Assembly: GCA_018645325.1 (NCBI GenBank)
Contig: JABGOU010000001.1
Span: forward strand, 1-64,000
Direction: 5' to 3'
Length of the DNA: 64,000 nt
Source of the DNA: Desulfobacula sp.
GTDB taxonomy: Bacteria > Desulfobacterota > Desulfobacteria > Desulfobacterales > Desulfobacteraceae
The position numbers and the translations under genes were made by a program. The notes beneath the pieces were generated by a model. That model saw nothing but the letters and a program-made list of their open reading frames with translations. It did no database searches and was not told the origin of the DNA. Of this stretch, positions 1 through 64,000 are shown one piece after another. Each line of letters starts with the position of its first letter. Within the stretch, counting starts at the first letter, position 1.

Positions 1-839
1 CCATAAATATTCACCCGAATATTCTAACCACTGATGAAATGATTCTTGCCGACCTGACCCAAATCAACCAGATTATAATGAACCTGTGCATCAATGCTTC
101 GCACGCCATGGAACAAACCGGCGGAGACCTTAACGTCATAGTTGCAAAGATGGTTTTGGACGATAAGTCAGCCAGAGATTATCCTGGTTTGAAAAGCGGC
201 GATCATGTCAAGATTATAATAAGTGATACAGGCCCTGGCATAGATCCTGAAATCATTGATCAAATTTTTGATCCCTATTTTACAACCAAGGAAGTCGGCA
301 AAGGCTCCGGCATGGGGTTGGCCGTTGTGCACGGCATTGTCAAGAGCCATAGAGGAGCAATTGTTGTTGAAAGCAGCCAGGGTAAAGGCACTATATTCAT
401 TATACTTTTCCCTTTGATTAAGGAAAAACAAATGGTTGATACAAAGGCAACCATGGATATTCCCCGTGGAAATGAAACAATATTATTTGTGGATGATGAA
501 ATATCTATTATAAAAATGGTGCAAAGGATGTTTGAGCGCCTGGGATACAAAGTGGAAACCGCCACAACACCTGAAGAAGCGTTGGACCGATTCAGCTTAA
601 ACCCTGACCATTTCGATCTTGTCATTACCGACATGACAATGCCCCAGATGACGGGTGTTAAATTATCTGAAAAGCTTAAGGACATTCGAGAAGATATCCC
701 CATAATCGTCTGCACCGGTCACAGTAACCTTGTAGATGAAGAAAAGGCAAAAGAAATGGGCCTGGCAGCTTATGTTATGAAACCAATCGACATGCAGAAA
801 ACGGCACAGACTATTCGAAAGATACTGGATAAAAAGTAG
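1..839 (+). CDS. Hybrid sensor histidine kinase, C-terminal part (HATPase + receiver)
   Basis: The reading frame is open from the left edge (nt 3 in phase), so this is the 3' part of a larger gene; the ATG at 39 is internal. It starts in the N-box of a HATPase domain (NLCINASHAM), then shows the G1 box (DTGPGID), the F box (FDPYFTTKE) and the G2 box (GSGMGLAVVHG). After a short linker comes a complete receiver domain with the acidic pair VDDE, the phosphoacceptor Asp in VITDMTMP (nt 630-632), a Thr in IVCTGH and the Lys in MKPID. Such proteins autophosphorylate on a dimerisation-domain His, which lies outside the window, and transfer phosphate to the receiver. The larA-like gene follows after 41 bp, but a regulatory link to it is only a guess. 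Confidence 0.93.
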   Translation, partial: INIHPNILTTDEMILADLTQINQIIMNLCINASHAMEQTGGDLNVIVAKMVLDDKSARDYPGLKSGDHVKIIISDTGPGIDPEIIDQIFDPYFTTKEVGKGSGMGLAVVHGIVKSHRGAIVVESSQGKGTIFIILFPLIKEKQMVDTKATMDIPRGNETILFVDDEISIIKMVQRMFERLGYKVETATTPEEALDRFSLNPDHFDLVITDMTMPQMTGVKLSEKLKDIREDIPIIVCTGHSNLVDEEKAKEMGLAAYVMKPIDMQKTAQTIRKILDKK

Positions 840-880
840 AGTTTATGAGAACCTGAAAATAAAAAAATAGGACCTGCATA

Positions 881-2164
881 ATGGACATTTCATTAAACTA
901 CGGCAAGAAAAGTCTTGGGATCAGTCTATATAAGGACTGGGAGGCAACCATAATAGAAAAACAGAATATGCCTGTTATTGATGACCCAAAGGCAGCGATC
1001 GCAGATGCTTTTTCCATGGGAGATGAATCAGGATCTTTAGAAGAGGTGGCAAAAAGCAAATCTTCGGCCTGCATATTGATCTGTGATATCACAAGACCTG
1101 TTCCCAATGGAATAATACTAGAGCAACTCATTGATCGGCTGATAAAAGCAGGCATTAAAAAAGAGTGCATCACCGTACTGGTTGCCACGGGACTGCACCG
1201 CCCCAATAAAGGAGATGAACTCCTGGAAATTGTGGGCAGCAAAAAGGTTCTTGAAATGGTGAAGGTAAAAAATCATTATGCAAGAAAAAATGAAGATCAT
1301 CTTACCATTTGTACTTCAGAATCAGGCCTTCCCATTAAAGTAGACCGACGGTTTGTTCATACTGATTTAAGGATTGTCATAGGGCTTGTGGAGCCCCATT
1401 TCATGGCAGGATATTCAGGGGGAAGAAAGCTTGTTATCCCTGGTGTGGCCCACCATCAAACCATTTGCGGATTTCATACTGCAAAATTTCTTGAACACCC
1501 TGCTGCCAGAACCTGCAACCTTAAAGAAAATCCCTTCCATGAATTCCAGATTGAGGGTATTCGAAAATTATCCAATCTATTTGCTGTTAACGTGGTAATT
1601 GATGAGAAAAGAAATCTTTCCTTTGTAAATTTTGGTGACATTGAAAAAAGCCATGCCCTGACAATTAAATATTTAAAACAATATGCAGAAGTTAGGATTT
1701 GCCAAAAATTTTCTACTATCATCACCAGTGCCGGGGGATATCCCCTGGATAAAACCTATTACCAGACTGTAAAATCCATGGTGACTGCCATGGATATCCT
1801 TGAGCCCGGGGGGGATATCATTGTTGTATCTGAATGTTCGGAAGGCATAGGGTCAGATGAATATCTGGCTGCCCAGAAAGTATTGTTCAAGCTTGGAAAT
1901 AAATCTTTTCTTGAACAATTAAAATCCCGGGAATATGCACAAATTGATGAGTGGCAGACCGAGATGCAGTTAAAACCCATGGCGCTTGGTAATATTCACT
2001 TGTATGCGCCAGATTTGTCCCGGGAAGATAAAAAATATACATGTGTAAACCAGGTTTTTGATCTAAATCAAACAATAAAGGATTCCATTATTAGATCAGG
2101 CAGCCCTAAAATTGCAGTGATCCCGGAAGGGCCTTATGTCATCCCTATCTATGAAAAAAAATGA
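881..2164 (+). CDS. larA: LarA-family nickel-pincer racemase (lactate racemase-like)
   Basis: 427 aa, the usual length of LarA. Family signatures are CDITRP (residues 68-73), TGLHRP (103-108), EPHFMAGYSGGRK (171-183) and CGFHT (196-200). H106, H173, K183 and H199 align with the two catalytic histidines, the lysine that carries the pyridinium-thioamide nickel cofactor, and the nickel-ligand histidine of Lactiplantibacillus plantarum LarA (H108, H174, K184, H200). The active site therefore looks intact. The family racemises lactate or other 2-hydroxyacids, and the glycerate kinase and Lut/Glc genes nearby suit a hydroxyacid substrate. The cofactor genes larB, larC and larE are not in the window. 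The substrate could be lactate, malate or another 2-hydroxyacid. Confidence 0.88.
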   Translation: MDISLNYGKKSLGISLYKDWEATIIEKQNMPVIDDPKAAIADAFSMGDESGSLEEVAKSKSSACILICDITRPVPNGIILEQLIDRLIKAGIKKECITVLVATGLHRPNKGDELLEIVGSKKVLEMVKVKNHYARKNEDHLTICTSESGLPIKVDRRFVHTDLRIVIGLVEPHFMAGYSGGRKLVIPGVAHHQTICGFHTAKFLEHPAARTCNLKENPFHEFQIEGIRKLSNLFAVNVVIDEKRNLSFVNFGDIEKSHALTIKYLKQYAEVRICQKFSTIITSAGGYPLDKTYYQTVKSMVTAMDILEPGGDIIVVSECSEGIGSDEYLAAQKVLFKLGNKSFLEQLKSREYAQIDEWQTEMQLKPMALGNIHLYAPDLSREDKKYTCVNQVFDLNQTIKDSIIRSGSPKIAVIPEGPYVIPIYEKK

Positions 2165-2263
2165 ATTAACTGGAGGAAATCCTGTTCAAAAGACAAGCAC
2201 TCAAAATCGGAAAGAGTGTTGGCAATAGGATCAATCATGTGATTAAACAAGAGGAAATATTAA

Positions 2264-3616
2264 ATGCACCCTACACAAGATAAGCCGGATGATTTGTCAA
2301 GGCTCAGAAAAGATGCCATGGAAATTTTTCAATCCGGTCTTTTATCTGCCGACCCAGCCATTGCAATCCAACGCCATTTAAAGCTTTGCAACAATATTCT
2401 TACCATTGGAGATTTAAGTTTTGATCTTGCAAATTTTGAAGAAATCCTTGTTATTGGCGCAGGTAAAGCCAGTGCTGCCATGGCAAAAGAGCTTGAAAAT
2501 ATTATGGGGTCAAAAATATCCAGAGGTATTATTAATGTAAAATATGATCACACAGCAAATCTTAACAATATTGAATTAATTGAGGCAGGCCATCCAATCC
2601 CAGATGAAAACGGTCAAGCCGGTGCCAAAAAAATTTTTGATGTGGCAAAAAATGCCCATGAAAAAACCCTTATTTTCTGCCTAATTTCAGGTGGCGGGTC
2701 TGCTTTATCTCCCTTGCCATGTGAAGGAATATCCCTGGCCGAAAAACAGGAAACAACTAAAATTCTGCTTTCCTGCGGTGCCAGAATTCATGAAATCAAT
2801 ACCATCCGCAAACATCTTTCCCTTATAAAGGGCGGCGGCCTTGCAAAAGCAGCCTTTCCTGCAACCATAATCTCTTTGATCCTGTCTGATGTTGTCGGTG
2901 ATGATCTTGATATCATCGCTTCAGGGCTTACAGTTCCCGACACAGGCACTTTTAAAGAGTGTAAAGACATTATAGAATCCTATAATATCGCCAAAAAACT
3001 GCCCAAGAATGTCCTGGATCATATAAATATTGGCTGTGCCGGGAAAGTCTGTGAAACGCCCAAGCCTTTTGATCCGTATTTCAAACGAGTTCATAATATT
3101 ATCATAGGCAATAATTTTAATACCCTTGTCAAGGCAAAGGCCAAAGCGCAGTCACTGGGATATAACACCATAATTTTATCTTCCTTAATTGAAGGAGAAA
3201 CAAGGGAGATTGCTAAGATGCATTCAGCAATAGCAAAGGAGATTTTAAAAACAGGCAATCCTGTTCCATTGCCAGGGTGCATCATTTCAGGCGGAGAAAC
3301 AATCGTCACCATGAATAACCATGGACTTGGAGGGCGAAATCAGGAATTTGTACTGGCATCTGCCATTGAGATTCAAGGAGAAAAAAATATCTCAGCACTT
3401 TCTCTGGGAACAGACGGTACAGATGGCCCAACTGATGCAGCCGGCGCTATGGCTGATGGCAATACCCTTAAAAGGGCCCAGGATCTGGGAGTTTCTGCGA
3501 AAAAATTTTTAAGGGAACATGATTCATATCATTTTTTTAAAATACTTGATGATCTCATCATCACAGGTCCCACCCATACAAATGTCATGGATATGCGAAT
3601 TTTTCTCATAAAATGA
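2264..3616 (+). CDS. Glycerate 2-kinase (MOFRL / GckA-TtuD family)
   Basis: 450 aa with a good ribosome site (AGAGGAAA) before the ATG. Family signatures are the Gly-rich VIGAGKAS near residue 67, the LISGGGSALSPLP loop, NTIRKHLSLIKGGGLA, and the C-terminal MOFRL-type motifs GGRNQEF and TDGTDGPTDAAGA, ending in GPTHTNVMD. The enzyme phosphorylates D-glycerate to 2-phosphoglycerate in the cytosol. Some relatives were once called hydroxypyruvate reductases. With serine-glyoxylate aminotransferase (28840-30012) it would return glyoxylate-derived carbon to central metabolism, provided a hydroxypyruvate reductase exists. It follows the larA-like gene by 99 bp in the same direction and may be co-transcribed. 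Confidence 0.9.
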   Translation: MHPTQDKPDDLSRLRKDAMEIFQSGLLSADPAIAIQRHLKLCNNILTIGDLSFDLANFEEILVIGAGKASAAMAKELENIMGSKISRGIINVKYDHTANLNNIELIEAGHPIPDENGQAGAKKIFDVAKNAHEKTLIFCLISGGGSALSPLPCEGISLAEKQETTKILLSCGARIHEINTIRKHLSLIKGGGLAKAAFPATIISLILSDVVGDDLDIIASGLTVPDTGTFKECKDIIESYNIAKKLPKNVLDHINIGCAGKVCETPKPFDPYFKRVHNIIIGNNFNTLVKAKAKAQSLGYNTIILSSLIEGETREIAKMHSAIAKEILKTGNPVPLPGCIISGGETIVTMNNHGLGGRNQEFVLASAIEIQGEKNISALSLGTDGTDGPTDAAGAMADGNTLKRAQDLGVSAKKFLREHDSYHFFKILDDLIITGPTHTNVMDMRIFLIK

Positions 3617-3763
3617 TTTTAATATTAGAATCATAGCTATTCGTCCCCAATACCATGGGAGGATCACTGCGGAAATTGGTTTAAGCCTTTTGACATAATT
3701 TTTTATTTCTGATAGCTTCCAGCCAGTTCTCTGACAACAATCAAAAGATAAAGAATCAATATT

Positions 3764-5953
3764 GTGCCCTTTTTAAATGAATTAAAATACACCCTTCCTA
3801 ACGTAAAAGCATATAGACTCATGCAGCGATTATTTCAAGAGAGTCCTGTCCTTAAGGATATCATCGACAATTCCAATACGGGTCGTCAGGCAAAAAAAAA
3901 ATTAAAAATCTGGGCCTTGCGGGTCCTTTCCGAAAACCCGGATGCATATTCTTATTTTATCCAGGAAAAAGCAGGAACAAGTCAACTTAAAAAACTAAGG
4001 TCCAGGGATTATGCCGCCATTCGCATTCTGGATTATATCAAGCATTCCGGCAGACAATTTAAGGATCTTAATCTCAATGGTGAAATCGTGGAGAGTGATC
4101 CCTTTGCTATTCTCATACAATGTGCCCGCAAAGGGACGGGTGGTGCCACGCCAGCTTATTTTTATGACATGATTCATCTTTTCAAACAGCTTTCCGGGCA
4201 TGAAGATCCTTTACCGCATAAACTTGAAATTTTATTATGGATGGACAGATACTCTTCGGGTCTTGACCCGGAAGTCATTTTGCAGAGGAAAAAAAATAAA
4301 CTTCGAATACTGAAAATTATTATAAAAAAAATTGATGATAAAGAAATAAAAACCAAGAAATATAGATTTAAAAAAGGTATGTCCAGGCAAAAAAAAATGG
4401 CCCTTGCCAAAACATGGTGGAAGGACCATAAATTTCATCTCAAATTCGCGGTCAGAACACCAGAGGATCTGAATGAAATGCTCGGCTTTTCCCTTGACAG
4501 GGAAGTCATGGCAACCATGAAGCAGGCTCGAAAAGTCGGAATCCCCTTATTTGTCAACCCATATTACTTGTCGCTTCTGGATACACAAGCATCTCCTAAC
4601 TCTTTAGGTGCGGATTTGGCCATCCGTCAATATATGCTGTATTCAAAAGAATTGGTTAATGAGTTTGGCAATATTAATGCCTGGGAAAAAGAAGATATTG
4701 TGGAGCCAGGAAAACCCAATGCCGCCGGATGGCTCATTCCAGACGATTGTATTCACAGACGATACCCGAATGTTGCTATTTTAATTCCCAAAGGTTTAGG
4801 CCGTGCCTGTGGCGGATTGTGTTCAATCTGCCAGAGAATGTATGGTTTTCAATATGGCAACTTGAATTTTAATCTTGAAAAATTAAAAACCAACGTCTCA
4901 TTGGACGACCGCTTGGAAGCGTCCACCACATATTTTGAAAATGACTCCCAGTTAAGGGATGTTCTCATCACTGGCGGAGATGCGCTGATGAGCACAAATA
5001 AAACCCTTAGAAAAATTCTTCAAAGCATCTATAAAATGGCCAAAAGAAAGCGGCGGGCCAATATGAACAGAAAAGACGGAGAAAAATATGCACAGATCTT
5101 AAGGGTGAGACTGGGTACCCGGCTTCCAGTTTATCTTCCCATGAGAATTCAGACAGGTCTTGTAAACATACTTGCCGAATTCAAAGAAAAAGCATCAAAA
5201 ATAGGCATTCAACAATTTGTTTTTCAGACTCATTTTGAATCACCTATGGAAATAACCCCTGAAACAAAATTCTGTGTAGAACGACTAAATAAAGCCGGCT
5301 GGATAGTTTCCAACCAGCTTGTTTTCACCTCTGCTGCATCAAGACGGGGTCATACGACAAAACTTCGAAAAGTACTTAACGATATCGGTGTTATTCTCTA
5401 TTATTCATTTACAGTTAAAGGATATATGGAAAATAATCACCTTTTTACACCCAATGCGCGACTGGTTCAGGAAGGTATGGAAGAAAAGATTATTGGCCTT
5501 CTACCTGATACGTTTATTCCGGGCTTAAGACAATTACCCATAAATGCTGAAAATATAGTTGACAACATTTCCCAGCTACGAACATGTGCTGATATTCCGT
5601 TTTTGGCTTCTGATAGAAACGTCCTTAATCTTCCTGGAGTTGGCAAGAGTCTTACATTCAGAACCATCGGTATTACCAATGACGGCAGAAGAATCCTTGA
5701 ATTTGATCATGATGCCACAAGAGAGCATAGTCCGATTATAAAGAGAATAGGAAAGGTCACCATCATTGAATCCAAAAGCATCCATGATTATCTCCAACAG
5801 CTTGACAATATGGGCGAAGATATTTTGGAGTACTCATCCATTTATGGATATTCGTTAAGTGAAACAGAATCCAGGAATCAAATCTTTGAATACCCTGCTT
5901 ATAATTATGATGTAACAAACAAAATTACAAATCTGGATCTTCATTTGACCTGA
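3764..5953 (+). CDS. KamA-family radical SAM protein, long form (lysine 2,3-aminomutase-like)
   Basis: 729 aa, much longer than typical lysine 2,3-aminomutases (about 400-450 aa); roughly the first 230 residues are an extension without a motif I recognise. GTG is the probable start, with only a weak ribosome site. The radical-SAM cluster is C349-x3-C353-x2-C356 (ACGGLCSICQR), the spacing used by KamA proteins. A PGVGKS motif with K628 matches the PLP lysine region (PGGGGK) of KamA. A GGDAL stretch also fits the family. The enzyme may move an amino group from C2 to C3 of an amino acid, but the substrate cannot be read. No acetyltransferase (AblB) for N-acetyl-beta-lysine synthesis is adjacent. 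A perfect hairpin terminator lies downstream. Confidence 0.82.
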   Translation: MPFLNELKYTLPNVKAYRLMQRLFQESPVLKDIIDNSNTGRQAKKKLKIWALRVLSENPDAYSYFIQEKAGTSQLKKLRSRDYAAIRILDYIKHSGRQFKDLNLNGEIVESDPFAILIQCARKGTGGATPAYFYDMIHLFKQLSGHEDPLPHKLEILLWMDRYSSGLDPEVILQRKKNKLRILKIIIKKIDDKEIKTKKYRFKKGMSRQKKMALAKTWWKDHKFHLKFAVRTPEDLNEMLGFSLDREVMATMKQARKVGIPLFVNPYYLSLLDTQASPNSLGADLAIRQYMLYSKELVNEFGNINAWEKEDIVEPGKPNAAGWLIPDDCIHRRYPNVAILIPKGLGRACGGLCSICQRMYGFQYGNLNFNLEKLKTNVSLDDRLEASTTYFENDSQLRDVLITGGDALMSTNKTLRKILQSIYKMAKRKRRANMNRKDGEKYAQILRVRLGTRLPVYLPMRIQTGLVNILAEFKEKASKIGIQQFVFQTHFESPMEITPETKFCVERLNKAGWIVSNQLVFTSAASRRGHTTKLRKVLNDIGVILYYSFTVKGYMENNHLFTPNARLVQEGMEEKIIGLLPDTFIPGLRQLPINAENIVDNISQLRTCADIPFLASDRNVLNLPGVGKSLTFRTIGITNDGRRILEFDHDATREHSPIIKRIGKVTIIESKSIHDYLQQLDNMGEDILEYSSIYGYSLSETESRNQIFEYPAYNYDVTNKITNLDLHLT

Positions 5954-6130
5954 AGATTCACCGCTTTTAATAAAGGGGGAATCGACTCTCCCCTGCCATT
6001 GTGCCAGGCCTTAAACCAATGCGTTGAACAAGGCAATGCGGGAGAATGTTATTTAATCAAAAGGATACTGACCAATATATTTGACTGGCTTAAACACAAA
6101 AATCAGATTTGGGTTTTGGGATAATTAAGT

Positions 6131-6169
6131 ATTTAGCGGAAATGCCAATAATTGGCATTTCCGCTAAAT
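6131..6169. terminator. Bidirectional hairpin terminator
   Basis: A perfect inverted repeat with 19-bp arms and a 1-nt centre (ATTTAGCGGAAATGCCAAT / ATTGGCATTTCCGCTAAAT). It lies between the convergent KamA-like gene (ends 5953) and the LutB-like gene (ends 6180 on the minus strand). T-rich tracts occur on the far side of the right arm (near 6182-6190), so it can serve both genes. The rest of 5954-6130 shows no feature. Confidence 0.85.
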
Positions 6170-6179
6170 GGTTTGCTCA

Positions 6180-8333
6180 CTATTTTTTTTGAGCCAAAAG
6201 CTCAACAAGATGAATTACTTTGATAGGGCTTTGGCGTTTGTCCATTCCGCCGCTCAATTGCATAACGCATCCCGGGCAGTCCGTAACCAGAATATCAGCT
6301 CCTGATGCCTCAACATTATCCAATTTTTTCTTTAGAATCTCAGAGGATATTTCAGGAAAATCTATGGAATACGATCCTCCGAATCCGCAGCAGACTTCTT
6401 CATCTTTGGCAGGTACATAGGTGTATCCGGCCTTTTGGATTAATGCTCTTGGCTCATTGGTCACATGAAGCCCCCGGCACAGATGGCAAGGGGCATGGTA
6501 GCTTACCTTTGTTTCAATATTCTCATGGGTTTGGGGAAATGTATATACCTTATCCATAAAAGATGAAAAGTCGATAATTTTATCTGTAAATAATTTTATT
6601 TTCTGTCCAGATTCCTTATCCTCCTTAAAGATCTTTTTATAGTTGTGGGTCAGGTGGGAAGCGCACGAGGCGCACAGGGTCAGAATATAATCATATGGTT
6701 TGGCTTCAAAAGCTTGGATGTTCTGAATCGCCAACTCTTTCGCGGTTTTTTCTTGGGCCGACATCATTGCCGGCAGGCCGCAGCAGGTCTGATCCATTGG
6801 GAAATCCACCTGGATATTTGCTTTTTTCATCAATTTTAAAAGATCTTCTCCCTGGCCGGGATAAATAAAATCTATGGCGCACCCTGCAAATAGTGCGATT
6901 TTAAGGGATGGGTTTTTCAACTCAGGGCCAAGGCTTTGCCAGATATCACGCAAAGGGGTTTTAGCAATCACAGGCAGACTTCTGAATCCATGGTTTTTAT
7001 CCATAAAAAATGGCAGATGGCGAATCATTGACTTGCCCCTGGAAAGAGGTTGCTGTGCCAGATAAGCAGCTCTCAGGGCAAAATGAAATAATTTCCGGTT
7101 TTTCATCAATTTGGACAGAATAAGATTTTTAACCGGGGTTTTACCATCTTCTTTGATCACCCGTGCATAGGTTTTTTTTATGAGATGGGGAAGGTCTATG
7201 GCCACGGGACAGACTTCCTTGCAGGCCTGACAATTAATACAATTTTTTACAATGGCCCTGTCATTATCCTTACCATGAAAAAATAAGGTTAAAATCAGTC
7301 CAATGGCGCCAATATATACATGACCATATTTGTGGCCGCCCACTTTTGAATAAATGGGACAGACATTGGCACAGGCACCACAGCGGATGCACCGAAGGCT
7401 TGTTGAAAACACAGAATCCTTTGAAAGAGAAAGCCGGCCATTGTCCAGAAAAACAACATGCATAATTTTTTTTCCGGAAAGGGTATTCAAACTTTGGTTT
7501 GCCCCTTTGATCCAGGTCACATAGGATGTGATGGCCTGGCCTGTTGCATTCCTGGGCAACAATTTTAAAATGCGAAGAGCAGACCCAAGATCTGCCAAAA
7601 GCTTGTCAAAACCGACCAGTGCCACATGAACCCTTGGAAGCGTAGTGGTCAAACGCATATTTCCCTCATTGGTGACAAGCCCCAGGGTGCCGGAATCTGC
7701 AATGGCAAAATTAGCTCCGGAAATCCCCATATCTGCTTCAAGAAATTTGGGCCGAAGCTCATGTCTGGCAACTTTAACCAGTTTGTCGATATTTTCGCTG
7801 TCAAATTTTAAATCTGTTTGCTTTTCAAACAACTCTCCCACCTGGTACCTGGAAAGGTGAATGGCCGGCATGACCATGTGGGAGGGGCCTTCTTTTTTGA
7901 GTTGGATGATCCATTCTCCAAGATCGGTTTCCGTAACAATAAACCCTTGTTTTTCCAGATGAGTGTTTAAAAAAGTTTCTTCAGCTGTCATGGATTTGGA
8001 TTTAATGATCTTTTTAACCTTGTTCTCTTTTGCAATCCGGGCAATGATTTCATTGGCCTGCCTGGCATCACGCGCTCTGTGGACTATTGCCCCGGCCTTT
8101 TGGGCATTGGACTTGAATTCTTCAAACAAGATCTCAAGAAAGGGAATCAGGCTGTCCTTATTTTCGGCAATGGCATCCCTTAGACTGTTAAAATCAATAT
8201 CCTTGTAAACGTTTGGCCGGTTTTCGCGGTAGACCGTGTTGAACTCATCCAGTGCTGAACGCAAAAAAGAATCGGCAAGGGCCTGTTGAATCTGTTTTTT
8301 ATAGGATTTCATATCCTGGGCCGTTTTGATCAT
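6180..8333 (-). CDS. LutB-LutA-type fused iron-sulfur protein (LUD domain + 2x[4Fe-4S] + CCG domains)
   Basis: 717 aa. The N-terminal ~300 residues are a LUD domain, as in LutB/LldF. Then come two [4Fe-4S] motifs, CIRCGACANVCP and CINCQACKEVCP. The C-terminal ~250 residues carry two cysteine-rich CCG modules (CCGLPAM and CCGFGGSYS), which in Bacillus are the separate protein LutA. The gene thus fuses LutB and LutA. With the LutC-like protein upstream, with which it shares a 4-bp ATGA overlap (8330-8333), it probably forms an L-lactate dehydrogenase complex passing electrons to a membrane acceptor. Fused forms are common in sulfate reducers. The neighbouring larA-like gene could supply the matching lactate enantiomer. 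Confidence 0.88.
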   Translation of the reverse strand: MIKTAQDMKSYKKQIQQALADSFLRSALDEFNTVYRENRPNVYKDIDFNSLRDAIAENKDSLIPFLEILFEEFKSNAQKAGAIVHRARDARQANEIIARIAKENKVKKIIKSKSMTAEETFLNTHLEKQGFIVTETDLGEWIIQLKKEGPSHMVMPAIHLSRYQVGELFEKQTDLKFDSENIDKLVKVARHELRPKFLEADMGISGANFAIADSGTLGLVTNEGNMRLTTTLPRVHVALVGFDKLLADLGSALRILKLLPRNATGQAITSYVTWIKGANQSLNTLSGKKIMHVVFLDNGRLSLSKDSVFSTSLRCIRCGACANVCPIYSKVGGHKYGHVYIGAIGLILTLFFHGKDNDRAIVKNCINCQACKEVCPVAIDLPHLIKKTYARVIKEDGKTPVKNLILSKLMKNRKLFHFALRAAYLAQQPLSRGKSMIRHLPFFMDKNHGFRSLPVIAKTPLRDIWQSLGPELKNPSLKIALFAGCAIDFIYPGQGEDLLKLMKKANIQVDFPMDQTCCGLPAMMSAQEKTAKELAIQNIQAFEAKPYDYILTLCASCASHLTHNYKKIFKEDKESGQKIKLFTDKIIDFSSFMDKVYTFPQTHENIETKVSYHAPCHLCRGLHVTNEPRALIQKAGYTYVPAKDEEVCCGFGGSYSIDFPEISSEILKKKLDNVEASGADILVTDCPGCVMQLSGGMDKRQSPIKVIHLVELLAQKK

Positions 8334-8890
8334 GACTTCATCTCCTTTATCAAAAGCAGATGAAGCTCAACAGGACCATGTACGCCGATGGCCAGCACCC
8401 GTTCAATATCTGCAGTCCTGCTGGGGCCCGTAATAAAAGCAGTATAGGATGGGGAGTTATTTTTCAGAATCTCATCTAATTCAGCTTCAATTTGTTCAGT
8501 GTTCAGCCTTATTTTTGCAATGGGCAGCATGGCAACATGAATTTTGGCCAGCATGGTGGCCATCCGGATATCTTCAGAGTCAGATGCCAGCATCAGGGAA
8601 CCTGTCTCAGCAATACCATAGTCAACCCAGGTGAGTGAGGTGTCAATAAGATAAGCATGATTTCTAAGGGGTTCTTTTAATAAATTCATGCCTGAAGATT
8701 TGCACAAATCCTGTAATGAATCCCTGTCTTTTTGATCCAGACCGGGACAGGTCAGGATTTTCAATTTTTTTTTCCGGTTCAGATCAACCGCATATTTAAT
8801 TGCTTCAGAAACGCAAGATATTTCATGGACAATGGTTCCAACACCCGCAGCTTTTTCTTTCATTAGCTGAATCAAATTATTTTTTCCCAT
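8330..8890 (-). CDS. lutC: LutC-like LUD-domain protein
   Basis: 186 aa, consisting of a single LUD domain; the C-terminal half contains the typical ETGSLMLASDSEDIRMATMLA region and ends with the ITGPSRTADIE motif. LutC proteins are the small subunit of the LutABC lactate oxidation system. An AAAGGGA ribosome site precedes the ATG. The stop overlaps the start of the LutB-LutA fusion (ATGA), so the two are translationally coupled. It is the first gene of this two-gene unit; no clear promoter could be picked out in the 58 bp to the next gene. Confidence 0.88.
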   Translation of the reverse strand: MGKNNLIQLMKEKAAGVGTIVHEISCVSEAIKYAVDLNRKKKLKILTCPGLDQKDRDSLQDLCKSSGMNLLKEPLRNHAYLIDTSLTWVDYGIAETGSLMLASDSEDIRMATMLAKIHVAMLPIAKIRLNTEQIEAELDEILKNNSPSYTAFITGPSRTADIERVLAIGVHGPVELHLLLIKEMKS

Positions 8891-8948
8891 GCTTTGTGTC
8901 CCTTTAGACTATATTTTTATCATGATACCAAAAAGGCAATCATCATGA

Positions 8949-9857
8949 CTATATAAGATATAATAAAATAGTCAATGTCAGAAGACTGAAGAGAGTGCTG
9001 AATAGTACGGCCGTGGTCACAAATTTTGGGATGATATTATATTCAATGGCAATAATGGATCCCAGAACTGCAACAGGCATGCCGGCCTGGAGAATCCCTG
9101 AACGAATTTCCATTCCAGACAGAGAAAAAACAAAGCTCAATCCAAAGGCGATAAGAGGGGCTGCGATCAGCCGCAGGCAGGAGGCGATGACCACATCACG
9201 ACTGAAATTGAATTTACCCAGGCCTGATAATTGAACCCCCAGGGTTACCAGCATCACTGGGATCATGGCCCGTCCTAAAAGACCTGTGATCCTTGATAAA
9301 AACAAAGGCGGCTCTAAATCGGTTCCATAAAAAAACAGGGCCGGTACCATGGCAATCAAGGCAGGTGTTTTAAATACTGAAAGTACTGCTGACAAACCCG
9401 TTCCCCGGGTCCAGCTTGAAATCCCGACACAAATCACAAAGGATACCAGAACAATAGTAATAAAATAGATGGTGGCGGAAGTCTGGGCAGCCTGACCCAG
9501 CCTGAAGTCAATAATGGAAAGGCCTAGATTCCCCACATTCCCAAAGGTGGCAATAATGACAAAGGCTGCTGTAATCTCCCTGGAACGATTCAAAAGTCTG
9601 GCTATGATAAAAGCAGTCAGAGCAACCAATATATGAGTCAAACTGGTATACAGAATCATCTGGCCGGCCACGGCAATATCAATATCCACCCTGCTGATGA
9701 TGTCAAAGACAAAACAGGGCACTAAGAGAAAATAGGCAGTCCTGGACAATGTTTTGGCATCCAGTTCCAGACGGGGGCCGACATAGTAGCCTAGAAGAAT
9801 CAGAAAAAATACGGGAGTGACAATATCAATAAAGATTTTCAGAATCTGGAGATACAT
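8949..9857 (-). CDS. AEC-family transporter (auxin efflux carrier superfamily)
   Basis: 302 aa and very hydrophobic, with about ten predicted membrane segments in two halves, as expected for AEC/bile-acid-fold carriers. It begins with an outer helix ending TPVFFLILLGYYVGP, and has FVIIATFGNVGNLGLSI in the middle and AGMPVAVLGSIIAIEYN near the end, both typical broken-helix signatures. Bacterial members carry malonate, malate, lactate or other organic acids. Next to lactate oxidation genes in the same direction (58 bp upstream of the LutC-like gene), it is a reasonable candidate for lactate or hydroxyacid uptake. An AAAGG ribosome site precedes the ATG. Confidence 0.85.
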   Translation of the reverse strand: MYLQILKIFIDIVTPVFFLILLGYYVGPRLELDAKTLSRTAYFLLVPCFVFDIISRVDIDIAVAGQMILYTSLTHILVALTAFIIARLLNRSREITAAFVIIATFGNVGNLGLSIIDFRLGQAAQTSATIYFITIVLVSFVICVGISSWTRGTGLSAVLSVFKTPALIAMVPALFFYGTDLEPPLFLSRITGLLGRAMIPVMLVTLGVQLSGLGKFNFSRDVVIASCLRLIAAPLIAFGLSFVFSLSGMEIRSGILQAGMPVAVLGSIIAIEYNIIPKFVTTAVLFSTLFSLLTLTILLYLI

Positions 9858-9926
9858 TGGGAACCTTTACTGCTGGGATTGTTTATTACAATTATATCAA
9901 CCTTCTTTGATTATTAAAAAAAATTT

Positions 9927-10061
9927 GTAATTATTCAACTCTTACGCTTGAAACCGCCCTGTCTGATGGATATTTGTTTCGATGCTAAACGCTTAACCTC
10001 CTGCAAATATAAATCAGACAGGGCTTTGGGGATAACTTTTTTTAACGGGCTGAACAATTAC
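9927..10061 (-). mobile_element. 135-bp palindromic MITE, copy 1 (IS66-like ends)
   Basis: First of five related elements. Its ends are GTAATTATTCAACTC and (reverse complement) GTAATTGTTCAGCCC. The flanks are AAAAATTT and AAATTTTT, an imperfect 8-bp duplication (6/8). Inside are two arms, GCCCTGTCTGATGGATATTTG and its inverted partner, with two mismatches in this copy. It lies between the AEC carrier (start 9857) and the FadR-type regulator (end 10114). No coding capacity. Confidence 0.85.
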
Positions 10062-10113
10062 AAATTTTTTTGTATTCATAAACATGTTTTTGTAAATCCA
10101 AAATAATCCAATG

Positions 10114-10821
10114 CTATTTTGATTTCTTTTCAAAAAACTTATGGATTCGGGATAGAACATTATCCAGATGAATATTCATTTTCTCCCGGGCCAGAGCTGG
10201 ATTTTTATCCTTTATGGCCCGGTATATTTCTTTATGCTCCTCCAATATTTCTATACTTTCACTGGTTTCATAGCAAATACCAACGGTACTCTGGATAAGT
10301 GCATATATGGAAAACATTAAATGGGTTTGTATTTTATTATGGGTTGCTCCGGATATTAATAGGTGGAATGCTGCATCATCTTCTATAAGGCTCTTTTTTT
10401 TTGTGATCACCTTTTCCATGGATTCAATATTCAGCCCCAACCGTTTGATATCATCTTTTGTTGACCTTTGGGCAGCGTAATAAGCATTCCAGGACTCCAA
10501 GCACATCCTGACATCATGGACCTCTAAAACAGTATTTATGTCTTCTTTTAAAAGGCGGCGAATAGGCTCTATAAAGCTACCCGGTACGAGTGATTTAACC
10601 CGGGTACGTTTTCTTTGAGAGATCTCCACAAATCCAATGGTATCGAGAATTTTCAATGCTTCCCTCAATGAGGACCGACTCACACCAAAAAACTTCATCA
10701 GCTCCCTTTCAGAAGGAAGCGGATCTCCTGGGTTTAAGTCACCCTTAATGATATGAGCCTTTATCTGATCAACAATCAAGCTTGAAACTTTAACTTGTTT
10801 AATGGGTTGAAAATTTGTCAT
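10114..10821 (-). CDS. FadR-subfamily GntR transcriptional regulator (FCD domain)
   Basis: 235 aa. The N-terminal winged helix (residues ~8-75) has the GntR signature LNPGDPLPSERELMKFFGVS followed by SRSSLREALKILDTIGFVEI. The C-terminal ~150 residues are an all-helical FCD ligand-binding domain (the LEVHDVRMCLE region, then AAFHLLISGATHN with metal-site histidines). Relatives such as LldR, GlcC and PdhR respond to lactate, glycolate or pyruvate and bind TGGTnnnACCA-like palindromes. Four such sites occur in this window at 19982-19998, 20131-20147, 35771-35787 and 35921-35937. A GGGTGAAAG ribosome site precedes the ATG. Its own target and ligand are inferred. Confidence 0.88.
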   Translation of the reverse strand: MTNFQPIKQVKVSSLIVDQIKAHIIKGDLNPGDPLPSERELMKFFGVSRSSLREALKILDTIGFVEISQRKRTRVKSLVPGSFIEPIRRLLKEDINTVLEVHDVRMCLESWNAYYAAQRSTKDDIKRLGLNIESMEKVITKKKSLIEDDAAFHLLISGATHNKIQTHLMFSIYALIQSTVGICYETSESIEILEEHKEIYRAIKDKNPALAREKMNIHLDNVLSRIHKFFEKKSK

Positions 10822-10847
10822 TTTTCTTTCACCCTTATCATTTACTT

Positions 10848-11007
10848 AGTCTTTGAACGAAAACTTACTCATCTACTGCGTTGCTGCAAAATTTTGCCAA
10901 GTCATAAGATCGGGCCTCATGTAGAGAAGTACACTCCGGTTTCAAACTTTCTTGCGCCTTGTATATGAGCAATTTTTCATCCAAATACGGGTTTTCGGTC
11001 AGGTACT
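10848..11007. mobile_element. 160-bp MITE-like repeat with inverted ends
   Basis: The left end AGTCTTTGAACGAAAAC and the inverted right end AGTACCTGACCGAAAAC are imperfect inverted repeats. The element is flanked by a short direct repeat, ACTT (10844-10847 and 11008-11011). It fills most of the 300-bp gap between the FadR-type regulator and glcF. A similar end sequence occurs alone at 53239-53262. No open frame of note. The 4-bp duplication could be chance. Confidence 0.5.
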
Positions 11008-11121
11008 ACTTATATTTGGGTTAACGGCAAGCCACTACAATGACCGGCTATTAATGAACCAAATATTTACAATTTATTTTAATTTTTATCAAAAACCTTC
11101 TTCATAATCTATATAATAAAA

Positions 11122-12384
11122 TTATTTTTTATTTACATTAGAACCTGTTACAATCTCAGATATGTGACAGACCTTTGTCTTCATTCCATGCCGCCGGACA
11201 CCATGGGACAATTGAATCATACAGGCAGGACAAGAGGTCACCAGAAGATCCGCTCCTGTGGATTCCACATTTTTCATCTTTCTATCCAGCACCTTCATGG
11301 AAAGATCATAGTGGGTCAATGCATAAGATCCCGCTCCTCCGCAGCACCAGTCAGCTTCCGGCATTTCTCTAAATTCCACTCCGGAAACTGCCTTTAAAAT
11401 TTCCCTGTTTTCTTTGGATATTCCCTGACCGCGAACCGCATGACAGGGATCATGATACGTCACGACAACAGGTGATTTGCTTGGAACTGCTGCATATTTG
11501 TTTTTAAAAAGAAATTCCACCATATCCTGGAAAAGGGGAACCTGGCTCTTGGCAAAATCATGATTGTTTTTATCATCTTCAAATACTTTAGCATATTTTT
11601 TTAAAAATGCAGCACAGCTTGAGCAGTCTGTGACAATTACATCTAAGGATTGGGATGAAAAGATTTCAAGGTTTTTCAATGCAAGTTTTTGTGCTGCATT
11701 GATATCACCATATGTCCAGGCAGGCAGACCACAGCAGCAGTTATCAAGAACTATCACTGTTTTACCGATTTCTTTCAGTATCTTTAAACTTGCAAACCCA
11801 GCCTCCTGTTGTATAACATCAACACCGCAGCCTACGAAAAAACCAATGCGGAGCGACTCTCCCTGCCCTTTGTAAACACCTGGTTTAACAATTCCCCTAA
11901 AAGGTTTAGGGGGAAGTTTTTCAACAATGTTTTCAGCTTTAGCAAAATCCCTGCCCAGAATCCTTAAAAGGCCCAGAGCCTTGGCAACCTTTGACATACC
12001 TGAATTTTTTCCCAGGGCAGCTGCCCGTGCTGCCATGTGTAACCGCTTGGGATAGGGAAGCAATTGTTCAAACAGCAGTTTATGAATGGGTTTTCTTCCG
12101 ACTTTTTCCAGATATTCTGCTCGGCCCTTAATGACGAGATCAGGCGTAGGAACGGCACCAAAACAATTGGAAGTACAAGCGCCGCACCCCAGGCAATTAA
12201 ATAATGGATCTTCCAGTTCCTTGGACCATTGAACCCGGTCTTCTATAATGGCGCGCATCAATGCAAGCCTTCCTCTGGCAACACCGGATTCATGGCCTGT
12301 TGAACGAAATACGGGACAGGCCACCTGGCAAAAACCGCATTTATTACATTGTGAGATTGCGTCATAATCCTCAATAATATTCAT
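11122..12384 (-). CDS. glcF: Glycolate oxidase iron-sulfur subunit (GlcF-like)
   Basis: 420 aa. Two N-terminal [4Fe-4S] motifs, CNKCGFCQVACP (residues ~14-25) and CLGCGACTSNCFG (~65-77), are followed by two CCG domains (CCCGLPAWTYG and CCGGAGSYALTHYD). This is the standard GlcF layout. It should accept electrons from the flavin subunit and pass them to a quinone or another carrier. The GlcD-GlcE fusion lies 20 bp upstream in the same direction, so the two form an operon. An AAGAAGG ribosome site precedes the ATG. In the second cluster the usual Pro after the last Cys is replaced by Phe-Gly. D-lactate is an alternative substrate for the complex. Confidence 0.88.
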   Translation of the reverse strand: MNIIEDYDAISQCNKCGFCQVACPVFRSTGHESGVARGRLALMRAIIEDRVQWSKELEDPLFNCLGCGACTSNCFGAVPTPDLVIKGRAEYLEKVGRKPIHKLLFEQLLPYPKRLHMAARAAALGKNSGMSKVAKALGLLRILGRDFAKAENIVEKLPPKPFRGIVKPGVYKGQGESLRIGFFVGCGVDVIQQEAGFASLKILKEIGKTVIVLDNCCCGLPAWTYGDINAAQKLALKNLEIFSSQSLDVIVTDCSSCAAFLKKYAKVFEDDKNNHDFAKSQVPLFQDMVEFLFKNKYAAVPSKSPVVVTYHDPCHAVRGQGISKENREILKAVSGVEFREMPEADWCCGGAGSYALTHYDLSMKVLDRKMKNVESTGADLLVTSCPACMIQLSHGVRRHGMKTKVCHISEIVTGSNVNKK

Positions 12385-12404
12385 AGGATACCTTCTTATT
12401 TATT

Positions 12405-15023
12405 TTAAACATCCATATTTTTCAATTGTGGCAAGCGTCCGGGTGCAAACAGAGAACCCGGATCAAGGGCTTTTTTAATCTTGTGCATCATTCGCCATTC
12501 AGGCCTTGGGGTTCCTCCGAAAACATCTTGTTCCCGGCGAAATGATTCGGGTGATTTTTCAAGCTGCACATGGCCGTTGCAGGCAATGGCAGTTTGCGTC
12601 ATTGTTACCCAGGCATCTTTATCCAGTGAATTTAAAGAAGCAAATATCCGGCCACATCCAATATCGAGGAACCATCCGGACGGGCGTATTTGAATCTGAA
12701 TATCATTAATCAAGTCCGGCATCTTTTCAGTGGATACACCGGCCCTTAAGATATAAGACGCAAGGCCGATTTTATTAAACTCATCCTTAAAACATCCGTC
12801 AACCATGTCGTAGTTATAAGCTTTTCCTTCCTTTAATGTATTTTCCGAAAGCAGATCTTGACATGCCTTAACCTGGTGTTCAACCACCATGGAAAGGCCT
12901 TCAAAACCCACGACAATTTTCCATTCACCAGGTAATTGTTCAGACACATCACCTGCTGGCACAGCTGCGATAAAGGTGGGAAACAGGTTGGATTTCATCA
13001 GTTTAAATGCTGCATCAAAACATGTTTTCAGATCTCCTTTGGCAGATGCAGCCCGACAAAGTTCAGGCATTGTGGAGACACGCCAGGTGATCTCACAAAT
13101 CATCCCAATAGCACCGTTGCTTCCTATCATCATACGGGTCATGTCATATCCGGCAACATTTTTAACCACCTTGCCTCCGGCGGAAATAATTCTTCCCCGG
13201 GCATCAATGTATTGAAGGCCCAGTGCGAAATCTCTTGGTGCGCCATAATACATTCGTTCCGGGCCGCTGACGCCCATGGCCGCCAGAGAGCCAATAGTGG
13301 ATTTTGCACTAAAAAAAGGAGGGCGTATGGGTAACCATTGATTATTTTTACCCAGAACCTTTTGAAGCTCCAGCAATGACATTCCCGCTCCAACAGTGAT
13401 ATACTGATTGGAAGTGTCATACTCGATGACCTCGGTCATGGCAAGCGTACTGACAGCCGTGTTTTTCTTTTTGCCAAGATTGCCGTAATGCCCGAAAGTA
13501 TTTGCCCCGGAGACAATCACAGATTTTCCTGAACTTTTGGCCTCCTTGATGGCTGCCATGGCATCGGCAACGCCTTTGGCTGATGCACCCCCCAACCGTT
13601 TCAATACAGTGGGTTCACCAGCTTCTAAAGGCTGGCCAGGTGTTTCTGGAAGGGGAATCACTTTATTTGGATTTAATAAATTTTGCGGGTCAAACGATAA
13701 CTTCAAACCCTGCTGGGTGTTTAAATCATCTCCGGAAAAAATCATCCGCATGCCTGCCTGTTTTTCCCGTCCAATCCCATGCTCCCCGGATATGGTGCCA
13801 CCTAACTCAACGCAGACTTTCATAATATCCCATCCCGCCTTGTGTACCTGTTCCAACTCCGCAGGGTTCCTGGAATCAAACAATAAAAGCGGGTGCAGGT
13901 TTCCATCACCGGCATGAAAAACATTACCAACCCTGCACCCATATTTTTCAGCAATGGCCTTTACCTGATCCAGGGCCTGGGGAAGATTTGTTCTGGGCAC
14001 GCAGGCATCGTTCACAAGATAATTGGGTGCCAGGCGGGCAATAGCACCAAATGCACCCCGCCGTCCCTGCCACAATCGATCTCGTTCTGCCTGATTCTTG
14101 GCGGTTTTGATGTTTCGGCAACGGGTATTCATGCAGATCTCTTTGATCTTGGCTGCCTGCTCCTTGAGACCGACAATCATGCCCTCTACTTCAATAATCA
14201 AAACTGCTGCCGCATCTGTGGGATATCCACAGGGTGCATTGGCTTCAACTGCTTCAATTACCGTGGCATCCATCATCTCCAGGGTATTGGGAATAATTCC
14301 GGCAGATATAATTTTTGAAACAGACTGGGCAGCTGCCTGAATATCGTCATAAACAGCTAACATGGTGATAACCGTTTCAGTTTTTGGCAGAATCCGCAAG
14401 GTCAATTGGGTTGTAATGGCAAAAGCTCCTTCACTGCCCACCAACAGCCCCCGAAGATCAAATCCGGGAGGGTCAAGGGCAGGACCCCCTATTTGTAAAA
14501 TTTCACCATTGGACAGAACCACTTCCATGCCCAGAATATGGTTGGATGTCACCCCATATTTCAGACAGAGAGGCCCTCCTGAATTTTCTCCTGCATTGCC
14601 TCCAAGGGTGGCCACTTTCTGGCTGGCCGGATCTGGCGCATAAAAGCTGTTAACCTTAGCCAGGGCCTGTTGGACTTCGAAATTGGTCACACCGGGTTGA
14701 ACCACTGCATACCGGCTCTCAGGAAAAATATTTAAAATCTTATTCAATCGAGACATGCAGATCACAAGACCTTCTGTGCTTGAAATAGTACCCCCTGAAA
14801 GGTTGGTACCAAACCCCCGAGGAATGAAGTCCACACCTGCTTTATTGGCTGCTTTGACGATTTTGGAAATTTCCTGTGTATTTGCCGGAAACACAACAAT
14901 TCCTGGATTACCTTTTACCAGTGAAGCATCATAGGAGTATAGTTCAATACCCGTAGTGGTCACAGAGACATTGGATTTTCCAACTATTGTTTCCAATTCA
15001 CGAATAAAGTTTTGATTAACCAT
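12405..15023 (-). CDS. Fused glycolate oxidase flavoprotein GlcD-GlcE
   Basis: 872 aa. The first ~465 residues are a complete GlcD: an FAD-binding type 4 domain (IPRGFGTNLSGG, ATLGGNAGENSGG) and an FAD-linked oxidase C-domain (HAGDGNLHPLLLFD, SGEHGIGREKQAG). After a short linker there is a second FAD-binding type 4 domain typical of GlcE (STIGSLAAMGVSG, KNVAGYDMTRMMIGSNGA) ending with the PEWRMMHKIKKALDP tail. E. coli makes these as separate proteins. With GlcF downstream this supplies all three parts of glycolate oxidase, converting glycolate to glyoxylate. GAAGGA precedes the ATG. The neighbouring malyl-CoA genes support glycolate over lactate, by inference. Confidence 0.9.
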   Translation of the reverse strand: MVNQNFIRELETIVGKSNVSVTTTGIELYSYDASLVKGNPGIVVFPANTQEISKIVKAANKAGVDFIPRGFGTNLSGGTISSTEGLVICMSRLNKILNIFPESRYAVVQPGVTNFEVQQALAKVNSFYAPDPASQKVATLGGNAGENSGGPLCLKYGVTSNHILGMEVVLSNGEILQIGGPALDPPGFDLRGLLVGSEGAFAITTQLTLRILPKTETVITMLAVYDDIQAAAQSVSKIISAGIIPNTLEMMDATVIEAVEANAPCGYPTDAAAVLIIEVEGMIVGLKEQAAKIKEICMNTRCRNIKTAKNQAERDRLWQGRRGAFGAIARLAPNYLVNDACVPRTNLPQALDQVKAIAEKYGCRVGNVFHAGDGNLHPLLLFDSRNPAELEQVHKAGWDIMKVCVELGGTISGEHGIGREKQAGMRMIFSGDDLNTQQGLKLSFDPQNLLNPNKVIPLPETPGQPLEAGEPTVLKRLGGASAKGVADAMAAIKEAKSSGKSVIVSGANTFGHYGNLGKKKNTAVSTLAMTEVIEYDTSNQYITVGAGMSLLELQKVLGKNNQWLPIRPPFFSAKSTIGSLAAMGVSGPERMYYGAPRDFALGLQYIDARGRIISAGGKVVKNVAGYDMTRMMIGSNGAIGMICEITWRVSTMPELCRAASAKGDLKTCFDAAFKLMKSNLFPTFIAAVPAGDVSEQLPGEWKIVVGFEGLSMVVEHQVKACQDLLSENTLKEGKAYNYDMVDGCFKDEFNKIGLASYILRAGVSTEKMPDLINDIQIQIRPSGWFLDIGCGRIFASLNSLDKDAWVTMTQTAIACNGHVQLEKSPESFRREQDVFGGTPRPEWRMMHKIKKALDPGSLFAPGRLPQLKNMDV

Positions 15024-15064
15024 AGCTTTTCCTTCATTTAGCAGAACGGTTGGCCTGCGTCTTT

Positions 15065-15751
15065 TTAGATTTTATTCCATTTAACAGCCAGAAAAGCACC
15101 TTTGTCCGGGTAATTTTCATTTCCTTGACGTTCTATTTTTGCAATATCAGAAAGGCAATCTTCTTTTTGAAAATGAATCGCAGTTCTTACAACAGGATTT
15201 GCCGGGACAAGTGAACGCATTTCATCAGGAGATCTGAAAAAAATTTTTTTAAATAATTTGTGCCCTTTTTTTGCTGCATCAAGTCTTCTGTCTGCCCATG
15301 GACTCAGGCTGTTGAGGGTGGTTACCACAATAGACCCTCCTTTTTTAGTCACACGGTTAAATTCATCAATGGCTATTTTTGCATCTGTTGTAAATTCAAT
15401 AGCGGTCATGGACAAAACTTTATCAAAGGCGTTGTCTTCAAAGGGCAATGCACACATATCTGCACAAATACCGGTAAACACAGCTTGATTTGTTTTATCC
15501 ATAGCTTTTCTGAGCATGGGCCGGGAGATATCCACACCCGTAATAATAGGGCCCAAAGCCATCACATCAATGGTAAAAATTCCTGTTCCACAGCCCACAT
15601 CAAGAATTTTTTCTCTGGGAAGGGGATTTAGAAGTTCAAGCAGCACTTGGGATTCATACTGCTTGATAAGAATACCGCTCGGAGTTTCAAACCAGCTGTC
15701 ATACCTGCTTGTCCATGTATCAAAAAGAGTGTTGATCAACTTGTTTCCCAA
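15065..15751 (-). CDS. Class I SAM-dependent methyltransferase
   Basis: 228 aa. Motif I is ILDVGCGTGIFTIDV (residues ~49-63), followed by GVDISRPML (motif II) and the FDKVLSMTAIEF region (motif IV), a Methyltransf_11-type Rossmann fold. The substrate is unknown. The start is probably TTG at 15751, without a strong ribosome site. It ends 41 bp before the GlcD-GlcE fusion in the same direction and may head that operon; a role in glycolate use is not evident. Confidence 0.8.
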   Translation of the reverse strand: MGNKLINTLFDTWTSRYDSWFETPSGILIKQYESQVLLELLNPLPREKILDVGCGTGIFTIDVMALGPIITGVDISRPMLRKAMDKTNQAVFTGICADMCALPFEDNAFDKVLSMTAIEFTTDAKIAIDEFNRVTKKGGSIVVTTLNSLSPWADRRLDAAKKGHKLFKKIFFRSPDEMRSLVPANPVVRTAIHFQKEDCLSDIAKIERQGNENYPDKGAFLAVKWNKI

Positions 15752-15827
15752 AAGAGTTGCTTGAAAATAGTATTTATTAAATCTATCAAGTATTGTTTTA
15801 TATAAAAAATCAAATTTGTATGGCCGC

Positions 15828-16115
15828 CTAAATAACTGAATTAATTTTACTTTTCAGCGTAGCGTCCTTATCTCTTCTGTCATCTATTTTCAAATCAACA
15901 ACAACACGTTTTGCCCCTTCTTTAATGTGGGCAGCCCGTACCTCTTTTACCAGAGCAAACAAAGAATCCAGGTCAGGAACTTCAATAGCAGTGGAAAGTC
16001 CGCCAACGCTATAAGTATATCCTGAATCTTTTATTACCTGAATTCCTTTTTTCACAAATCTGCCTAAACTTGTACCTTCACCCATGGGATATACTGACAA
16101 TTGCGCTAGAAGCAT
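15828..16115 (-). CDS. MTH1187/YkoF-type thiamine-binding small protein
   Basis: 95 aa, matching the DUF77/MTH1187 family (90-100 aa, ferredoxin-like fold). Visible features are LAQLSVYPMGEGTSLG at the N-terminus, the YTYSVGGLSTAIEVPD core and VVVDLKIDDRRDK at the C-terminus. Family members bind thiamine or a related molecule and form tetramers; their cellular role is unclear. An AAGGAAAA ribosome site precedes the ATG. No TPP riboswitch was found upstream. Confidence 0.8.
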   Translation of the reverse strand: MLLAQLSVYPMGEGTSLGRFVKKGIQVIKDSGYTYSVGGLSTAIEVPDLDSLFALVKEVRAAHIKEGAKRVVVDLKIDDRRDKDATLKSKINSVI

Positions 16116-16172
16116 ATTTTTCCTTTTTTAAAATTAAGTAAAAAAAATAATTTGTTATGATCTGATTTTACA

Positions 16173-16200
16173 ATTACCATTACAATTATGCAATGGTAAT
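16173..16200. promoter_or_regulatory. Inverted repeat ATTACCATT...AATGGTAAT
   Basis: Two perfect 9-bp arms around a 10-nt AT-rich spacer, 58 bp upstream of the thiamine-binding protein start (16115). It could be an operator. It lies in the 16116-16479 gap, which otherwise holds only the structures listed at 16278-16360 and 16417-16449. Confidence 0.35.
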
Positions 16201-16277
16201 CCCACAGGGCCACGAATGTAAACAATATTTTGCTCTGCTATACGCTACAATGATTGTAATTGTCGGTACAGCAACTA

Positions 16278-16360
16278 GTTCGGGTCAGTTTGTCTTGGAT
16301 GAGCGTTTGGGACCTGTCAATTCTTCCCATCCAGCGATGGAAAGGTAAACTGACCTGAAC
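16278..16360. repeat. 83-bp inverted-repeat structure
   Basis: Outer arms GTTCGGGTCAGTTT (16278-16291) and AAACTGACCTGAAC (16347-16360) pair over 14 bp with one G/T-type mismatch. A smaller hairpin CCATC-CAGC-GATGG sits inside. It may be a relic mobile element or a folded RNA downstream of the malyl-CoA lyase gene. No known riboswitch signature was recognised. Confidence 0.4.
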
Positions 16361-16416
16361 GGGTATGGACGAATCATAAAAAAACTGCTTGCTATTGCCC
16401 TGGGTAATCCCATAAT

Positions 16417-16449
16417 GGGAGCCGGGCATAGTTTAACAACCCGACTCCC
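16417..16449 (-). terminator. Possible terminator hairpin after mcl
   Basis: GGGAGTCGGG and CCCGGCTCCC (minus strand) form a 10-bp GC-rich stem with one mismatch, 30 nt past the malyl-CoA lyase stop. There is no run of T after it, so intrinsic termination is uncertain. Confidence 0.4.
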
Positions 16450-16479
16450 AACTTTATCGTATGCCCATACCAATGCATA

Positions 16480-17367
16480 TTATGCGTCGGCAGCTTGAAT
16501 CTCTTCCATGGTGCGCAGAATCTGCATGGCATTTTCATATACGGGAGTATCTACCATTTTGCCAAGATAGGTAACTGCCGCTGTGCCTTTTGCAATACCT
16601 TCTTCTTCAAAAACTTTTTTCACACCTTCTGCCCATTCAATGCTTTCTGCCGAAGGAGTATAAATCTCATGAGCAGGTTCGATCTGACTTGGATGAATCA
16701 GCATTCTGCCTTCATATCCCATCTGGTGACCTTCCTCAGTACTTTTTTTATAACCTTCCATATCCTGGAATGCTACATAGGGGCAATCAATGGCAACGCA
16801 TCCGGCAGCTCTAGCTGCGACTGCTGTGTAAAACCGTGCATAAAGCTGTTCCTGGCCTTCAGATGTCAAGGTAACACGCATGTCTTTTGTATAATCTACG
16901 GCCCCAAATATCAGGGAACCGACTCTGGGGCTTGCTGTTGCTGCTTCATGGGCATTTATAACCCCTTTGGCAGTTTCAATAAGCAGCTGGATGGCAACAG
17001 AACCGACTTTCATTCCTCTTCTTTGTTCCAACTCTTCAAGTTTCCATGCCAAACGCGTCACATTCTCTTTACTACCGCATTTTGCCAGACATACACCATC
17101 AAGACCAGGATAGACAACAGCCTCAAGATCGTCGTTGGTCATCTCGGTTTCCCAGTTGTTAATTCTAACATAGAAATATTTTGCTTTTTGTTTAGCTCTG
17201 GCTGAATCAAGATACTTTTTGATCATTTCACGTCCCCTGACCTTTTCCGCCGGGGGTACTGAATCTTCAAGGTCCAGGGTTAATATGTCAACCTCAATGC
17301 TGGTTGCCTTGGTTACCATTTTTTCATTGTTGCTGGGTACGTAAAATACAGATCTCATAACTGCCAT
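16480..17367 (-). CDS. HpcH/HpaI (CitE-like) aldolase, probable malyl-CoA lyase
   Basis: 295 aa, the usual size for Mcl/CitE-like lyases. The N-terminus MRSVFYVPSNNEKM and the DLEDSVPPAEK motif are typical of the family. The middle has QLLIETAKGVINA, with a conserved metal-ligand Glu, and LIFGAVDYTKDM with its Asp; the end has GMLIHPSQIEP-like residues. The enzyme joins glyoxylate and acetyl-CoA to (S)-malyl-CoA, or the reverse. Its position as last gene of the operon with both malate-CoA ligase subunits makes malyl-CoA the most likely substrate; beta-methylmalyl-CoA is an alternative. An AAGGAG ribosome site precedes the ATG, and the mtkB stop is 50 bp upstream. Confidence 0.85.
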   Translation of the reverse strand: MAVMRSVFYVPSNNEKMVTKATSIEVDILTLDLEDSVPPAEKVRGREMIKKYLDSARAKQKAKYFYVRINNWETEMTNDDLEAVVYPGLDGVCLAKCGSKENVTRLAWKLEELEQRRGMKVGSVAIQLLIETAKGVINAHEAATASPRVGSLIFGAVDYTKDMRVTLTSEGQEQLYARFYTAVAARAAGCVAIDCPYVAFQDMEGYKKSTEEGHQMGYEGRMLIHPSQIEPAHEIYTPSAESIEWAEGVKKVFEEEGIAKGTAAVTYLGKMVDTPVYENAMQILRTMEEIQAADA

Positions 17368-17417
17368 GATAAGTTTCTCCTTTTAATATGTTTAGTTATC
17401 TAATTATGCCTATTTAA

Positions 17418-18314
17418 TTATACATTAATTAATTCTTTGATTTTCGGAGCTATCTTTTCCGGACTGTCCACAATGTGGGCTCCGGCCTCAGTCAATGCTT
17501 TCATCTTACCCTTTGCAGTTCCACGGCCTTTTTCAACAATACTGCTGGCATGGGAAAACCGCATACCCTCAGGTGCCCAGGCTCCTGCAATAAAAACCAC
17601 CAGGGGTTTTGTAAACTCTTTCTTGGCAACACAGTCGGCTGCTTCCTCTTCAAGGGTGCCGCCGATTTCACCAAAAATCGCAACGGCTTTTGTCTGGTCA
17701 TCCGTCTCAAACATTTTAAGGATATCTGCCATGGTCATCCCCAGTACAGGCTCTGTGCCTATGTGCAGGGCCGTACTGATACCCAGTCCTGCGACCTTGA
17801 GAGCCCAGGGCACGGTACCGGACTGTCCTCCGCTCCGGGAAATAACCCCAACAGGACCCGGATCAAACAATGCTCGAGCCCATTCCAAACTTCCCCCCAG
17901 CCAGCCGATGGCTGCCCGGCCCGGACTTATCAGCCCAAGACTGCCCGGTCCAAGAAGCTTTACATCATTTTTCAAAGCATAATGGACCATTTCAATAACA
18001 TCCTGGACCGGGATGCGCTCCACGGGGGAAACCACAAATTTAACGCCGGCATCAATGGCTTCATAAACGGCACTTTTCAACGCAGGGCCGGGGATGAAGG
18101 TAACTGCAGCATCAATCATTCCAACCTGTTTGATGGCTTGTTTTATCGTATCAAACACTGGAATCCCATGGACCTCTGCTCCTCCACGGCCCGGTGTAAC
18201 ACCTGCCACCACCCGGGTACCATACTCCTTCATAAATTGTGACCGCAAAGAACCTTCTCTTCCCGTCAGTCCCTGTACTACAACCTTTGTATTTTCATCC
18301 AATAATATGGACAT
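17418..18314 (-). CDS. mtkB: Malate-CoA ligase alpha subunit (SucD-like)
   Basis: 298 aa. A CoA-binding Rossmann domain (VVQGLTGREGSLRSQFMKEYG near residues 12-32) is followed by a ligase domain. The active-site His that is phosphorylated in SucD is H255, in the FSHASSIVEKGRGTAKG stretch, with the E. coli equivalent in GHAGA. The context (malyl-CoA lyase downstream, no other TCA genes) favours malate-CoA ligase (malate thiokinase) over succinyl-CoA synthetase. In the direction malyl-CoA to malate it would yield ATP. An unusual small Fe-S gene separates it by 12 bp from the beta-subunit side. GGGGGAT precedes the ATG. Confidence 0.83.
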   Translation of the reverse strand: MSILLDENTKVVVQGLTGREGSLRSQFMKEYGTRVVAGVTPGRGGAEVHGIPVFDTIKQAIKQVGMIDAAVTFIPGPALKSAVYEAIDAGVKFVVSPVERIPVQDVIEMVHYALKNDVKLLGPGSLGLISPGRAAIGWLGGSLEWARALFDPGPVGVISRSGGQSGTVPWALKVAGLGISTALHIGTEPVLGMTMADILKMFETDDQTKAVAIFGEIGGTLEEEAADCVAKKEFTKPLVVFIAGAWAPEGMRFSHASSIVEKGRGTAKGKMKALTEAGAHIVDSPEKIAPKIKELINV

Positions 18315-18326
18315 CGTATCCCCCTG

Positions 18327-18611
18327 CTAATTTGTTCCGTGTCTTTGCCTGTATTCGGATAAACCTTTGATAGGTACTTCAATGGTAATAGCACCATTCC
18401 CCCTGAACCAGCATTCGTATTCACAGGCCAGGCATTCCGTTCCTTTTCGCGCCAGCTCATCAGCAGAGTCTTCCACAACGGGCTTTCCATCTTTTAAACC
18501 CAGAATACTCCTGCTGAAAGTCTTACAGGCATCCACACAGGCATGAGTTGTGCAACCATCACATTTGGATTCATCAATGATGATTTTTATTGTTCTCTCA
18601 TGAAATTGCAT
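18327..18611 (-). CDS. Small iron-sulfur (ferredoxin-like) protein inside the mtk operon
   Basis: 94 aa. The cysteine pattern is C-x2-C-x4-C-x3-C (CDGCTTHACVDAC, residues ~17-29) and later C-x2-C-x3-C (CLACEYEC). This could bind one normal and one incomplete or unusual cluster. The N-terminus IKIIIDESKCDGC resembles ferredoxins, but the total pattern is not a standard 2x[4Fe-4S] ferredoxin and I do not recognise a named family. It lies between mtkA and mtkB with 12-bp gaps on both sides, each gene with its own ribosome site (GAGGGAAA here), so it is made together with the ligase. The function is unknown; a redox role tied to glyoxylate or malyl-CoA metabolism is a guess. Confidence 0.8.
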   Translation of the reverse strand: MQFHERTIKIIIDESKCDGCTTHACVDACKTFSRSILGLKDGKPVVEDSADELARKGTECLACEYECWFRGNGAITIEVPIKGLSEYRQRHGTN

Positions 18612-18623
18612 TTGTTTTTCCCT

Positions 18624-19880
18624 CTATGATAATGATTGTTTTTCATGATATTCATCCACCAGCGCCTTGACTCTGCCTGCAATGAATGTGGCATCGTAGA
18701 CCCGATCCCGATCATATATTTCGATCCTGGCATCCAGATCTGCCAACCCTTCCTTTAAAATCTCCTGGGATTGTTTTTCCTTGTTTCCGCACAGTAAAAG
18801 CACAACAGGAAAACCCGGTTTTTTGGGAAGCTCTTCCCTCAATGCCTTGACTACCCCATGGGCATGGTGCCATTGTTCCTGGTTGGCCATCATGAATCCT
18901 GCAAGGAAATATGCTTCAATGCCCGGCTGGGACATTATAAGTTTAGTGGTTCTATAGACTTTGGATGCCGTTGGATTCCCACTGGTATCTGCATAATCCG
19001 CAATTTTTAATCCCACCCTGTTCAGGGCATCCATGCCGATCATAGCAGCACCTCCACCAATGCCGTGGTACCCGACATAACCGCCTTTGACGACCTCTTC
19101 AGGAGCTGCCATTTCGGCAACATAGCTTGTACCCCGAAAATCGCTGGCTTCAAAGGACCAGCCAATCAGATCAAACTCTGTGGGTTCCTTTAAGAATTCA
19201 CGCCCGATTTTAATACCCAGCTCCGGATGTCTGAAAAGGGCCTGGTCATCAACAGCCATGCGGCAATCTGCTGCCAGAACCTTGTTATCAGATGTTAATA
19301 CCAAAGGATTAATCTCAAGGCTTCGACAATCCATCTTCTGAAAAACCTTAAAGAGCTTGAACACAATATCTGCAATCTGCCTCAGCGCTTTGCCTGTAAC
19401 GCCCATGGATGCGACCATGTTTAATGTATCATAGGGCATTAACCCTTTGATCACATCTACATTCATAGTTGCAATTTTGTCCTGGGACACAGATTCAATA
19501 TCCATTCCCCCTTCAGGGCTGAACATCAGTACAGGTCCCCGAACCTCCTGGGCGGAATTGATAATAACCCCGGCATAAAACTCCTGTACAATATCCAGTT
19601 GCTCCTCAACCAGAAGCTGTTTAACTTCAAGTCCTTTAATATCCATCCCCAAAATTTCACCGGCCAAAGTGTGAGCCTGTTCCGGTGTATCAGCAAACTT
19701 AACCCCACCGGCTTTTCCTCTGCCTCCGGCATGTACCTGGGCCTTGATCACAACTGGTCTTGCCAGTTGTTGCGCTGCAGCCTCCGCATCTTCAGGCGTG
19801 CTGACCACTATGCCTTCAGGAATAGGAATTTTGGACTGCTTAAAAAATTCTTTCCCCTGGTATTCTAAAAACTTTGCCAT
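18624..19880 (-). CDS. mtkA: Malate-CoA ligase beta subunit (SucC-like)
   Basis: 418 aa, slightly longer than E. coli SucC (388). The N-terminal ATP-grasp domain starts MAKFLEYQGKEFFKQSKIPIPEG and includes KAQVHAGGRGKAGGVK, the nucleotide-binding signature. The CoA ligase domain with GGGAAMIGMDALNRVG follows. It pairs with the alpha subunit two genes downstream to make an ADP- or GDP-dependent acyl-CoA ligase. Context suggests malate/malyl-CoA. The ATGGAGGC ribosome site is strong. It heads the operon mtkA-FeS-mtkB-mcl, and its upstream region holds two FadR-like operators (19982-19998 and 20131-20147). Confidence 0.84.
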   Translation of the reverse strand: MAKFLEYQGKEFFKQSKIPIPEGIVVSTPEDAEAAAQQLARPVVIKAQVHAGGRGKAGGVKFADTPEQAHTLAGEILGMDIKGLEVKQLLVEEQLDIVQEFYAGVIINSAQEVRGPVLMFSPEGGMDIESVSQDKIATMNVDVIKGLMPYDTLNMVASMGVTGKALRQIADIVFKLFKVFQKMDCRSLEINPLVLTSDNKVLAADCRMAVDDQALFRHPELGIKIGREFLKEPTEFDLIGWSFEASDFRGTSYVAEMAAPEEVVKGGYVGYHGIGGGAAMIGMDALNRVGLKIADYADTSGNPTASKVYRTTKLIMSQPGIEAYFLAGFMMANQEQWHHAHGVVKALREELPKKPGFPVVLLLCGNKEKQSQEILKEGLADLDARIEIYDRDRVYDATFIAGRVKALVDEYHEKQSLS

Positions 19881-19981
19881 TTAGCCTCCATAACCAAATA
19901 TTAATATTTTTTCAATTTTGTTTTTTTGCTGAAAAATCAGTTCAGGGTCCTATTCAGGGCAACCAATCTATGATGATTACT

Positions 19982-20147
19982 ATCTGGTCTGACCTGGTAC
20001 ATAAAACCACATCAATCCTTTGTTGTCAAATAGTTTTTTCTGGAAAACAAGGCTTTCTTGAACAACATTTCCAATATTTTGTTCGTCAGATTAACTTTAA
20101 GGATTTCATTTAAATAAGATTGAATTTTATGACTGGTCATACCAGAT
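19982..20147. promoter_or_regulatory. Paired FadR-like operators upstream of mtkA
   Basis: Site 1 is ATCTGGTCTGACCTGGT (19982-19998) and site 2 is GACTGGTCATACCAGAT (20131-20147), with centres 149 bp apart. Both match the CTGGTCnnACCAG type bound by FadR-family GntR proteins. The surrounding ~170 bp resembles 35760-35945, including TTGTCAAAT after site 1. The 19881-20274 gap holds nothing else that I can identify. Two FadR-type regulators are encoded in the window. Confidence 0.7.
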
Positions 20148-20274
20148 TAAACATAGATTAAACCGGAATATTAAAAAAATTCCAGAGCTGAGGAAAACCT
20201 TGAATGATATTACCCTTTGCTCTATCAGCTCATCTGTGAGGTGTGGCTGTCCTTGATCTGATACCTGTTAAAAA

Positions 20275-20787
20275 TTATCTGGACTCCATTTCCTGTAGTT
20301 GACGTTTCACTAAAGGTTTGATCCCACCCATTCGCAGAATATCCAGAACATAATCTGAAAGGGGCTGAATTTCAAGTTCTTCTCCAGTGATCTGGTTATA
20401 CACCCTGCTGATCTCAATATTTATTTTCACTATATCCCCCTGGGATACACTTTTCCGGATACCCGGGCAAACCAGCAGCAGGACTCCAAGGTTGATGGCA
20501 TTTCTATAAAAAATTCGGGCAAATGATTCCGCCAGGACGGCACCAGAACCAAGACCTTTCAAGGCAATAGTGGCATGCTCCCTGCTTGATCCACAACCAA
20601 AATTGCTGCCCCCGGCAATTATATCTCCAGGCTTGAATTTTTTAATGAAATCCGGGTCTGCACCTTCCAAGGCATGTTTTTTGATATCTCTGGTGTCGGA
20701 TAATTCCAGATATTTCCCGGGATAGATCTGATCCGTGTCCAGATTATCGCCAAACACAAATGCCCGGCCCTGTATAATAGTTTTCAT
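20275..20787 (-). CDS. leuD: LeuD-type hydro-lyase small subunit (isopropylmalate isomerase/aconitase family)
   Basis: 170 aa, typical of LeuD in bacteria and archaea that use the homoaconitase-like form. It contains DNLDTDQIYPGKYLEL, GGSNFGCGSSREHA (the substrate-binding swivel-domain signature) and FARIFYRNAINLGV. It follows the large subunit by 17 bp with a CAGGAGAC ribosome site. The pair could serve leucine synthesis, but lying beside the malyl-CoA operon it might instead hydrate or dehydrate a related diacid such as citramalate or dimethylmalate. No other leucine genes are nearby. Confidence 0.85.
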   Translation of the reverse strand: MKTIIQGRAFVFGDNLDTDQIYPGKYLELSDTRDIKKHALEGADPDFIKKFKPGDIIAGGSNFGCGSSREHATIALKGLGSGAVLAESFARIFYRNAINLGVLLLVCPGIRKSVSQGDIVKINIEISRVYNQITGEELEIQPLSDYVLDILRMGGIKPLVKRQLQEMESR

Positions 20788-20804
20788 GATGTCTCCTGAC
20801 CGAG

Positions 20805-22058
20805 TTATTTGATTATCTCTGATGGATCTATGATTTGCCCGGCCAGTGCTGCTGCTGCCACGGATGCTGGCGAGCCAAGATAGATAGATGATTTTACGTG
20901 TCCCATGCGGCCTGGAAAATTTCGGTTAGTGGATGCAATACAAACTTCTCCTGCAGCCAGAATACCTTGATGGGTGCCCAGGCATGCAGCACATCCCGGT
21001 GTCACAAAGCTTGCGCCAGCTGCCACCAGTTTTTCCACATCACCATGGCGAAGGGCATCCAGAAAAACCTGCTTGGATGCGGGAGCAACAACAAATCTTA
21101 TATCCGGACTGATATGTTTTCCTTCAAGTATCCTGGCAGCCACTGCTATATCTTCTGCCCGTCCGCCCGTACAGGAGCCGAGAAAGGCCTGATGGATCTT
21201 TGTTCCCACAAGCTGTGCAAGGGGGCGGACATTGTCTACGCTGTGGGGAATGCCCAATTGTGGGCCGATCCGAGATATATCAAAAAAAAGTTCCTCAGCA
21301 TATTTAAAATCCATATCCGTTTCAATGATATCAAAGGATTTATTGATTTTTTTTGATAGAAAATCAATCGTCACCTTATCAGGCTGGATATAGGCGGTTT
21401 TGGCTCCCATTTCCGTGGTCATGTTGCACAGGGCCATCCTTTCCGATACAGACCATTTATCCACAACGGGGCCGGCAAATTCAACGGCCTTGTAAATGGC
21501 ATAGTCTGCACCAAGTTCACCGATAATATGCAAAATAATATCTTTGGCATAGACTCCCGGGGACAGCCGTCCACTTAAATTGATTTGGATAATTTGTGGC
21601 ACCTTCAACCACAGGTGGCCCGTGGCCATGATCACAGCCAGATCCGTTGCCCCCACACCCGTTCCAAACGCACCAAAGGCCCCGTGGGTTGTGGTATGTG
21701 AGTCCGTGGCAATAAGAATCATGCCTGGAAAGACAAGCCCGTGATCAACCATTACCTGATGGCAGACACCGCAATCCACATCAAAAAGGAGCTTGATACC
21801 CTGGTCATGACAAAAACTGCGCATCAATTTATGGTTCTCAGCCTGATGAATGCTGGAGGCCGGCGCATAATGATCAAAGATAAAGGTTAAACTGTCGGGA
21901 GAGTGAACCTTTTTTGCGCCCATTTCATAAAAAGAAAAAATGGCCTGGGGATAGAGGTCGTTTACTTCTGCCAGATCAACGCGACAATTGACAATCTGGC
22001 CAGTGCTGACCAAATCTTGCCCTGCAGCCCGTGCAAGAATTTTTTCTATGGCGTGCAT
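20805..22058 (-). CDS. leuC: LeuC-type hydro-lyase large subunit
   Basis: 417 aa from the ATG at 22058, chosen because AAAGGGG sits just before it; an in-frame upstream ATG at 22112 lacks one. [4Fe-4S] ligands appear as GVCHQVM-type Cys in the N-terminal half, then GSCTGGRAEDI and GCAACLGTHQG. The DSHTTTHGAFGAFGTGVG signature is typical of the homoaconitase/LeuC group. With LeuD it forms an isopropylmalate isomerase-like enzyme. Exact substrate uncertain (3-isopropylmalate, citramalate, dimethylmalate). The 22059-22346 gap upstream shows no clear motif. Confidence 0.86.
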   Translation of the reverse strand: MHAIEKILARAAGQDLVSTGQIVNCRVDLAEVNDLYPQAIFSFYEMGAKKVHSPDSLTFIFDHYAPASSIHQAENHKLMRSFCHDQGIKLLFDVDCGVCHQVMVDHGLVFPGMILIATDSHTTTHGAFGAFGTGVGATDLAVIMATGHLWLKVPQIIQINLSGRLSPGVYAKDIILHIIGELGADYAIYKAVEFAGPVVDKWSVSERMALCNMTTEMGAKTAYIQPDKVTIDFLSKKINKSFDIIETDMDFKYAEELFFDISRIGPQLGIPHSVDNVRPLAQLVGTKIHQAFLGSCTGGRAEDIAVAARILEGKHISPDIRFVVAPASKQVFLDALRHGDVEKLVAAGASFVTPGCAACLGTHQGILAAGEVCIASTNRNFPGRMGHVKSSIYLGSPASVAAAALAGQIIDPSEIIK

Positions 22059-22346
22059 TTTATCCCCTTTTGAATCTAATTGATCAGTAGGCATCAATGG
22101 GGTCCCCCCCAATTCCGAAGGGAGTTATTAACTTTTTTTATAGATAGATTAAGCATTTACTTTTTGTCAAGTTCAAATAAAAAACTCACCATCATAGGAA
22201 AAGGAAGGATGCTCATTCTTATACTGCAGGCCTCTCTTGATGACTTGCACAAAATGGTCTCAGATAACTAGTGCCTGAGCGGTCAAGAATTATAGATGAT
22301 ACAAAACGAGGAAAGAAATTTTCAATTCAGACACCTCCCATCCTTT

Positions 22347-23318
22347 TTACCTTAGATCGTCCGTGCGATCCGTCGCTGGCGGAGGTTCGGGTGTCAGACT
22401 TGTCACTTTTTGATACAACTCAGAGGTCATATTGATTTCAATGGAAGCTAATGAGTCTTCAAGCTGCCCCACATTTCTTGCTCCCAGAATCGGTGCAGTT
22501 ACCCCGGGATGTGCTGTAACCCATGCTACGGCAAGGCTTACGGGGTTAATATCATTGTCCCGGGCAAAGGCGACATAATCCATTGCAGCAGCAAGCATCC
22601 AATCATCACCATATCTTTTTTTATAAATTTCTACCTTGCCCAGCCGATTCTGGGATGATTCTATTTTCTCACCATATTTCCCGGTCAACAAACCACCACC
22701 CAATGGATTATAGCTTACTACACCAATATTCTCAGAAAGGGCAAGGGGAAGGATTTCCACCTCTGCCTGGCGTTTTACAAGATTATACATAGGCTGAATG
22801 CACTGAAATGAGGCCCAGTCATGCAGAGTTGATACGCCAAGGGCTTTAGCCACCTGCCAGGCAGCAAAATTACTTGCTCCAATATATCGTATTTTCCCCT
22901 GGGTTACCAGATCATCAAGGGTGGCAAGGGTTTCCTCAAGGGCTGTGTGGGGATCAAATCTATGTAAAAAATAAATATCAATATAAGAAGTGTTAAGTCG
23001 TTTAAGACTTGCTTCCAGGGAAGCTATGATATTTTTTCGGGACGAGCCTTTTGCATTGATATCCGTGCCCATCTGACCCCAGACTTTGCTGGTAATGATC
23101 AGCTCATCCCTTGATCCTGCAATCAGTTCTCCCAGAATTTTTTCAGCTTTTCCCTGGCTATAAACATTGGCGCAGTCAAAAAAATTAATCCCGGCATCCC
23201 GGCATCGATTATACATGGCCGCAGATTCTGCTTTATCAGCCTCATTTCCAAAGGTCATTGTGCCCATGCACAATTGAGAAACCCTGATCCCCGTTGAACC
23301 AAGAAATCTATATTCCAT
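22347..23318 (-). CDS. Aldo/keto reductase
   Basis: 323 aa from the ATG at 23318. That start is preferred because GGAGGGAA lies directly upstream; the ATG at 23330 would place that site inside the gene. The AKR catalytic tetrad is visible: Asp and Tyr in FDCANVYSQGKAE, Lys in ITSKVWG and His in YFLHRFD. The fold continues with IRYIGASNF and GVVSYNPLGGGLLTGKY. It is a NAD(P)H-dependent cytosolic reductase of the YdbC/Tas-like type, with an unknown substrate. Neighbours on both sides belong to other units. Confidence 0.88.
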   Translation of the reverse strand: MEYRFLGSTGIRVSQLCMGTMTFGNEADKAESAAMYNRCRDAGINFFDCANVYSQGKAEKILGELIAGSRDELIITSKVWGQMGTDINAKGSSRKNIIASLEASLKRLNTSYIDIYFLHRFDPHTALEETLATLDDLVTQGKIRYIGASNFAAWQVAKALGVSTLHDWASFQCIQPMYNLVKRQAEVEILPLALSENIGVVSYNPLGGGLLTGKYGEKIESSQNRLGKVEIYKKRYGDDWMLAAAMDYVAFARDNDINPVSLAVAWVTAHPGVTAPILGARNVGQLEDSLASIEINMTSELYQKVTSLTPEPPPATDRTDDLR

Positions 23319-23424
23319 TTTTCCCTCCATTTATTTGTTTTTATTTCAAACAGCCAACGGAAATGTATTACTCTTTCATATCCTGCTGGGCCTGCAAGGA
23401 CAGGGTTGTTAGTTTGAATAATGT

Positions 23425-24096
23425 TTAACCTTTGTACAATAGTGTATCCTCTTTTGCTTCATAAACATGCTTGCGCATAATACGCTCACATAATTGAGGC
23501 TCTCTAAGATCCAAAGCCATTAATATTTTTTTATGCCCGCTAATGGACCTACGAATGCCTTTGGGATGGGTAAGCGTACTTTTCCGGTATCTTAAAACAT
23601 ATTCCCGCATGTCTTCTATGATGCTGAAGAGCCTTGGTTTTTGTGAAGCAAGCAGGCCATATAGCAGATCATGGAACTGGGTATTATAATCAAAGATAGG
23701 GTCTGATTTTCCTGACAAAAAGGCTTGCTCAGCTGATTGAACAAGTTTTTTAAGCGATTGTATATTCTCCTGGGTGATTATTTTACACACACAGGCCATG
23801 GCGTGTCCTTCCAGAACTGCCCTGATTTCAAAGAGTTCACTCATGTCCTCAAAAGATTCTTCAGGCACACAAAACCCTCTGGCGCCTGCCGTCTTGACCA
23901 GGCCTTCCAATTCCAGTTTGTGCAAGGCATCCCTTACAGGGGTCCTGCTGACTCCAAATTTTTTGGCCAGGGCCTCCTCTGTCAGTCGCTTGTTCGGCCG
24001 AAGCTGACCTGTCAATAATTGTTTTTTCAAAAGCCTGTAAGTTTTTTCCCTGGCAGACTGTGGATTTTTAAGGCTTTTTGACAATGGCTTTATCAT
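23425..24096 (-). CDS. GntR-family transcriptional regulator (FCD/FadR subfamily)
   Basis: 223 aa from the ATG at 24096; a TTG at 24108 is the alternative. The winged helix (residues ~20-80) has LRPNKRLTEEALAKKFGVSRTPVRDALHKLELEGLV. The FCD domain follows with ELFEIRAVLEGHAM and a QFHDLL metal-site His. It is shorter and different in sequence from the regulator at 10114-10821. The divergent 24097-24361 region lies between it and the unknown two-gene module, which it may control; no clear palindrome was seen there. Confidence 0.86.
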   Translation of the reverse strand: MIKPLSKSLKNPQSAREKTYRLLKKQLLTGQLRPNKRLTEEALAKKFGVSRTPVRDALHKLELEGLVKTAGARGFCVPEESFEDMSELFEIRAVLEGHAMACVCKIITQENIQSLKKLVQSAEQAFLSGKSDPIFDYNTQFHDLLYGLLASQKPRLFSIIEDMREYVLRYRKSTLTHPKGIRRSISGHKKILMALDLREPQLCERIMRKHVYEAKEDTLLYKG

Positions 24097-24361
24097 AATT
24101 GTATCCAAAAAATGAATTTATCATTTAATATCTAACCAATACAAACACCTTCGTCAAGAATTTAATTACACCTCTTATACATATGCTATGCGATAATAAC
24201 CCTGGATTTTCAGATATTTCAATAATATTATAGCCTGAGAATTATAAAGTATTTCTATAGATTATATATTGCTTTCTATTTTTTTTTTGGATACAATATT
24301 TTGCTGCCATGGCTCAAGGTGACTATTAGCAATAAAAAACTTTTATAAAAGGAAACCGGTT

Positions 24362-25186
24362 ATGAAAATATCCAAAGAAAAATGCGTTGGCTGTGCCAAT
24401 TGTGTGCCTGTCTGCACGGTGGGGGCTATCTACATTGGTGAAGACGGCCTTGCGGAAATAAACGCGGATACCTGTGTGGAGTGCCATAATTGCTACCGGA
24501 GTTTGAGTTTTGAGCATCTGTTGCCAGGCATTACAAGAACCATCAGAAAGATTCTAAAAAAAATAAACTTGCGCTTCCAACCTGATCCTGATGTATGTCC
24601 CACTGAAGCCATTGTTCCTGAAGATCTTGAATGGCCTCGTATTGTCCGACGGGCTTTTTCCGATCCCATGGTTACGCATGAGTCCACGGGAGTGCATGGC
24701 CGGGGAACCGAAGAGGTCAAGACCAACGATGTAAGTCACAGGATTAAAAAAGGCGAGGCCGGGGTTGTGGTGGAATTTGGCCGTCCAGGAATAGGCGTAT
24801 ACTTTAGAGAGGTTCAGAAGGCAACCAGGGTAATGGCTGCTGCAGGCGCCAGGTTTGAACAAGGCAATCCCGTTACCCAGATGATGATAAGCCAGGCAAC
24901 GGGTGATATCCGGGAAGATGTGCTGGATGAGAGAGTCCTTTCCTGCATTGTGGAAATCACCACCACGATCAAGGATTTAACCCACACTCTCAATGTTTTA
25001 AAAGAAATATGCAAAGCTGCAGAAACAGTGGTCAGTATAGGGGTGTCTACCATTTGTGACGAGGATGGCAAAGAACCACTCAGGGACATATTGACTAAGG
25101 AAGGATATGAAACGGGGTGGGCAAAAGTAAATCTTGGGCTTGGACGAGCCAGCAACGCTTCTATCACAAACAGGGAGAGCATATAA
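24362..25186 (+). CDS. 2x[4Fe-4S] protein with a conserved C-terminal domain of unknown role
   Basis: 274 aa. The N-terminus has CVGCANCVPVC (residues 8-18) and a second pattern CVECHNC (~38-44) with a Cys further on (PDVCPTEAI), resembling a two-cluster ferredoxin. The remaining ~190 residues include DPMVTHESTGVHGRGTEE and VVVEFGRPGIGVYFREV. I recall proteins with this ending in other anaerobes only as conserved 4Fe-4S proteins without assigned function. The AAGGAAA ribosome site is good. Its stop overlaps the next start (TAATG, 25184-25188), so the pair is translationally coupled. Confidence 0.8.
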   Translation: MKISKEKCVGCANCVPVCTVGAIYIGEDGLAEINADTCVECHNCYRSLSFEHLLPGITRTIRKILKKINLRFQPDPDVCPTEAIVPEDLEWPRIVRRAFSDPMVTHESTGVHGRGTEEVKTNDVSHRIKKGEAGVVVEFGRPGIGVYFREVQKATRVMAAAGARFEQGNPVTQMMISQATGDIREDVLDERVLSCIVEITTTIKDLTHTLNVLKEICKAAETVVSIGVSTICDEDGKEPLRDILTKEGYETGWAKVNLGLGRASNASITNRESI

Positions 25187-25866
25187 TGACTAATACACTG
25201 CACAGGTTTGGAAAACCTGAAACATTATCTGAGGATTATATTGTTTTTGCCATGGCAGGCAAAGGATTCAATGACGAAGGAGCCCTTGAAAAGGCACAAA
25301 GTTTTTTACGGGCTGCTATAAAATACAACCCCATAAACATGGGCAATGCACTTGTTAATTCCCTTTACAGGCCGGAAAAAAATCTTAGCTTTCTTAAGCT
25401 TTACTTTGTTGGCAGACAGGATAAAACAACCTATGAAAAACTCATAGATGAGATGCCGGGCCCCGGGTCAGCAGCAGCCGTGTTTGACAATCGCAATGAT
25501 GTGATCTCTTTTATTCAGGATGTAAAAAAACTTGATTTGGGCCTTTCCATCAATGTAAGTGCCCTGGCAGACAATGTAAGAGATATCTGCGGAGAAGTGG
25601 ACATAACACCCCATGCCATAGAATATACTCTTGGATTTCATGGGGATACAACAAGACTTCCGGATAGAGAAACCCTTTCCATTTCAACCATGTGCGGTCA
25701 TGGAATGGTTTCGCCGAATTTTGCAAAAAAAATGGTGACCCATGTAAAAGAGGGCCGTATTGATCCTGAAGATGCCACCCGCACCATGGCAAAATTCTGT
25801 GTATGTGGTGTCTTTAATACCACCAGGGCAATGGGTATTTTAAAAAACGCCAAAAAGGGATTATAG
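25186..25866 (+). CDS. Conserved protein of unknown function, coupled to a 4Fe-4S protein
   Basis: 226 aa from the ATG at 25186, which overlaps the upstream stop by one base. Soluble, with no signal peptide or membrane helix. A C-terminal stretch has clustered Cys and His residues: STMCGHGMVSPNF, then FCVCGVFNTTRA, about 35 residues later. These could bind a metal or cluster, or form part of an active site. I do not recognise the family. Its partner is the 4Fe-4S protein encoded immediately upstream. Substrate and pathway unknown; the genes on both sides point only loosely to organic-acid metabolism. Confidence 0.75.
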   Translation: MTNTLHRFGKPETLSEDYIVFAMAGKGFNDEGALEKAQSFLRAAIKYNPINMGNALVNSLYRPEKNLSFLKLYFVGRQDKTTYEKLIDEMPGPGSAAAVFDNRNDVISFIQDVKKLDLGLSINVSALADNVRDICGEVDITPHAIEYTLGFHGDTTRLPDRETLSISTMCGHGMVSPNFAKKMVTHVKEGRIDPEDATRTMAKFCVCGVFNTTRAMGILKNAKKGL

Positions 25867-25895
25867 GTTTTAGTCAAGGGAGTATCAGTTTAATG

Positions 25896-28763
25896 CTATT
25901 CTTTGGCAAACTTCTCACCCTTGTATGCCATTGCCAGCAATTTGAGAGGATGCAGTGATTCACGTTTTGTACCCTGATGTATCTGCATACCGCAGGCACC
26001 GCATCCTGTCACTACCTGGTCAACATCAGATGCATTAATCTCGTCAAAAAGCCGATTGCCGATTTTCATGGAAAGTTCATAATTCTTTGATTTCAATCCA
26101 TAAGTACCCGCCATTCCGCAACATTTGTCAGCATATTTTTTAACTTTCATACCTGGAATTAGTTTCATGAGATCAACAGGTTCATCCACGACTCCTAAAC
26201 TGCGCAAATGGCATGGGGCATGGTATCCGACCTTCATTGCCATTTTCTTAAAATCAGTTTTCAATTCTCCTTTTTTGTTAAGTGCTATCAGATATTGATG
26301 GATGTCAAGACAATTGGCTGCCACCTTTTTTGAATCTTTGGATTCAACAATCCTGGGATATTCGGTTATGACGGCCAGGGCACAGCTTGGTTCGCTGAAC
26401 AGAATCGGTATATTTTGAGCTGTGTATTCTTTGAGCAAGCCTATGTTATAATGTATGTCATCCATAACCTTGTCCTGTGCTCCAGCGCTGATTCTTGCAA
26501 TACCGCAACATTTGAACTCCGGCATAATAACTTTTATGCCATTGTGTTCCAGCACATCAATGATGGCAAGTCCCTCACCTTCAGGATCATTATAGTTTGT
26601 ATAACACCCCAGAAAAAATACCACTTCGCGATTTGTATCGGCCTGAGTGCGATACTTAAGAATTTTTCTCAGGGTTTGATGACGAAACTCTGGAAGATAA
26701 CGTTTGGCTTCCATGCCGATCATCTTTTCCATTCCCCAGCGCAGGGGTGTAAATGAGTTGGCAAAATTGGCAATTGGGGCTAACATGCTTCCCTGCTTAC
26801 ATAACTTTTCAGTTTCTGTAAGCACTCGGTCAGTTAAAGTTTCGCCTTTATTTTTTACAAAATGAGTTCTTTCAGACATTGCAAGCCATGGCACATCAAC
26901 TCCGGAAGGGCATTCTGTGAGACATCTTTTGCAATTGATGCAGGAATCCATGACTTCTTTAAATTCCGGATCTTCCAGTATGGCAGGGTCCAGCTTGCCC
27001 GAAGTAATTTCCCTGAGCAGGGTGATTTTTCCCCGGCCCTTGGTCCATTCTTCAAGGCTAGCACTTGCAATGGGGCAATAATCCCGGCACTTTGCACAGC
27101 CTGAACATTTTTCAATTTGCTCCTGCAAGGTGATATTATCAAAGGAACTATTTGTACTGACAATGGAAAAATCCGGCCCATATTTTAAATTTTCACCCAG
27201 AGAATTTTCATTATCTGATATGATGACACCTGGATTCAATAATCCTTGTGGATCAAAAACTGCCTTAATTTCCTTCATTGCCTCATATAAATGAGGATAT
27301 TGAAGCTTGACATAATGGGTTCGCAACAGTCCATCTGCATGCTCTCCACTAATGGTTCCCTTTAAACTCAAAACCAGGTCGCATACGGCATCAGACAAAC
27401 CAATCATGGTTTTAACATCCTCTTGCCTTCGCAAATCCAATATTGCCATATTGTGAAGATTCCCATCTCCTGCATGGCCGTAAATTGCAGCGTTTACATT
27501 AAATTTTTCAAACAATTTCCTTAAACCGCTGATATATTCCGGCAGTCTGCTTACATGTACTGCAGCATCCTCTATAAATGCTATGGGCCTTTTCGGACCC
27601 TTCATCCTGTTCAGGATCGGCCCGGAAATACTGCGTATCTTGGTGAATGTTTTCATGTCATCAGCATTTTTAGCCTCCAGCATACTAACTGCAAGAGTAT
27701 TATCTTCAATAAGCCTTTTTCTTACCTTGAAAAATTTCGATCTAAGGATTTCGTCTGAATCCTCCTGAAACTCTATGAACAATGATGCTTCCGTATTTTC
27801 TGGAAAATACTCTACCAGTTCAGGGTATTGTCCCCGAGCCAGATCAAGAATATGTTTTTCCATGATCTCAATCATGGATGGCCCTTCTTCCAGTATCTGC
27901 TGTGTTGCCTCTCCCACCTTGCCAAGGTCATCAAAACAAACAAAACCGCTCAAGGCTTTTTCAGGTATGGTGGAAAGCTTTAATGTTGCCTCTGATACAA
28001 GAGCAAGCGTGCCTTCGGAACCAACCATAAGCGGGGTAAGATCGAGAAAATCTTCTGTGAGAAGGTCCCAGATATAATAACCGCATGAATTCTTTGTAAC
28101 AAAGGGTCTTTCCGGTTCAAGATATTTTTCATATTTATTGATGGATTCAGCAACTTTCAGGTATATCTCTTCCTCCATGATTCTGGTACTTGCCTCTTTA
28201 TCAGAACTGCCCTGTAAAATTGGCTTTCTACCGGTTTCAATTATATCTCCGTTTGACAATACCAGTTCCAGAGAATTGATATGGGCTCTTGTGGTTCCGT
28301 ATTTGACTGCATGGGGACCGCTGGAGTTATTGGCAATCATACCGCCAAGAGTTGCAGAATCTTTTGTAGAAGGGTCAATGGGAAAATAAAGATTGTGAGA
28401 TTTGAGCTGGCGGTTGAGATCAGCCTGGACAATACCCGGCTGGATTCTGACCCATTTCTCCTCAGGGTTCAACTCTATAATCTGGTTAAGATATTTACAA
28501 AAATCTATTAGAATACCGGCCCCGAGTTCGTTTCCCGTACGGCTGGTTCCACCCCCCCTGGCTGTAATTGGAATTTTGTGTTCCCGGGCAAATTTAATTG
28601 TCTTGACCAGATCATCTTTGGATTTTGGCTGAACAATTACCTTAGGTTTTATCCTGTATAATGATGCTCCGCTGCTGTAAAGAGATCGACTTAACTCATT
28701 ATAAAGGACCTTGCCTTTGATCTGTTTTTGCAAAAGATCAAATTTTTTATTATCTTCTTCCAT
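25896..28763 (-). CDS. FAD-linked oxidase fused to GlcF-type Fe-S domains
   Basis: 955 aa. Residues ~1-480 are an FAD-binding type 4 plus oxidase C-domain (ITARGGGTSRTGNELG, ATLGGMIANNSSGPHAVKYG, HAGDGNLHNMAILD, SGEHADGLLRTHY). Then two [4Fe-4S] motifs, CSGCAKCRDYCP and CINCKRCLTECP, and two CCG domains (CCGIARISAG, CCGMAGTYG) follow. This is the single-chain D-lactate dehydrogenase/glycolate oxidase layout (Dld-II, GlcD+GlcF). It oxidises a 2-hydroxyacid and sends electrons through its clusters. It lies 76 bp downstream of serine-glyoxylate aminotransferase, which suggests glycolate as one possible substrate. An AGGGGGAA ribosome site precedes the ATG. Confidence 0.9.
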   Translation of the reverse strand: MEEDNKKFDLLQKQIKGKVLYNELSRSLYSSGASLYRIKPKVIVQPKSKDDLVKTIKFAREHKIPITARGGGTSRTGNELGAGILIDFCKYLNQIIELNPEEKWVRIQPGIVQADLNRQLKSHNLYFPIDPSTKDSATLGGMIANNSSGPHAVKYGTTRAHINSLELVLSNGDIIETGRKPILQGSSDKEASTRIMEEEIYLKVAESINKYEKYLEPERPFVTKNSCGYYIWDLLTEDFLDLTPLMVGSEGTLALVSEATLKLSTIPEKALSGFVCFDDLGKVGEATQQILEEGPSMIEIMEKHILDLARGQYPELVEYFPENTEASLFIEFQEDSDEILRSKFFKVRKRLIEDNTLAVSMLEAKNADDMKTFTKIRSISGPILNRMKGPKRPIAFIEDAAVHVSRLPEYISGLRKLFEKFNVNAAIYGHAGDGNLHNMAILDLRRQEDVKTMIGLSDAVCDLVLSLKGTISGEHADGLLRTHYVKLQYPHLYEAMKEIKAVFDPQGLLNPGVIISDNENSLGENLKYGPDFSIVSTNSSFDNITLQEQIEKCSGCAKCRDYCPIASASLEEWTKGRGKITLLREITSGKLDPAILEDPEFKEVMDSCINCKRCLTECPSGVDVPWLAMSERTHFVKNKGETLTDRVLTETEKLCKQGSMLAPIANFANSFTPLRWGMEKMIGMEAKRYLPEFRHQTLRKILKYRTQADTNREVVFFLGCYTNYNDPEGEGLAIIDVLEHNGIKVIMPEFKCCGIARISAGAQDKVMDDIHYNIGLLKEYTAQNIPILFSEPSCALAVITEYPRIVESKDSKKVAANCLDIHQYLIALNKKGELKTDFKKMAMKVGYHAPCHLRSLGVVDEPVDLMKLIPGMKVKKYADKCCGMAGTYGLKSKNYELSMKIGNRLFDEINASDVDQVVTGCGACGMQIHQGTKRESLHPLKLLAMAYKGEKFAKE

Positions 28764-28839
28764 TAAATTCCCCCTGTCAAAAAACCAGCAACCTCTGTCA
28801 CGTCAGAATGTATAAGCACCAGGCCGTATAATAGGTGAT

Positions 28840-30012
28840 TTAAATTGCCTTTTCAATCAAATACTCCATGGCAGCTGCAACACCGCCCTTTGTGTGATCA
28901 ACCTTGGCAAGTTCCAGACCCATTTCCACACCGGCCAGTGTACCAATTAAAGTCAGATCGCTGAGATCGCCCAGATGACCAATGCGAAAGACTTTATCAG
29001 CTACCTTGCTCAATCCATTTCCCAGGGACATGTTAAAATTATCCAGAATCACCTTTCTTAGGTTATCCGCTCCCTTACCTTCAGGCATCATCACTGTGGT
29101 CAGAACACTGCTGTATTCCAGGGGTTCTTCACAGAGGACCTCAAGTCCCCAGGCTTTTACTGCACGGCGGGTTGCCTCTGCAAATCGGTCATGTCTTGCA
29201 AAAACATTGTCCAGGCCTTCTTCTTCCAGAATCTTAATGGACTCACGCAAACCAAAGAGCAGGTTTGTGCAGGGTGTGGAAGGATATAAATATATTTCAT
29301 TTGATTTGAGCATATCATTCCAGTCCCAGAAATGCCGTTTAAACGTATTGGTTCTGGAAGCTGCCAGAGCTTTTTCACTTACGGCATTAAAGCCAAGTCC
29401 AGGAGGCAGCATCAACCCTTTTTGAGAACAGCTGATGGTCACATCCACTTTCCATTCTTCATGGCAATAATCCACTGAGCCAAGAGAAGAGATGGTATCA
29501 ACCATAAAAAGAGCCGGATGATTTGCCGCATCAATGGCTTTTCTGATTTCGGAAATCCTGCTTTTAACACCTGTAGAGGTTTCGTTGTGAACAATATTAA
29601 CAGATTTGATCAGATGCCCCTTATCTTTCTTAAGTTTTTCTAAAACTATCTGGGGATCAGCACCATGGCGCCAGTTCGTTGGAACAAAGTCAACTTCCAG
29701 ACCGAATTTCCTGGCCATATTAGCCCAAAGCGTTGCAAAGTGACCCGTTTCAAACATCAAAACCTTGTCTCCAGGGCTCAGTGTATTAATCAGGGACGCT
29801 TCCCAGGCACCTGTACCAGATGTTGGAAAAATCAATACCGGTCCTGTGGTTTTAAAGATGCGCTGTAATCCCAGCAATACTTCTTTAGAAATCTTCTGGA
29901 ATTCAGGCCCGCGATGATCTATGGTAGGTTGGCCAATGGCATGTAAAATCCTGTCAGGCACATTGCTTGGGCCAGGTATCTGTAAAAAGTGACGTCCGCT
30001 CTTAAAAGTCAT
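28840..30012 (-). CDS. sgaA: Serine-glyoxylate aminotransferase (class V PLP enzyme)
   Basis: 390 aa. The start LQIPGPSNVPDRILHAIGQPTIDHRGPEF is diagnostic of the serine/alanine-glyoxylate aminotransferase group. The PLP lysine is in SCSQKGLMLPPGLGF, and the Asp that binds the pyridine nitrogen is in MVDTISSLGS. It converts glyoxylate and serine to glycine and hydroxypyruvate in the serine cycle; alanine or phosphonate-type donors are alternatives. It is part of the leftward gene train from tctC, 92 bp after the aconitase-like gene. An ATAGGAG ribosome site precedes the ATG. Confidence 0.9.
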   Translation of the reverse strand: MTFKSGRHFLQIPGPSNVPDRILHAIGQPTIDHRGPEFQKISKEVLLGLQRIFKTTGPVLIFPTSGTGAWEASLINTLSPGDKVLMFETGHFATLWANMARKFGLEVDFVPTNWRHGADPQIVLEKLKKDKGHLIKSVNIVHNETSTGVKSRISEIRKAIDAANHPALFMVDTISSLGSVDYCHEEWKVDVTISCSQKGLMLPPGLGFNAVSEKALAASRTNTFKRHFWDWNDMLKSNEIYLYPSTPCTNLLFGLRESIKILEEEGLDNVFARHDRFAEATRRAVKAWGLEVLCEEPLEYSSVLTTVMMPEGKGADNLRKVILDNFNMSLGNGLSKVADKVFRIGHLGDLSDLTLIGTLAGVEMGLELAKVDHTKGGVAAAMEYLIEKAI

Positions 30013-30104
30013 GTTAAATTACTCCTATTGTTCTATCTGGTTTAAGTGGTTTCAAAAACGTATTTTTATTATTATCCTAATATATTTTATATGGAAGTTG
30101 ATGC

Positions 30105-31319
30105 TTATTTTGGTTCTGTTATTTTCCCTTTTACCGCAGAAAGGGCAACCGTCCTGGGAGAAGCCAGATATATTTTTGCCCCTTGGGCTCCAATGCGCCC
30201 GGGTTTATTACTTATGGTGGTTGTGATGGCCGTGTCGGTATCACACAGGACACCAAAATGTTTCCCAGGACAGGGACCACATCCCGGTGGCATAATTATG
30301 GCACCGGCTTTTCTAAAAATGGATAAAATATCAAGCTTATCCATTAACTCCATGATTTTTCCGGAACCCGGAGTAATGATAAAGGTAACATTGGGATGCA
30401 CTTTGTTTTTTTCAAGAATTTCTGCAATCACCTTCATGTCCTCAAGTCTGCCGGAAGAACATCCCCCGGCGATTGCCACGGTAATTTCCTTTGATCCCAG
30501 TGTAAGGACTCTGGTAAAGAAAGGCGGATTTTCCGGTACTGCAACCATGGGGCACATTTCTTCACAATTTATGACAATATCAATTTGTTCTTCATTGCTC
30601 TGCCCTGTCTCTTCTTGTTTTCTATCATTTTTTCTCTCATTGGCGGGAAGAACAAGGGCTGTGGCAACACCGCCCTCGGGTAAAAAATTGCAAACAGCCA
30701 TTTTTTCGCTGGTGCTGAACAGATCAATTGTACTGCCTGTGAGCAATACAGCTTTGTTTTTTATATCATTGCCATAATTGTGTACAATATGCATGGCTAT
30801 ATCCCTTGCCATTACATGTTTTTTCATTTTTCCTTTAAGGGATATAATTATCTGTTCCGGAACAATCATTGCGTGGGAGCCTTTAAACATCTCTTTTGCA
30901 AATTGTTTTGCTGAAACAGAAAATGCAATGGCCCCGAATGCACCTGCCGTGGCAACATGGCCATCTGCTCCAACAATGATCATGCCGGCATTTAACTTTT
31001 CTTCTTCGGCAACCACCTGATGAAGCACTCCTTCTCCATTCTTGAAAAGGATGATTCCATGACGTTTTGCAAAAACAGACATATCTCTTTGAAATTCACG
31101 GGCCTGTATGGTTGGCGCTGGAAAAGAATGGTCCAGAGTAAAAAGGATACGGCTTAAGCCGGGCTTTTCCTGGTAATTGCCATTACAATTTTTCAATATA
31201 TCAGGACCTGTACCATCGTGGGCCAGGGCCAGATCAATTTTTACGGATATTGTCTGGCCGGGCCTTACTTTTTCCTGATTAGATGCTCTTGCAAGTTGTC
31301 GATAAAAAAAATCTGTCAT
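30105..31319 (-). CDS. Aconitase/LeuC-family large-subunit homologue without adjacent small subunit
   Basis: 404 aa. It has the family layout: a HSFPAPTIQ-type region, VGADGHVATAGAFGAIAFSVSA in place of the usual DSHT...GAFG motif, and cluster ligands in GGCSSGRLEDMKV and PPGCGPCPGKHFG. Only about a third to half of residues look like standard LeuC, and the DSH motif reads ADGH, so this is a divergent member. No small subunit is adjacent; LeuD at 20275-20787 could complement it. It sits between a dehydrogenase gene and sgaA, so the substrate may be a hydroxyacid in the same pathway. TTGAGGTGAT precedes the ATG. Confidence 0.8.
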   Translation of the reverse strand: MTDFFYRQLARASNQEKVRPGQTISVKIDLALAHDGTGPDILKNCNGNYQEKPGLSRILFTLDHSFPAPTIQAREFQRDMSVFAKRHGIILFKNGEGVLHQVVAEEEKLNAGMIIVGADGHVATAGAFGAIAFSVSAKQFAKEMFKGSHAMIVPEQIIISLKGKMKKHVMARDIAMHIVHNYGNDIKNKAVLLTGSTIDLFSTSEKMAVCNFLPEGGVATALVLPANERKNDRKQEETGQSNEEQIDIVINCEEMCPMVAVPENPPFFTRVLTLGSKEITVAIAGGCSSGRLEDMKVIAEILEKNKVHPNVTFIITPGSGKIMELMDKLDILSIFRKAGAIIMPPGCGPCPGKHFGVLCDTDTAITTTISNKPGRIGAQGAKIYLASPRTVALSAVKGKITEPK

Positions 31320-31402
31320 TATTCAATCACCTCAACTCTGGTGGTAAAAATATAAAGGGTTCAATAATAAATATTTGGAAAAATTGTACGGGATCGTTAA
31401 AA

Positions 31403-32392
31403 TTATGGCCTTATCATTACTTTGACGGCAGCGGGATCATTATTTGCCGTTTCCATGGCCTGATCTATCTTATCAAGGTGATAAGAATGGGTGATAAGGG
31501 GCTCGATTTTTATTTGATCCAGGAGTACAGGCCTGATTGCCTGGGGCACCCAGATATGCCGCTGCATTATGCCGTGATGGACCAATCCAGTATTGACCAC
31601 GGTCAAAGAATTGTTGTGCCACCGGGAGATGTTCAGTTTTATATCCTGGGTGACCCAACTGTAAAATACCAGCGTACCATTATGTTTAACAGCATCATTA
31701 CATAATTGAACTGCCCCGCCAGTGCCTGCCACTTCAACCATGACATCTGCGCCCTCACCATTGGTAAGATCAAGAATTGCCGATAATGGATCTGTTTTAG
31801 AACTATTGACTGCATGGTCCAATCCAAGGCTTTCGGCTAATTTGAGTTTACCTTCAACAACATCTACCCCAATGACCTTATGGGCTCCTTTTTGCTTTGC
31901 AACCTGGGCAATTACCTGGCCGGCAAAACCCATCCCAATGACGGCAACTGTATCCCCCAATTGCACCTTGGAAGATAACCCGGAAAAAACAGCACATCCA
32001 ATGGGTTCACCAAGTGATGCCAGGTCCATACTCAGTCCTTGGGGCACCGGCTCCAGCTCTTCTTCCCTTGCTGCAAAATAATCTGAATAGGTTTCTACCC
32101 AGGCAAATGCCATAACTTTATCGCCTGGTTTATAATTGCGGATATTTTTTCCTACCTCAACCACTATTCCGCCGGCTTCATGTCCAAAAAAATATGGATA
32201 GGAAAAAGCGGCCTTCATATCAGAATTGAGCCCGCCGGAAGGCGGAATGATGCCATTATACAAATTCTTGTCTGATCCGCAGATTCCCGTTGCATGTGTT
32301 TTCACCAACACCTGGTCATCTGAAAGAGCCAGGTCTCTTTTTCTGACTTCAATTTTTTGGACACCTGTCAGGCACGCACTATTAATGATCAT
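31403..32392 (-). CDS. Zinc-type medium-chain alcohol/polyol dehydrogenase
   Basis: 329 aa. The N-terminal GroES-like domain has the catalytic-zinc motif GICGSDKNLYNG and FGHEAGGIVVEVG. The Rossmann domain has VAVIGMGFAGQVIAQVAK and GVDVVEGKLKLAESLG, with an Asp at the NAD site. The four-cysteine structural zinc loop of classic ADHs is missing, as in sorbitol- or threonine-dehydrogenase-like enzymes. It should oxidise a hydroxyl group with NAD; the substrate is unknown. It lies between tctA and the aconitase-like gene in one gene train. A GGGAGAG ribosome site precedes the ATG. Confidence 0.86.
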   Translation of the reverse strand: MIINSACLTGVQKIEVRKRDLALSDDQVLVKTHATGICGSDKNLYNGIIPPSGGLNSDMKAAFSYPYFFGHEAGGIVVEVGKNIRNYKPGDKVMAFAWVETYSDYFAAREEELEPVPQGLSMDLASLGEPIGCAVFSGLSSKVQLGDTVAVIGMGFAGQVIAQVAKQKGAHKVIGVDVVEGKLKLAESLGLDHAVNSSKTDPLSAILDLTNGEGADVMVEVAGTGGAVQLCNDAVKHNGTLVFYSWVTQDIKLNISRWHNNSLTVVNTGLVHHGIMQRHIWVPQAIRPVLLDQIKIEPLITHSYHLDKIDQAMETANNDPAAVKVMIRP

Positions 32393-32505
32393 TTATTCTC
32401 GGCTCTCCCTATAATCATGTAAACCAACAACCATCATTACAATAGCCCTGGACAGACCAAACAGTTATTGCAATGATGATTAAACAATGTATTATTTTAA
32501 AATTT

Positions 32506-34011
32506 TTAAGTTTTAGATATTTCTCCAGCCAGAACGTTTGGCTTTTTCTTCATTTTACTATAGATGGTGAAAATCAGCGTGATACAAGTTATCAAAAGAA
32601 TTGTTCCGCCAATGGGTCGAAAAATGAATTCAGAAACATCCCAGTTAGCCATTCTCATTCCCCGCCTAAGTGAAATTTCTGCAAGTTCTCCAAGGACAAG
32701 GGCAATAATCAGAGGGGCAATGGGAAAATCAAATTTCTTCATGATATAACCAATGAGACCAAAGACAAACATTACCCAGACATCAAACATATCATTGCTG
32801 ATTCCAAAGGCGCCAACCGTTGCAAACACAAAGATGCAGGGGCCTAATATGGAGTATCGAATCTTCCGGAAATTAGAAAAAAGCTTTGCAACAATGACAC
32901 CGGAAAATAGCATGAAAATATTTGCCAAAAACATTGCTATAAAAAGCGAATACATTAGACCCGGCTGATTTATGAAAAGCATGGGGCCCGGCTGCATGCC
33001 GTGAACCAGGAAACCGCCGATAATGACCGCAGTAGTTGCGCTTCCAGGAATGCCAAGGGTCAAAAGAGGCACCATTGCCCCACCGGCTGCCGCATTATTG
33101 CAGGTTTCCGGAGCAGCAATTCCTTCTGGAATGCCGGTACCGAATTTTTCAGGATGTTTTGACCAGCGAACCGCTTCCGAGTATCCCACAAATGCTGCTG
33201 TGGTAGCACCGACACCCGGTAAAATGCCTATCATAGTGCCAATGACGGCCGAGCGCAGAATAGTCCACTTGAGTCTGAGCAATTCTATAATCTTGGGCAA
33301 TTCCGTGGAAACTTTTGTTACTGTCTCACCCGTCTTTTTCACACCAGCCTCAGCAGTCATGAGGATCTCGCCAACAGCAAACGCTCCGATAAGTGCAGGG
33401 ATAAAATTTATTCCCGCCATGAGTGCATCTCCGCCAAAGGTGAAACGCTCTATACTGGTCATGGGATCAATTCCTATTGTGGCTGCCAGCAACCCGATAC
33501 ATCCGGCTATAAAGGCTTTGATCATTTTATCTCCTCCCAGAGAAGAGATAAGGGTTAAAGCGGCCAGGGCCAGGGCAAAATACTCTGGTTCGGAAAAACT
33601 TAATGCAACTCTGGCAAGCTGTGGGGATATAAGACTCATCACAAGGACACTGAAGATCCCGCCCAGGCAACTGCACATAATTGCAATTCCAAGTGCTTTG
33701 CCGGCCTTTCCCGATTTTGCCATGGGATAGCCGTCAAAGCCTGTAACCGAGGCCTCTGGGGCGCCCGGAACATTGAACAGGATTGCTGAGATAGATCCCC
33801 CAAATGTTCCCCCGCAATAAACTGCAGTCAGTAAAATCAGTCCATTTGCCGGTTCCATGGCAAAGGTGAAGGGAATCAACAGAGCAGTACCCATTGGTGA
33901 ATTAAGCCCGGGAATAGCACCCAGCATTACACCAGCCAACACACCACCGGCAACAAGCATTAATGGCACCGGGCTCAAAACATTTAATAAACTACCTAAC
34001 CAAATTTCCAT
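32506..34011 (-). CDS. tctA: Tripartite tricarboxylate transporter large permease TctA
   Basis: 501 aa with about 11-12 membrane helices. TctA signatures are GAIPGLNSPMGTALLIPFTF near the N-terminus, AVYCGGTFGGSISAILFNVPGAPEA, and the repeat GILPGVGATTAAFVGYSEA...GIPGSATTAVIIGGF in the second half. It is the main membrane subunit for sodium- or proton-coupled uptake of a carboxylate presented by TctC. TctB is 21 bp upstream. The substrate is not predictable; tricarboxylates, dicarboxylates or aromatic acids are known for the family. Confidence 0.93.
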   Translation of the reverse strand: MEIWLGSLLNVLSPVPLMLVAGGVLAGVMLGAIPGLNSPMGTALLIPFTFAMEPANGLILLTAVYCGGTFGGSISAILFNVPGAPEASVTGFDGYPMAKSGKAGKALGIAIMCSCLGGIFSVLVMSLISPQLARVALSFSEPEYFALALAALTLISSLGGDKMIKAFIAGCIGLLAATIGIDPMTSIERFTFGGDALMAGINFIPALIGAFAVGEILMTAEAGVKKTGETVTKVSTELPKIIELLRLKWTILRSAVIGTMIGILPGVGATTAAFVGYSEAVRWSKHPEKFGTGIPEGIAAPETCNNAAAGGAMVPLLTLGIPGSATTAVIIGGFLVHGMQPGPMLFINQPGLMYSLFIAMFLANIFMLFSGVIVAKLFSNFRKIRYSILGPCIFVFATVGAFGISNDMFDVWVMFVFGLIGYIMKKFDFPIAPLIIALVLGELAEISLRRGMRMANWDVSEFIFRPIGGTILLITCITLIFTIYSKMKKKPNVLAGEISKT

Positions 34012-34032
34012 ATGTGTAAGTTCCTTGCCTTA

Positions 34033-34539
34033 TCAGTACAGCAGGTGGCTGATCTTTAAAAAAATTCCCGTGCCGCGAGGCAGGGGGACATACATAAGTT
34101 TTGTGAATACCAGGACAACGCCAATTGTCAGGACAAAGGGAATACTGAAAATCCAAGTTTTGCTCTTTTCACCCAAAAGATACATAAACGCAATCATCAT
34201 GACAGGTGTTAATACCAAAAATCCAACCAAAGGTAATAAAGCAAGATATGTTGCAATCAGACCTGCTGCTGCAATAAATCTTAGATTCGCTGCTGAAAAT
34301 TGAATTTTATCGGATGCTGGAATTATTCCTTTCAAGACCCCCTTTATTGTATTATATGCAAGCCCGACACTGAGTGCCATTATCGAAACAAGGATAAGCT
34401 TGGGCCAGATATCCGGCCCAAGCTTAGCACCATAAACATTTAAATTTCCAAATGCTTTTGTTTCGAAAAAGAGGTACAAAGCCCCAGCAGCGCAGATTGC
34501 ACTGATAATGACTTCTGATTTCAATAATGCTTTTAACAC
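34033..34539 (-). CDS. tctB: Tripartite tricarboxylate transporter small permease TctB
   Basis: 168 aa with four predicted membrane helices, as expected for TctB. The start is taken as GTG at 34539 because the strong ribosome site AAGGAGAGG lies just upstream of it; the in-frame ATG at 34554 would put that site inside the gene. It is between tctC (10 bp from the ATG version) and tctA. It supports assembly of the permease. Confidence 0.88.
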   Translation of the reverse strand: MLKALLKSEVIISAICAAGALYLFFETKAFGNLNVYGAKLGPDIWPKLILVSIMALSVGLAYNTIKGVLKGIIPASDKIQFSAANLRFIAAAGLIATYLALLPLVGFLVLTPVMMIAFMYLLGEKSKTWIFSIPFVLTIGVVLVFTKLMYVPLPRGTGIFLKISHLLY

Positions 34540-34564
34540 AAACCTCTCCTTCATATAAATGAAA

Positions 34565-35545
34565 TTATTTAATGTATCCCAATTCTTTCAGGACTAGCTT
34601 AAAAGCTTCATACTCACTATCCCAGAATTTACCAAATTCTTCAGGATCCTTCCATCCGAAGCGCTGGTCCAACAGGGATGCCTTGGCATAACTCTGATAC
34701 CTTCCATGCTCATAAGCTTTCTTAAATGATGCCGCAAGATAATCTATTATAGTCTGAGGAGTCCCTTTTTTGACGGCCAGACCTCTCCAGCGGCCACTTG
34801 TAAGATTGTAACCCAGCTCAACGGAACAGGGTACTTCCGGGAATTTATCAAGACGTTTGTCATTAAAAACAATAATTGGAATCAGTTTTTTAGCCTGGAT
34901 AAGGGACATTACACTGCCAGGCTCTTCATGGAGTACATCCAGATGTCCGCCAAGAACGGCAGCATGACTTTTCGGTGCTTTATCAAAGGGTATATATTTT
35001 ACATCAATTCCAGCAGCTTTGGCAAAACGCATGATGATCAATTCATCGGGACTGGCAGGTGTAGTTCCTGTAAACTGAACTTTACCGGGATTTTTCTTGG
35101 CATAGGCAATGAGTTCTTGGACTGTTTGATATTCAGCTTTAGGATTAACATAAAACATGCTCATGTCCTGTTGAACCTGAACGAGAGGAGCAAATTCTTC
35201 CTTATAGTTCTGACGTCCAAAGGCAGTGTTAATCAATTGTTCCGGGCTGAAATTGTAGATAGTGTAACCATCAGCTGGCTGTTTCAGAACATAGTTGGCA
35301 GCTTTTACTCCTGCGGCTCCCGTCATGTTGGTAACATTAATTGAAGCTTTCAAAATTTTACGGGCAGGCATCATCAGATTACGCACAAAGGTATCACTTC
35401 CTCCGCCAGCGCCATATTGAACAACAACTTCAATGGGCTGGCTGGGATATCCTTCAGGTTTTTCAGCGGCCTGAACTGAAAATGCAATAAATAAAGACAC
35501 TATCAATACTAACGACAAATGAAGATAATATTTTTTGTTCAACAT
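34565..35545 (-). CDS. tctC: Tripartite tricarboxylate transporter substrate-binding protein TctC
   Basis: 326 aa. It starts with a Sec signal peptide (basic MLNKKYY, a hydrophobic core LSLVLIVSLFIAFS, cleavage near VQAAEKP). The Bug/TctC signature is visible in YPSQPIEVVVQYGAGGGSD and LIAYAKKNPGKVQFTG. This periplasmic protein captures the substrate for TctAB. It is the first gene of a leftward train (tctC-tctB-tctA-adh-aconitase-like-sgaA-glcDF), with FadR-like operators upstream at 35771-35937. GAGAGGTG precedes the ATG. Confidence 0.92.
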   Translation of the reverse strand: MLNKKYYLHLSLVLIVSLFIAFSVQAAEKPEGYPSQPIEVVVQYGAGGGSDTFVRNLMMPARKILKASINVTNMTGAAGVKAANYVLKQPADGYTIYNFSPEQLINTAFGRQNYKEEFAPLVQVQQDMSMFYVNPKAEYQTVQELIAYAKKNPGKVQFTGTTPASPDELIIMRFAKAAGIDVKYIPFDKAPKSHAAVLGGHLDVLHEEPGSVMSLIQAKKLIPIIVFNDKRLDKFPEVPCSVELGYNLTSGRWRGLAVKKGTPQTIIDYLAASFKKAYEHGRYQSYAKASLLDQRFGWKDPEEFGKFWDSEYEAFKLVLKELGYIK

Positions 35546-35770
35546 TATACACCTCTCTTACCAAATAAATTAATTGAAAAAAAGATTCCTAATCACTATA
35601 GTTTCCTAAAAAAAATACCATTAACAACCCTTATAATTTATATTATTCCCTGATCACCTCCTTAAATAATTAACCTGTCACTTATAAACCCGTTATTGTT
35701 TTTTGTACATTTTTCATTAATAAAAAGGCACTTTAGGTCATTTCAAAATTTACAATCAATGTCACTTGAA

Positions 35771-35937
35771 ATCTGGTCGGACCTGATACAAAAAATCACA
35801 TCGACTCATCATTGTCAAATGGTTTTTTTGAAGGAGTATGCGTTTTCTCAAAAAAATCTCGGGTATTTATCCTTGACAAATTGTTTTATATATCTTATCT
35901 CAATAATCGCGGTGTTTCATGACTGGTCTTACCAGTT
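35771..35937. promoter_or_regulatory. Paired FadR-like operators between tctC and dctP
   Basis: Site 1 is ATCTGGTCGGACCTGAT (35771-35787) and site 2 is GACTGGTCTTACCAGTT (35921-35937), with centres 150 bp apart. They match the mtkA pair in sequence, order, orientation and spacing. The 476-bp divergent gap 35546-36021 holds promoters for tctC and dctP; a further half-like GGTCAAGCC lies just after site 2. Nothing else was identified in it. Confidence 0.7.
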
Positions 35938-36021
35938 TATTATAGGTCAAGCCAGTTCAATTCTAAATTTTTGGTAGGTAAGATTAATCGATGAATCGTT
36001 CTACAAAAAGGGAGAAATAAC

Positions 36022-37170
36022 ATGAAAAAAGATGAGGTTATTGGGAAAGAAAAGGATCAAACCGAAGTAAAATCTGACCGTCGTAATTTTTTAAAAAAAG
36101 GTGTTGCCGTAGCGGCTGCTGCAGCAGCAGCTCCAACACTTTTTAACATTCGGACAGCTGCCGCACAGGGAACCACCTGGAAACTCCAGACTTCCTGGCC
36201 AGGCGGTATTGGGCTGAAAATTTTTAAGGACTGGTGTAATTCCATTGTTGAAAAAACCAATGGCGAACTTACCTTTAAAGGTTTTGGCGCAAAAGATGTT
36301 GTGGGCGACTTTCAGATGTTTGATGCGGTTAAAAATGGTGTTCTTGATGCCATGAACCCGTTTACCCTCTACTGGGCAGGCCGTATGCCGGCATCTGTAT
36401 TTTTAAGCTCCTATCCAATGAGCATGAGAAACCCCCATGAATGGGATGTTTTCTATTATGCTCTGGGCGGACTTGAGATTGCCCGTGAATTATTTGCTAA
36501 GAGTGGAATGTATTATGTAGGTCCTATTCATCACGGTCCTAACATAATTCATTCAAAAGTACCCATTCGTTCCATTGACGATTTCAAGGGTAGAAAAATG
36601 CGTGTTCCAGGCGGTATGGTATCTGAACTTTTTTCTGCAGCAGGCGCAAAAACAACCTTACTTCCCGGCAGCGAGATATTCCCTGCCCTGGAAAAAGGAA
36701 CCATTGACGTTGCAGATTATGTAGGTCCTGCAATTAACTATGCATTGGGTTTTCACCAGGTTACAAAATATATTTCCATGGGACCGGCAGGATTTATGTC
36801 CATATATCAGCCCGTGGATTTAATGGATCTGACCGTGGGAATGAGATCCTGGAACAAACTTTCAAAAGAGATGAAACAATTTGTTGAAATGGAAGTCCAT
36901 GTCTATTCAGATATGCATCATGCCGGTATTCAGAAGGCTGACCAGGAAGCATGGAAAAAATTTACTGAAGCCGGTACTATTGTAACAAGACTGGGTGAAG
37001 ATGATGTGAAAAAATTTACTGATATTGCAGTACCTCTGTGGTACAAATGGGCTAACAAAGACGAGTATGCAGCAAAGGTGTTTAAAATCCAGCTTGATTA
37101 CATGATGTCAGGCAGCCTGGGTTATGTAACTCCGGATATGATAAAAGGGCAAAAACTAAAATGGGAATAA
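36022..37170 (+). CDS. dctP: TRAP transporter substrate-binding protein DctP (Tat signal)
   Basis: 382 aa. A twin-arginine signal is clear: DRRNFLKKG with R20-R21, followed by an Ala-rich hydrophobic stretch and cleavage near AAAQG. The mature domain has the DctP-type fold, with GRKMRVPGGMVSELFSAAGA and LPGSEIFPALEKGTIDVADYVGP. The conserved Arg that binds a carboxylate is likely the one in RKMRVPGG. Tat export suggests folding in the cytoplasm. It belongs to the subgroup that binds 2-oxo or hydroxy acids and related organic acids. AGGGAGA precedes the ATG. A hairpin follows it before the permease genes. Confidence 0.93.
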   Translation: MKKDEVIGKEKDQTEVKSDRRNFLKKGVAVAAAAAAAPTLFNIRTAAAQGTTWKLQTSWPGGIGLKIFKDWCNSIVEKTNGELTFKGFGAKDVVGDFQMFDAVKNGVLDAMNPFTLYWAGRMPASVFLSSYPMSMRNPHEWDVFYYALGGLEIARELFAKSGMYYVGPIHHGPNIIHSKVPIRSIDDFKGRKMRVPGGMVSELFSAAGAKTTLLPGSEIFPALEKGTIDVADYVGPAINYALGFHQVTKYISMGPAGFMSIYQPVDLMDLTVGMRSWNKLSKEMKQFVEMEVHVYSDMHHAGIQKADQEAWKKFTEAGTIVTRLGEDDVKKFTDIAVPLWYKWANKDEYAAKVFKIQLDYMMSGSLGYVTPDMIKGQKLKWE

Positions 37171-37178
37171 TATAAACC

Positions 37179-37214
37179 AATGGGGGACCGTCAAAGGGCG
37201 GCTCCCCATTTTTT
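37179..37214 (+). terminator. Intergenic attenuator hairpin after dctP
   Basis: AATGGGG and CCCCATT arms with an inner CCG/CGG pair, followed by a T-run. It lies just after the dctP stop and before dctQ. In TRAP operons such a partial terminator commonly lets the binding protein be made in excess of the permease. Confidence 0.8.
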
Positions 37215-37299
37215 AGAAAACCCATATTTTTCAGTCCCTTATTTGCTTGGTTTGAATCATTTGTCTAAAAATTTTTAATTGTTTATTTAGGATATCACA

Positions 37300-38445
37300 A
37301 TGCCGAATATAAATTTTACACTACCCCACTGGATGTACTGGTTAGGACTGATTCTGGTTCCTGCCTTTGCCATGTACACGGTTCGCAAGCAAAGAGGCAA
37401 GGAAGTCGACAATATATTGTCAAAAAAAATAGCCTATTTGTTATGGTTTTGCTGTGGATTCATTGGAATGCACAGGTTTTACCTCAAAAATGCCTGGGGG
37501 CTTGTCTATGTTCCTTTGTTCACCCTGATGCTTCTGGCAAATGTCCAGTACAGATCGGCTCTGGATATTACTTCCATGGCTAAAAATGAAATGAGTATTG
37601 TGGAATTTGATATTGAACTTTTAGAGGACAAAATTACTAAAGGGGATGAATCTGCACAAACCAAACTGGAAAACGCTAAACAGAAGTTTGAAACTGCCAG
37701 GCAAACTTGGGAAAAAGAAAACAAAAGTATTGGTGACTGGACTTTAAGAGTTAGAATACTTGCTCTTTTGATTGCCCTGCTTCTCATAATAGATGCTTTT
37801 TTAATACCGAAAATGTTTACAAAGTGTGAAGAAATAGAGGCCCATGAAGCCTTGAAGGCAAAAGAGGCTGAAGAGTATGATTATGTTATTCCAGGTCAGG
37901 AATCCCAGGCCCATGAAACCTTGACCGGAAAAGTGAAAATCAAAAACAAATATTTTCAATATATAGACAAGGTCAATGGTTATGTGGGAGAATTTGTCTG
38001 TTACTGGGCCATCATTGCAGTGTTTGTTTATTACTATGAGGTTCTGGTCAGATATGTTTTTAATTCCCCTACAAACTGGGCCCATGAGGGCATGTTTTTA
38101 ATGTTTGGCATGCAATATGTACTGGCAGCGGGTTTTACCCACCGTGAAGGCGCCCATGTCCATGTGGATGTCATCTATCGACTCTTTCCCACCAAGGTGA
38201 AAGCCTGGATCGATATTTTTACTTTTATTTTCTTTTTAATCTTTGTTGTTGCTTTATTCTGGACAGGCTGGATTTTTGCTGCAGATTCCATAAGAGTGAT
38301 GGAGGTCTCTTTTACGGAATGGGCAATCCAGTACTGGCCGGTTAAGTTGTCATTGTCAATCGGTGCGCTCCTTCTTTTACTGGATGGATTAACCAAAATT
38401 GTAAAAGATATTTATATAATTGCTGCTAAAGAGGAAGGGGTTTAA
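37300..38445 (+). CDS. dctQ: TRAP small permease DctQ with an N-terminal TM2-domain extension
   Basis: 381 aa, about twice the usual DctQ. The C-terminal ~170 residues are DctQ with four helices (EFVCYWAIIAVFVYYYEVLVRYVF, GMFLMFGMQYVLAAGFTHREGAHVHVDV). The N-terminal part has a first helix, then a TM2-type motif (LLWFCCGFIGMHRFYLKNAWG), a charged coiled-coil-like stretch (residues ~90-150) and a further helix. TM2 domains are found alone or fused to many proteins; their role is unknown. Fusion to a TRAP permease is unusual in my knowledge. The gene ends 3 bp before dctM. Confidence 0.88.
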   Translation: MPNINFTLPHWMYWLGLILVPAFAMYTVRKQRGKEVDNILSKKIAYLLWFCCGFIGMHRFYLKNAWGLVYVPLFTLMLLANVQYRSALDITSMAKNEMSIVEFDIELLEDKITKGDESAQTKLENAKQKFETARQTWEKENKSIGDWTLRVRILALLIALLLIIDAFLIPKMFTKCEEIEAHEALKAKEAEEYDYVIPGQESQAHETLTGKVKIKNKYFQYIDKVNGYVGEFVCYWAIIAVFVYYYEVLVRYVFNSPTNWAHEGMFLMFGMQYVLAAGFTHREGAHVHVDVIYRLFPTKVKAWIDIFTFIFFLIFVVALFWTGWIFAADSIRVMEVSFTEWAIQYWPVKLSLSIGALLLLLDGLTKIVKDIYIIAAKEEGV

Positions 38446-38448
38446 ATC

Positions 38449-39813
38449 ATGGGTTTAGAAATCGGTATTGGATGGCTGACTTTTTTTATGTTTGGCTCAT
38501 TGGTAATATTATTGTTAATGGGACTTCCCCTGGCATTTGTAACAGGCGGGCTTGGGGTTGTAGCTTTATTTTTATTTGGTGACATCCATATGGTGAATAT
38601 GCTGCCGTCTCGCATATTCCCATTTATGACCGACTACCAATTGTCGGCAATCCCTCTCTTTATTTTCATGGCTTCCGTGCTTGCATCGGCAGGCTTGATT
38701 GAAAAACTCTTTGATGTGGTCTATCAAATCCTTGGCGGCTTAAAAGGCGGTCTTGCCGTTGCAACCATTATTGCATCAACAATCCTTGCTGCAATGGTAG
38801 GGGTAATTGGGGCGGCTGAAGTCACAATGGGCATTATTGCTCTGCCTGCCATGCTTAAAAGGGGATATAACAAAGAAATGGCCTGTGGTTCAATCCTGGC
38901 AGGCGGAACCCTGGGCATATTGATTCCCCCATCAATCCTGGCCATCATTTTTGCAGTTGTTGCCCAGCAGTCCGTTGGTGAACTCTTTATCGGCGCTTTT
39001 TTGCCGGGACTTTTACTCTCAGGTATGTTTGCCATCTATTGCATGGCCAGAAGTTATATCAATCCGACCTTTGGACCGGCTCTGCCCAAGGAAGACAGAA
39101 TAGGATTCATTGAAAAATTGATCCTGCTCAAAGGCATTATTGCACCCATGCTTCTTGTTGTCCTGGTGCTGGGTGTCATCTTTACAGGTATTGCAACTCC
39201 TGTGGAAGCAGCCGGCATAGGTACTTTTGGAGCCCTTTGCGTTGCAGCGCTCTCCCGTCGTCTTTCATGGACAACCATACACAATGCTGCCATGACAACA
39301 CTTAAAGCGTCCACCATGGTCTTGTGGATCATGTTTGGCGCCAGTATATTTGTGGGTTTTTACATCGTAAACGGTGGGCAGGAGTTTGTTACAGCCTCAC
39401 TTTTGGGAACAGGTTTTGGTCCTTATGGAATATTGCTGATCATGATGGGGCTTTTAATTGTTCTCGGCATGTTCCTGGACTGGGTTGGAATTTTGCTTCT
39501 GGCAGTACCGATTTTCGCACCCATAATGAGATCCCTTCCCTGGGATGGACTCATGGGCCTTCCCGGTGTTGCTCCTGACGATGTCAACCTCTGGTTCGGT
39601 GTTGTTTATATGGTGAACATGCAGATGTCTTTTTTAAGTCCTCCATTTGGATATGCCCTGTTTTATTTAAAAAGTGTTGCGCCTCCTGAAATTACCATCG
39701 GTCTCATCTTCAGAGCTGCTGTGCCTTTCCTGATTATACAGGCAATAGGGCTTGCTCTGGTTGTAATTTTTCCGGAAATTATTCTCTGGCTGCCAAGACT
39801 GGTGTATGGATAA
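38449..39813 (+). CDS. dctM: TRAP large permease DctM
   Basis: 454 aa with about 12 membrane helices. DctM signatures are GLPLAFVTGGLG, the ILAGGTLGILIPPSI loop (helix break), and MGLLIVLGMFLDWVGILLL. It couples substrate uptake to the sodium or proton gradient with DctQ and DctP. GGAAGGGG of the preceding coding end serves as its ribosome site. It ends a three-gene operon; a MITE lies 10 bp beyond. Confidence 0.94.
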   Translation: MGLEIGIGWLTFFMFGSLVILLLMGLPLAFVTGGLGVVALFLFGDIHMVNMLPSRIFPFMTDYQLSAIPLFIFMASVLASAGLIEKLFDVVYQILGGLKGGLAVATIIASTILAAMVGVIGAAEVTMGIIALPAMLKRGYNKEMACGSILAGGTLGILIPPSILAIIFAVVAQQSVGELFIGAFLPGLLLSGMFAIYCMARSYINPTFGPALPKEDRIGFIEKLILLKGIIAPMLLVVLVLGVIFTGIATPVEAAGIGTFGALCVAALSRRLSWTTIHNAAMTTLKASTMVLWIMFGASIFVGFYIVNGGQEFVTASLLGTGFGPYGILLIMMGLLIVLGMFLDWVGILLLAVPIFAPIMRSLPWDGLMGLPGVAPDDVNLWFGVVYMVNMQMSFLSPPFGYALFYLKSVAPPEITIGLIFRAAVPFLIIQAIGLALVVIFPEIILWLPRLVYG

Positions 39814-39822
39814 ACATCAGAG

Positions 39823-39957
39823 ATAACTATTCAGCTCTTATGCTTGAGACCGCCCTGCCTGATGGATATTTGTTTCGAGGCTATTCGCTTAACCTCCTGC
39901 AAACATCCATCAGACAGGGCTTTTGAGATAACTTCTTTTAGCGGGCTAAACAATTAC
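39823..39957 (-). mobile_element. 135-bp palindromic MITE, copy 2 (IS66-like ends)
   Basis: The element lies 9 bp past dctM and is flanked by an exact 8-bp direct repeat CATCAGAG (39815-39822 and 39958-39965). The left end is degenerate (ATAACTATTCAGC). The inner arms are GCCCTGCCTGATGGATATTTG and an inverted partner with minor differences. It is the most diverged of the five copies, yet its target duplication is exact and non-AT-rich, which makes it the strongest evidence of transposition. Confidence 0.85.
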
Positions 39958-40077
39958 CATCAGAGTAAAATTTTTTGATAATCAAAGAAAGTATTTTATA
40001 AATTTAATGATCTATCCTGATATCTTAGTCAGGGTAGATCATTTTTACCAGTGTGATATGGAGTAATTAAAAACCTG

Positions 40078-40539
40078 ATGCCTTTGAAAACAATTCCGGA
40101 AAGTTATGTGTATGATTCGCCTGCAGTTTTTGTAAAGGTATTCTATCTTTTTTTTGCCGCATTTATTCTTGTGGATGTAACCTTTCTGGTTTTAATCCTG
40201 AATAGATCTGAAGCCTCTTATCGGTTTCCCATCTTTATGCTCACCTTTATCCTGATATTCATGTGTTATTTTTCATCGGCAATTTCCCATCGTATAGAAG
40301 TTTGGAAAAATGGAGATATCAAACTCACCAGTTTAAGAAAAACCATTATGACAAAAGCCGAAAATATTGCCTATGTGCAGGGTCCTCAGCTGCCCGTCGG
40401 GTTTATTAAGTTGCGGTTTGAACGGGAAAAGACCTATCTTTTCGCAAAGATGGGAACTTCTGACCTCAACAAAGTATTGATGACCATTAAAGATGCTGAT
40501 CCTGGTATTAAGTTTGACCGGATAAAAAATTTTGGTTAG
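40078..40539 (+). CDS. Two-helix membrane protein with a PH-like C-terminal domain
   Basis: 153 aa. Two adjacent membrane helices (residues ~18-41 and ~50-70) are followed by a ~80-residue soluble domain containing SHRIEVWKNGDIKLTSLRKTIM and IKLRFEREKTYLFAK, with an alternating-strand pattern like bacterial PH (bPH) domains. No named function is recognised. It overlaps the convergent gene's end by 4 bp (40536-40539). ATGGAGT is a weak, distant ribosome site. Confidence 0.65.
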   Translation: MPLKTIPESYVYDSPAVFVKVFYLFFAAFILVDVTFLVLILNRSEASYRFPIFMLTFILIFMCYFSSAISHRIEVWKNGDIKLTSLRKTIMTKAENIAYVQGPQLPVGFIKLRFEREKTYLFAKMGTSDLNKVLMTIKDADPGIKFDRIKNFG

Positions 40540-41327
40540 ATTTTTGGAATTTTAAAACTGCAGGGAACCACAACCTGGCATTTCCCACAGACATGGGTGG
40601 TTTCTTCCAGACCAGCCAACTCTTTAGTCTTATTGGTGTTGTCGTGTAACCTGGTCCAGCATTTTTTCCTGTCTATTCCTGTCTCAGCAGACACAGCCTC
40701 AACAGGGCAGCGCCTGACGCAGACCAGGCATTTATGGCCGTTCTTATGAAGACAGAGTTCCTTTTCCACCACCAGGGGAGTGTCTTCAAGAGCCGCTTCT
40801 GTTACCAGGCTTCCTAAACGGCCGGCACAACCTGATGGCGTGATAAACTGTGCATTAACACCAAAACGTCCCAGGCCTGCGATATAGCCCAAATGTTTAT
40901 GGGACCAGCGGGCCATGAGTTTCTTATGATCAAAATTATGCGTTGCCGGAACCAAAGCCGAATTGTATCCGGCGTCTTCAAGAAAAAGTTTTATCTGCCT
41001 GCTCAAGCTGTTAAGCATCTTATTCGTGGATTCATATGCCAGTCCCCAGTTCCGAGAAGGGATATCACCATTATGATTTTCTTTTGCCAGTTCTTTGGTA
41101 AAGGGAACAAAAAAAACGATCACAGACTTGCCTGTGGCCAGAAGATCTTTTGGAAGGGAATGGTCATGGGCTGCAATTTCAGGCAGAATATAAAAGCGAT
41201 GATCTGCCTTTGCTGTGACAACAAGGGGAGACCGCCATATATTTTTTTCGTCTGCAGCCTTTGGATACTCAGCTGCAAACTTTTCAATAAATACTCTTAA
41301 ATCACTGGATGTGACAGATCTTGCCAT
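40536..41327 (-). CDS. Epoxyqueuosine reductase-like Fe-S protein
   Basis: 263 aa. The C-terminal half contains two four-Cys motifs: CLHKNGHKCLVCVRRCPVEA and, after CWTRLHDN, VCGKCQVVVPC. This arrangement is typical of the QueG-like family. It is shorter than QueG (~350 aa) and lacks the HEAT-repeat C-terminus. In anaerobes such short relatives lie next to corrinoid or reductive dehalogenase-like genes, with poorly known roles. It is convergent with the PH-like gene and divergent from the sigma-54 activator. Confidence 0.8.
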   Translation of the reverse strand: MARSVTSSDLRVFIEKFAAEYPKAADEKNIWRSPLVVTAKADHRFYILPEIAAHDHSLPKDLLATGKSVIVFFVPFTKELAKENHNGDIPSRNWGLAYESTNKMLNSLSRQIKLFLEDAGYNSALVPATHNFDHKKLMARWSHKHLGYIAGLGRFGVNAQFITPSGCAGRLGSLVTEAALEDTPLVVEKELCLHKNGHKCLVCVRRCPVEAVSAETGIDRKKCWTRLHDNTNKTKELAGLEETTHVCGKCQVVVPCSFKIPKI

Positions 41328-41517
41328 AATCTCTTCCGGGTAATCATTTATTAAATATCCCTTGCCTTTGCATATACCACAATTACTTTTTGTATTGATC
41401 TAATTTTCTAATAAAATAAAATCAACCTTAAAAGCAAGACCTTTGATATTCCATCCCTGATATGGTATTACTGCGGTAAAAATTATGATAGTTTAATAAA
41501 TTGCAAGGAATCCACCA

Positions 41518-43017
41518 ATGTCGCTCAATGAAAATTCTAATCCCTCAGTTCTTTTGAATATCGAAAGCATTGACTTTTTATCCGTGCTGACCAGGTTGGA
41601 TGACGGGGTTATTATTACTGATATTAATGGGACCATTCTTTTTTACAATATTGCCCAGTCTTTAATAGACGGGTTGGTTCCCAATGATGTTATCGGACTC
41701 AAGGTGACCGATATTTATGAACTCAACAACAGATCCAGCATGATCATGCAGGTGATTTACCGGCACGCAGCAATCAAAAACCGGGCTTTTTTTTACAAAA
41801 CCCGATCAGGAAAGACTGCCAACACCATTACCAGTGTTTACCCTCTTTTCAACGAGAAAATTGTCAATGGGGTAATCTGTTTTGTAAAGGACTATGAACT
41901 CCTATACCGATCCACCCCAATGACAGCCATAACCGAACCCAGACCCGACCTTGGCAACGGCACCCAATACACTTTTGCCGACCTGATCGGAAGCGACCCT
42001 TATTTCCAGCGGGTGGTAGGAACGGCCAGGAAAGCAGCAGCTTCTTCATCACCCATAATGATCCAGGGGGAAACCGGAACTGGAAAGGAACTCTTTGCCC
42101 AGTCAATCCATAATCACAGCCAGCGAAGGAAACAAAAATTTGTTGGCATCAATTGTGGGGCCATACCCCATGACCTTTTGGAAGGCATTCTGTTCGGCAC
42201 AACCAGGGGAGCCTTTACCGGTGCTCTGGATAAACCCGGCCTTTTTGAGATAGCCCATGAAAGTACTCTCTTTCTTGACGAAATCCTGGCCATGCCCGTG
42301 GACCTGCAGGCAAAACTGTTAAGAGTTCTACAGGAAAAACTTGTACGAAAGGTGGGCTCTGTCAAAGAAATCCCTGTGGACGTTAAAATAGTGAGTTCAG
42401 TAAGCCAGGATCCCCGCGCGGCCATTCGTGAAAACAGGCTGCGAACAGACCTTTTTTACCGGCTGGGGGTAGTCATGGTCAAGCTGCCACCCCTTAGAGA
42501 GCGCCAGGACAATATGAATGAACTGATAAGCCATTTTATTCAAAAATACAATAATTGTCTGGGTACCAATGTTAATTATATTTCAGAAGAAATTCTTGAA
42601 CTATTCACGACCTATCACTGGCCTGGAAATGTAAGAGAACTTGAGCACATGATAGAAGGGGCAATGAACATGGCAGGTAAGGAAGAAATCATTGGAACAG
42701 AGCATTTTACCCAGAATTTAAATTGTCTGGAACCCTTTGATTTTAACAATCTTACAACTGCTTTTCCCTTGCTCAAAAACCTTGGCCCCACAAGAGTGGA
42801 AGAGCCGCCCAACGCCCTTGATCCCAATCTACAGCACAACTTTACTAAAACCCAGGCAGATTGGGAAAAAACCGCTATTAAATCCGCTCTCACCGCAACA
42901 GGGGGTAATGTGACCAAGGCTGCAAAAAATCTTGGTATTTCAAGACAATTACTCCATTATAAGATTAAAAAAAATAAATTCTTTCGCACTGATTTTATTC
43001 AGCGCCCCATTATTTAG
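41518..43017 (+). CDS. PAS-domain sigma-54-dependent activator (upstream of mtg operon)
   Basis: 499 aa. A PAS domain (residues ~15-130, DGVIITDINGTILFYN) is followed by an AAA+ domain with Walker A GETGTGKE (184-191) and an intact GAFTGA loop (231-236), TLFLDEILAMP (Walker B), and RTDLFYRLGVVMVKLPPLRER. The C-terminus has a Fis-type helix-turn-helix (TKAAKNLGISRQLLHYKIKK). It should activate -24/-12 promoters; one sits at 43325-43341, before the mtgB-like gene. It is a paralogue of the protein at 51642-53069. The PAS domain may sense a small ligand. CAAGGAA precedes the ATG. Confidence 0.92.
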   Translation: MSLNENSNPSVLLNIESIDFLSVLTRLDDGVIITDINGTILFYNIAQSLIDGLVPNDVIGLKVTDIYELNNRSSMIMQVIYRHAAIKNRAFFYKTRSGKTANTITSVYPLFNEKIVNGVICFVKDYELLYRSTPMTAITEPRPDLGNGTQYTFADLIGSDPYFQRVVGTARKAAASSSPIMIQGETGTGKELFAQSIHNHSQRRKQKFVGINCGAIPHDLLEGILFGTTRGAFTGALDKPGLFEIAHESTLFLDEILAMPVDLQAKLLRVLQEKLVRKVGSVKEIPVDVKIVSSVSQDPRAAIRENRLRTDLFYRLGVVMVKLPPLRERQDNMNELISHFIQKYNNCLGTNVNYISEEILELFTTYHWPGNVRELEHMIEGAMNMAGKEEIIGTEHFTQNLNCLEPFDFNNLTTAFPLLKNLGPTRVEEPPNALDPNLQHNFTKTQADWEKTAIKSALTATGGNVTKAAKNLGISRQLLHYKIKKNKFFRTDFIQRPII

Positions 43018-43033
43018 TCAATTTTTTTTCAAC

Positions 43034-43118
43034 TGAAAATTTTTTTTCTATCCTGCTCTATTCTAAAGTGAAAAATTTTTTTCTATCTATTCATACAATC
43101 CGAGTTTATGAATAGATA
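43034..43118. promoter_or_regulatory. Possible activator-binding repeats and palindrome before mtgB
   Basis: Two near-identical 19-bp direct repeats TGAAAAWTTTTTTTCTATC (43034-43052 and 43069-43087, 35 bp apart) are followed by a palindrome with perfect 12-bp arms TATCTATTCATA/TATGAATAGATA (43084-43095 and 43107-43118). Either could be an enhancer site for the sigma-54 activator or, for the palindrome, a weak terminator of its gene. Confidence 0.45.
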
Positions 43119-43153
43119 AATTTTACACATAATATTAGTTAGTAAATTATTTT

Positions 43154-43288
43154 GTAATTGTTCAGCCCGTTAAAAAAAAATGTCCCAAAAGCCCTGTCTG
43201 ATTGATATTTGCAGGAGGTTAAGCGAATAGCCTCGAAACAAATATCCATTAGACAGGGCAGGTTCAAGCGTAAGAGTTGAATAATTAC
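43154..43288 (+). mobile_element. 135-bp palindromic MITE, copy 3 (IS66-like ends)
   Basis: Ends are GTAATTGTTCAGCCCGTTA and (inverted) GTAATTATTCAACTCTTA. It is flanked by an exact 8-bp duplication ATTATTTT (43146-43153 and 43289-43296). It lies 37 bp upstream of the sigma-54 promoter of the mtg operon. The internal palindromic arms are near-perfect. Confidence 0.88.
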
Positions 43289-43324
43289 ATTATTTTTTCA
43301 TAAAAAATCTACAAATTTTACTCC

Positions 43325-43341
43325 CTGGTATGCAATCTGCA
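43325..43341 (+). promoter_or_regulatory. Sigma-54 promoter of the mtg operon
   Basis: CTGGTATGCAATCTGCA has GG (43327-43328) and GC (43339-43340) separated by exactly 10 bp, as required for -24/-12 elements. The mtgB-like ATG is at 43389, about 37 bp after the expected start point. A sigma-54 activator gene lies directly upstream. Confidence 0.75.
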
Positions 43342-43388
43342 GCAAAGTATAAAAATTCATCGATCTGATATTTAAAGGAGAAATCAAA

Positions 43389-44810
43389 ATGTACGATCGA
43401 ATGCAGGAACTGAGTACTGAAAACATGCAGAAGATCCATACCACGGCCATGGAGCTTCTAAAGGACACCGGCGTTTCCTTTAAAGAAGAAGAAGCCGTTG
43501 ATATTTTCAAATCCAACGGACATAGAATAGAAGGAACCACGGTTTTTTTTAAAGAATCCGACATTCAAAAAGCATTAGAAACCGCACCCAGGAGGTTTAC
43601 AGTCCATGCAAGGAATCCGGAAAAAAACGTGGAAATTGGAGAGAATGATTTTGTCTTCCTGCCCGGATACGGCGCCCCTTTTATCATGGATGCCCAAGGC
43701 AGTCAGCGCCAGGCCACCATGGAAGATTATGATAATTTTTGCAAGCTGATTCAGACCTCTCCTCATATCAACATGAATGGATGGATGATGGTGGAACCGG
43801 CTGACATGCCCCATGAAACCGTCCATCTGGATCTGAACCTGTCAAATATGCTTTTGTGCGATAAACCCTTCATGGGCAGCCCTGTCTCTCGTCAGGGCGC
43901 TGTGGATGGAATTGAAATGGCAGGCATTCTCTGGGGCGGCAAGGAAAATATAATGGACAAGACAGTATCCGTCTCTCTGATTAATTCCCTTTCCCCTCTG
44001 CAGTTTTCTGAAGAAATGGCCGGTGCCCTTATTGAACTTGCACGCCACAACCAGGCCTGCGTGGTTGCTTCCCTGATCATGGCCGGCGGATCAGGCCCTG
44101 TTACCCTTGACGGTGTTCTCGCCCTTCAGAATGCAGAAATTCTGGCCGGTATCACACTGGCTCAGCTTGTCAGACCTGGCGCGCCCGTGATTTATGGCTC
44201 CACTTCCTCTGCCATGGATATGCAGACAGGGGCTTTGTCAATCGGTGCACCTGAATTGTGTAAAAATATTCATCTGGTAGCCCAGATGGCAAGGTTTTAC
44301 AACCTTCCTTCCAGATCCGGCGGATCCCTGACAGATGCCTTATTTGCCGATGCCCAGGCTGGTGCTGAGTCTGCCCTGGCCCTTTCCACTGCTGCAAGAA
44401 GCGGAATTAATTTTATTCTTCACTCCTGTGGAATCCTTGGCTCCTATATTGCCATGAGTTTTGAAAAATTTATCATTGACGAAGAAGTCTGCGGTATGGT
44501 CCGAAGCATGATACGCCCCTTGGCTCTTACGGATGAATCCATTGACATTGACGTGATCAAAGAAGTGGGTATTGGAGGCCAGTACCTGACACATCCAAAA
44601 ACTTTCCAGCTCTGCCGGACTGAATTTTTTATGCCCGCGCTGATGAGTCGAAAAAATCCGGATGCCTGGACAAAAGACGGGAAAAAACGAATAGACCAGA
44701 TTGCTGAAGACAAAGTTGCCCTGCGCTTGGCTTCATATGAAAAACCTGATATAGATCCAAAAATTGAAAAACAATTAACCGAATATGTAGAAAAGCATAA
44801 AAACACTTAA
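43389..44810 (+). CDS. mtgB: Non-pyrrolysine MttB-family methyltransferase (glycine betaine-type MtgB)
   Basis: 473 aa, the usual MttB/MtgB length. The frame is uninterrupted, so there is no amber codon and no pyrrolysine, unlike true trimethylamine methyltransferases. Features include GYGAPFIMDAQG, LSIGAPELCKNIHLVAQMARFYNLP and ILHSCGILGSYIAMSFEKFIIDEEV. It heads an operon with a corrinoid protein and a methyl-THF-forming partner, the classic MtgBCA set that demethylates glycine betaine to dimethylglycine. Other betaines (carnitine, proline betaine) are possible. A sigma-54 promoter lies 48 bp upstream, and AAAGGAG precedes the ATG. Confidence 0.87.
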   Translation: MYDRMQELSTENMQKIHTTAMELLKDTGVSFKEEEAVDIFKSNGHRIEGTTVFFKESDIQKALETAPRRFTVHARNPEKNVEIGENDFVFLPGYGAPFIMDAQGSQRQATMEDYDNFCKLIQTSPHINMNGWMMVEPADMPHETVHLDLNLSNMLLCDKPFMGSPVSRQGAVDGIEMAGILWGGKENIMDKTVSVSLINSLSPLQFSEEMAGALIELARHNQACVVASLIMAGGSGPVTLDGVLALQNAEILAGITLAQLVRPGAPVIYGSTSSAMDMQTGALSIGAPELCKNIHLVAQMARFYNLPSRSGGSLTDALFADAQAGAESALALSTAARSGINFILHSCGILGSYIAMSFEKFIIDEEVCGMVRSMIRPLALTDESIDIDVIKEVGIGGQYLTHPKTFQLCRTEFFMPALMSRKNPDAWTKDGKKRIDQIAEDKVALRLASYEKPDIDPKIEKQLTEYVEKHKNT

Positions 44811-44836
44811 ACAAAAAAAACCATTTAAAGGAGAAA

Positions 44837-45472
44837 ATGATGACTGATTTTAATGCAATGATCGAAGCTCTTGTTGCCTGTGACACTGCAAAAGTAACAA
44901 GCCTTGTAAATGATGCTCTGGCCCAGAATATCCCGGCCGTTGAAATTCTCAACAAAGGCCTTATCGCCGGCATGGACATCGTGGGTGAAAAAATGGAAAA
45001 CGGTGACATGTTTATCCCTGAAGTCCTGATGGCTGCCAAAGCTATGGCAGGCTGTGTAGCTACTCTGAAGCCCCTTTTGGGAGAGGGTGAATCTGTGACT
45101 GGCGCCAGTGTTGTCATTGGAACAGTCAAGGGCGACCTTCATGACATCGGTAAAAACCTTGTATCCATGATGATGGAAAGCGCAGGCATGGAAGTTCATA
45201 ATATAGGTGTTGACATCAGTCCTGAAGAATTTGTAACCCAGATCAAAGAGAAAAATGCCCAGATCGTATGCCTGTCAGCTCTTTTGACCACCACTATGCC
45301 CATGATGAAACAAACCGTGGATGCTATTGTGGAAAGCGGTCTTCGTGACCAGGTAAAAATTCTTGTGGGCGGAGCACCAGTTACCCAGTCCTTTTCCGAT
45401 GAAATCGGTGCAGACGGGTTTGCAGCAGATGCAGGTGCTGCTTCAAAACTTGCTAAAAGCCTTGTAAGCTAA
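44837..45472 (+). CDS. mtgC: Corrinoid methyl-carrier protein (MtgC/MtbC type)
   Basis: 211 aa. The N-terminal helical cap domain (residues ~1-85) precedes a B12-binding Rossmann domain with the cobalt-ligand motif DLHDIG (in GTVKGDLHDIGKNLV), LSALLTTTMP and VGGAPVTQSF. It receives the methyl group from MtgB and hands it to MtgA. It starts 26 bp after mtgB with AAAGGAG; ATG at 44840 is an alternative start. It is the only corrinoid protein seen in the window, so the other MttB homologues may share it. Confidence 0.92.
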   Translation: MMTDFNAMIEALVACDTAKVTSLVNDALAQNIPAVEILNKGLIAGMDIVGEKMENGDMFIPEVLMAAKAMAGCVATLKPLLGEGESVTGASVVIGTVKGDLHDIGKNLVSMMMESAGMEVHNIGVDISPEEFVTQIKEKNAQIVCLSALLTTTMPMMKQTVDAIVESGLRDQVKILVGGAPVTQSFSDEIGADGFAADAGAASKLAKSLVS

Positions 45473-45505
45473 GTAGGACGTATAAACACGGGAGAAAAAT
45501 AGACT

Positions 45506-46306
45506 ATGTTTGAAGTAATAGGAGAAAGAATAAACACCTCCAGAAAATTAGTCCAGGCCGCCGTTGCTGATCGGGATGCTGACTATATAATCGACGATGT
45601 ACAAAAACAGCAGGAAGCAGGCGCCAATTTTATTGATGTTAATGCAGGGGCCCGCATCGGTCATGAAACCGAGGACATGAAATGGCTGTTGGACACAATC
45701 CAGCCAATTGCTACAGTTCCCCTCACCCTTGACAGTCCAGACCCTGCTGTTCTGGAAATGGCTTTCAAGATGGTGGAGAAAACCCCCATGATCAACTCCA
45801 TCAGCCTGGAAAAAGAACGGTTTGATGCCATGATGCCTTTTCTTGATGGAAAAGAGTGTAAAGTTATTGCACTTTGCATGGATGATGCCGGGATGCCCAA
45901 CTCTTCCGATGATATCCTTGCCCGTGCAAAAAGCCTGGTTCAAGAACTCAACAAGATAGGCATTCCAACTGCCGCAATTTATGTGGATCCGCTGGTCCAG
46001 CCTATCAGTGTCGAGTCCAACAAGGGAACAATGGTCCTGGATGCGGTCCGGGCAATAAAAGCACTCTTCCCTGAGGTCCATATAACAGGTGGTCTGTCCA
46101 ACATTTCCTATGGGCTGCCCCAGAGAAAAATCATCAATAGGACATTTGTCTCCCTGATGATGGATGCAGGAATGGATTCCGCCATTATTGATCCTTTGGA
46201 TAAAAAAATAATGGCCACAATCAGAACAGCAGATATGCTTTTAGGGCAAGATGCTTTCTGCATGAACTATCTTAAAGGAGTTCGCTCAGGAGCCATTGAA
46301 AGTTAG
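45506..46306 (+). CDS. mtgA: Methylcobamide:tetrahydrofolate methyltransferase (MtgA type)
   Basis: 266 aa, a pterin-binding (DHPS-like TIM barrel) enzyme: VIGERINTSRKL at the N-terminus, ANFIDVNAGARIGHE and LTLDSPDPAVLEMA, VYVDPLVQPIS-type loop and VHITGGLSNISYGLP. It transfers the methyl group from the corrinoid protein to tetrahydrofolate, giving methyl-THF for the Wood-Ljungdahl pathway. It is 33 bp after mtgC, with GGGAGAA. A strong terminator at 46341-46380 closes the operon. Confidence 0.92.
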   Translation: MFEVIGERINTSRKLVQAAVADRDADYIIDDVQKQQEAGANFIDVNAGARIGHETEDMKWLLDTIQPIATVPLTLDSPDPAVLEMAFKMVEKTPMINSISLEKERFDAMMPFLDGKECKVIALCMDDAGMPNSSDDILARAKSLVQELNKIGIPTAAIYVDPLVQPISVESNKGTMVLDAVRAIKALFPEVHITGGLSNISYGLPQRKIINRTFVSLMMDAGMDSAIIDPLDKKIMATIRTADMLLGQDAFCMNYLKGVRSGAIES

Positions 46307-46340
46307 ATCAAGCAGTAATTAAACGAATAATTGACAAAAA

Positions 46341-46380
46341 GCCGCTGCCATTGAATTTCATCAATGGCAGCGACTTTTTA
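46341..46380 (+). terminator. Rho-independent terminator of the mtg operon
   Basis: GCCGCTGCCATTGA and TCAATGGCAGCGAC form a 14-bp stem (one G-T pair) with a 6-nt loop, followed by TTTTTATTTT. It lies 34 bp after the mtgA stop. Confidence 0.9.
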
Positions 46381-46404
46381 TTTTCTTTAAAAGTAAAATT
46401 ATTT

Positions 46405-46538
46405 GTAATTGTTCAGCCCGTTAAAAAAATTATCCCCAAAGCCCTGTCTGATGGATATTTGCATGAGGTTAAGCGTTTAGCATCGAAACAAATATCCATC
46501 AGACAGGGCGGATTCAAGCGTAAGAGCTGAATAATTAC
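46405..46538 (+). mobile_element. 134-bp palindromic MITE, copy 4 (IS66-like ends)
   Basis: Ends are GTAATTGTTCAGCCCGTTA and (inverted) GTAATTATTCAGCTCTTA, flanked by an exact 8-bp duplication AATTATTT (46397-46404 and 46539-46546). Inner arms GCCCTGTCTGATGGATATTTG and its perfect reverse complement flank a 26-nt centre. It lies between the convergent mtgA terminator and the usp gene. Confidence 0.9.
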
Positions 46539-46671
46539 AATTATTTTTTTTATCTTGTTTTAAAAATTCACATCTCTAAAAAATGCATAAAAGAACCTGC
46601 AAGTACAACAAAAATCAGCAAACTGACTGCCAATGCTATCATCCCTAAAATTTACAGCTTTCTTTTGTGTG

Positions 46672-47061
46672 CTACTTTACTGAAAGAACAGGACAATGTG
46701 CCTCTAAAATAATGTATTGTGCTGTCGATCCAAAAACAAGCTTTCCCACTTTTGATTTTTTCTTGATGCCTATAATAATTTCATCAACTTGTTTTTCCTT
46801 GGCATACCATACAATATCTTCAGCAGGAGTAAGACCTCTGATAAGAACATGGGTTTCACATTCAACCCCATGGCTTACAAATATTTCCTGTCCCAGTTCT
46901 TCGAGCTGGCTTTCCAACTGTTTTATTGTCCGCAGCTTTGTATCAGGCGCACAGGTTCTGGCCAGGTATACATACGCACCCAGTTTTTTGGCCCGCAAAA
47001 ATGCCTGATCCATTACCTTTGAGGTGGATATATTCTTGTCATATGCAATTAATATCTTCAT
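46672..47061 (-). CDS. Universal stress protein (UspA family)
   Basis: 129 aa. The N-terminus MKILIAYDKNISTSK and the C-terminal IIIGIKKKSKVGKLVFGSTAQYIILEAHCPVLSV fit the UspA fold. The ATP-binding G-2x-G-9x-G(S/T) motif is reduced here (GIKKKSKVGKLVFGST), as in some family members. It follows etfA by 57 bp in the same direction with AAAGGAGG, and is probably the last gene of the dimethylglycine dehydrogenase operon. Confidence 0.88.
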   Translation of the reverse strand: MKILIAYDKNISTSKVMDQAFLRAKKLGAYVYLARTCAPDTKLRTIKQLESQLEELGQEIFVSHGVECETHVLIRGLTPAEDIVWYAKEKQVDEIIIGIKKKSKVGKLVFGSTAQYIILEAHCPVLSVK

Positions 47062-47118
47062 AATCCTCCTTTGTATGGTGTGATTTATTTCTCATTTCTC
47101 ATAGTTCAAAATTCAAGG

Positions 47119-48051
47119 TTAAAGTTTTTCAGTTAAAACAGGGACCACATCAAAGATATCCCCCACAATGCCATAATCACACTTGGAAAAAATAGGTGCA
47201 TCCTTGTCCTCGTTAATGGCTACAATGACCTTTGATGTTTTCATGCCGGCAAAATGCTGAACTGCACCTGAAACGCCGCAAGCAATGTATAGTCTTGGGC
47301 TTACTGTTTTACCGGTCTGGCCAACCTGCATTGAATGGGGTGCGAAACCCGCATCCACTGCAGCCCTGGAAGCACCAACTGCTGCGCCTAATTTTTGAGC
47401 ACATGCTTCAAGCATTTGATAGTTTTCAGCTGCCTTGATTGCCCGTCCGCCTGTTATGATAACTGGAGCTTCAGTCAGATCCAATTTTCCGCCGGCATCT
47501 TTTTTGAGTTCCACAATCTTGATCAATCCAGGATCTGCTGCATCAGACGTAAACTCCACTATTTCTCCAGCGCCGGGCGAGGGCACAGGTTCGATGGAAT
47601 TGGGTCGGATGGTACACAGAAGAAGGGATCCGTTTACCTTGAGAGTGGCAAAGGTTTTACCGGAAAAATGTGATTTTAATACTGTTTTATCTTCAATATT
47701 AACCTGCACACAATCAGATACCAAAGGCTCATCCATTATGGCGGCAACTCTTGCAAACAAATCTTTACCTGTTGTGCTTGCTGTTCCCAAAAGAGCTTCA
47801 AGATTATATTCCTTAACAGCGGCTGCAATCACCTGTGCCTGAAGATCCGGGCTTGATGAAAAATCACCTAATGATTTAATGTCAACTATTACGGCTGCGC
47901 CATATTCAGCTAAACTGGTCTTTACGGCAGAAGCATCATGGCCCATCACCAGTGCATAGATCTCCTGACCGGTGGCAGCCGTCATTACACCAAAGCTTGT
48001 CTCTTTTACCACATTGTTTTCAATTTCAATTAATATTCCTGTCCTGGCCAT
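47119..48051 (-). CDS. etfA: Electron transfer flavoprotein alpha subunit
   Basis: 310 aa. The C-terminal FAD domain has [59 protein letters not shown] and [12 protein letters not shown], all standard EtfA landmarks. No extra ferredoxin domain is fused. With EtfB it should accept electrons from the adjacent dimethylglycine dehydrogenase-like enzyme and pass them to the quinone pool through an ETF:quinone oxidoreductase not in this window. It follows etfB by 18 bp with AAGGAG. Confidence 0.94.
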
Positions 48052-48069
48052 ATCCTTATTCTCCTTATT

Positions 48070-48840
48070 TTATAAAACCTTTTCATCCTCTTTAAGGATT
48101 CTGACTAGTTCAGTTACCTGATCATCCACAGAGCCTTCAAGCATTTTTGCACCGGATCTTTCTGGTACAGATTCTAATTTTTCCATGATAACTTTACCTT
48201 GAGAAGCTTCAATGCCCAGCTCCAGAAGATCCATCTCCTTGATAACTTTTTTCTTGGCTTTCATGATGTCTGGAAATTTTGGGTATCTTGGTTCATTGAG
48301 TCCCTTTGTTGCCCCGATCACACAGGGCAGACTCATTTCAATAACCTGTTTTACACCACCTTCAATTTCTCTTTGGGCTATTGCTTTACCTTCATCAACA
48401 ATCAGGGATGAAACTTCGTTTACAACAGGCAGGCCAAGGAACTTCGCCAGGCGGTACTGGGTCTGGAAACTTTCTGTGTCAACAGATCCTTTTCCAGTGA
48501 AAATCATATCCGGCAGCCCATCCTCTTCCATGGCCGCTTTTAAGGCCTTTGCCGTCAGTTCACTGTCCAGAAACTGGCTGTCTGTTTTAACAAGAATGGC
48601 CCTGTGGGCCCCCATGGCCATGGCACTCCTTATTGTTGTTACGGCCGAAGCTTTACCCACTGTCACAGTGACTACCTCGCCTCCCTGTTTTTCAACAAGG
48701 GTCACGGCTTCTTCAATACCGTATTCATCATAGGGGTTGGATACAAATTTAATTTCCGAATCTTCAAACCCGTTTTCTCCAGCAATTTTTATAGTTGCTG
48801 CAGTGTCAGGTACATGTTTTACACATACACAAATTTTCAT
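48070..48840 (-). CDS. etfB: Electron transfer flavoprotein beta subunit
   Basis: 256 aa with the EtfB start MKICVCVKHVPDTAATIKI and the AMP-binding region NPYDEYGIEEAVTL; VTVGKASAVTTIRSAMAMGAHRAILV and MIFTGKGSVDTESFQ are further landmarks. It forms the heterodimer with EtfA. The dimethylglycine dehydrogenase gene lies 14 bp upstream in the same operon; GAAGGAAA precedes the ATG. Confidence 0.94.
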   Translation of the reverse strand: MKICVCVKHVPDTAATIKIAGENGFEDSEIKFVSNPYDEYGIEEAVTLVEKQGGEVVTVTVGKASAVTTIRSAMAMGAHRAILVKTDSQFLDSELTAKALKAAMEEDGLPDMIFTGKGSVDTESFQTQYRLAKFLGLPVVNEVSSLIVDEGKAIAQREIEGGVKQVIEMSLPCVIGATKGLNEPRYPKFPDIMKAKKKVIKEMDLLELGIEASQGKVIMEKLESVPERSGAKMLEGSVDDQVTELVRILKEDEKVL

Positions 48841-48854
48841 TATTTGGTTTCCTT

Positions 48855-51275
48855 CTAACTCTTCATTCTCTCATTTTTAGGATCATATAATGGCATGGCC
48901 ACGACTTCGGCACTTCGTGCCCGTCCCAGGATTTCCACATCCATTTTTGTTCCGGTCTTTGCAAATTCAGACTTTATATAGCCCATGGCAATACTTTTTT
49001 CAACCCTGTGGCCATACCCACCTGACGATGTCATACCAATCCGAACTCCATCTTTTAAAATAGGATTATATCCCCATGGATCAGAGTCTTTAGCCTCCAC
49101 AACCAGGCAAACCAGTTTCAACGGTGCACCATCTTGCTTCTGCTTAAGAATACCTTTTTTGCCGATAAATTCCTTATCCAGCTTTACAGTCCAGGCGACA
49201 TTGGTTTCAAGGGGGGTATGATGAACATTCATTTCACTCTTCCATGCCAGGTATCCTTTTTCAAGACGCATGGAATCCATGGCATGCATGCCGATCATAC
49301 GTATATCACTATCAGCACCGGCTTCCATTAGTGCATTGTACACAGATACCTGCTGCTGGATGGGATGGAAAATCTCGAATCCCAGTTCCCCCACGTAGTT
49401 CATGCGGTTGATACGGCATTTAGTCCTGCCCACATAAATTTCCTGTGAAGTGGAAAATTTAAAGGCTTTGCCGGACACATCATTATAAGCTGCCTTGGCA
49501 AGAACCTCCCGGGATTTGGGACCGGCAAGGACCAGACAACCCATTTGATAGGTGATATCTTCCATGATAACGGTGCCGTCCTTGGGAAGATTTTCCAGCA
49601 TCCAATGCTGATCATGCTTTTTACCCACGGAAGCTGTGACACAGAAAAATTCTTCTTTACTCACCCGGGTGACGGTCATGTCGGACTTAAAGTTTCCATT
49701 ATGATCCAGCATGGGGCAAAGGGCGATTCTACCATCTTTTCCCGGTATTTTCTGGCAGGTCATCTTGTTGAGCCAGTCAAAAGCACCCGGGCCTGAAATT
49801 TTTGTTTTGGCAAAACGTGTGAGATCGATGATGCCCACATGGTTCATTAAATGCTTACATTCATTGTCCACATGCTTAAATGCATTGGAACGTCTCCAGG
49901 AGGGTTTTTCATAGGAGTCTTCTCCCTTGGGCGGAAAATAGTTGGGGCATTCCCAGCCATAGTAATCCCCAAATACGGCATTGGCCTGTCTTTGATACTC
50001 GTAGATGGGGCTGGTCCTGTTGGGCCTTGCCGCATCCCTGAATTCGTTGGGATAAATGGTGGAATAAAGTCTTGGATAGGTATCTGCGATCTTTTCCGTG
50101 TTGTATGCCCAGTTTGCAAAGGAACCATATCGCCTGGAATCCACAGCCCAGAGATCAATTTCCGGCTCCCCGTTCATGATCCAACCGGCAAGATAGTGAC
50201 CTATACCACCGGCCTGAGTAATTCCAAAGCTGTAGCCACAGGCCTGGAAAAAGTTTTTCAAGGGGGCGGCGGGTCCAACCAAAGGATCTCCATTGGGAGT
50301 ATAGGTTATGGGGCCGGCTGTAACATGTTTAAATCCAGTATCTCCCAGGATGGGAAATCTTTCCATACCTGCTTCAATGCAATCAGAGATATTGTCAATA
50401 TCCGGATTTATTTCTTCCTGGGCATAGTCCCATGGAACCCCATGCTTTTTCCACTGCTGGCCATTGGCCTCGTACATGCCCAGGATCAAAGAATCCATTT
50501 CCTGGCGAAGATATATTGACTTATCAGGATCACGAATAAGGGGCAGCATGGAATCTGCATCAGCTATGGCATTGATTTTTTCATAAAGGATATGGGTATG
50601 GGCAATGGCGATAGAGGGAATTTCCAGACCGACCATCCTTGATACTTCCGGTGCCCAGAGTCCGGCAGCATTGATCACAAATTCACAGGTAATATCCCCT
50701 TTATCTGTCTTTATAAGCCATTCTCCCGAAGAAGTGTTCTCTATACTTTTTACAAGAGTATGCAGATTGATCTCAACTCCGTGCTGTCTTGCACCCTTGG
50801 CCATGGCCTGGGTCACTGAGTTTGGATCCACATCCCCATCATCAGGCCAGTAAAGGCCTCCCAGCAAACCTTCAGTATTCATAAAAGGATGCATTTTCCC
50901 AATTTCTTCAGGGGTCACATAACTGACATCCAGGCCAAGACAGCGGTTCATTGAATAGGCATATCCCAGCTCATCCATACGGCCCGGGTTGTCTGCTGTC
51001 CTGATGGAACCCGTTGTATGCCATCCTGTGGATTGTCCGGTTTCTTTTTCCAGCTCCTTGAATATTTCAATACTTTTCATATTCACCTGGGTACCATAAA
51101 AATTTGAATGGAAAAAAGAGACATTCCCTGCAGCCATCCATGTGGACCCCGAGGTCAACTCATGTTTTTCCAACAGGACAACTTCATCCTTCCATCCATA
51201 TTTTGCCAGATGATAGGCAACGCTCACACCTATCGCTCCACCACCGATAACAACTGCTCTTGCATTGGTTTTCAT
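48855..51275 (-). CDS. Dimethylglycine/sarcosine dehydrogenase-like flavoprotein (FAD + GcvT domains)
   Basis: 806 aa, three parts: an N-terminal DAO-type FAD domain (VVIGGGAIGVSVAYHL), a central FAO_M region, and a C-terminal aminomethyltransferase (GcvT) fold with GYGHRVEKSIAMGYI near the end. This is the layout of mitochondrial dimethylglycine dehydrogenase, which oxidises an N-methyl group and passes the C1 unit to tetrahydrofolate. The residue that carries FAD covalently in that family (His in STWHAAG) is Met here (STWMAAG), so FAD is probably bound non-covalently. It is followed by etfB and etfA, its likely electron acceptors. A sigma-54 promoter is predicted at 51464-51481. Confidence 0.9.
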   Translation of the reverse strand: MKTNARAVVIGGGAIGVSVAYHLAKYGWKDEVVLLEKHELTSGSTWMAAGNVSFFHSNFYGTQVNMKSIEIFKELEKETGQSTGWHTTGSIRTADNPGRMDELGYAYSMNRCLGLDVSYVTPEEIGKMHPFMNTEGLLGGLYWPDDGDVDPNSVTQAMAKGARQHGVEINLHTLVKSIENTSSGEWLIKTDKGDITCEFVINAAGLWAPEVSRMVGLEIPSIAIAHTHILYEKINAIADADSMLPLIRDPDKSIYLRQEMDSLILGMYEANGQQWKKHGVPWDYAQEEINPDIDNISDCIEAGMERFPILGDTGFKHVTAGPITYTPNGDPLVGPAAPLKNFFQACGYSFGITQAGGIGHYLAGWIMNGEPEIDLWAVDSRRYGSFANWAYNTEKIADTYPRLYSTIYPNEFRDAARPNRTSPIYEYQRQANAVFGDYYGWECPNYFPPKGEDSYEKPSWRRSNAFKHVDNECKHLMNHVGIIDLTRFAKTKISGPGAFDWLNKMTCQKIPGKDGRIALCPMLDHNGNFKSDMTVTRVSKEEFFCVTASVGKKHDQHWMLENLPKDGTVIMEDITYQMGCLVLAGPKSREVLAKAAYNDVSGKAFKFSTSQEIYVGRTKCRINRMNYVGELGFEIFHPIQQQVSVYNALMEAGADSDIRMIGMHAMDSMRLEKGYLAWKSEMNVHHTPLETNVAWTVKLDKEFIGKKGILKQKQDGAPLKLVCLVVEAKDSDPWGYNPILKDGVRIGMTSSGGYGHRVEKSIAMGYIKSEFAKTGTKMDVEILGRARSAEVVAMPLYDPKNERMKS

Positions 51276-51463
51276 TATTAATAAATCTCCTTTAATTCAA
51301 TTGGCCAATACTCTCTGCCATTAAAAAAATAGTGTAAAATTATATTTTTTGTTTTTCTAATATTCATTTCATAAAACAATTAAGGAAATCCCCCTGGATA
51401 ATATATCATTACCAGGATTAATACCAGGGCGTAAATAACGCACACAATCAATCGGGAATTCTA

Positions 51464-51481
51464 TTGCAGGTTGTATGCCAA
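51464..51481 (-). promoter_or_regulatory. Sigma-54 promoter of the dmgdh-etfBA operon
   Basis: On the minus strand TTGGCATACAACCTGCAA has GG and GC separated by exactly 10 bp, close to the TGGCAC-N5-TTGCA consensus. It is about 190 bp upstream of the dehydrogenase start (51275). The second sigma-54 activator gene ends 160 bp to the right. No other feature was found in the 51276-51641 gap. Confidence 0.75.
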
Positions 51482-51641
51482 AGTGGCTTCTTTATATTTG
51501 ATGAAAAACAAAAAATCAAGTAATTTTATAGAACAAAACAGCAGTCAGAGCGTTTATTTTTTAACCATCACACAGTATATAGGAATGAACATCTTAAATA
51601 TTATGTATATCATTTCATTGTTTACCCTGGCGTTGCAAAAG

Positions 51642-53069
51642 TCATGAAGACTCTTTTCGCCTCAGCCTGTATTTTTTCAGCTTATAATGGAAAGACTGGG
51701 GTGAAATACCTAAATTTCTGGCAGCTTTTGCCGCATTGCCGGAGGCCGAGTTTAAAGCATTGACAATTATCTGTCTTTCATTTGCCGCCTGGGTTTGGGC
51801 CAGGTTTGAAGAAAAGACATCTTTGCCGTGCATCAGGGTGTGGGAAGCCTTTACTTCAAGCGTTTTTAGCAGATCTTTTTTTGCAAATGAAAAAATATGG
51901 GATGGCAGATGCGCAAACCTGATAGTTCTGCCTTTGGCCACCACATTCATTGAGGCTTCAATAACATGTTTGAGTTCTCTGACATTCCCGGGCCAATGAT
52001 AACGCCTGAACAAGTCTAAAACACTTTTTGATACATTTCCTACCTCTACATTTAATATTTTATTATATTCCAAAATAAAATACCGGACCAGTTCATCTAA
52101 TTCACCTTTTCTTTCCCTTAAAGGCGGCAGCATGATGAAAACCACTCCCATCCTGTAAAACAGGTCCATTCTTAATCTACCCTTCTGGATAGTTTCCAAA
52201 GGAGGATGCCCCACTGAGCTGATTATTTTTATATCCAGATCAATTTCTTTTAACGAGCCAAGCTTTCTAACCTTTTTCTCCTGAATAACCCTTAAAAGCT
52301 TAACCTGAAGTGTCATTGGCATGGAATCCAATTCATCTAAAAAAATGGTCCCCCCATCAGCCTGCTCAAAAAGGCCACGTTTATTGATAGCACCGGTAAA
52401 CGCTCCCTTTGAAGTTCCAAACAAAATCCCTTCCAGAAGATTTTCAGGAATCGCCGCACAGTTTATCGGGATAAACGGCATTTTTCTTCTTGAGCTGTGA
52501 CTATGAATAGACTGGGCAAATAATTCTTTTCCAGTTCCAGTCTCACCATAAATCATGATTGGAGACGGCGAGTTAGATGACATGGTGGCAATCCGCACAG
52601 CATTGAGCATATCCGGATCTGATCCAATGATATCTGAAAAATGAAACAAGGCTGCGTTACCTGGTTTTTTTTTAAGGGGAGCCCTTATATCCTGGACAAT
52701 GGTTTTTTCCAGAAGCTGATAATCCTTGCAAAAATTAATTGCACCAATCAATATTCCTGATTTATACAAGGGGTAGACATTATTAATAATATTGGCTGCC
52801 TTACCCAGTTTGGTCTGGTACATCTTTGTTTCGTTCATTATGGATCGACCGCTTTTCAGGCAGCGCATTGTAGTGCTGGTATTATCGTTAAGCTTGTAAA
52901 TATCTAAAACTTTCTTTCCCATCACATCTTTTGGGTCTAAATCATCTATCCGGGCCTGGGTTTCGTTATAAAATCTTATTGTTCCTTTTTTATCTGCAAT
53001 CAATATCCCTTCATGCATGGAAGATAAAACCCTGTAAATATCAATATCCTCCAGATTAAGCTTTTCCAT
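51642..53069 (-). CDS. PAS-domain sigma-54-dependent activator (between the dmgdh and MttB-2 operons)
   Basis: 475 aa from the ATG at 53069, preceded by GGGTGGAT; a TTG at 53090 is the other candidate. PAS domain (GILIADKKGTIRFYN), AAA+ domain with GETGTGKE, GAFTGA, GTIFLDELDSMP and RMDLFYRMGVVFIMLPPLRER, and a Fis-type helix-turn-helix (AAKAARNLGISPQSFHYKLKK). It is a clear paralogue of the protein at 41518-43017. It sits between two predicted sigma-54 promoters (51464-51481 minus, 53294-53309 plus) and probably controls both neighbouring operons. Confidence 0.92.
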   Translation of the reverse strand: MEKLNLEDIDIYRVLSSMHEGILIADKKGTIRFYNETQARIDDLDPKDVMGKKVLDIYKLNDNTSTTMRCLKSGRSIMNETKMYQTKLGKAANIINNVYPLYKSGILIGAINFCKDYQLLEKTIVQDIRAPLKKKPGNAALFHFSDIIGSDPDMLNAVRIATMSSNSPSPIMIYGETGTGKELFAQSIHSHSSRRKMPFIPINCAAIPENLLEGILFGTSKGAFTGAINKRGLFEQADGGTIFLDELDSMPMTLQVKLLRVIQEKKVRKLGSLKEIDLDIKIISSVGHPPLETIQKGRLRMDLFYRMGVVFIMLPPLRERKGELDELVRYFILEYNKILNVEVGNVSKSVLDLFRRYHWPGNVRELKHVIEASMNVVAKGRTIRFAHLPSHIFSFAKKDLLKTLEVKASHTLMHGKDVFSSNLAQTQAANERQIIVNALNSASGNAAKAARNLGISPQSFHYKLKKYRLRRKESS

Positions 53070-53238
53070 TACATCCACCCATAAAATCAAAAAATTTTTA
53101 TAATTCTTTTTTCACTATCGCACCCTGCTTCAAATAAATGGCTTGTTTATAAAGGAAATGCAAGAAAAATCAAAAAATTTTTATTTTTTCAGCATTATTC
53201 AAACTTTAACCTCTCGGGTTTTTGACATTAGCCTATTT

Positions 53239-53262
53239 AGTAACTGACCGAAAACCCCTGTA
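53239..53262. repeat. Solo end of the 160-bp MITE-like element
   Basis: AGTAACTGACCGAAAACCCC matches the inverted right end of the element at 10848-11007 (AGTACCTGACCGAAAACCC) except for one base. It may be a deletion relic. It lies 32 bp upstream of a sigma-54 promoter. Confidence 0.4.
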
Positions 53263-53293
53263 TCTCTTAATAACCATTCCCAAAAAAACCATA

Positions 53294-53309
53294 TGGCATG
53301 GATCATGCA
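53294..53309 (+). promoter_or_regulatory. Sigma-54 promoter of the MttB-2 operon
   Basis: TGGCATGGATCATGCA has GG (53295-53296) and GC (53307-53308) with exactly 10 bp between, and 5 of 6 bases of TGGCAC are present. The MttB-2 ATG is at 53375. The rest of the 53070-53374 gap shows only the repeat end at 53239. Confidence 0.8.
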
Positions 53310-53374
53310 GATTTTGACACAACATCAAATATTTTACACATATTGACAACTATACAGACCAGGGGAGAAAGATC

Positions 53375-54793
53375 ATGAACTTTTTCGAATATTTTTCAAC
53401 CAGTGAATTAGAAAAAATTCACGAAGCTACGCTGAGGATAATGGAAACTACAGGCCTTAATTTTTCTTATGAACCCGCAAGAAATCTTTTTGCCGAGGCA
53501 GGCTGTAAAATAGAAGGTCAAAGGGTATTTTTTCCCAAAAAACTGGTTGAGGAACAGATCAAAAAAGCCCCTTCCCAATTCACTCTATATGGCAGAAATC
53601 CTGAAAAAAATGTGACCATTGGAGGTAATAACATGACCTTTGTTCCATGCTATGGAGCTCCTTTTGTCAATGACATGGATAAAGGCAGGCGTAAGGGAAC
53701 CCTTAAAGATTTTAACAATTTTGCTAAATTAGCATATGAAAGCCCAAACATGGACATAACCGGCGGTAACATGACGGAACCAAATGATATTCGGGTTGAC
53801 AATAGGAATGCTGAAAGAATTTATTCTTCCATGGTATTGTCTGACAAGCCTTTTATGGGAGCCGGAACCGGTGCAAAAGAAGCCAGACAAACAATTGAGA
53901 TGGCATCCATAGTTTTTGGAAGCACCAAAGAAATGGCAAAAAAACCTCCTTTCATAAGTATTCTATGTTCCTTAACCCCTCTGGGATATGATGACAACAT
54001 GTGCGGGGGTATTATGGAATATGCCAAAGCTGGAATGCCCCAGCTGATTTCTTCCCTTGCCATTGCAGGCGCTACATCGCCTGTCACCATGGAGGGAACT
54101 CTGGTTGTCCAGAATGCTGAAATACTGGCGGGTATCACATTGAGTCAGCTTGTCCGGGAAGGTACGCCCGTTGTATTTGCAGGGTCTTCATCCGCCACTG
54201 CCATGCGGTACGGCACTTTGAGTATTGGCGCACCGGAAATGGCAATCAATACAGCGGCAACCGCCCAAATGGGACGTTTCTATAACCTTCCTGTCAGGGG
54301 AGGAGGGGCACTTACTGATTCAAAAACTATTGATTCCCAGGCTGCCTATGAATCAATGATGAGCATGATGATGGCAACAATGAGCGGAATTAATTTTGTT
54401 CTTCACTCTGCCGGCATCCTTGAAAGCTATATCACGGCATCCTATGAAAAATTCATCATTGACGATGAAATCTGCGGGATGTGCAAAAGGATCAAACAGG
54501 GAGAAGAAATCACCGTTGAAAAACTTGCAGAGGATGCAATCAGGGAAGCAGGTCCAGGGGGTGAATATTTAACACATATGCATACCTTCAAACATTTTAA
54601 ACAGGCGCTTTATACCCCTGTTATGGATGGGCGAGACAATTTTACCAGCTGGAAAAGTAAAGGGGGCCTGACAATGGAGCATCAGGCCAATGCCAGATAC
54701 AAAAAAATCCTTGAAAACTATGAAGAACCTGATATGGATAACAATATCCGCAAGGATATTGATGCTTATATAAATGCAGTTAGAAACACTTAA
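53375..54793 (+). CDS. Non-pyrrolysine MttB-family methyltransferase 2
   Basis: 472 aa, no in-frame amber codon. Landmarks match the first homologue: CYGAPFVNDMDKG, LSIGAPEMAINTAATAQMGRFYNLP, FVLHSAGILESYITASYEKFIIDDEI. It has no corrinoid gene beside it and may use MtgC (44837-45472). It is first in an operon with a TIM-barrel isomerase and an enolase-superfamily enzyme, which suggests a betaine needing isomerisation or epimerisation, such as a hydroxyproline-, proline- or carnitine-derived compound. The substrate is unknown. AGGGGAGAA precedes the ATG. Confidence 0.87.
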   Translation: MNFFEYFSTSELEKIHEATLRIMETTGLNFSYEPARNLFAEAGCKIEGQRVFFPKKLVEEQIKKAPSQFTLYGRNPEKNVTIGGNNMTFVPCYGAPFVNDMDKGRRKGTLKDFNNFAKLAYESPNMDITGGNMTEPNDIRVDNRNAERIYSSMVLSDKPFMGAGTGAKEARQTIEMASIVFGSTKEMAKKPPFISILCSLTPLGYDDNMCGGIMEYAKAGMPQLISSLAIAGATSPVTMEGTLVVQNAEILAGITLSQLVREGTPVVFAGSSSATAMRYGTLSIGAPEMAINTAATAQMGRFYNLPVRGGGALTDSKTIDSQAAYESMMSMMMATMSGINFVLHSAGILESYITASYEKFIIDDEICGMCKRIKQGEEITVEKLAEDAIREAGPGGEYLTHMHTFKHFKQALYTPVMDGRDNFTSWKSKGGLTMEHQANARYKKILENYEEPDMDNNIRKDIDAYINAVRNT

Positions 54794-54809
54794 ATAAAAG
54801 GGGAATAGC

Positions 54810-55685
54810 ATGTTACTAGGCCTACACACATACAGCTTTCATTTGCACGGCATGGGACAAAACTGGGGAGGGCATGAACTCTCATGGCCAAGAGTAATGG
54901 ACATCTTCAAACTCATGGACTGGGCCGTGGACAATAGTGTGGACGGACTCCATATTACAGCCGTCGACTGTGAATCAACAGATGAGGCTCAGCTTATAAA
55001 AATCAAGGATGCAGCAAAAGATCATGGTCTTTTTCTTGAATACAATTTTTCCCTGGATGAAGAATTTGACCCGCGACTGACCCATACTTTAGAACAGGGT
55101 ATAAAAATTGCTCATACCCTTGGAACTGATATCGGAAAAGTCAGTTTAGATTTACGCCGTCCCCGTCCTCTTTGCGCAAGCCGTCATCATCCGGACATTA
55201 TGAAACAGCTTAATCATATTGCCGGGCTTACACGAAAAATTTTGCCTCTTTTAGAGGACACAGGTGTTAAGCTGGCATTTGAAAATCATACTGAATCTTT
55301 TGCCAGTGAAATTTTATGGCTGATCAATGAGGTTAAACATCCAAGTGTAGGTGCCTGTGTGGATACTGTAAATTCAGTAATGGTTCTGGAAGATCCCATG
55401 ACGGCCATTGAAACCCTGGCCCCAAGATCATTTACAAATCATTTTTGTGACCACAGAATGGAAAGGGACCAGTTCGGTGGCCGGTTTACGGGTGTGGCCT
55501 GCGGAGATGGTGACATAGATTTACAAAAAACTCTTGAAATTTTTAAAAACAAATCAAATATGAACCGGATCAACATTGAAGTGGAATGGGATGCAGGTGA
55601 CGATGGACCTGAAGCTGCAAGGAAAAAGGAATATGATGCAGTTGTAAAAAGTATTAAATACTGCAGAAACGTTTTAAACATTTAA
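54810..55685 (+). CDS. Sugar-phosphate isomerase/epimerase-like TIM barrel (xylose isomerase-like)
   Basis: 291 aa of the AP_endonuc_2/xylose-isomerase-like fold. Metal-site residues are plausible in LAFENHTESF (Glu), GACVDTVNSV (Asp), FTNHFCDHRM (His) and INIEVEWDAG (Glu). Members epimerise or isomerise sugars, keto acids or cyclitols. It starts 16 bp after MttB-2 and ends 21 bp before the enolase-superfamily gene. Specific substrate unknown. AAGGGGAA precedes the ATG. Confidence 0.83.
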   Translation: MLLGLHTYSFHLHGMGQNWGGHELSWPRVMDIFKLMDWAVDNSVDGLHITAVDCESTDEAQLIKIKDAAKDHGLFLEYNFSLDEEFDPRLTHTLEQGIKIAHTLGTDIGKVSLDLRRPRPLCASRHHPDIMKQLNHIAGLTRKILPLLEDTGVKLAFENHTESFASEILWLINEVKHPSVGACVDTVNSVMVLEDPMTAIETLAPRSFTNHFCDHRMERDQFGGRFTGVACGDGDIDLQKTLEIFKNKSNMNRINIEVEWDAGDDGPEAARKKEYDAVVKSIKYCRNVLNI

Positions 55686-55706
55686 TAATCTTTGGAGACC
55701 TGAATT

Positions 55707-56891
55707 ATGAAAATCACCGCTGTAAGGGCGACCCCTGTTAATATCCCTATGGAAGTACCATTTTACTGGTCTGTGGGGCTATATCCTGGAACCTCCAAAA
55801 CCATTATTGAAATAGAGACTGATGAAGGTATCATTGGTATTGGAGAAGCACCTTCATGGGATTGTGCAAATGTTATCAATAAAGATATGGGTCCCAGATT
55901 GATCGGTTGTGATCCTCTGGATATCACTGGTTGTGAAATGAAATGTGTACCAGAGTGGGTAGTTGTTCAGAACACGGATGACGCTTCTGTTGTAAAGGCA
56001 TTTGGCGGTATTGAACTTGCCCTGTGGGATATCCGGGGAAAAGCCTGGAATCAGCCAGTTTATAAACTTTTAGGCGGTGCCGTCAGAAAAGAGATTCCTT
56101 TTACTGAATATTTTGGGTTTCGAAGTAAAAAAAATGGAATTGGTGGCGAAACCTCTGCCGAACAGGTGGCGGATTATTGTATAAAAATGCGTGAAGAACA
56201 CGGTTCCACAATGTTTGAGGGTAAGTTAAGCCTGGGCGATCCCCATCTTGAAATTGCCACGGTAAAACTGTTGAGAGAAAGTCTTGGAGATACGGCTATG
56301 ATCAGGTTGGACTCAAATATGTCCTGGTCCCTACCCACGGCAAAACACATTTTACGAGAGATAGAGCCCTACAATATTCGAAATTATGAAGACCCGGTTT
56401 CAACCTTTGAACAGATGGCCCAATTAAGAAAGAATTGTTCTATTCCCTTTTCAACACATGTTCCTGATATCACACGAGCTGTGGCTTTGGGTGTGCCTGA
56501 TAATATTGTCACCAATTTTGCAGTACTGGGTGGCATAAGAAGAGCGATTCGTTTTATCGGTGCCTGTGAAGCCATGGGTGTCGGGTTCTGGTGTTACAGC
56601 GGTGATGCAGGGGTTTGTACTGCAGCATATCTTCATGTTGTTGCGGCAACGGAGTGGATTCACGAACCCAGCCAGTCGCTTTTCCGGTGGCAGACTGATG
56701 ATGTGATTGAACAAGGACCGTTCAGGCAGGTCAACAATGTTATTCAAGTTCCTGAAGGACCCGGCCTCGGTGTAAGCTTATCTATCCGGGGATTAAAGCG
56801 GTGCCATCAAAGATTTGTTGATGACGGCCCCATAAATCATTTTGTTAACCCTGGCAATCCGGGCAGATTTACCAGGCTACCCAGAAATTAA
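55707..56891 (+). CDS. Mandelate racemase/muconate-lactonizing (enolase superfamily) enzyme
   Basis: 394 aa. N-terminal capping domain, then a barrel with a K-x-K-like segment (FEGKLSL), Asp in MIRLDSNMSW, Glu in NYEDPVS and a third metal-site region around FSTHVPDI. A loop with GFWCYSGDAGVC follows. The enzyme abstracts a proton next to a carboxylate, as in epimerases, racemases or dehydratases. In an operon with an MttB homologue it may act as a betaine-acid epimerase, like 4-hydroxyproline betaine 2-epimerase, though the residues seen do not settle this. TTGGAGA precedes the ATG. Confidence 0.85.
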   Translation: MKITAVRATPVNIPMEVPFYWSVGLYPGTSKTIIEIETDEGIIGIGEAPSWDCANVINKDMGPRLIGCDPLDITGCEMKCVPEWVVVQNTDDASVVKAFGGIELALWDIRGKAWNQPVYKLLGGAVRKEIPFTEYFGFRSKKNGIGGETSAEQVADYCIKMREEHGSTMFEGKLSLGDPHLEIATVKLLRESLGDTAMIRLDSNMSWSLPTAKHILREIEPYNIRNYEDPVSTFEQMAQLRKNCSIPFSTHVPDITRAVALGVPDNIVTNFAVLGGIRRAIRFIGACEAMGVGFWCYSGDAGVCTAAYLHVVAATEWIHEPSQSLFRWQTDDVIEQGPFRQVNNVIQVPEGPGLGVSLSIRGLKRCHQRFVDDGPINHFVNPGNPGRFTRLPRN

Positions 56892-56977
56892 ATTTTGATG
56901 AACGTTTCTATTGAACCGGGTGACAGGGTACAATATCTAAAAAACCATCAACATCTGGAAAATTAGGATGATAAAAT

Positions 56978-57112
56978 TGTAATTGTTCAGCCCGTTAAAA
57001 AAAATATCCCTAAAGCCCTGTCTGATGGATATTTGCAAGAGGTTAAGCGAATAGCCTCGAAACAAATATCCATCAGACAGGGCGGGTTCAAGCGCAAGAG
57101 CTGAATAATTAC
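56978..57112 (+). mobile_element. 135-bp palindromic MITE, copy 5 (IS66-like ends)
   Basis: Ends are GTAATTGTTCAGCCCGTTA and (inverted) GTAATTATTCAGCTCTTG, flanked by ATAAAATT and AGAAAATT, an 8-bp duplication with one mismatch. The inner arms are perfect (GCCCTGTCTGATGGATATTTG and its complement). It lies between the enolase-superfamily gene and MttB-3, in a 282-bp gap with no other clear signal. Confidence 0.88.
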
Positions 57113-57173
57113 AGAAAATTTAAAATTACAAAAAGATTTCAAAATTAATGACATTTAACCTTGGAGGAAAAAC

Positions 57174-58610
57174 ATGGGCATAACAACTGAAGATCTATAT
57201 TTTAAACCTAGCCTGCGGGTTGTTAACGATGCACAGATAGCACAGATTCATTCTGCAACACTGGAAGTACTGGAAAGGACAGGTGTTAAAATGACCCATC
57301 CAAAGGCACTTGAAATACTTGATGGCGCCGGAGCAAGGGTTAAGGACAATCGTGTCAGAATCCCTTCCTGGATGGTGGAGGATGCCATAGCCAAAGCTCC
57401 GCACCGGGTGGTGCTGGGCAATCAGAAAGGGGAGCGGACGGTTTTTCTTGAAAAGGACAATTCCTATTTTGGTCCCAGCCTTGACTGTATTGATTATATG
57501 GATCCCAAAACCCATAAAAGGGTGAGGTTTAAAAGTGATCATGTTAAAGCAACAGCAGCCTTGTGTGATGGCCTTGATCGTTTTGAATGGTGCATGATTA
57601 TTGGTATGGCCGATGATGTACCGCCGGATTTAGCTGACCGGGTGGTGGTTAGAAATACATTGCAGTATTGCGAGAAACCTCTTGTTTTCTGCTGCAAGGA
57701 CACTAATAGCGCTAAGGATATTTATGAGATGGGACTGCTTTTATGCGGTGGTAAGGAAAATTTTGATAAAGCCCCCTGTCTTGTTCATTATTCTGAACCT
57801 ATTTCTCCCCTCCTGTATTATGATCCAGCTGTGGATAAAATTATTTTCTGCGCAGAAAACAACATTCCGCTGATCAATTTTCCTGCGCCCCAGGCTTGTG
57901 GATCAGCTCCGGCAACCTTTGCCGGTACCGTTGTACAGGGAAGTGCCGAATCTTTGAGTGGTCTTGTTCTTCACCAGCTTGTCAACCCTGGTGCTCCTTT
58001 TATTTATGGCGCTTTTACCACCATAATGGATATGAAGACTACCATCTTCTCCTATGGTGCAACTGAATTGAGCCTTATGACCGGTGCCATGGCACAGATG
58101 GCGCAATTTTATAAACTACCATTTTTTGGGACCGCCGGTGCCACGGATTCAAAATTTTGTGATGCTCAGGCAGGGGCGGAAGCAGCATTACAATGCCTTA
58201 CCGCAGCTAGTGTGGGATCAGGCCTTGTGCATGATTGTTCAAGCTGGATGGATCATGGAAATATGGTTTCGCCGGAATTCATGGTATTGGCCCATGATAT
58301 TGTGGATTCAATCCATCATTTTATGAAAGGCATTCCCGTTACAAATGAAACCCTTGCCCTTGATCTAATTGACCAGGTCGGACCCGGCGGCCACTATCTC
58401 ACACAAAAGCATACCATGGACAATTTTAAAAAAATAAAATACTCAGAGCTTTTTGATCGAAGTATTTACGCCAAATGGGAGGAATCAGGCTCTAGAAAAT
58501 TTGAAGACCGGCTCCAGGAACTTACCTTAAAAAAAATGAACCATAAGCCAAGGCTGCTTTCCAAAGAAATTATCAAAGAACTGGATACAATGCAGGCAAC
58601 ATGGAAATAA
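57174..58610 (+). CDS. Non-pyrrolysine MttB-family methyltransferase 3
   Basis: 478 aa without an in-frame amber codon, more distant from the other two. Landmarks are NSYFGPSLDCIDYMD, MTGAMAQMAQFYKLPFFGTAGATDSKFCDAQAGAEA and GSGLVHDCSSWMDHG. It is likely a corrinoid-dependent methyltransferase acting on a quaternary or tertiary amine or similar methylated compound. It has no own corrinoid partner in the window. The AOR/ferredoxin genes follow after 132 bp. TTGGAGGA precedes the ATG. No clear sigma-54 site was seen upstream. Confidence 0.83.
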   Translation: MGITTEDLYFKPSLRVVNDAQIAQIHSATLEVLERTGVKMTHPKALEILDGAGARVKDNRVRIPSWMVEDAIAKAPHRVVLGNQKGERTVFLEKDNSYFGPSLDCIDYMDPKTHKRVRFKSDHVKATAALCDGLDRFEWCMIIGMADDVPPDLADRVVVRNTLQYCEKPLVFCCKDTNSAKDIYEMGLLLCGGKENFDKAPCLVHYSEPISPLLYYDPAVDKIIFCAENNIPLINFPAPQACGSAPATFAGTVVQGSAESLSGLVLHQLVNPGAPFIYGAFTTIMDMKTTIFSYGATELSLMTGAMAQMAQFYKLPFFGTAGATDSKFCDAQAGAEAALQCLTAASVGSGLVHDCSSWMDHGNMVSPEFMVLAHDIVDSIHHFMKGIPVTNETLALDLIDQVGPGGHYLTQKHTMDNFKKIKYSELFDRSIYAKWEESGSRKFEDRLQELTLKKMNHKPRLLSKEIIKELDTMQATWK

Positions 58611-58742
58611 AAAAATTTTAAACTCCAAATAAGGGCCATGGGCCGCCTTGATCTTTGACCCTGGTTCGCCCATAATGAAATTTGAAATAACGATGCTGGT
58701 TTGCAGCATTATTTCATATAAAAACCATAGGAACTATTACAA

Positions 58743-59150
58743 ATGAATATGCTATTAAACCATGAAAACTGCTCGGGCTGCGGGGTCTGCAAACTGGCCT
58801 GCAGCATTAATAATTTTAAACAAGTCACGCCATCTATGGCAATGCTGAGGATTGAAGGTTTGTTTCCCGCACCAGGCCATTATCAAATCCATTTTTGTGA
58901 TCAATGCGGATTATGTGCCCAAGCCTGTCCCGTGGAAGCTATTATCATTGAAGACGGCATTTATCGAATTAACGAGGATGAATGTACAGCCTGCCATGAA
59001 TGTATTGATGCCTGTCCCCACTCGGTCATGATTATTAAAGACAAAGATGACATGCCGGCCAAATGCATTCTTTGCGGGGAGTGTGCAATAGTCTGCCCCA
59101 GAGAAGCAATCATATTATCCAAAGAAAAAAACCTTAAGGAGTACTCATAA
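58743..59150 (+). CDS. Four-cluster [4Fe-4S] ferredoxin subunit for AOR
   Basis: 135 aa. Four cysteine motifs are visible: CSGCGVCKLAC, CDQCGLCAQACP, CTACHECIDACP and CILCGECAIVCP, giving up to four [4Fe-4S] clusters, like HycB-type electron carriers. It overlaps the AOR start by one base (TAATG at 59148-59152), so it is probably its electron-transfer partner. ATG at 58749 is an alternative start; TAGGAA is a weak ribosome site. Confidence 0.9.
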   Translation: MNMLLNHENCSGCGVCKLACSINNFKQVTPSMAMLRIEGLFPAPGHYQIHFCDQCGLCAQACPVEAIIIEDGIYRINEDECTACHECIDACPHSVMIIKDKDDMPAKCILCGECAIVCPREAIILSKEKNLKEYS

Positions 59151-61036
59151 TGGACGGATATGCAGGAAAAATTCTACGGATTGATCTGACTGAAGAAAAA
59201 ATTTCAAAGCAAAAGCTGCCGCAAAAATTGTGTAAAGAGTTTATTGGCGGCAGAGGCTTTGTGGCAAAAACCCTGTATGAAGAATTGCCGCCTGATACGG
59301 ACCCATTTGGAGAAGGCAATCTTTTTATCATTGCCACAGGTCCCTTATCCGGCCATTTTCTGCCGGCCAGTGGAAAAACCCATTTTGGTTCAAAATCACC
59401 TGCCACAGGCGGTTATGCAGATTCAAATATGGGTGGGCATTTTGGTCCGGCCCTAAAATATGCAGGATATGACATGGCCGTGATCACGGGAAAAGCCATT
59501 ACCCCGAGCTATCTGTATATTAAAGATGACACCATTGAAATCAGACCGGCTAAAGATTATTGGGGCAAGGGATCTCTTACCTGCGAAGAGATGATGAAAA
59601 AAGATTTGGGAGAAGACTTTCAGATCCTGACAATCGGTCCTGCCGGTGAAAAGCTGGTTAAATTTGCCTGCATTACCCACGATTTCGGACGTCAGGCCGG
59701 TCGAACAGGCATAGGTGCTGTCCTGGGATCTAAAAATATAAAAGCCATTGCAGTCAAAGGAACTGGAAGTATTCCAGTCTTTGATGTTGAAAAAGCCTAT
59801 GCCAAAGGTAAAGAGGCCTTTAAAAAGGTCTCCCAAAAACCGGGATTCAAGGGATGGACTCCGGAAGGCACAGCCGGTATCACGGACTGGGTAAACGAAG
59901 TAGGATCCTTTCCCGCAAAAAATTTTCAAACCTCCCATATTGATCACAGTCACCTGATTAATGGGGAAAAAGTCCTGGAAAAGCTGAAAATTACGGACAA
60001 AGGTTGTTATTGCTGCCCCACTCCCTGTGGTAAATACGGCCACACCAAAACAGCCTTAGGTTCCGCCTATATGGAGGGCCCTGAATTTGAAACCATCTCT
60101 CTTTTCGGCGGCAGCTGCATGCTCAAAAATATTGAGGAAGTGGCCTATGCCAATTACCTTTGTGATGAACTGGGTATTGATACAATATCAGGTGCTTCCG
60201 TTGCCGCATTTGCCATTGAATGCTTTGAAAAAAAATTGATTACAGCAGATGAGATTGGGCAAAAAATCGAATTTGGTGACTTTGAATCCATTATTTATCT
60301 TTTGAACCTGATGAGCTTAAGACAAAATGATCTTGGAGATCTGCTGGCCCAGGGGGTTAAAACAGCCTCTGAAAGTATTCAAAAAGGATCTGAAAAATTT
60401 GCCATCCATGTCAAGGGTCTTGAATGGACTGGATATGAATGCCGTAATGCACCTTCCATGATGCTGGCCTATATGACTGCAGATATTGGGGCACACCATA
60501 ACCGGGGCTGGGTCTTAGGTCATGATGTGGTAGGTGCGGCCACCAATGTGCATGATTTGATCTCTGCCGGTGCTTCCGGTGATAAAAGACCCAAAGCCAT
60601 TGTTTCAGGCAAGAATTCAGCAAAATTTGTCATTGATTCCCAGCATATACGACCCACATTTGACCTTTTAGGATGTTGCCGACTCCAGATGATGGAGCTG
60701 GGCTTTGAAGTTGAAAATTATGCCGAACTTTATTCAATTATCACGGGAAGAAAAATAACCTGGGATGAACTGCTTAAAATATCTGAAAAAGTATGGAATT
60801 TGACACGGATGATTTCAGCACGAGAAATAAAAGATTTTGGCCGCAAATCAGACTATCCACCGGCCCGATTTTATGAGGAGCCTACACCAAGCGGGCCGAA
60901 CAAAGGATACTGCTTTTCCATGGATGAACTGGATGAACTCCTGGATGCCTATTATGAAGCACGGGGATGGGATAAAAATGGAATTCCCACAAACAAGACT
61001 CTTGACAGTGTCGGACTGAAACAATTGATTAAATAG
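59150..61036 (+). CDS. aor: Aldehyde ferredoxin oxidoreductase family tungstoenzyme
   Basis: 628 aa, typical AOR length. The N-terminal domain has GGRGFVAKTLYEELPP, GPLSGHFLPASGKTHFGSKSP and the pterin-binding GGYADSNMGGHFGP. Cluster ligands are C-Y-C-C-P-T-P-C at about residues 280-290, with another Cys in the FDLLGCCRL stretch. The family oxidises aldehydes to acids (or the reverse) with ferredoxin, using a tungsten bis-pterin. Its ferredoxin-type partner is just upstream. In this cluster it could handle an aldehyde from betaine or choline breakdown. Confidence 0.92.
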   Translation: MDGYAGKILRIDLTEEKISKQKLPQKLCKEFIGGRGFVAKTLYEELPPDTDPFGEGNLFIIATGPLSGHFLPASGKTHFGSKSPATGGYADSNMGGHFGPALKYAGYDMAVITGKAITPSYLYIKDDTIEIRPAKDYWGKGSLTCEEMMKKDLGEDFQILTIGPAGEKLVKFACITHDFGRQAGRTGIGAVLGSKNIKAIAVKGTGSIPVFDVEKAYAKGKEAFKKVSQKPGFKGWTPEGTAGITDWVNEVGSFPAKNFQTSHIDHSHLINGEKVLEKLKITDKGCYCCPTPCGKYGHTKTALGSAYMEGPEFETISLFGGSCMLKNIEEVAYANYLCDELGIDTISGASVAAFAIECFEKKLITADEIGQKIEFGDFESIIYLLNLMSLRQNDLGDLLAQGVKTASESIQKGSEKFAIHVKGLEWTGYECRNAPSMMLAYMTADIGAHHNRGWVLGHDVVGAATNVHDLISAGASGDKRPKAIVSGKNSAKFVIDSQHIRPTFDLLGCCRLQMMELGFEVENYAELYSIITGRKITWDELLKISEKVWNLTRMISAREIKDFGRKSDYPPARFYEEPTPSGPNKGYCFSMDELDELLDAYYEARGWDKNGIPTNKTLDSVGLKQLIK

Positions 61037-61053
61037 CTTGAAGGAGGATTAAA

Positions 61054-62259
61054 ATGAGTAGAATAATGGTTCCCCAAAATTTTACAAGCAAAACTGCTGA
61101 TGCCGTTGTAATAGGCGGCGGTATAGTTGGTACAGCTACGGCTTTCTGGTTATCCAGGACAGGTATGAAGGTTATCCTGGTTGAAAAACGAAACGGATTG
61201 TCAAGCCTGACCACTGCAGCCAGTGCAGAGTGTTTCCGGACCCAGTTCACGGAAAAGTCCATGGCAGAAATTGCACTTCCCAGTGTGGAAATGTTTGAAA
61301 ACTTCAAGGACGTTGTAGAACTTTTGGATATTGATATTCATCTTCGCCAGAAAGGTTATTTGTTTGTAACGGATGACGAAAACCAGGTACCAGATCTAGA
61401 AAAAGCCATTCAGACCTATCAGACACTTGGAATACCCGGATCTGAACTGATGAAGGGAAGTGATCTTCACGATCGTTTTCCCTTTCTTGCCCCAAATGTT
61501 CTTGCAGGCACTTTCAACAACAGAGATGGATGGCTTTCCACACATGAAACCACCTATGGTTTTGCAAAAGGGGCAAAAAAAGTTGACTTTTTCATGAAAA
61601 CAAAGGTTACCGGTATCCAGAAGGACAACCAGGGAATTAGTTCTATAGAAACAGACAGAGGAATTATCAGCACACGCCTTGTTGTCAACTGTGCAGGCCC
61701 CTATGCTGGAATCATTGGTAAAATGGCGGGCCTTGACATGCCCTTGACAACGGTGCGACGTCAAAAGGCCTATGTCAGGACCAGCAGTCCTCTGGTGCCA
61801 GTGGATGCACCTTTTACAGTGGATCTTAAGAACCACAGCTATTGGAGGCCGGAAGCAGGTGGCGTACTCTGCGCATGGGTTGACCCGGATGAGCCGGAAA
61901 GCCCGCCCGCAGATGAACTGCCCACGGACTGGGACTTCGCTGCTGAGTCCATCTATCGGGCATCCCGTCTCAACCCGTTTTTTGAAACCATTTCCGATGA
62001 CTTAAAAGCAGAAGATATTGATGTATCAGCAGGAATGTATGTTTACACCCCGGATGACAAACCTGTTATCGGCCCCTGCGATGAAATCAAGGGATTACAC
62101 CTGAACTGCGGGTATTGGTGCGGAGTCATGATGTCTCCTGCCGCAGGTAAGAGAGTTGCAGATATTGCCACGGGCATTATGGACAACAAGGATAACCTTC
62201 TGCGGTACAGTCGTTTTAAAGAAGGTGATTTTGAAAAAGGTGATACATTTTTAAAATAA
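61054..62259 (+). CDS. DadA/sarcosine oxidase-like FAD-dependent oxidoreductase
   Basis: 401 aa. The Rossmann motif VVIGGGIVGTATAFWLS begins at residue ~14, followed by VEKRNGLSSLTTAASAECFRTQF. The C-terminal part has YVYTPDDKPVIGPCDEIKGLHLNCG. This is the DAO superfamily group of sarcosine oxidase beta, glycine oxidase and D-amino-acid dehydrogenases. It probably oxidises an N-methyl amine or amino acid from demethylated betaines. It lies 17 bp after AOR with GAAGGAGG, in the same operon. Confidence 0.88.
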   Translation: MSRIMVPQNFTSKTADAVVIGGGIVGTATAFWLSRTGMKVILVEKRNGLSSLTTAASAECFRTQFTEKSMAEIALPSVEMFENFKDVVELLDIDIHLRQKGYLFVTDDENQVPDLEKAIQTYQTLGIPGSELMKGSDLHDRFPFLAPNVLAGTFNNRDGWLSTHETTYGFAKGAKKVDFFMKTKVTGIQKDNQGISSIETDRGIISTRLVVNCAGPYAGIIGKMAGLDMPLTTVRRQKAYVRTSSPLVPVDAPFTVDLKNHSYWRPEAGGVLCAWVDPDEPESPPADELPTDWDFAAESIYRASRLNPFFETISDDLKAEDIDVSAGMYVYTPDDKPVIGPCDEIKGLHLNCGYWCGVMMSPAAGKRVADIATGIMDNKDNLLRYSRFKEGDFEKGDTFLK

Positions 62260-62292
62260 AAATAAACAAAGGATAAATGATCGGGGTAATAA

Positions 62293-64000
62293 TTTGAAAA
62301 AAAAGACTTATGCAATTGGATGCGCTGTTCTGGCCATTGATATGAAGCATTGCGCAAAAAAATTAGGAATTGATATTGAATATAAATTTCTAGAGGCAGG
62401 ACTTCACAACAATCCAAAACTGCTCAAAGAAAAACTCCAGGCCGCAATTGATGAAATTTGTGCAACGGATTTGTGCGACCGCATTATCATCGGATATGGA
62501 ATTTGCGGCAAAGGAACCATTGGTATTCAATCGGGCTCGGTCCCCTTGGTCATTCCCAAAGTACATGACTGCGTTGCTTTGTTTCTGGGAGGAGATCAGG
62601 CCTACAAACGTGAATTTAAAAAATATCCCGGGACTTATTATCTTTCAGCCGGATGGTGTGAAGAAAAAACCGAACCCATATCCCAGAGAAAACAATGGGT
62701 CTATTTTGGTGATAAAAAACTTAATTTTAATGACCTGGTTGAAAAACACGGCCAGGATGCTGCCGAGCATACCTTTGATTTTTTAAATTCATGGCAGAAA
62801 AACTATCAAAGGGCGGCTTTTATAGAAACCGGTGCAAAAACATCCCCTAAGTATGAAAAATTAGCACTCGAAATGGCCTCTGAATACAAGTGGAAATATG
62901 ATAAAATAAATGGAAGCGGTGAGTTGATTGGAAAAATGCTCACTGCCTTTGATTCAACATCTGATATCCTTTTTGTACCCCCCGAACATGTGATCGGATT
63001 CGATGCCATCCAGTCCACCCTGTCAGCCAATCCCATCTTGGACCTTAAAACAAATCTGAAGAAAACCAGTTCTAAAAAAATAATCCCAGGTATCAAAATT
63101 CATCCCGATTCTTATATAAAAACCGGTTTGGGTATTGATGCCGGCGGTACTTACACAGATGCGGTGATCTATGATCTTAAAGAAGATAAAACCCTTTGCA
63201 AAAGTAAATCTTTGACAACAAAATGGGATTTCACTAAAGGAATTGGCAGCGCATTAAAAAAACTGGATCAGGAAAAACTGCTACGGGTGGAACTGGTTTC
63301 TTTGTCTACAACCCTTGCCACCAATGCCATTGTTGAAAATGAAGGTCAAAAAGTCGGTATGATTCTCATGCCGCCCTATGGACTTGGTATTGATAAAAAT
63401 ATATTATTTTACCCTAAAAGTGTTATTCAGGGACAGCTCAAGATCACGGGTAGAGAAGTCATTCCCATTGATCCGGATGAAGTCCGACAAAAAGCCGTAC
63501 AAATGATTGAAAACCATGGGGTTACCGCCTTTGCAGTATCAGGGTTTGCAGGATCTATTAACCCTGAGCATGAAATCCAGGTAAAAGACATTATCCATGA
63601 ACACACCGGCCTCTTTGTTACCTGTGGTCATGAATTATCCGACACCTTAAATTTTCAGACAAGGGCGATAACGGCCATGCTCAATGCACGGATTATCCCC
63701 CGGCTTGCAAGCCTGCTTCTGGATCTTGAAAAAGTCTTGGATGCGCTTGGTATTCATGCCCCAATCGTTGTGGTAAAAGGGGATGGCACATTGATGAGCT
63801 CAACCATGGCCAAACAACGACCCGTTGAAACAATTCTTTCCGGTCCTGCCGCCAGCGTTGCAGGTGCAAGGCATCTGACAGGAATTAAAAATGCCCTGGT
63901 TGTGGACATGGGGGGGACAACGACGGATACGGCAGCTCTCACGGACAACCTTGTAAACCTCAATGAAAAAGGGTCAAATGTAGGGGGGCACAGGACCCAT
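62293..64000 (+). CDS. DUF1638-hydantoinase/oxoprolinase fusion, 5' part
   Basis: At least 569 codons, running off the right edge. The start is TTG at 62293, directly after an in-frame TAA and 7 bp after GGGG. Residues ~1-210 resemble DUF1638 (GLHNNPKLLKEKL, RIIIGYGICGKGTIG, VPKVHDC-like and FLGGDQAY). From about residue 275 a hydantoinase A/oxoprolinase domain begins: GLGIDAGGTYTDAVIYD, VSLSTTLATNAIVEN, VKGDGTLMSSTMAKQRPVETILSGPAASV and VVDMGGTTTD, with phosphate-1 and phosphate-2-like ATPase loops. Related ASKHA ATPases reactivate corrinoid proteins, so a role in reductive activation of MtgC is a possibility, not established. Confidence 0.84.

What the first reader, a model, noticed from the sequence alone, without database searches (positions are those of the whole stretch)
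9927..57112. Five copies of a 135-bp palindromic element with 8-bp target duplications
Copies at 9927-10061, 39823-39957, 43154-43288, 46405-46538 and 56978-57112 share GTAATTRTTCAGC ends and near-perfect inner arms. Target duplications are exact in copies 2, 3 and 4 (CATCAGAG, ATTATTTT, AATTATTT), one mismatch in copy 5 and imperfect in copy 1. GTAA ends with 8-bp duplications are the hallmark of IS66-family elements, so this is most likely a non-autonomous derivative. All five are intergenic, and the hairpin could also act in RNA.
Basis: partly seen in the sequence, partly recalled or inferred. Interest (0 to 1): 0.7.

Follow-up and report, generated by a model that had tools for sequence, protein, structure and literature searches.

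The report
IS66-type hairpin MITE in Desulfobacula
The five repeats are copies of a small parasitic DNA element that cannot move on its own, belong to a family of at least 117 copies in this genome of an apparent marine sulfate-reducer, and were most likely spread by a jumping-gene enzyme of the known IS66 type; it is a new example of a known kind of mobile DNA.

Summary
The five copies (134-135 bp; copy 5 starts one base later than stated) belong to a high-copy family: 117 core matches in the 4.39-Mb host assembly. The host appears to be a Desulfobacula species (inferred from named relatives).

Transposition is well supported. Of 98 complete copies with flanks, 63 have exact 8-bp duplications, against 0.33 expected from shuffled partners. 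The target is an A-rich/T-rich symmetric site. Two relatives read through without an insert at copies 2 and 3.

The IS66 reading is supported by a same-genus, single-ORF IS66 element: 1759 bp, ends GTAATTATTCAGC/GTAACTATTCAGC, exact 8-bp duplication. That layout matches the published ISBst12 group. No such transposase was found in the host assembly, and only about 13 terminal bases are shared, so mobilisation in trans is inferred.

The element folds as a long hairpin, but host copies show no excess of compensatory changes. Copies avoid genes (2 of 98 overlap called ORFs, both weak), more than target preference predicts (31-51% intergenic).

Verdict: a new member of a known kind.

The parts
9927..10061 (-). 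copy 1 of the element (135 bp), between a Mem_trans (PF03547) transporter gene and a GntR/FCD regulator gene
   Evidence: flanks AAAAATTT (9919-9926) / AAATTTTT (10062-10069), 6 of 8 match
39823..39957 (-). copy 2 (135 bp), 9 nt after the stop codon of a TRAP DctM gene; one end is ATAACTATTCAGC, the form common in G014
   Evidence: exact duplication CATCAGAG at 39815-39822 and 39958-39965; L219 and L220 read through with one copy of the 8-mer
43154..43288 (+). copy 3 (135 bp), between a sigma-54 activator gene and an MttB-family gene
   Evidence: exact duplication ATTATTTT at 43146-43153 and 43289-43296; L219 and L220 read through without an insert at 72% and 69% identity
46405..46538 (+). copy 4 (134 bp), between a pterin-binding-enzyme gene and a Usp gene
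   Evidence: exact duplication AATTATTT at 46397-46404 and 46539-46546
46441..46461 (+). left inner arm of copy 4 (21 nt, pairs with 46489-46509)
   Evidence: fold; self-match
46489..46509 (+). right inner arm of copy 4
   Evidence: fold; self-match
46405..46417 (+). 13-bp terminal inverted repeat GTAATTGTTCAGC (partner GTAATTATTCAGC at 46526-46538 on the minus strand)
   Evidence: the minus-strand 13-mer is identical to the left end of the IS66 element in L123
56979..57112 (+). copy 5 (134 bp), between an enolase-superfamily gene and an MttB-family gene
   Evidence: ATAAAATT (56971-56978) / AGAAAATT (57113-57120), 7 of 8 match

Best explanation
The repeats are a MITE, a short non-autonomous DNA transposon with no gene. 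Its 13-bp ends (GTAATTRTTCAGC) are, by inference, recognised in trans by a single-ORF (ISBst12-type) IS66 transposase, a DDE-type enzyme. The transposase joins the element to the two strands of an A/T-rich target 8 bp apart, and repair makes the 8-bp duplication. Transposition is shown by the duplications, the symmetric target site and the read-through sites in relatives. That the enzyme is of IS66/ISBst12 type is inferred from matching ends, matching duplication length and a transposase-bearing element in the same genus. The copies then seem to decay without selection on the hairpin; insertions in genes are probably lost by selection, leaving an almost purely intergenic set (both inferred).
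For: Exact 8-bp duplications in 63 of 98 complete host copies (shuffle mean 0.33) and in 17 of 21 complete copies from three related genomes. Target, from the 63 exact cases: A-rich left half and T-rich right half of the duplication, with weaker A/T peaks 6-7 bp outside it on both sides. At copy 2, L219 (G021) and L220 (G014) read through with a single CATCAGAA; at copy 3 the same two read through without an insert. At copy 4 the gap between matching pieces is 82 nt in G021 and 94 nt in G014 and G040, too short for the 134-bp element. Same-genus IS66 element L123:757-2515: 1759 bp, one 471-aa ORF, GTAATTATTCAGC / GTAACTATTCAGC ends, TATAATTT on both sides; its ORF is PF03050 (E 9.1e-47) and NCBIfam IS66 transposase (E 1.6e-86). 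Single-ORF relatives elsewhere in the family have GTAACTACTCAGG or GTAACTRCTCRCCC ends with exact 8-bp duplications. Exact 13-mer end: 198 hits in the host, 40 in G021, 21 in G001; the reversed control gave 0 in these three and 1 in all 26 genomes. A published ISBst12-group IS66 element, ISDge4, has TIRs GTGACTACTCAGCA/GTAACTGCTCAGCA and an 8-nt repeat (PMC12898284, passages seen).
Against: No transposase of the L123 type is found in the host assembly even at E 0.01; it holds only two fragments matching PF03050, on one contig. Of the other three carriers, G014 and G021 have only weak matches to it (28-30% identity) and G011 has none; the PF03050 elements of G014 with visible ends have GTAAATATTCGG-type ends. 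The element shares only about 13 terminal bases with L123; the sequence inside differs. In 86 genomes of the family, the MITE's 26-bp right end (up to 3 mismatches) was found only in the four MITE carriers. Of 57 IS66 loci scanned for paired ends with a duplication, 19 showed them and 38 did not; two elements closer to L123 by protein (L192, 67%; L195, 61%) have both ends (GTATCTATTCAGCC; GTAACTATTCAGC) but no matching 8-bp flanks.
Confidence: 0.88

Rival explanations
1. It is a MITE moved by another IS family that also makes 8-bp duplications; the GTAA end is a coincidence.
For: No matching IS66 copy was found in the host assembly; several other IS families make 8-bp duplications (recalled).
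Against: The 13-mer is identical to the end of an IS66 element in the same genus that has its own 8-bp duplication, and single-ORF IS66 elements across the family have ends of the same general form.
Confidence: 0.08
2. It is a regulatory RNA or DNA element (bidirectional terminator, RNase-cut hairpin, REP-like site, promoter donor) kept by selection at its places.
For: Very stable fold on both strands. Only 2 of 98 copies overlap called ORFs, fewer than target preference predicts. Copies often lie just after stop codons (median 28 nt, 89 flanking 3' ends). Inner arms are less diverged (2.8-3.0%) than the linkers (6.7-9.7%). Promoter-like consensus matches overlap the ends of copies 2 and 3, in a stretch with 18 such matches against 8.8 (sd 2.7) in shuffles.
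Against: Pairs changed on both sides are as often broken as kept (7 and 7 of 4694 cells), and single changes mostly break pairs (274 broken, 105 kept). No Rfam family matched in the window. The terminator scan found none inside copies 2, 3 or 4, though it only counts loops of 3-8 nt. No orientation bias in tandem settings: 22 same, 25 opposite. Two relatives lack copies 2 and 3.
Confidence: 0.03
3. The MITE ends can also move passenger genes: a 432-aa LarA-like gene on C35 is bounded by two MITE ends 1766 bp apart.
For: Inverted full TIRs at L224:1187 and L224:2952 with a 432-aa ORF between; the LarA name is by eye, not searched.
Against: No target duplication. In G011, G014 and G019 the same gene lies beside the same downstream neighbour, with gaps of 111, 25 and 27 nt and no element match there, so two partial MITE insertions beside a resident gene explain it (inferred; the upstream side was not compared).
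Confidence: 0.01

Closest known systems
ISBst12 group of the IS66 family (e.g. ISDge4 of Deinococcus geothermalis; PMC12898284, passages seen)
   Same: Ends of the form GTRACTRCTCAGCA, close to GTAATTRTTCAGC; 8-nt duplication; single-ORF layout as in the genus relative L123
   Different: The element here has no ORF, is 134-135 bp, is palindromic inside and is at very high copy number
MITECca01 of Cardinium (IS982-derived, 169 copies; PMC9769881, passages seen)
   Same: Short IS-derived element, more than 100 copies, mostly intergenic
   Different: Different parent family (IS982); there intact copies of the parent are present in the genome
MITEPsy1 (100 nt) and MITEPsy3 (102 bp) of Pseudomonas syringae (PMC3189936 and PMC6053426, passages seen)
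   Same: MITEs; MITEPsy3 has 78 copies in one lineage and none in a sister
   Different: MITEPsy1 is linked there to ISPsy2 (IS5) with CTAG or YTAA duplicated, MITEPsy3 probably to ISPsy25 (IS630), not to IS66

Membership tests
MITE (miniature inverted-repeat transposable element) | short (under about 300 bp), no transposase ORF | tested here: met
   98 complete host copies are 114-141 bp, 86 of them 134-136; no ORF of at least 90 aa overlaps the five window copies
MITE (miniature inverted-repeat transposable element) | terminal inverted repeats | tested here: met
   13 bp GTAATTRTTCAGC at both ends
MITE (miniature inverted-repeat transposable element) | target-site duplication and empty sites in relatives | tested here: met
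   63 of 98 exact; read-through sites for copies 2 and 3; copies 1 and 5 not tested for empty sites
MITE (miniature inverted-repeat transposable element) | an autonomous relative with the same ends able to supply transposase (expected, not strictly defining) | tested here: inconclusive
   none found in the host assembly at E 0.01, which is 157 contigs and 90.3% complete; one with the same 13-bp ends in a congener
IS66 family, ISBst12 group (as the mobilising family) | ends beginning GTAA | tested here: met
   GTAA ends of IS66 elements in PMC12888890 (passages seen)
IS66 family, ISBst12 group (as the mobilising family) | 8-bp target duplication | tested here: met
   8 bp for two IS66 elements in a table of PMC3281130 (passage seen)
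IS66 family, ISBst12 group (as the mobilising family) | single-ORF IS66 (PF03050) transposase gene within the element | tested here: not met
   the MITE encodes none, so it is not itself filed as an IS66 element, only as probably moved by one; the genus relative L123 with the same ends has it
IS66 family, ISBst12 group (as the mobilising family) | transposase acts on the MITE ends | not testable with these tools
   needs a transposition assay
REP/REPIN elements | small palindromes without target duplication, moved by a RAYT transposase (recalled) | tested here: not met
   8-bp duplications present; RAYT genes were not searched for

The most novel reading that the evidence does not exclude
The 21-bp inner hairpin is a working part of the element and not a by-product. 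Its arms are unchanged in the consensus of both host subfamilies and of the G021 and G014 copies (the one G011 copy differs in the right arm), while ends, linkers and apex have changed. It may fold in transcripts or single-stranded DNA to raise transposition or to make insertions harmless by insulating neighbouring genes, which would make this a structured class of IS66 MITE.
Probability: 0.12. Interest if true: 0.55.

Novelty: new member of a known kind. Interest (0 to 1): 0.33.

Why it matters
It documents a high-copy MITE tied by its ends to single-ORF (ISBst12-type) IS66 elements. In the held paper library I saw no description of an IS66-derived MITE: the 8 papers and the 2 were seen as listings, and five of those ten, plus PMC12898284, as passages; no paper was read whole, so this is a limited search. 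It explains many dispersed intergenic repeats, and probably some assembly breaks, in this lineage, and gives a readout of a target preference (A-rich/T-rich, symmetric about 8 bp) from 63 insertions.

Tried and rejected
Passenger-gene transposon on C35 (L224): rejected, because no duplication is present and the gene keeps its downstream neighbour in three relatives with no element match between.

Functional RNA: no Rfam family in the window at gathering scores. In seven fetched loci, four matches below the families' own cut-offs carry miRNA or snoRNA names; three of them lie on MITE copies and I take them as hairpin resemblance only. Compensatory change: 7 pair-keeping and 7 pair-breaking double changes, so no support.

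Presence in phages or plasmids (blastn, E 1e-5) or viral contigs (exact 25-mer): no match.

Autonomous partner with the MITE's 26-bp right end in 86 family genomes: hits only in the four MITE carriers. Only part of the host hits was listed in that call, and I did not check each host hit for a far-off second end, so a partner in the host is not fully excluded. The 13-mer list (partial for the host) gave one pair of IS-like spacing, the C35 case above.

Rows dropped: one search counts (69 of 102, of which 90 are host rows) include 3 palindromic double counts, so I use the de-duplicated set (98 complete host copies; 22 partial rows, some of them two pieces at one locus, left out of the duplication count). 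The length table printed uses an added condition and is not used; duplication lengths come. Of the 117 core matches, 100 were listed; 120 host copies or pieces were gathered in all, some through 13-mer hits, so the copy number is a lower bound. Empty sites were not sought for copies 1 and 5.

The gene calls come from a home-made codon-usage caller. Of 98 copies, 93 lie between two called genes, 3 lack a called gene on one side, and 2 (L089, L094) overlap ORFs with weak scores (21 and 9). The expectations use the window only.
Full report
OBSERVATION. They are 134-135 bp, two on one strand and three on the other, with 94% mean column identity. Flanking 8-mers are exact for copies 2, 3 and 4, with one mismatch for copy 5 and two for copy 1, as stated.

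GENOME-WIDE FAMILY. The window is bases 1-64000 of contig C1 (198,528 bp) of a 4.39-Mb assembly in 157 contigs, 90.3% complete. A 30-nt core with up to 3 mismatches occurs 117 times (62 forward, 55 reverse) and its reversed control 0 times. I gathered 120 host copies or pieces: 98 complete with flanks, 22 partial. Of 38 genomes searched with copy 4, 4 have it (4 of 23 in the genus including the host, 0 of 15 in other families). The right-end 26-mer is in the same 4 of 86 genomes of the family. That the host is a Desulfobacula is an inference from this.

TRANSPOSITION. Of the 98 complete copies, 63 have an exact 8-bp duplication; 2000 shuffles of partners gave a mean of 0.33 and a maximum of 3; five shifted registers gave 0. 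A further 20 copies match at 7 of 8 and 15 at 6 or fewer. By length, exact flanking repeats number 69 at 8 bp and at most 1 at any other length from 5 to 14, in the 102 rows. In relatives 17 of 21 are exact and the other 4 match at 7 of 8. The reconstructed target is A-rich in the left half of the duplication and T-rich in the right half, with weaker A/T peaks 6-7 bp outside it (the profile is symmetric by construction because both strands were counted). At copy 2, L219 (G021) and L220 (G014) read through with a single CATCAGAA; both also differ from the host by a 15-16-nt insertion or deletion a few bases to the left. At copy 3 both read through without an insert at 72% and 69% identity, and the 8-mer itself is not conserved. 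At copy 4 the joined query did not align across the junction, but the gap between matching pieces is 82 nt in G021 and 94 nt in G014 and G040, too short for the element.

WHICH TRANSPOSASE. In the genus, 15 of 26 genomes have PF03050 matches. One element, L123:757-2515 from G001, has GTAATTATTCAGC (identical to one MITE end) and GTAACTATTCAGC, a single 471-aa ORF and TATAATTT on both sides. Its protein is IS66 transposase by Pfam and NCBIfam. Of 57 IS66 loci scanned for paired ends with a duplication, 19 showed them (L123 and L190 are one element) and 38 did not, many being cut or partial. Family relatives with 32-45% identical proteins have GTAACTACTCAGG or GTAACTRCTCRCCC ends and exact 8-bp duplications. 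Two closer relatives (L192, 67%; L195, 61%) have both ends but no matching flanks. Many MITE copies in G014 and G021, and both matches in G011, have the GTAACTATTCAGC form of the end, the same as the right end of L123. A published single-ORF IS66 element of the ISBst12 group, ISDge4, has similar TIRs and an 8-nt repeat (PMC12898284, passages seen). Against this, the host assembly has no L123-type transposase at E 0.01, only two PF03050 fragments on contig C106, and the shared sequence is about 13 bp. Several MITE copies sit at contig ends (for example C4, C16, C32, C134 and C153), so multi-copy elements may be missing from the draft.

HAIRPIN. Copies 4 and 5 fold with -55.8 to -65.8 kcal/mol as RNA on either strand, z -8.9 to -12.4, and copy 4 also as DNA (z -9.7). 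Divergence from consensus among 96 host copies is lowest in the inner arms (3.0 and 2.8%) and ends (3.2 and 4.1%), higher in the apex (5.9%) and linkers (6.7 and 9.7%). The inner arms are identical in the consensus of both host subfamilies, of the G021 and of the G014 copies; the single G011 copy differs in the right arm, and the apex differs between the two host subfamilies. Within the host, 274 single changes break a pair against 105 that keep it, and double changes are 7 and 7, of 4694 cells. At unpaired sites 48% of changes are transitions. This looks like decay without selection on pairing, though I did not compute a formal expectation. The arms may be kept at the level of active copies and not at insertion sites; that is the novel reading.

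PLACEMENT. With a home-made gene caller, 47 of 98 copies lie between tandem genes, 25 divergent and 21 convergent; 3 lack a called gene on one side and 2 overlap weak ORFs. Uniform insertion predicts 9% intergenic; models of target preference predict 31%, 35% or 51% (window only). The remainder is probably loss of harmful insertions. Copies lie closer to stop codons (median 28 nt, 89 ends) than to start codons (median 105 nt, 97 starts), with no orientation bias in tandem settings (22 and 25). Promoter-like matches overlap the ends of copies 2 and 3 in a stretch that has more of them than shuffles do (18 against 8.8); the A/T-rich sequence may explain this.

LITERATURE. Searches for IS66 with MITE, Desulfobacula with MITE, IS66 with GTAA or target duplication, IS66 with tnpC, non-autonomous or 8-bp, Desulfobacula with IS terms and ISBst12 listed no paper that I recognised as describing this element. 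Six papers were checked by passages (PMC12888890, PMC3189936, PMC12898284, PMC6053426, PMC3281130, PMC9769881), the others by listing only.

VERDICT. New member of a known kind: a high-copy MITE probably moved by an IS66 (ISBst12-like) transposase, with transposition well supported and the mobilising enzyme inferred.

Noticed in passing
window 16205-16402; also L006 1683-1978; pieces in L263, L091, L236: A second dispersed repeat with CAGGGC...GCCCTG ends, flanked by an exact 10-bp duplication (GGTAATCCCA in the window; ATTTTTATTC in L006). Matches to part of it lie in ten other places of the host besides the query locus, and in several relatives. It looks like a MITE of ISAs1 type (family ends recalled, not tested).
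   Followed up: partly
L224:1187-2952 (G000 C35:16186-17951): A LarA-like gene (named by eye) bounded by two partial MITE copies in inverted orientation; most likely two insertions beside a resident gene.
   Followed up: yes
L225:1086-1152 (G000 C67:8985-9051): A 67-bp derivative in which the inner palindrome is missing but both 13-bp ends remain, with flanks that match at 7 of 8.
   Followed up: no
window 43389-44810, 53375-54793, 57174-58610: Two MttB-family methyltransferase genes (first and third), and an ORF at 53375-54793 that shares a 55-bp repeat with the first (not scanned), near a pterin-binding-enzyme gene: perhaps a methylamine-type demethylation locus.
   Followed up: partly
G000 contig C106 (L053) 3115-3381 and 7754-7828: Two pieces matching the IS66 transposase model about 4.4 kb apart, with three ORFs on the opposite strand between them that look by eye like tyrosine recombinases (not searched).
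   Followed up: no
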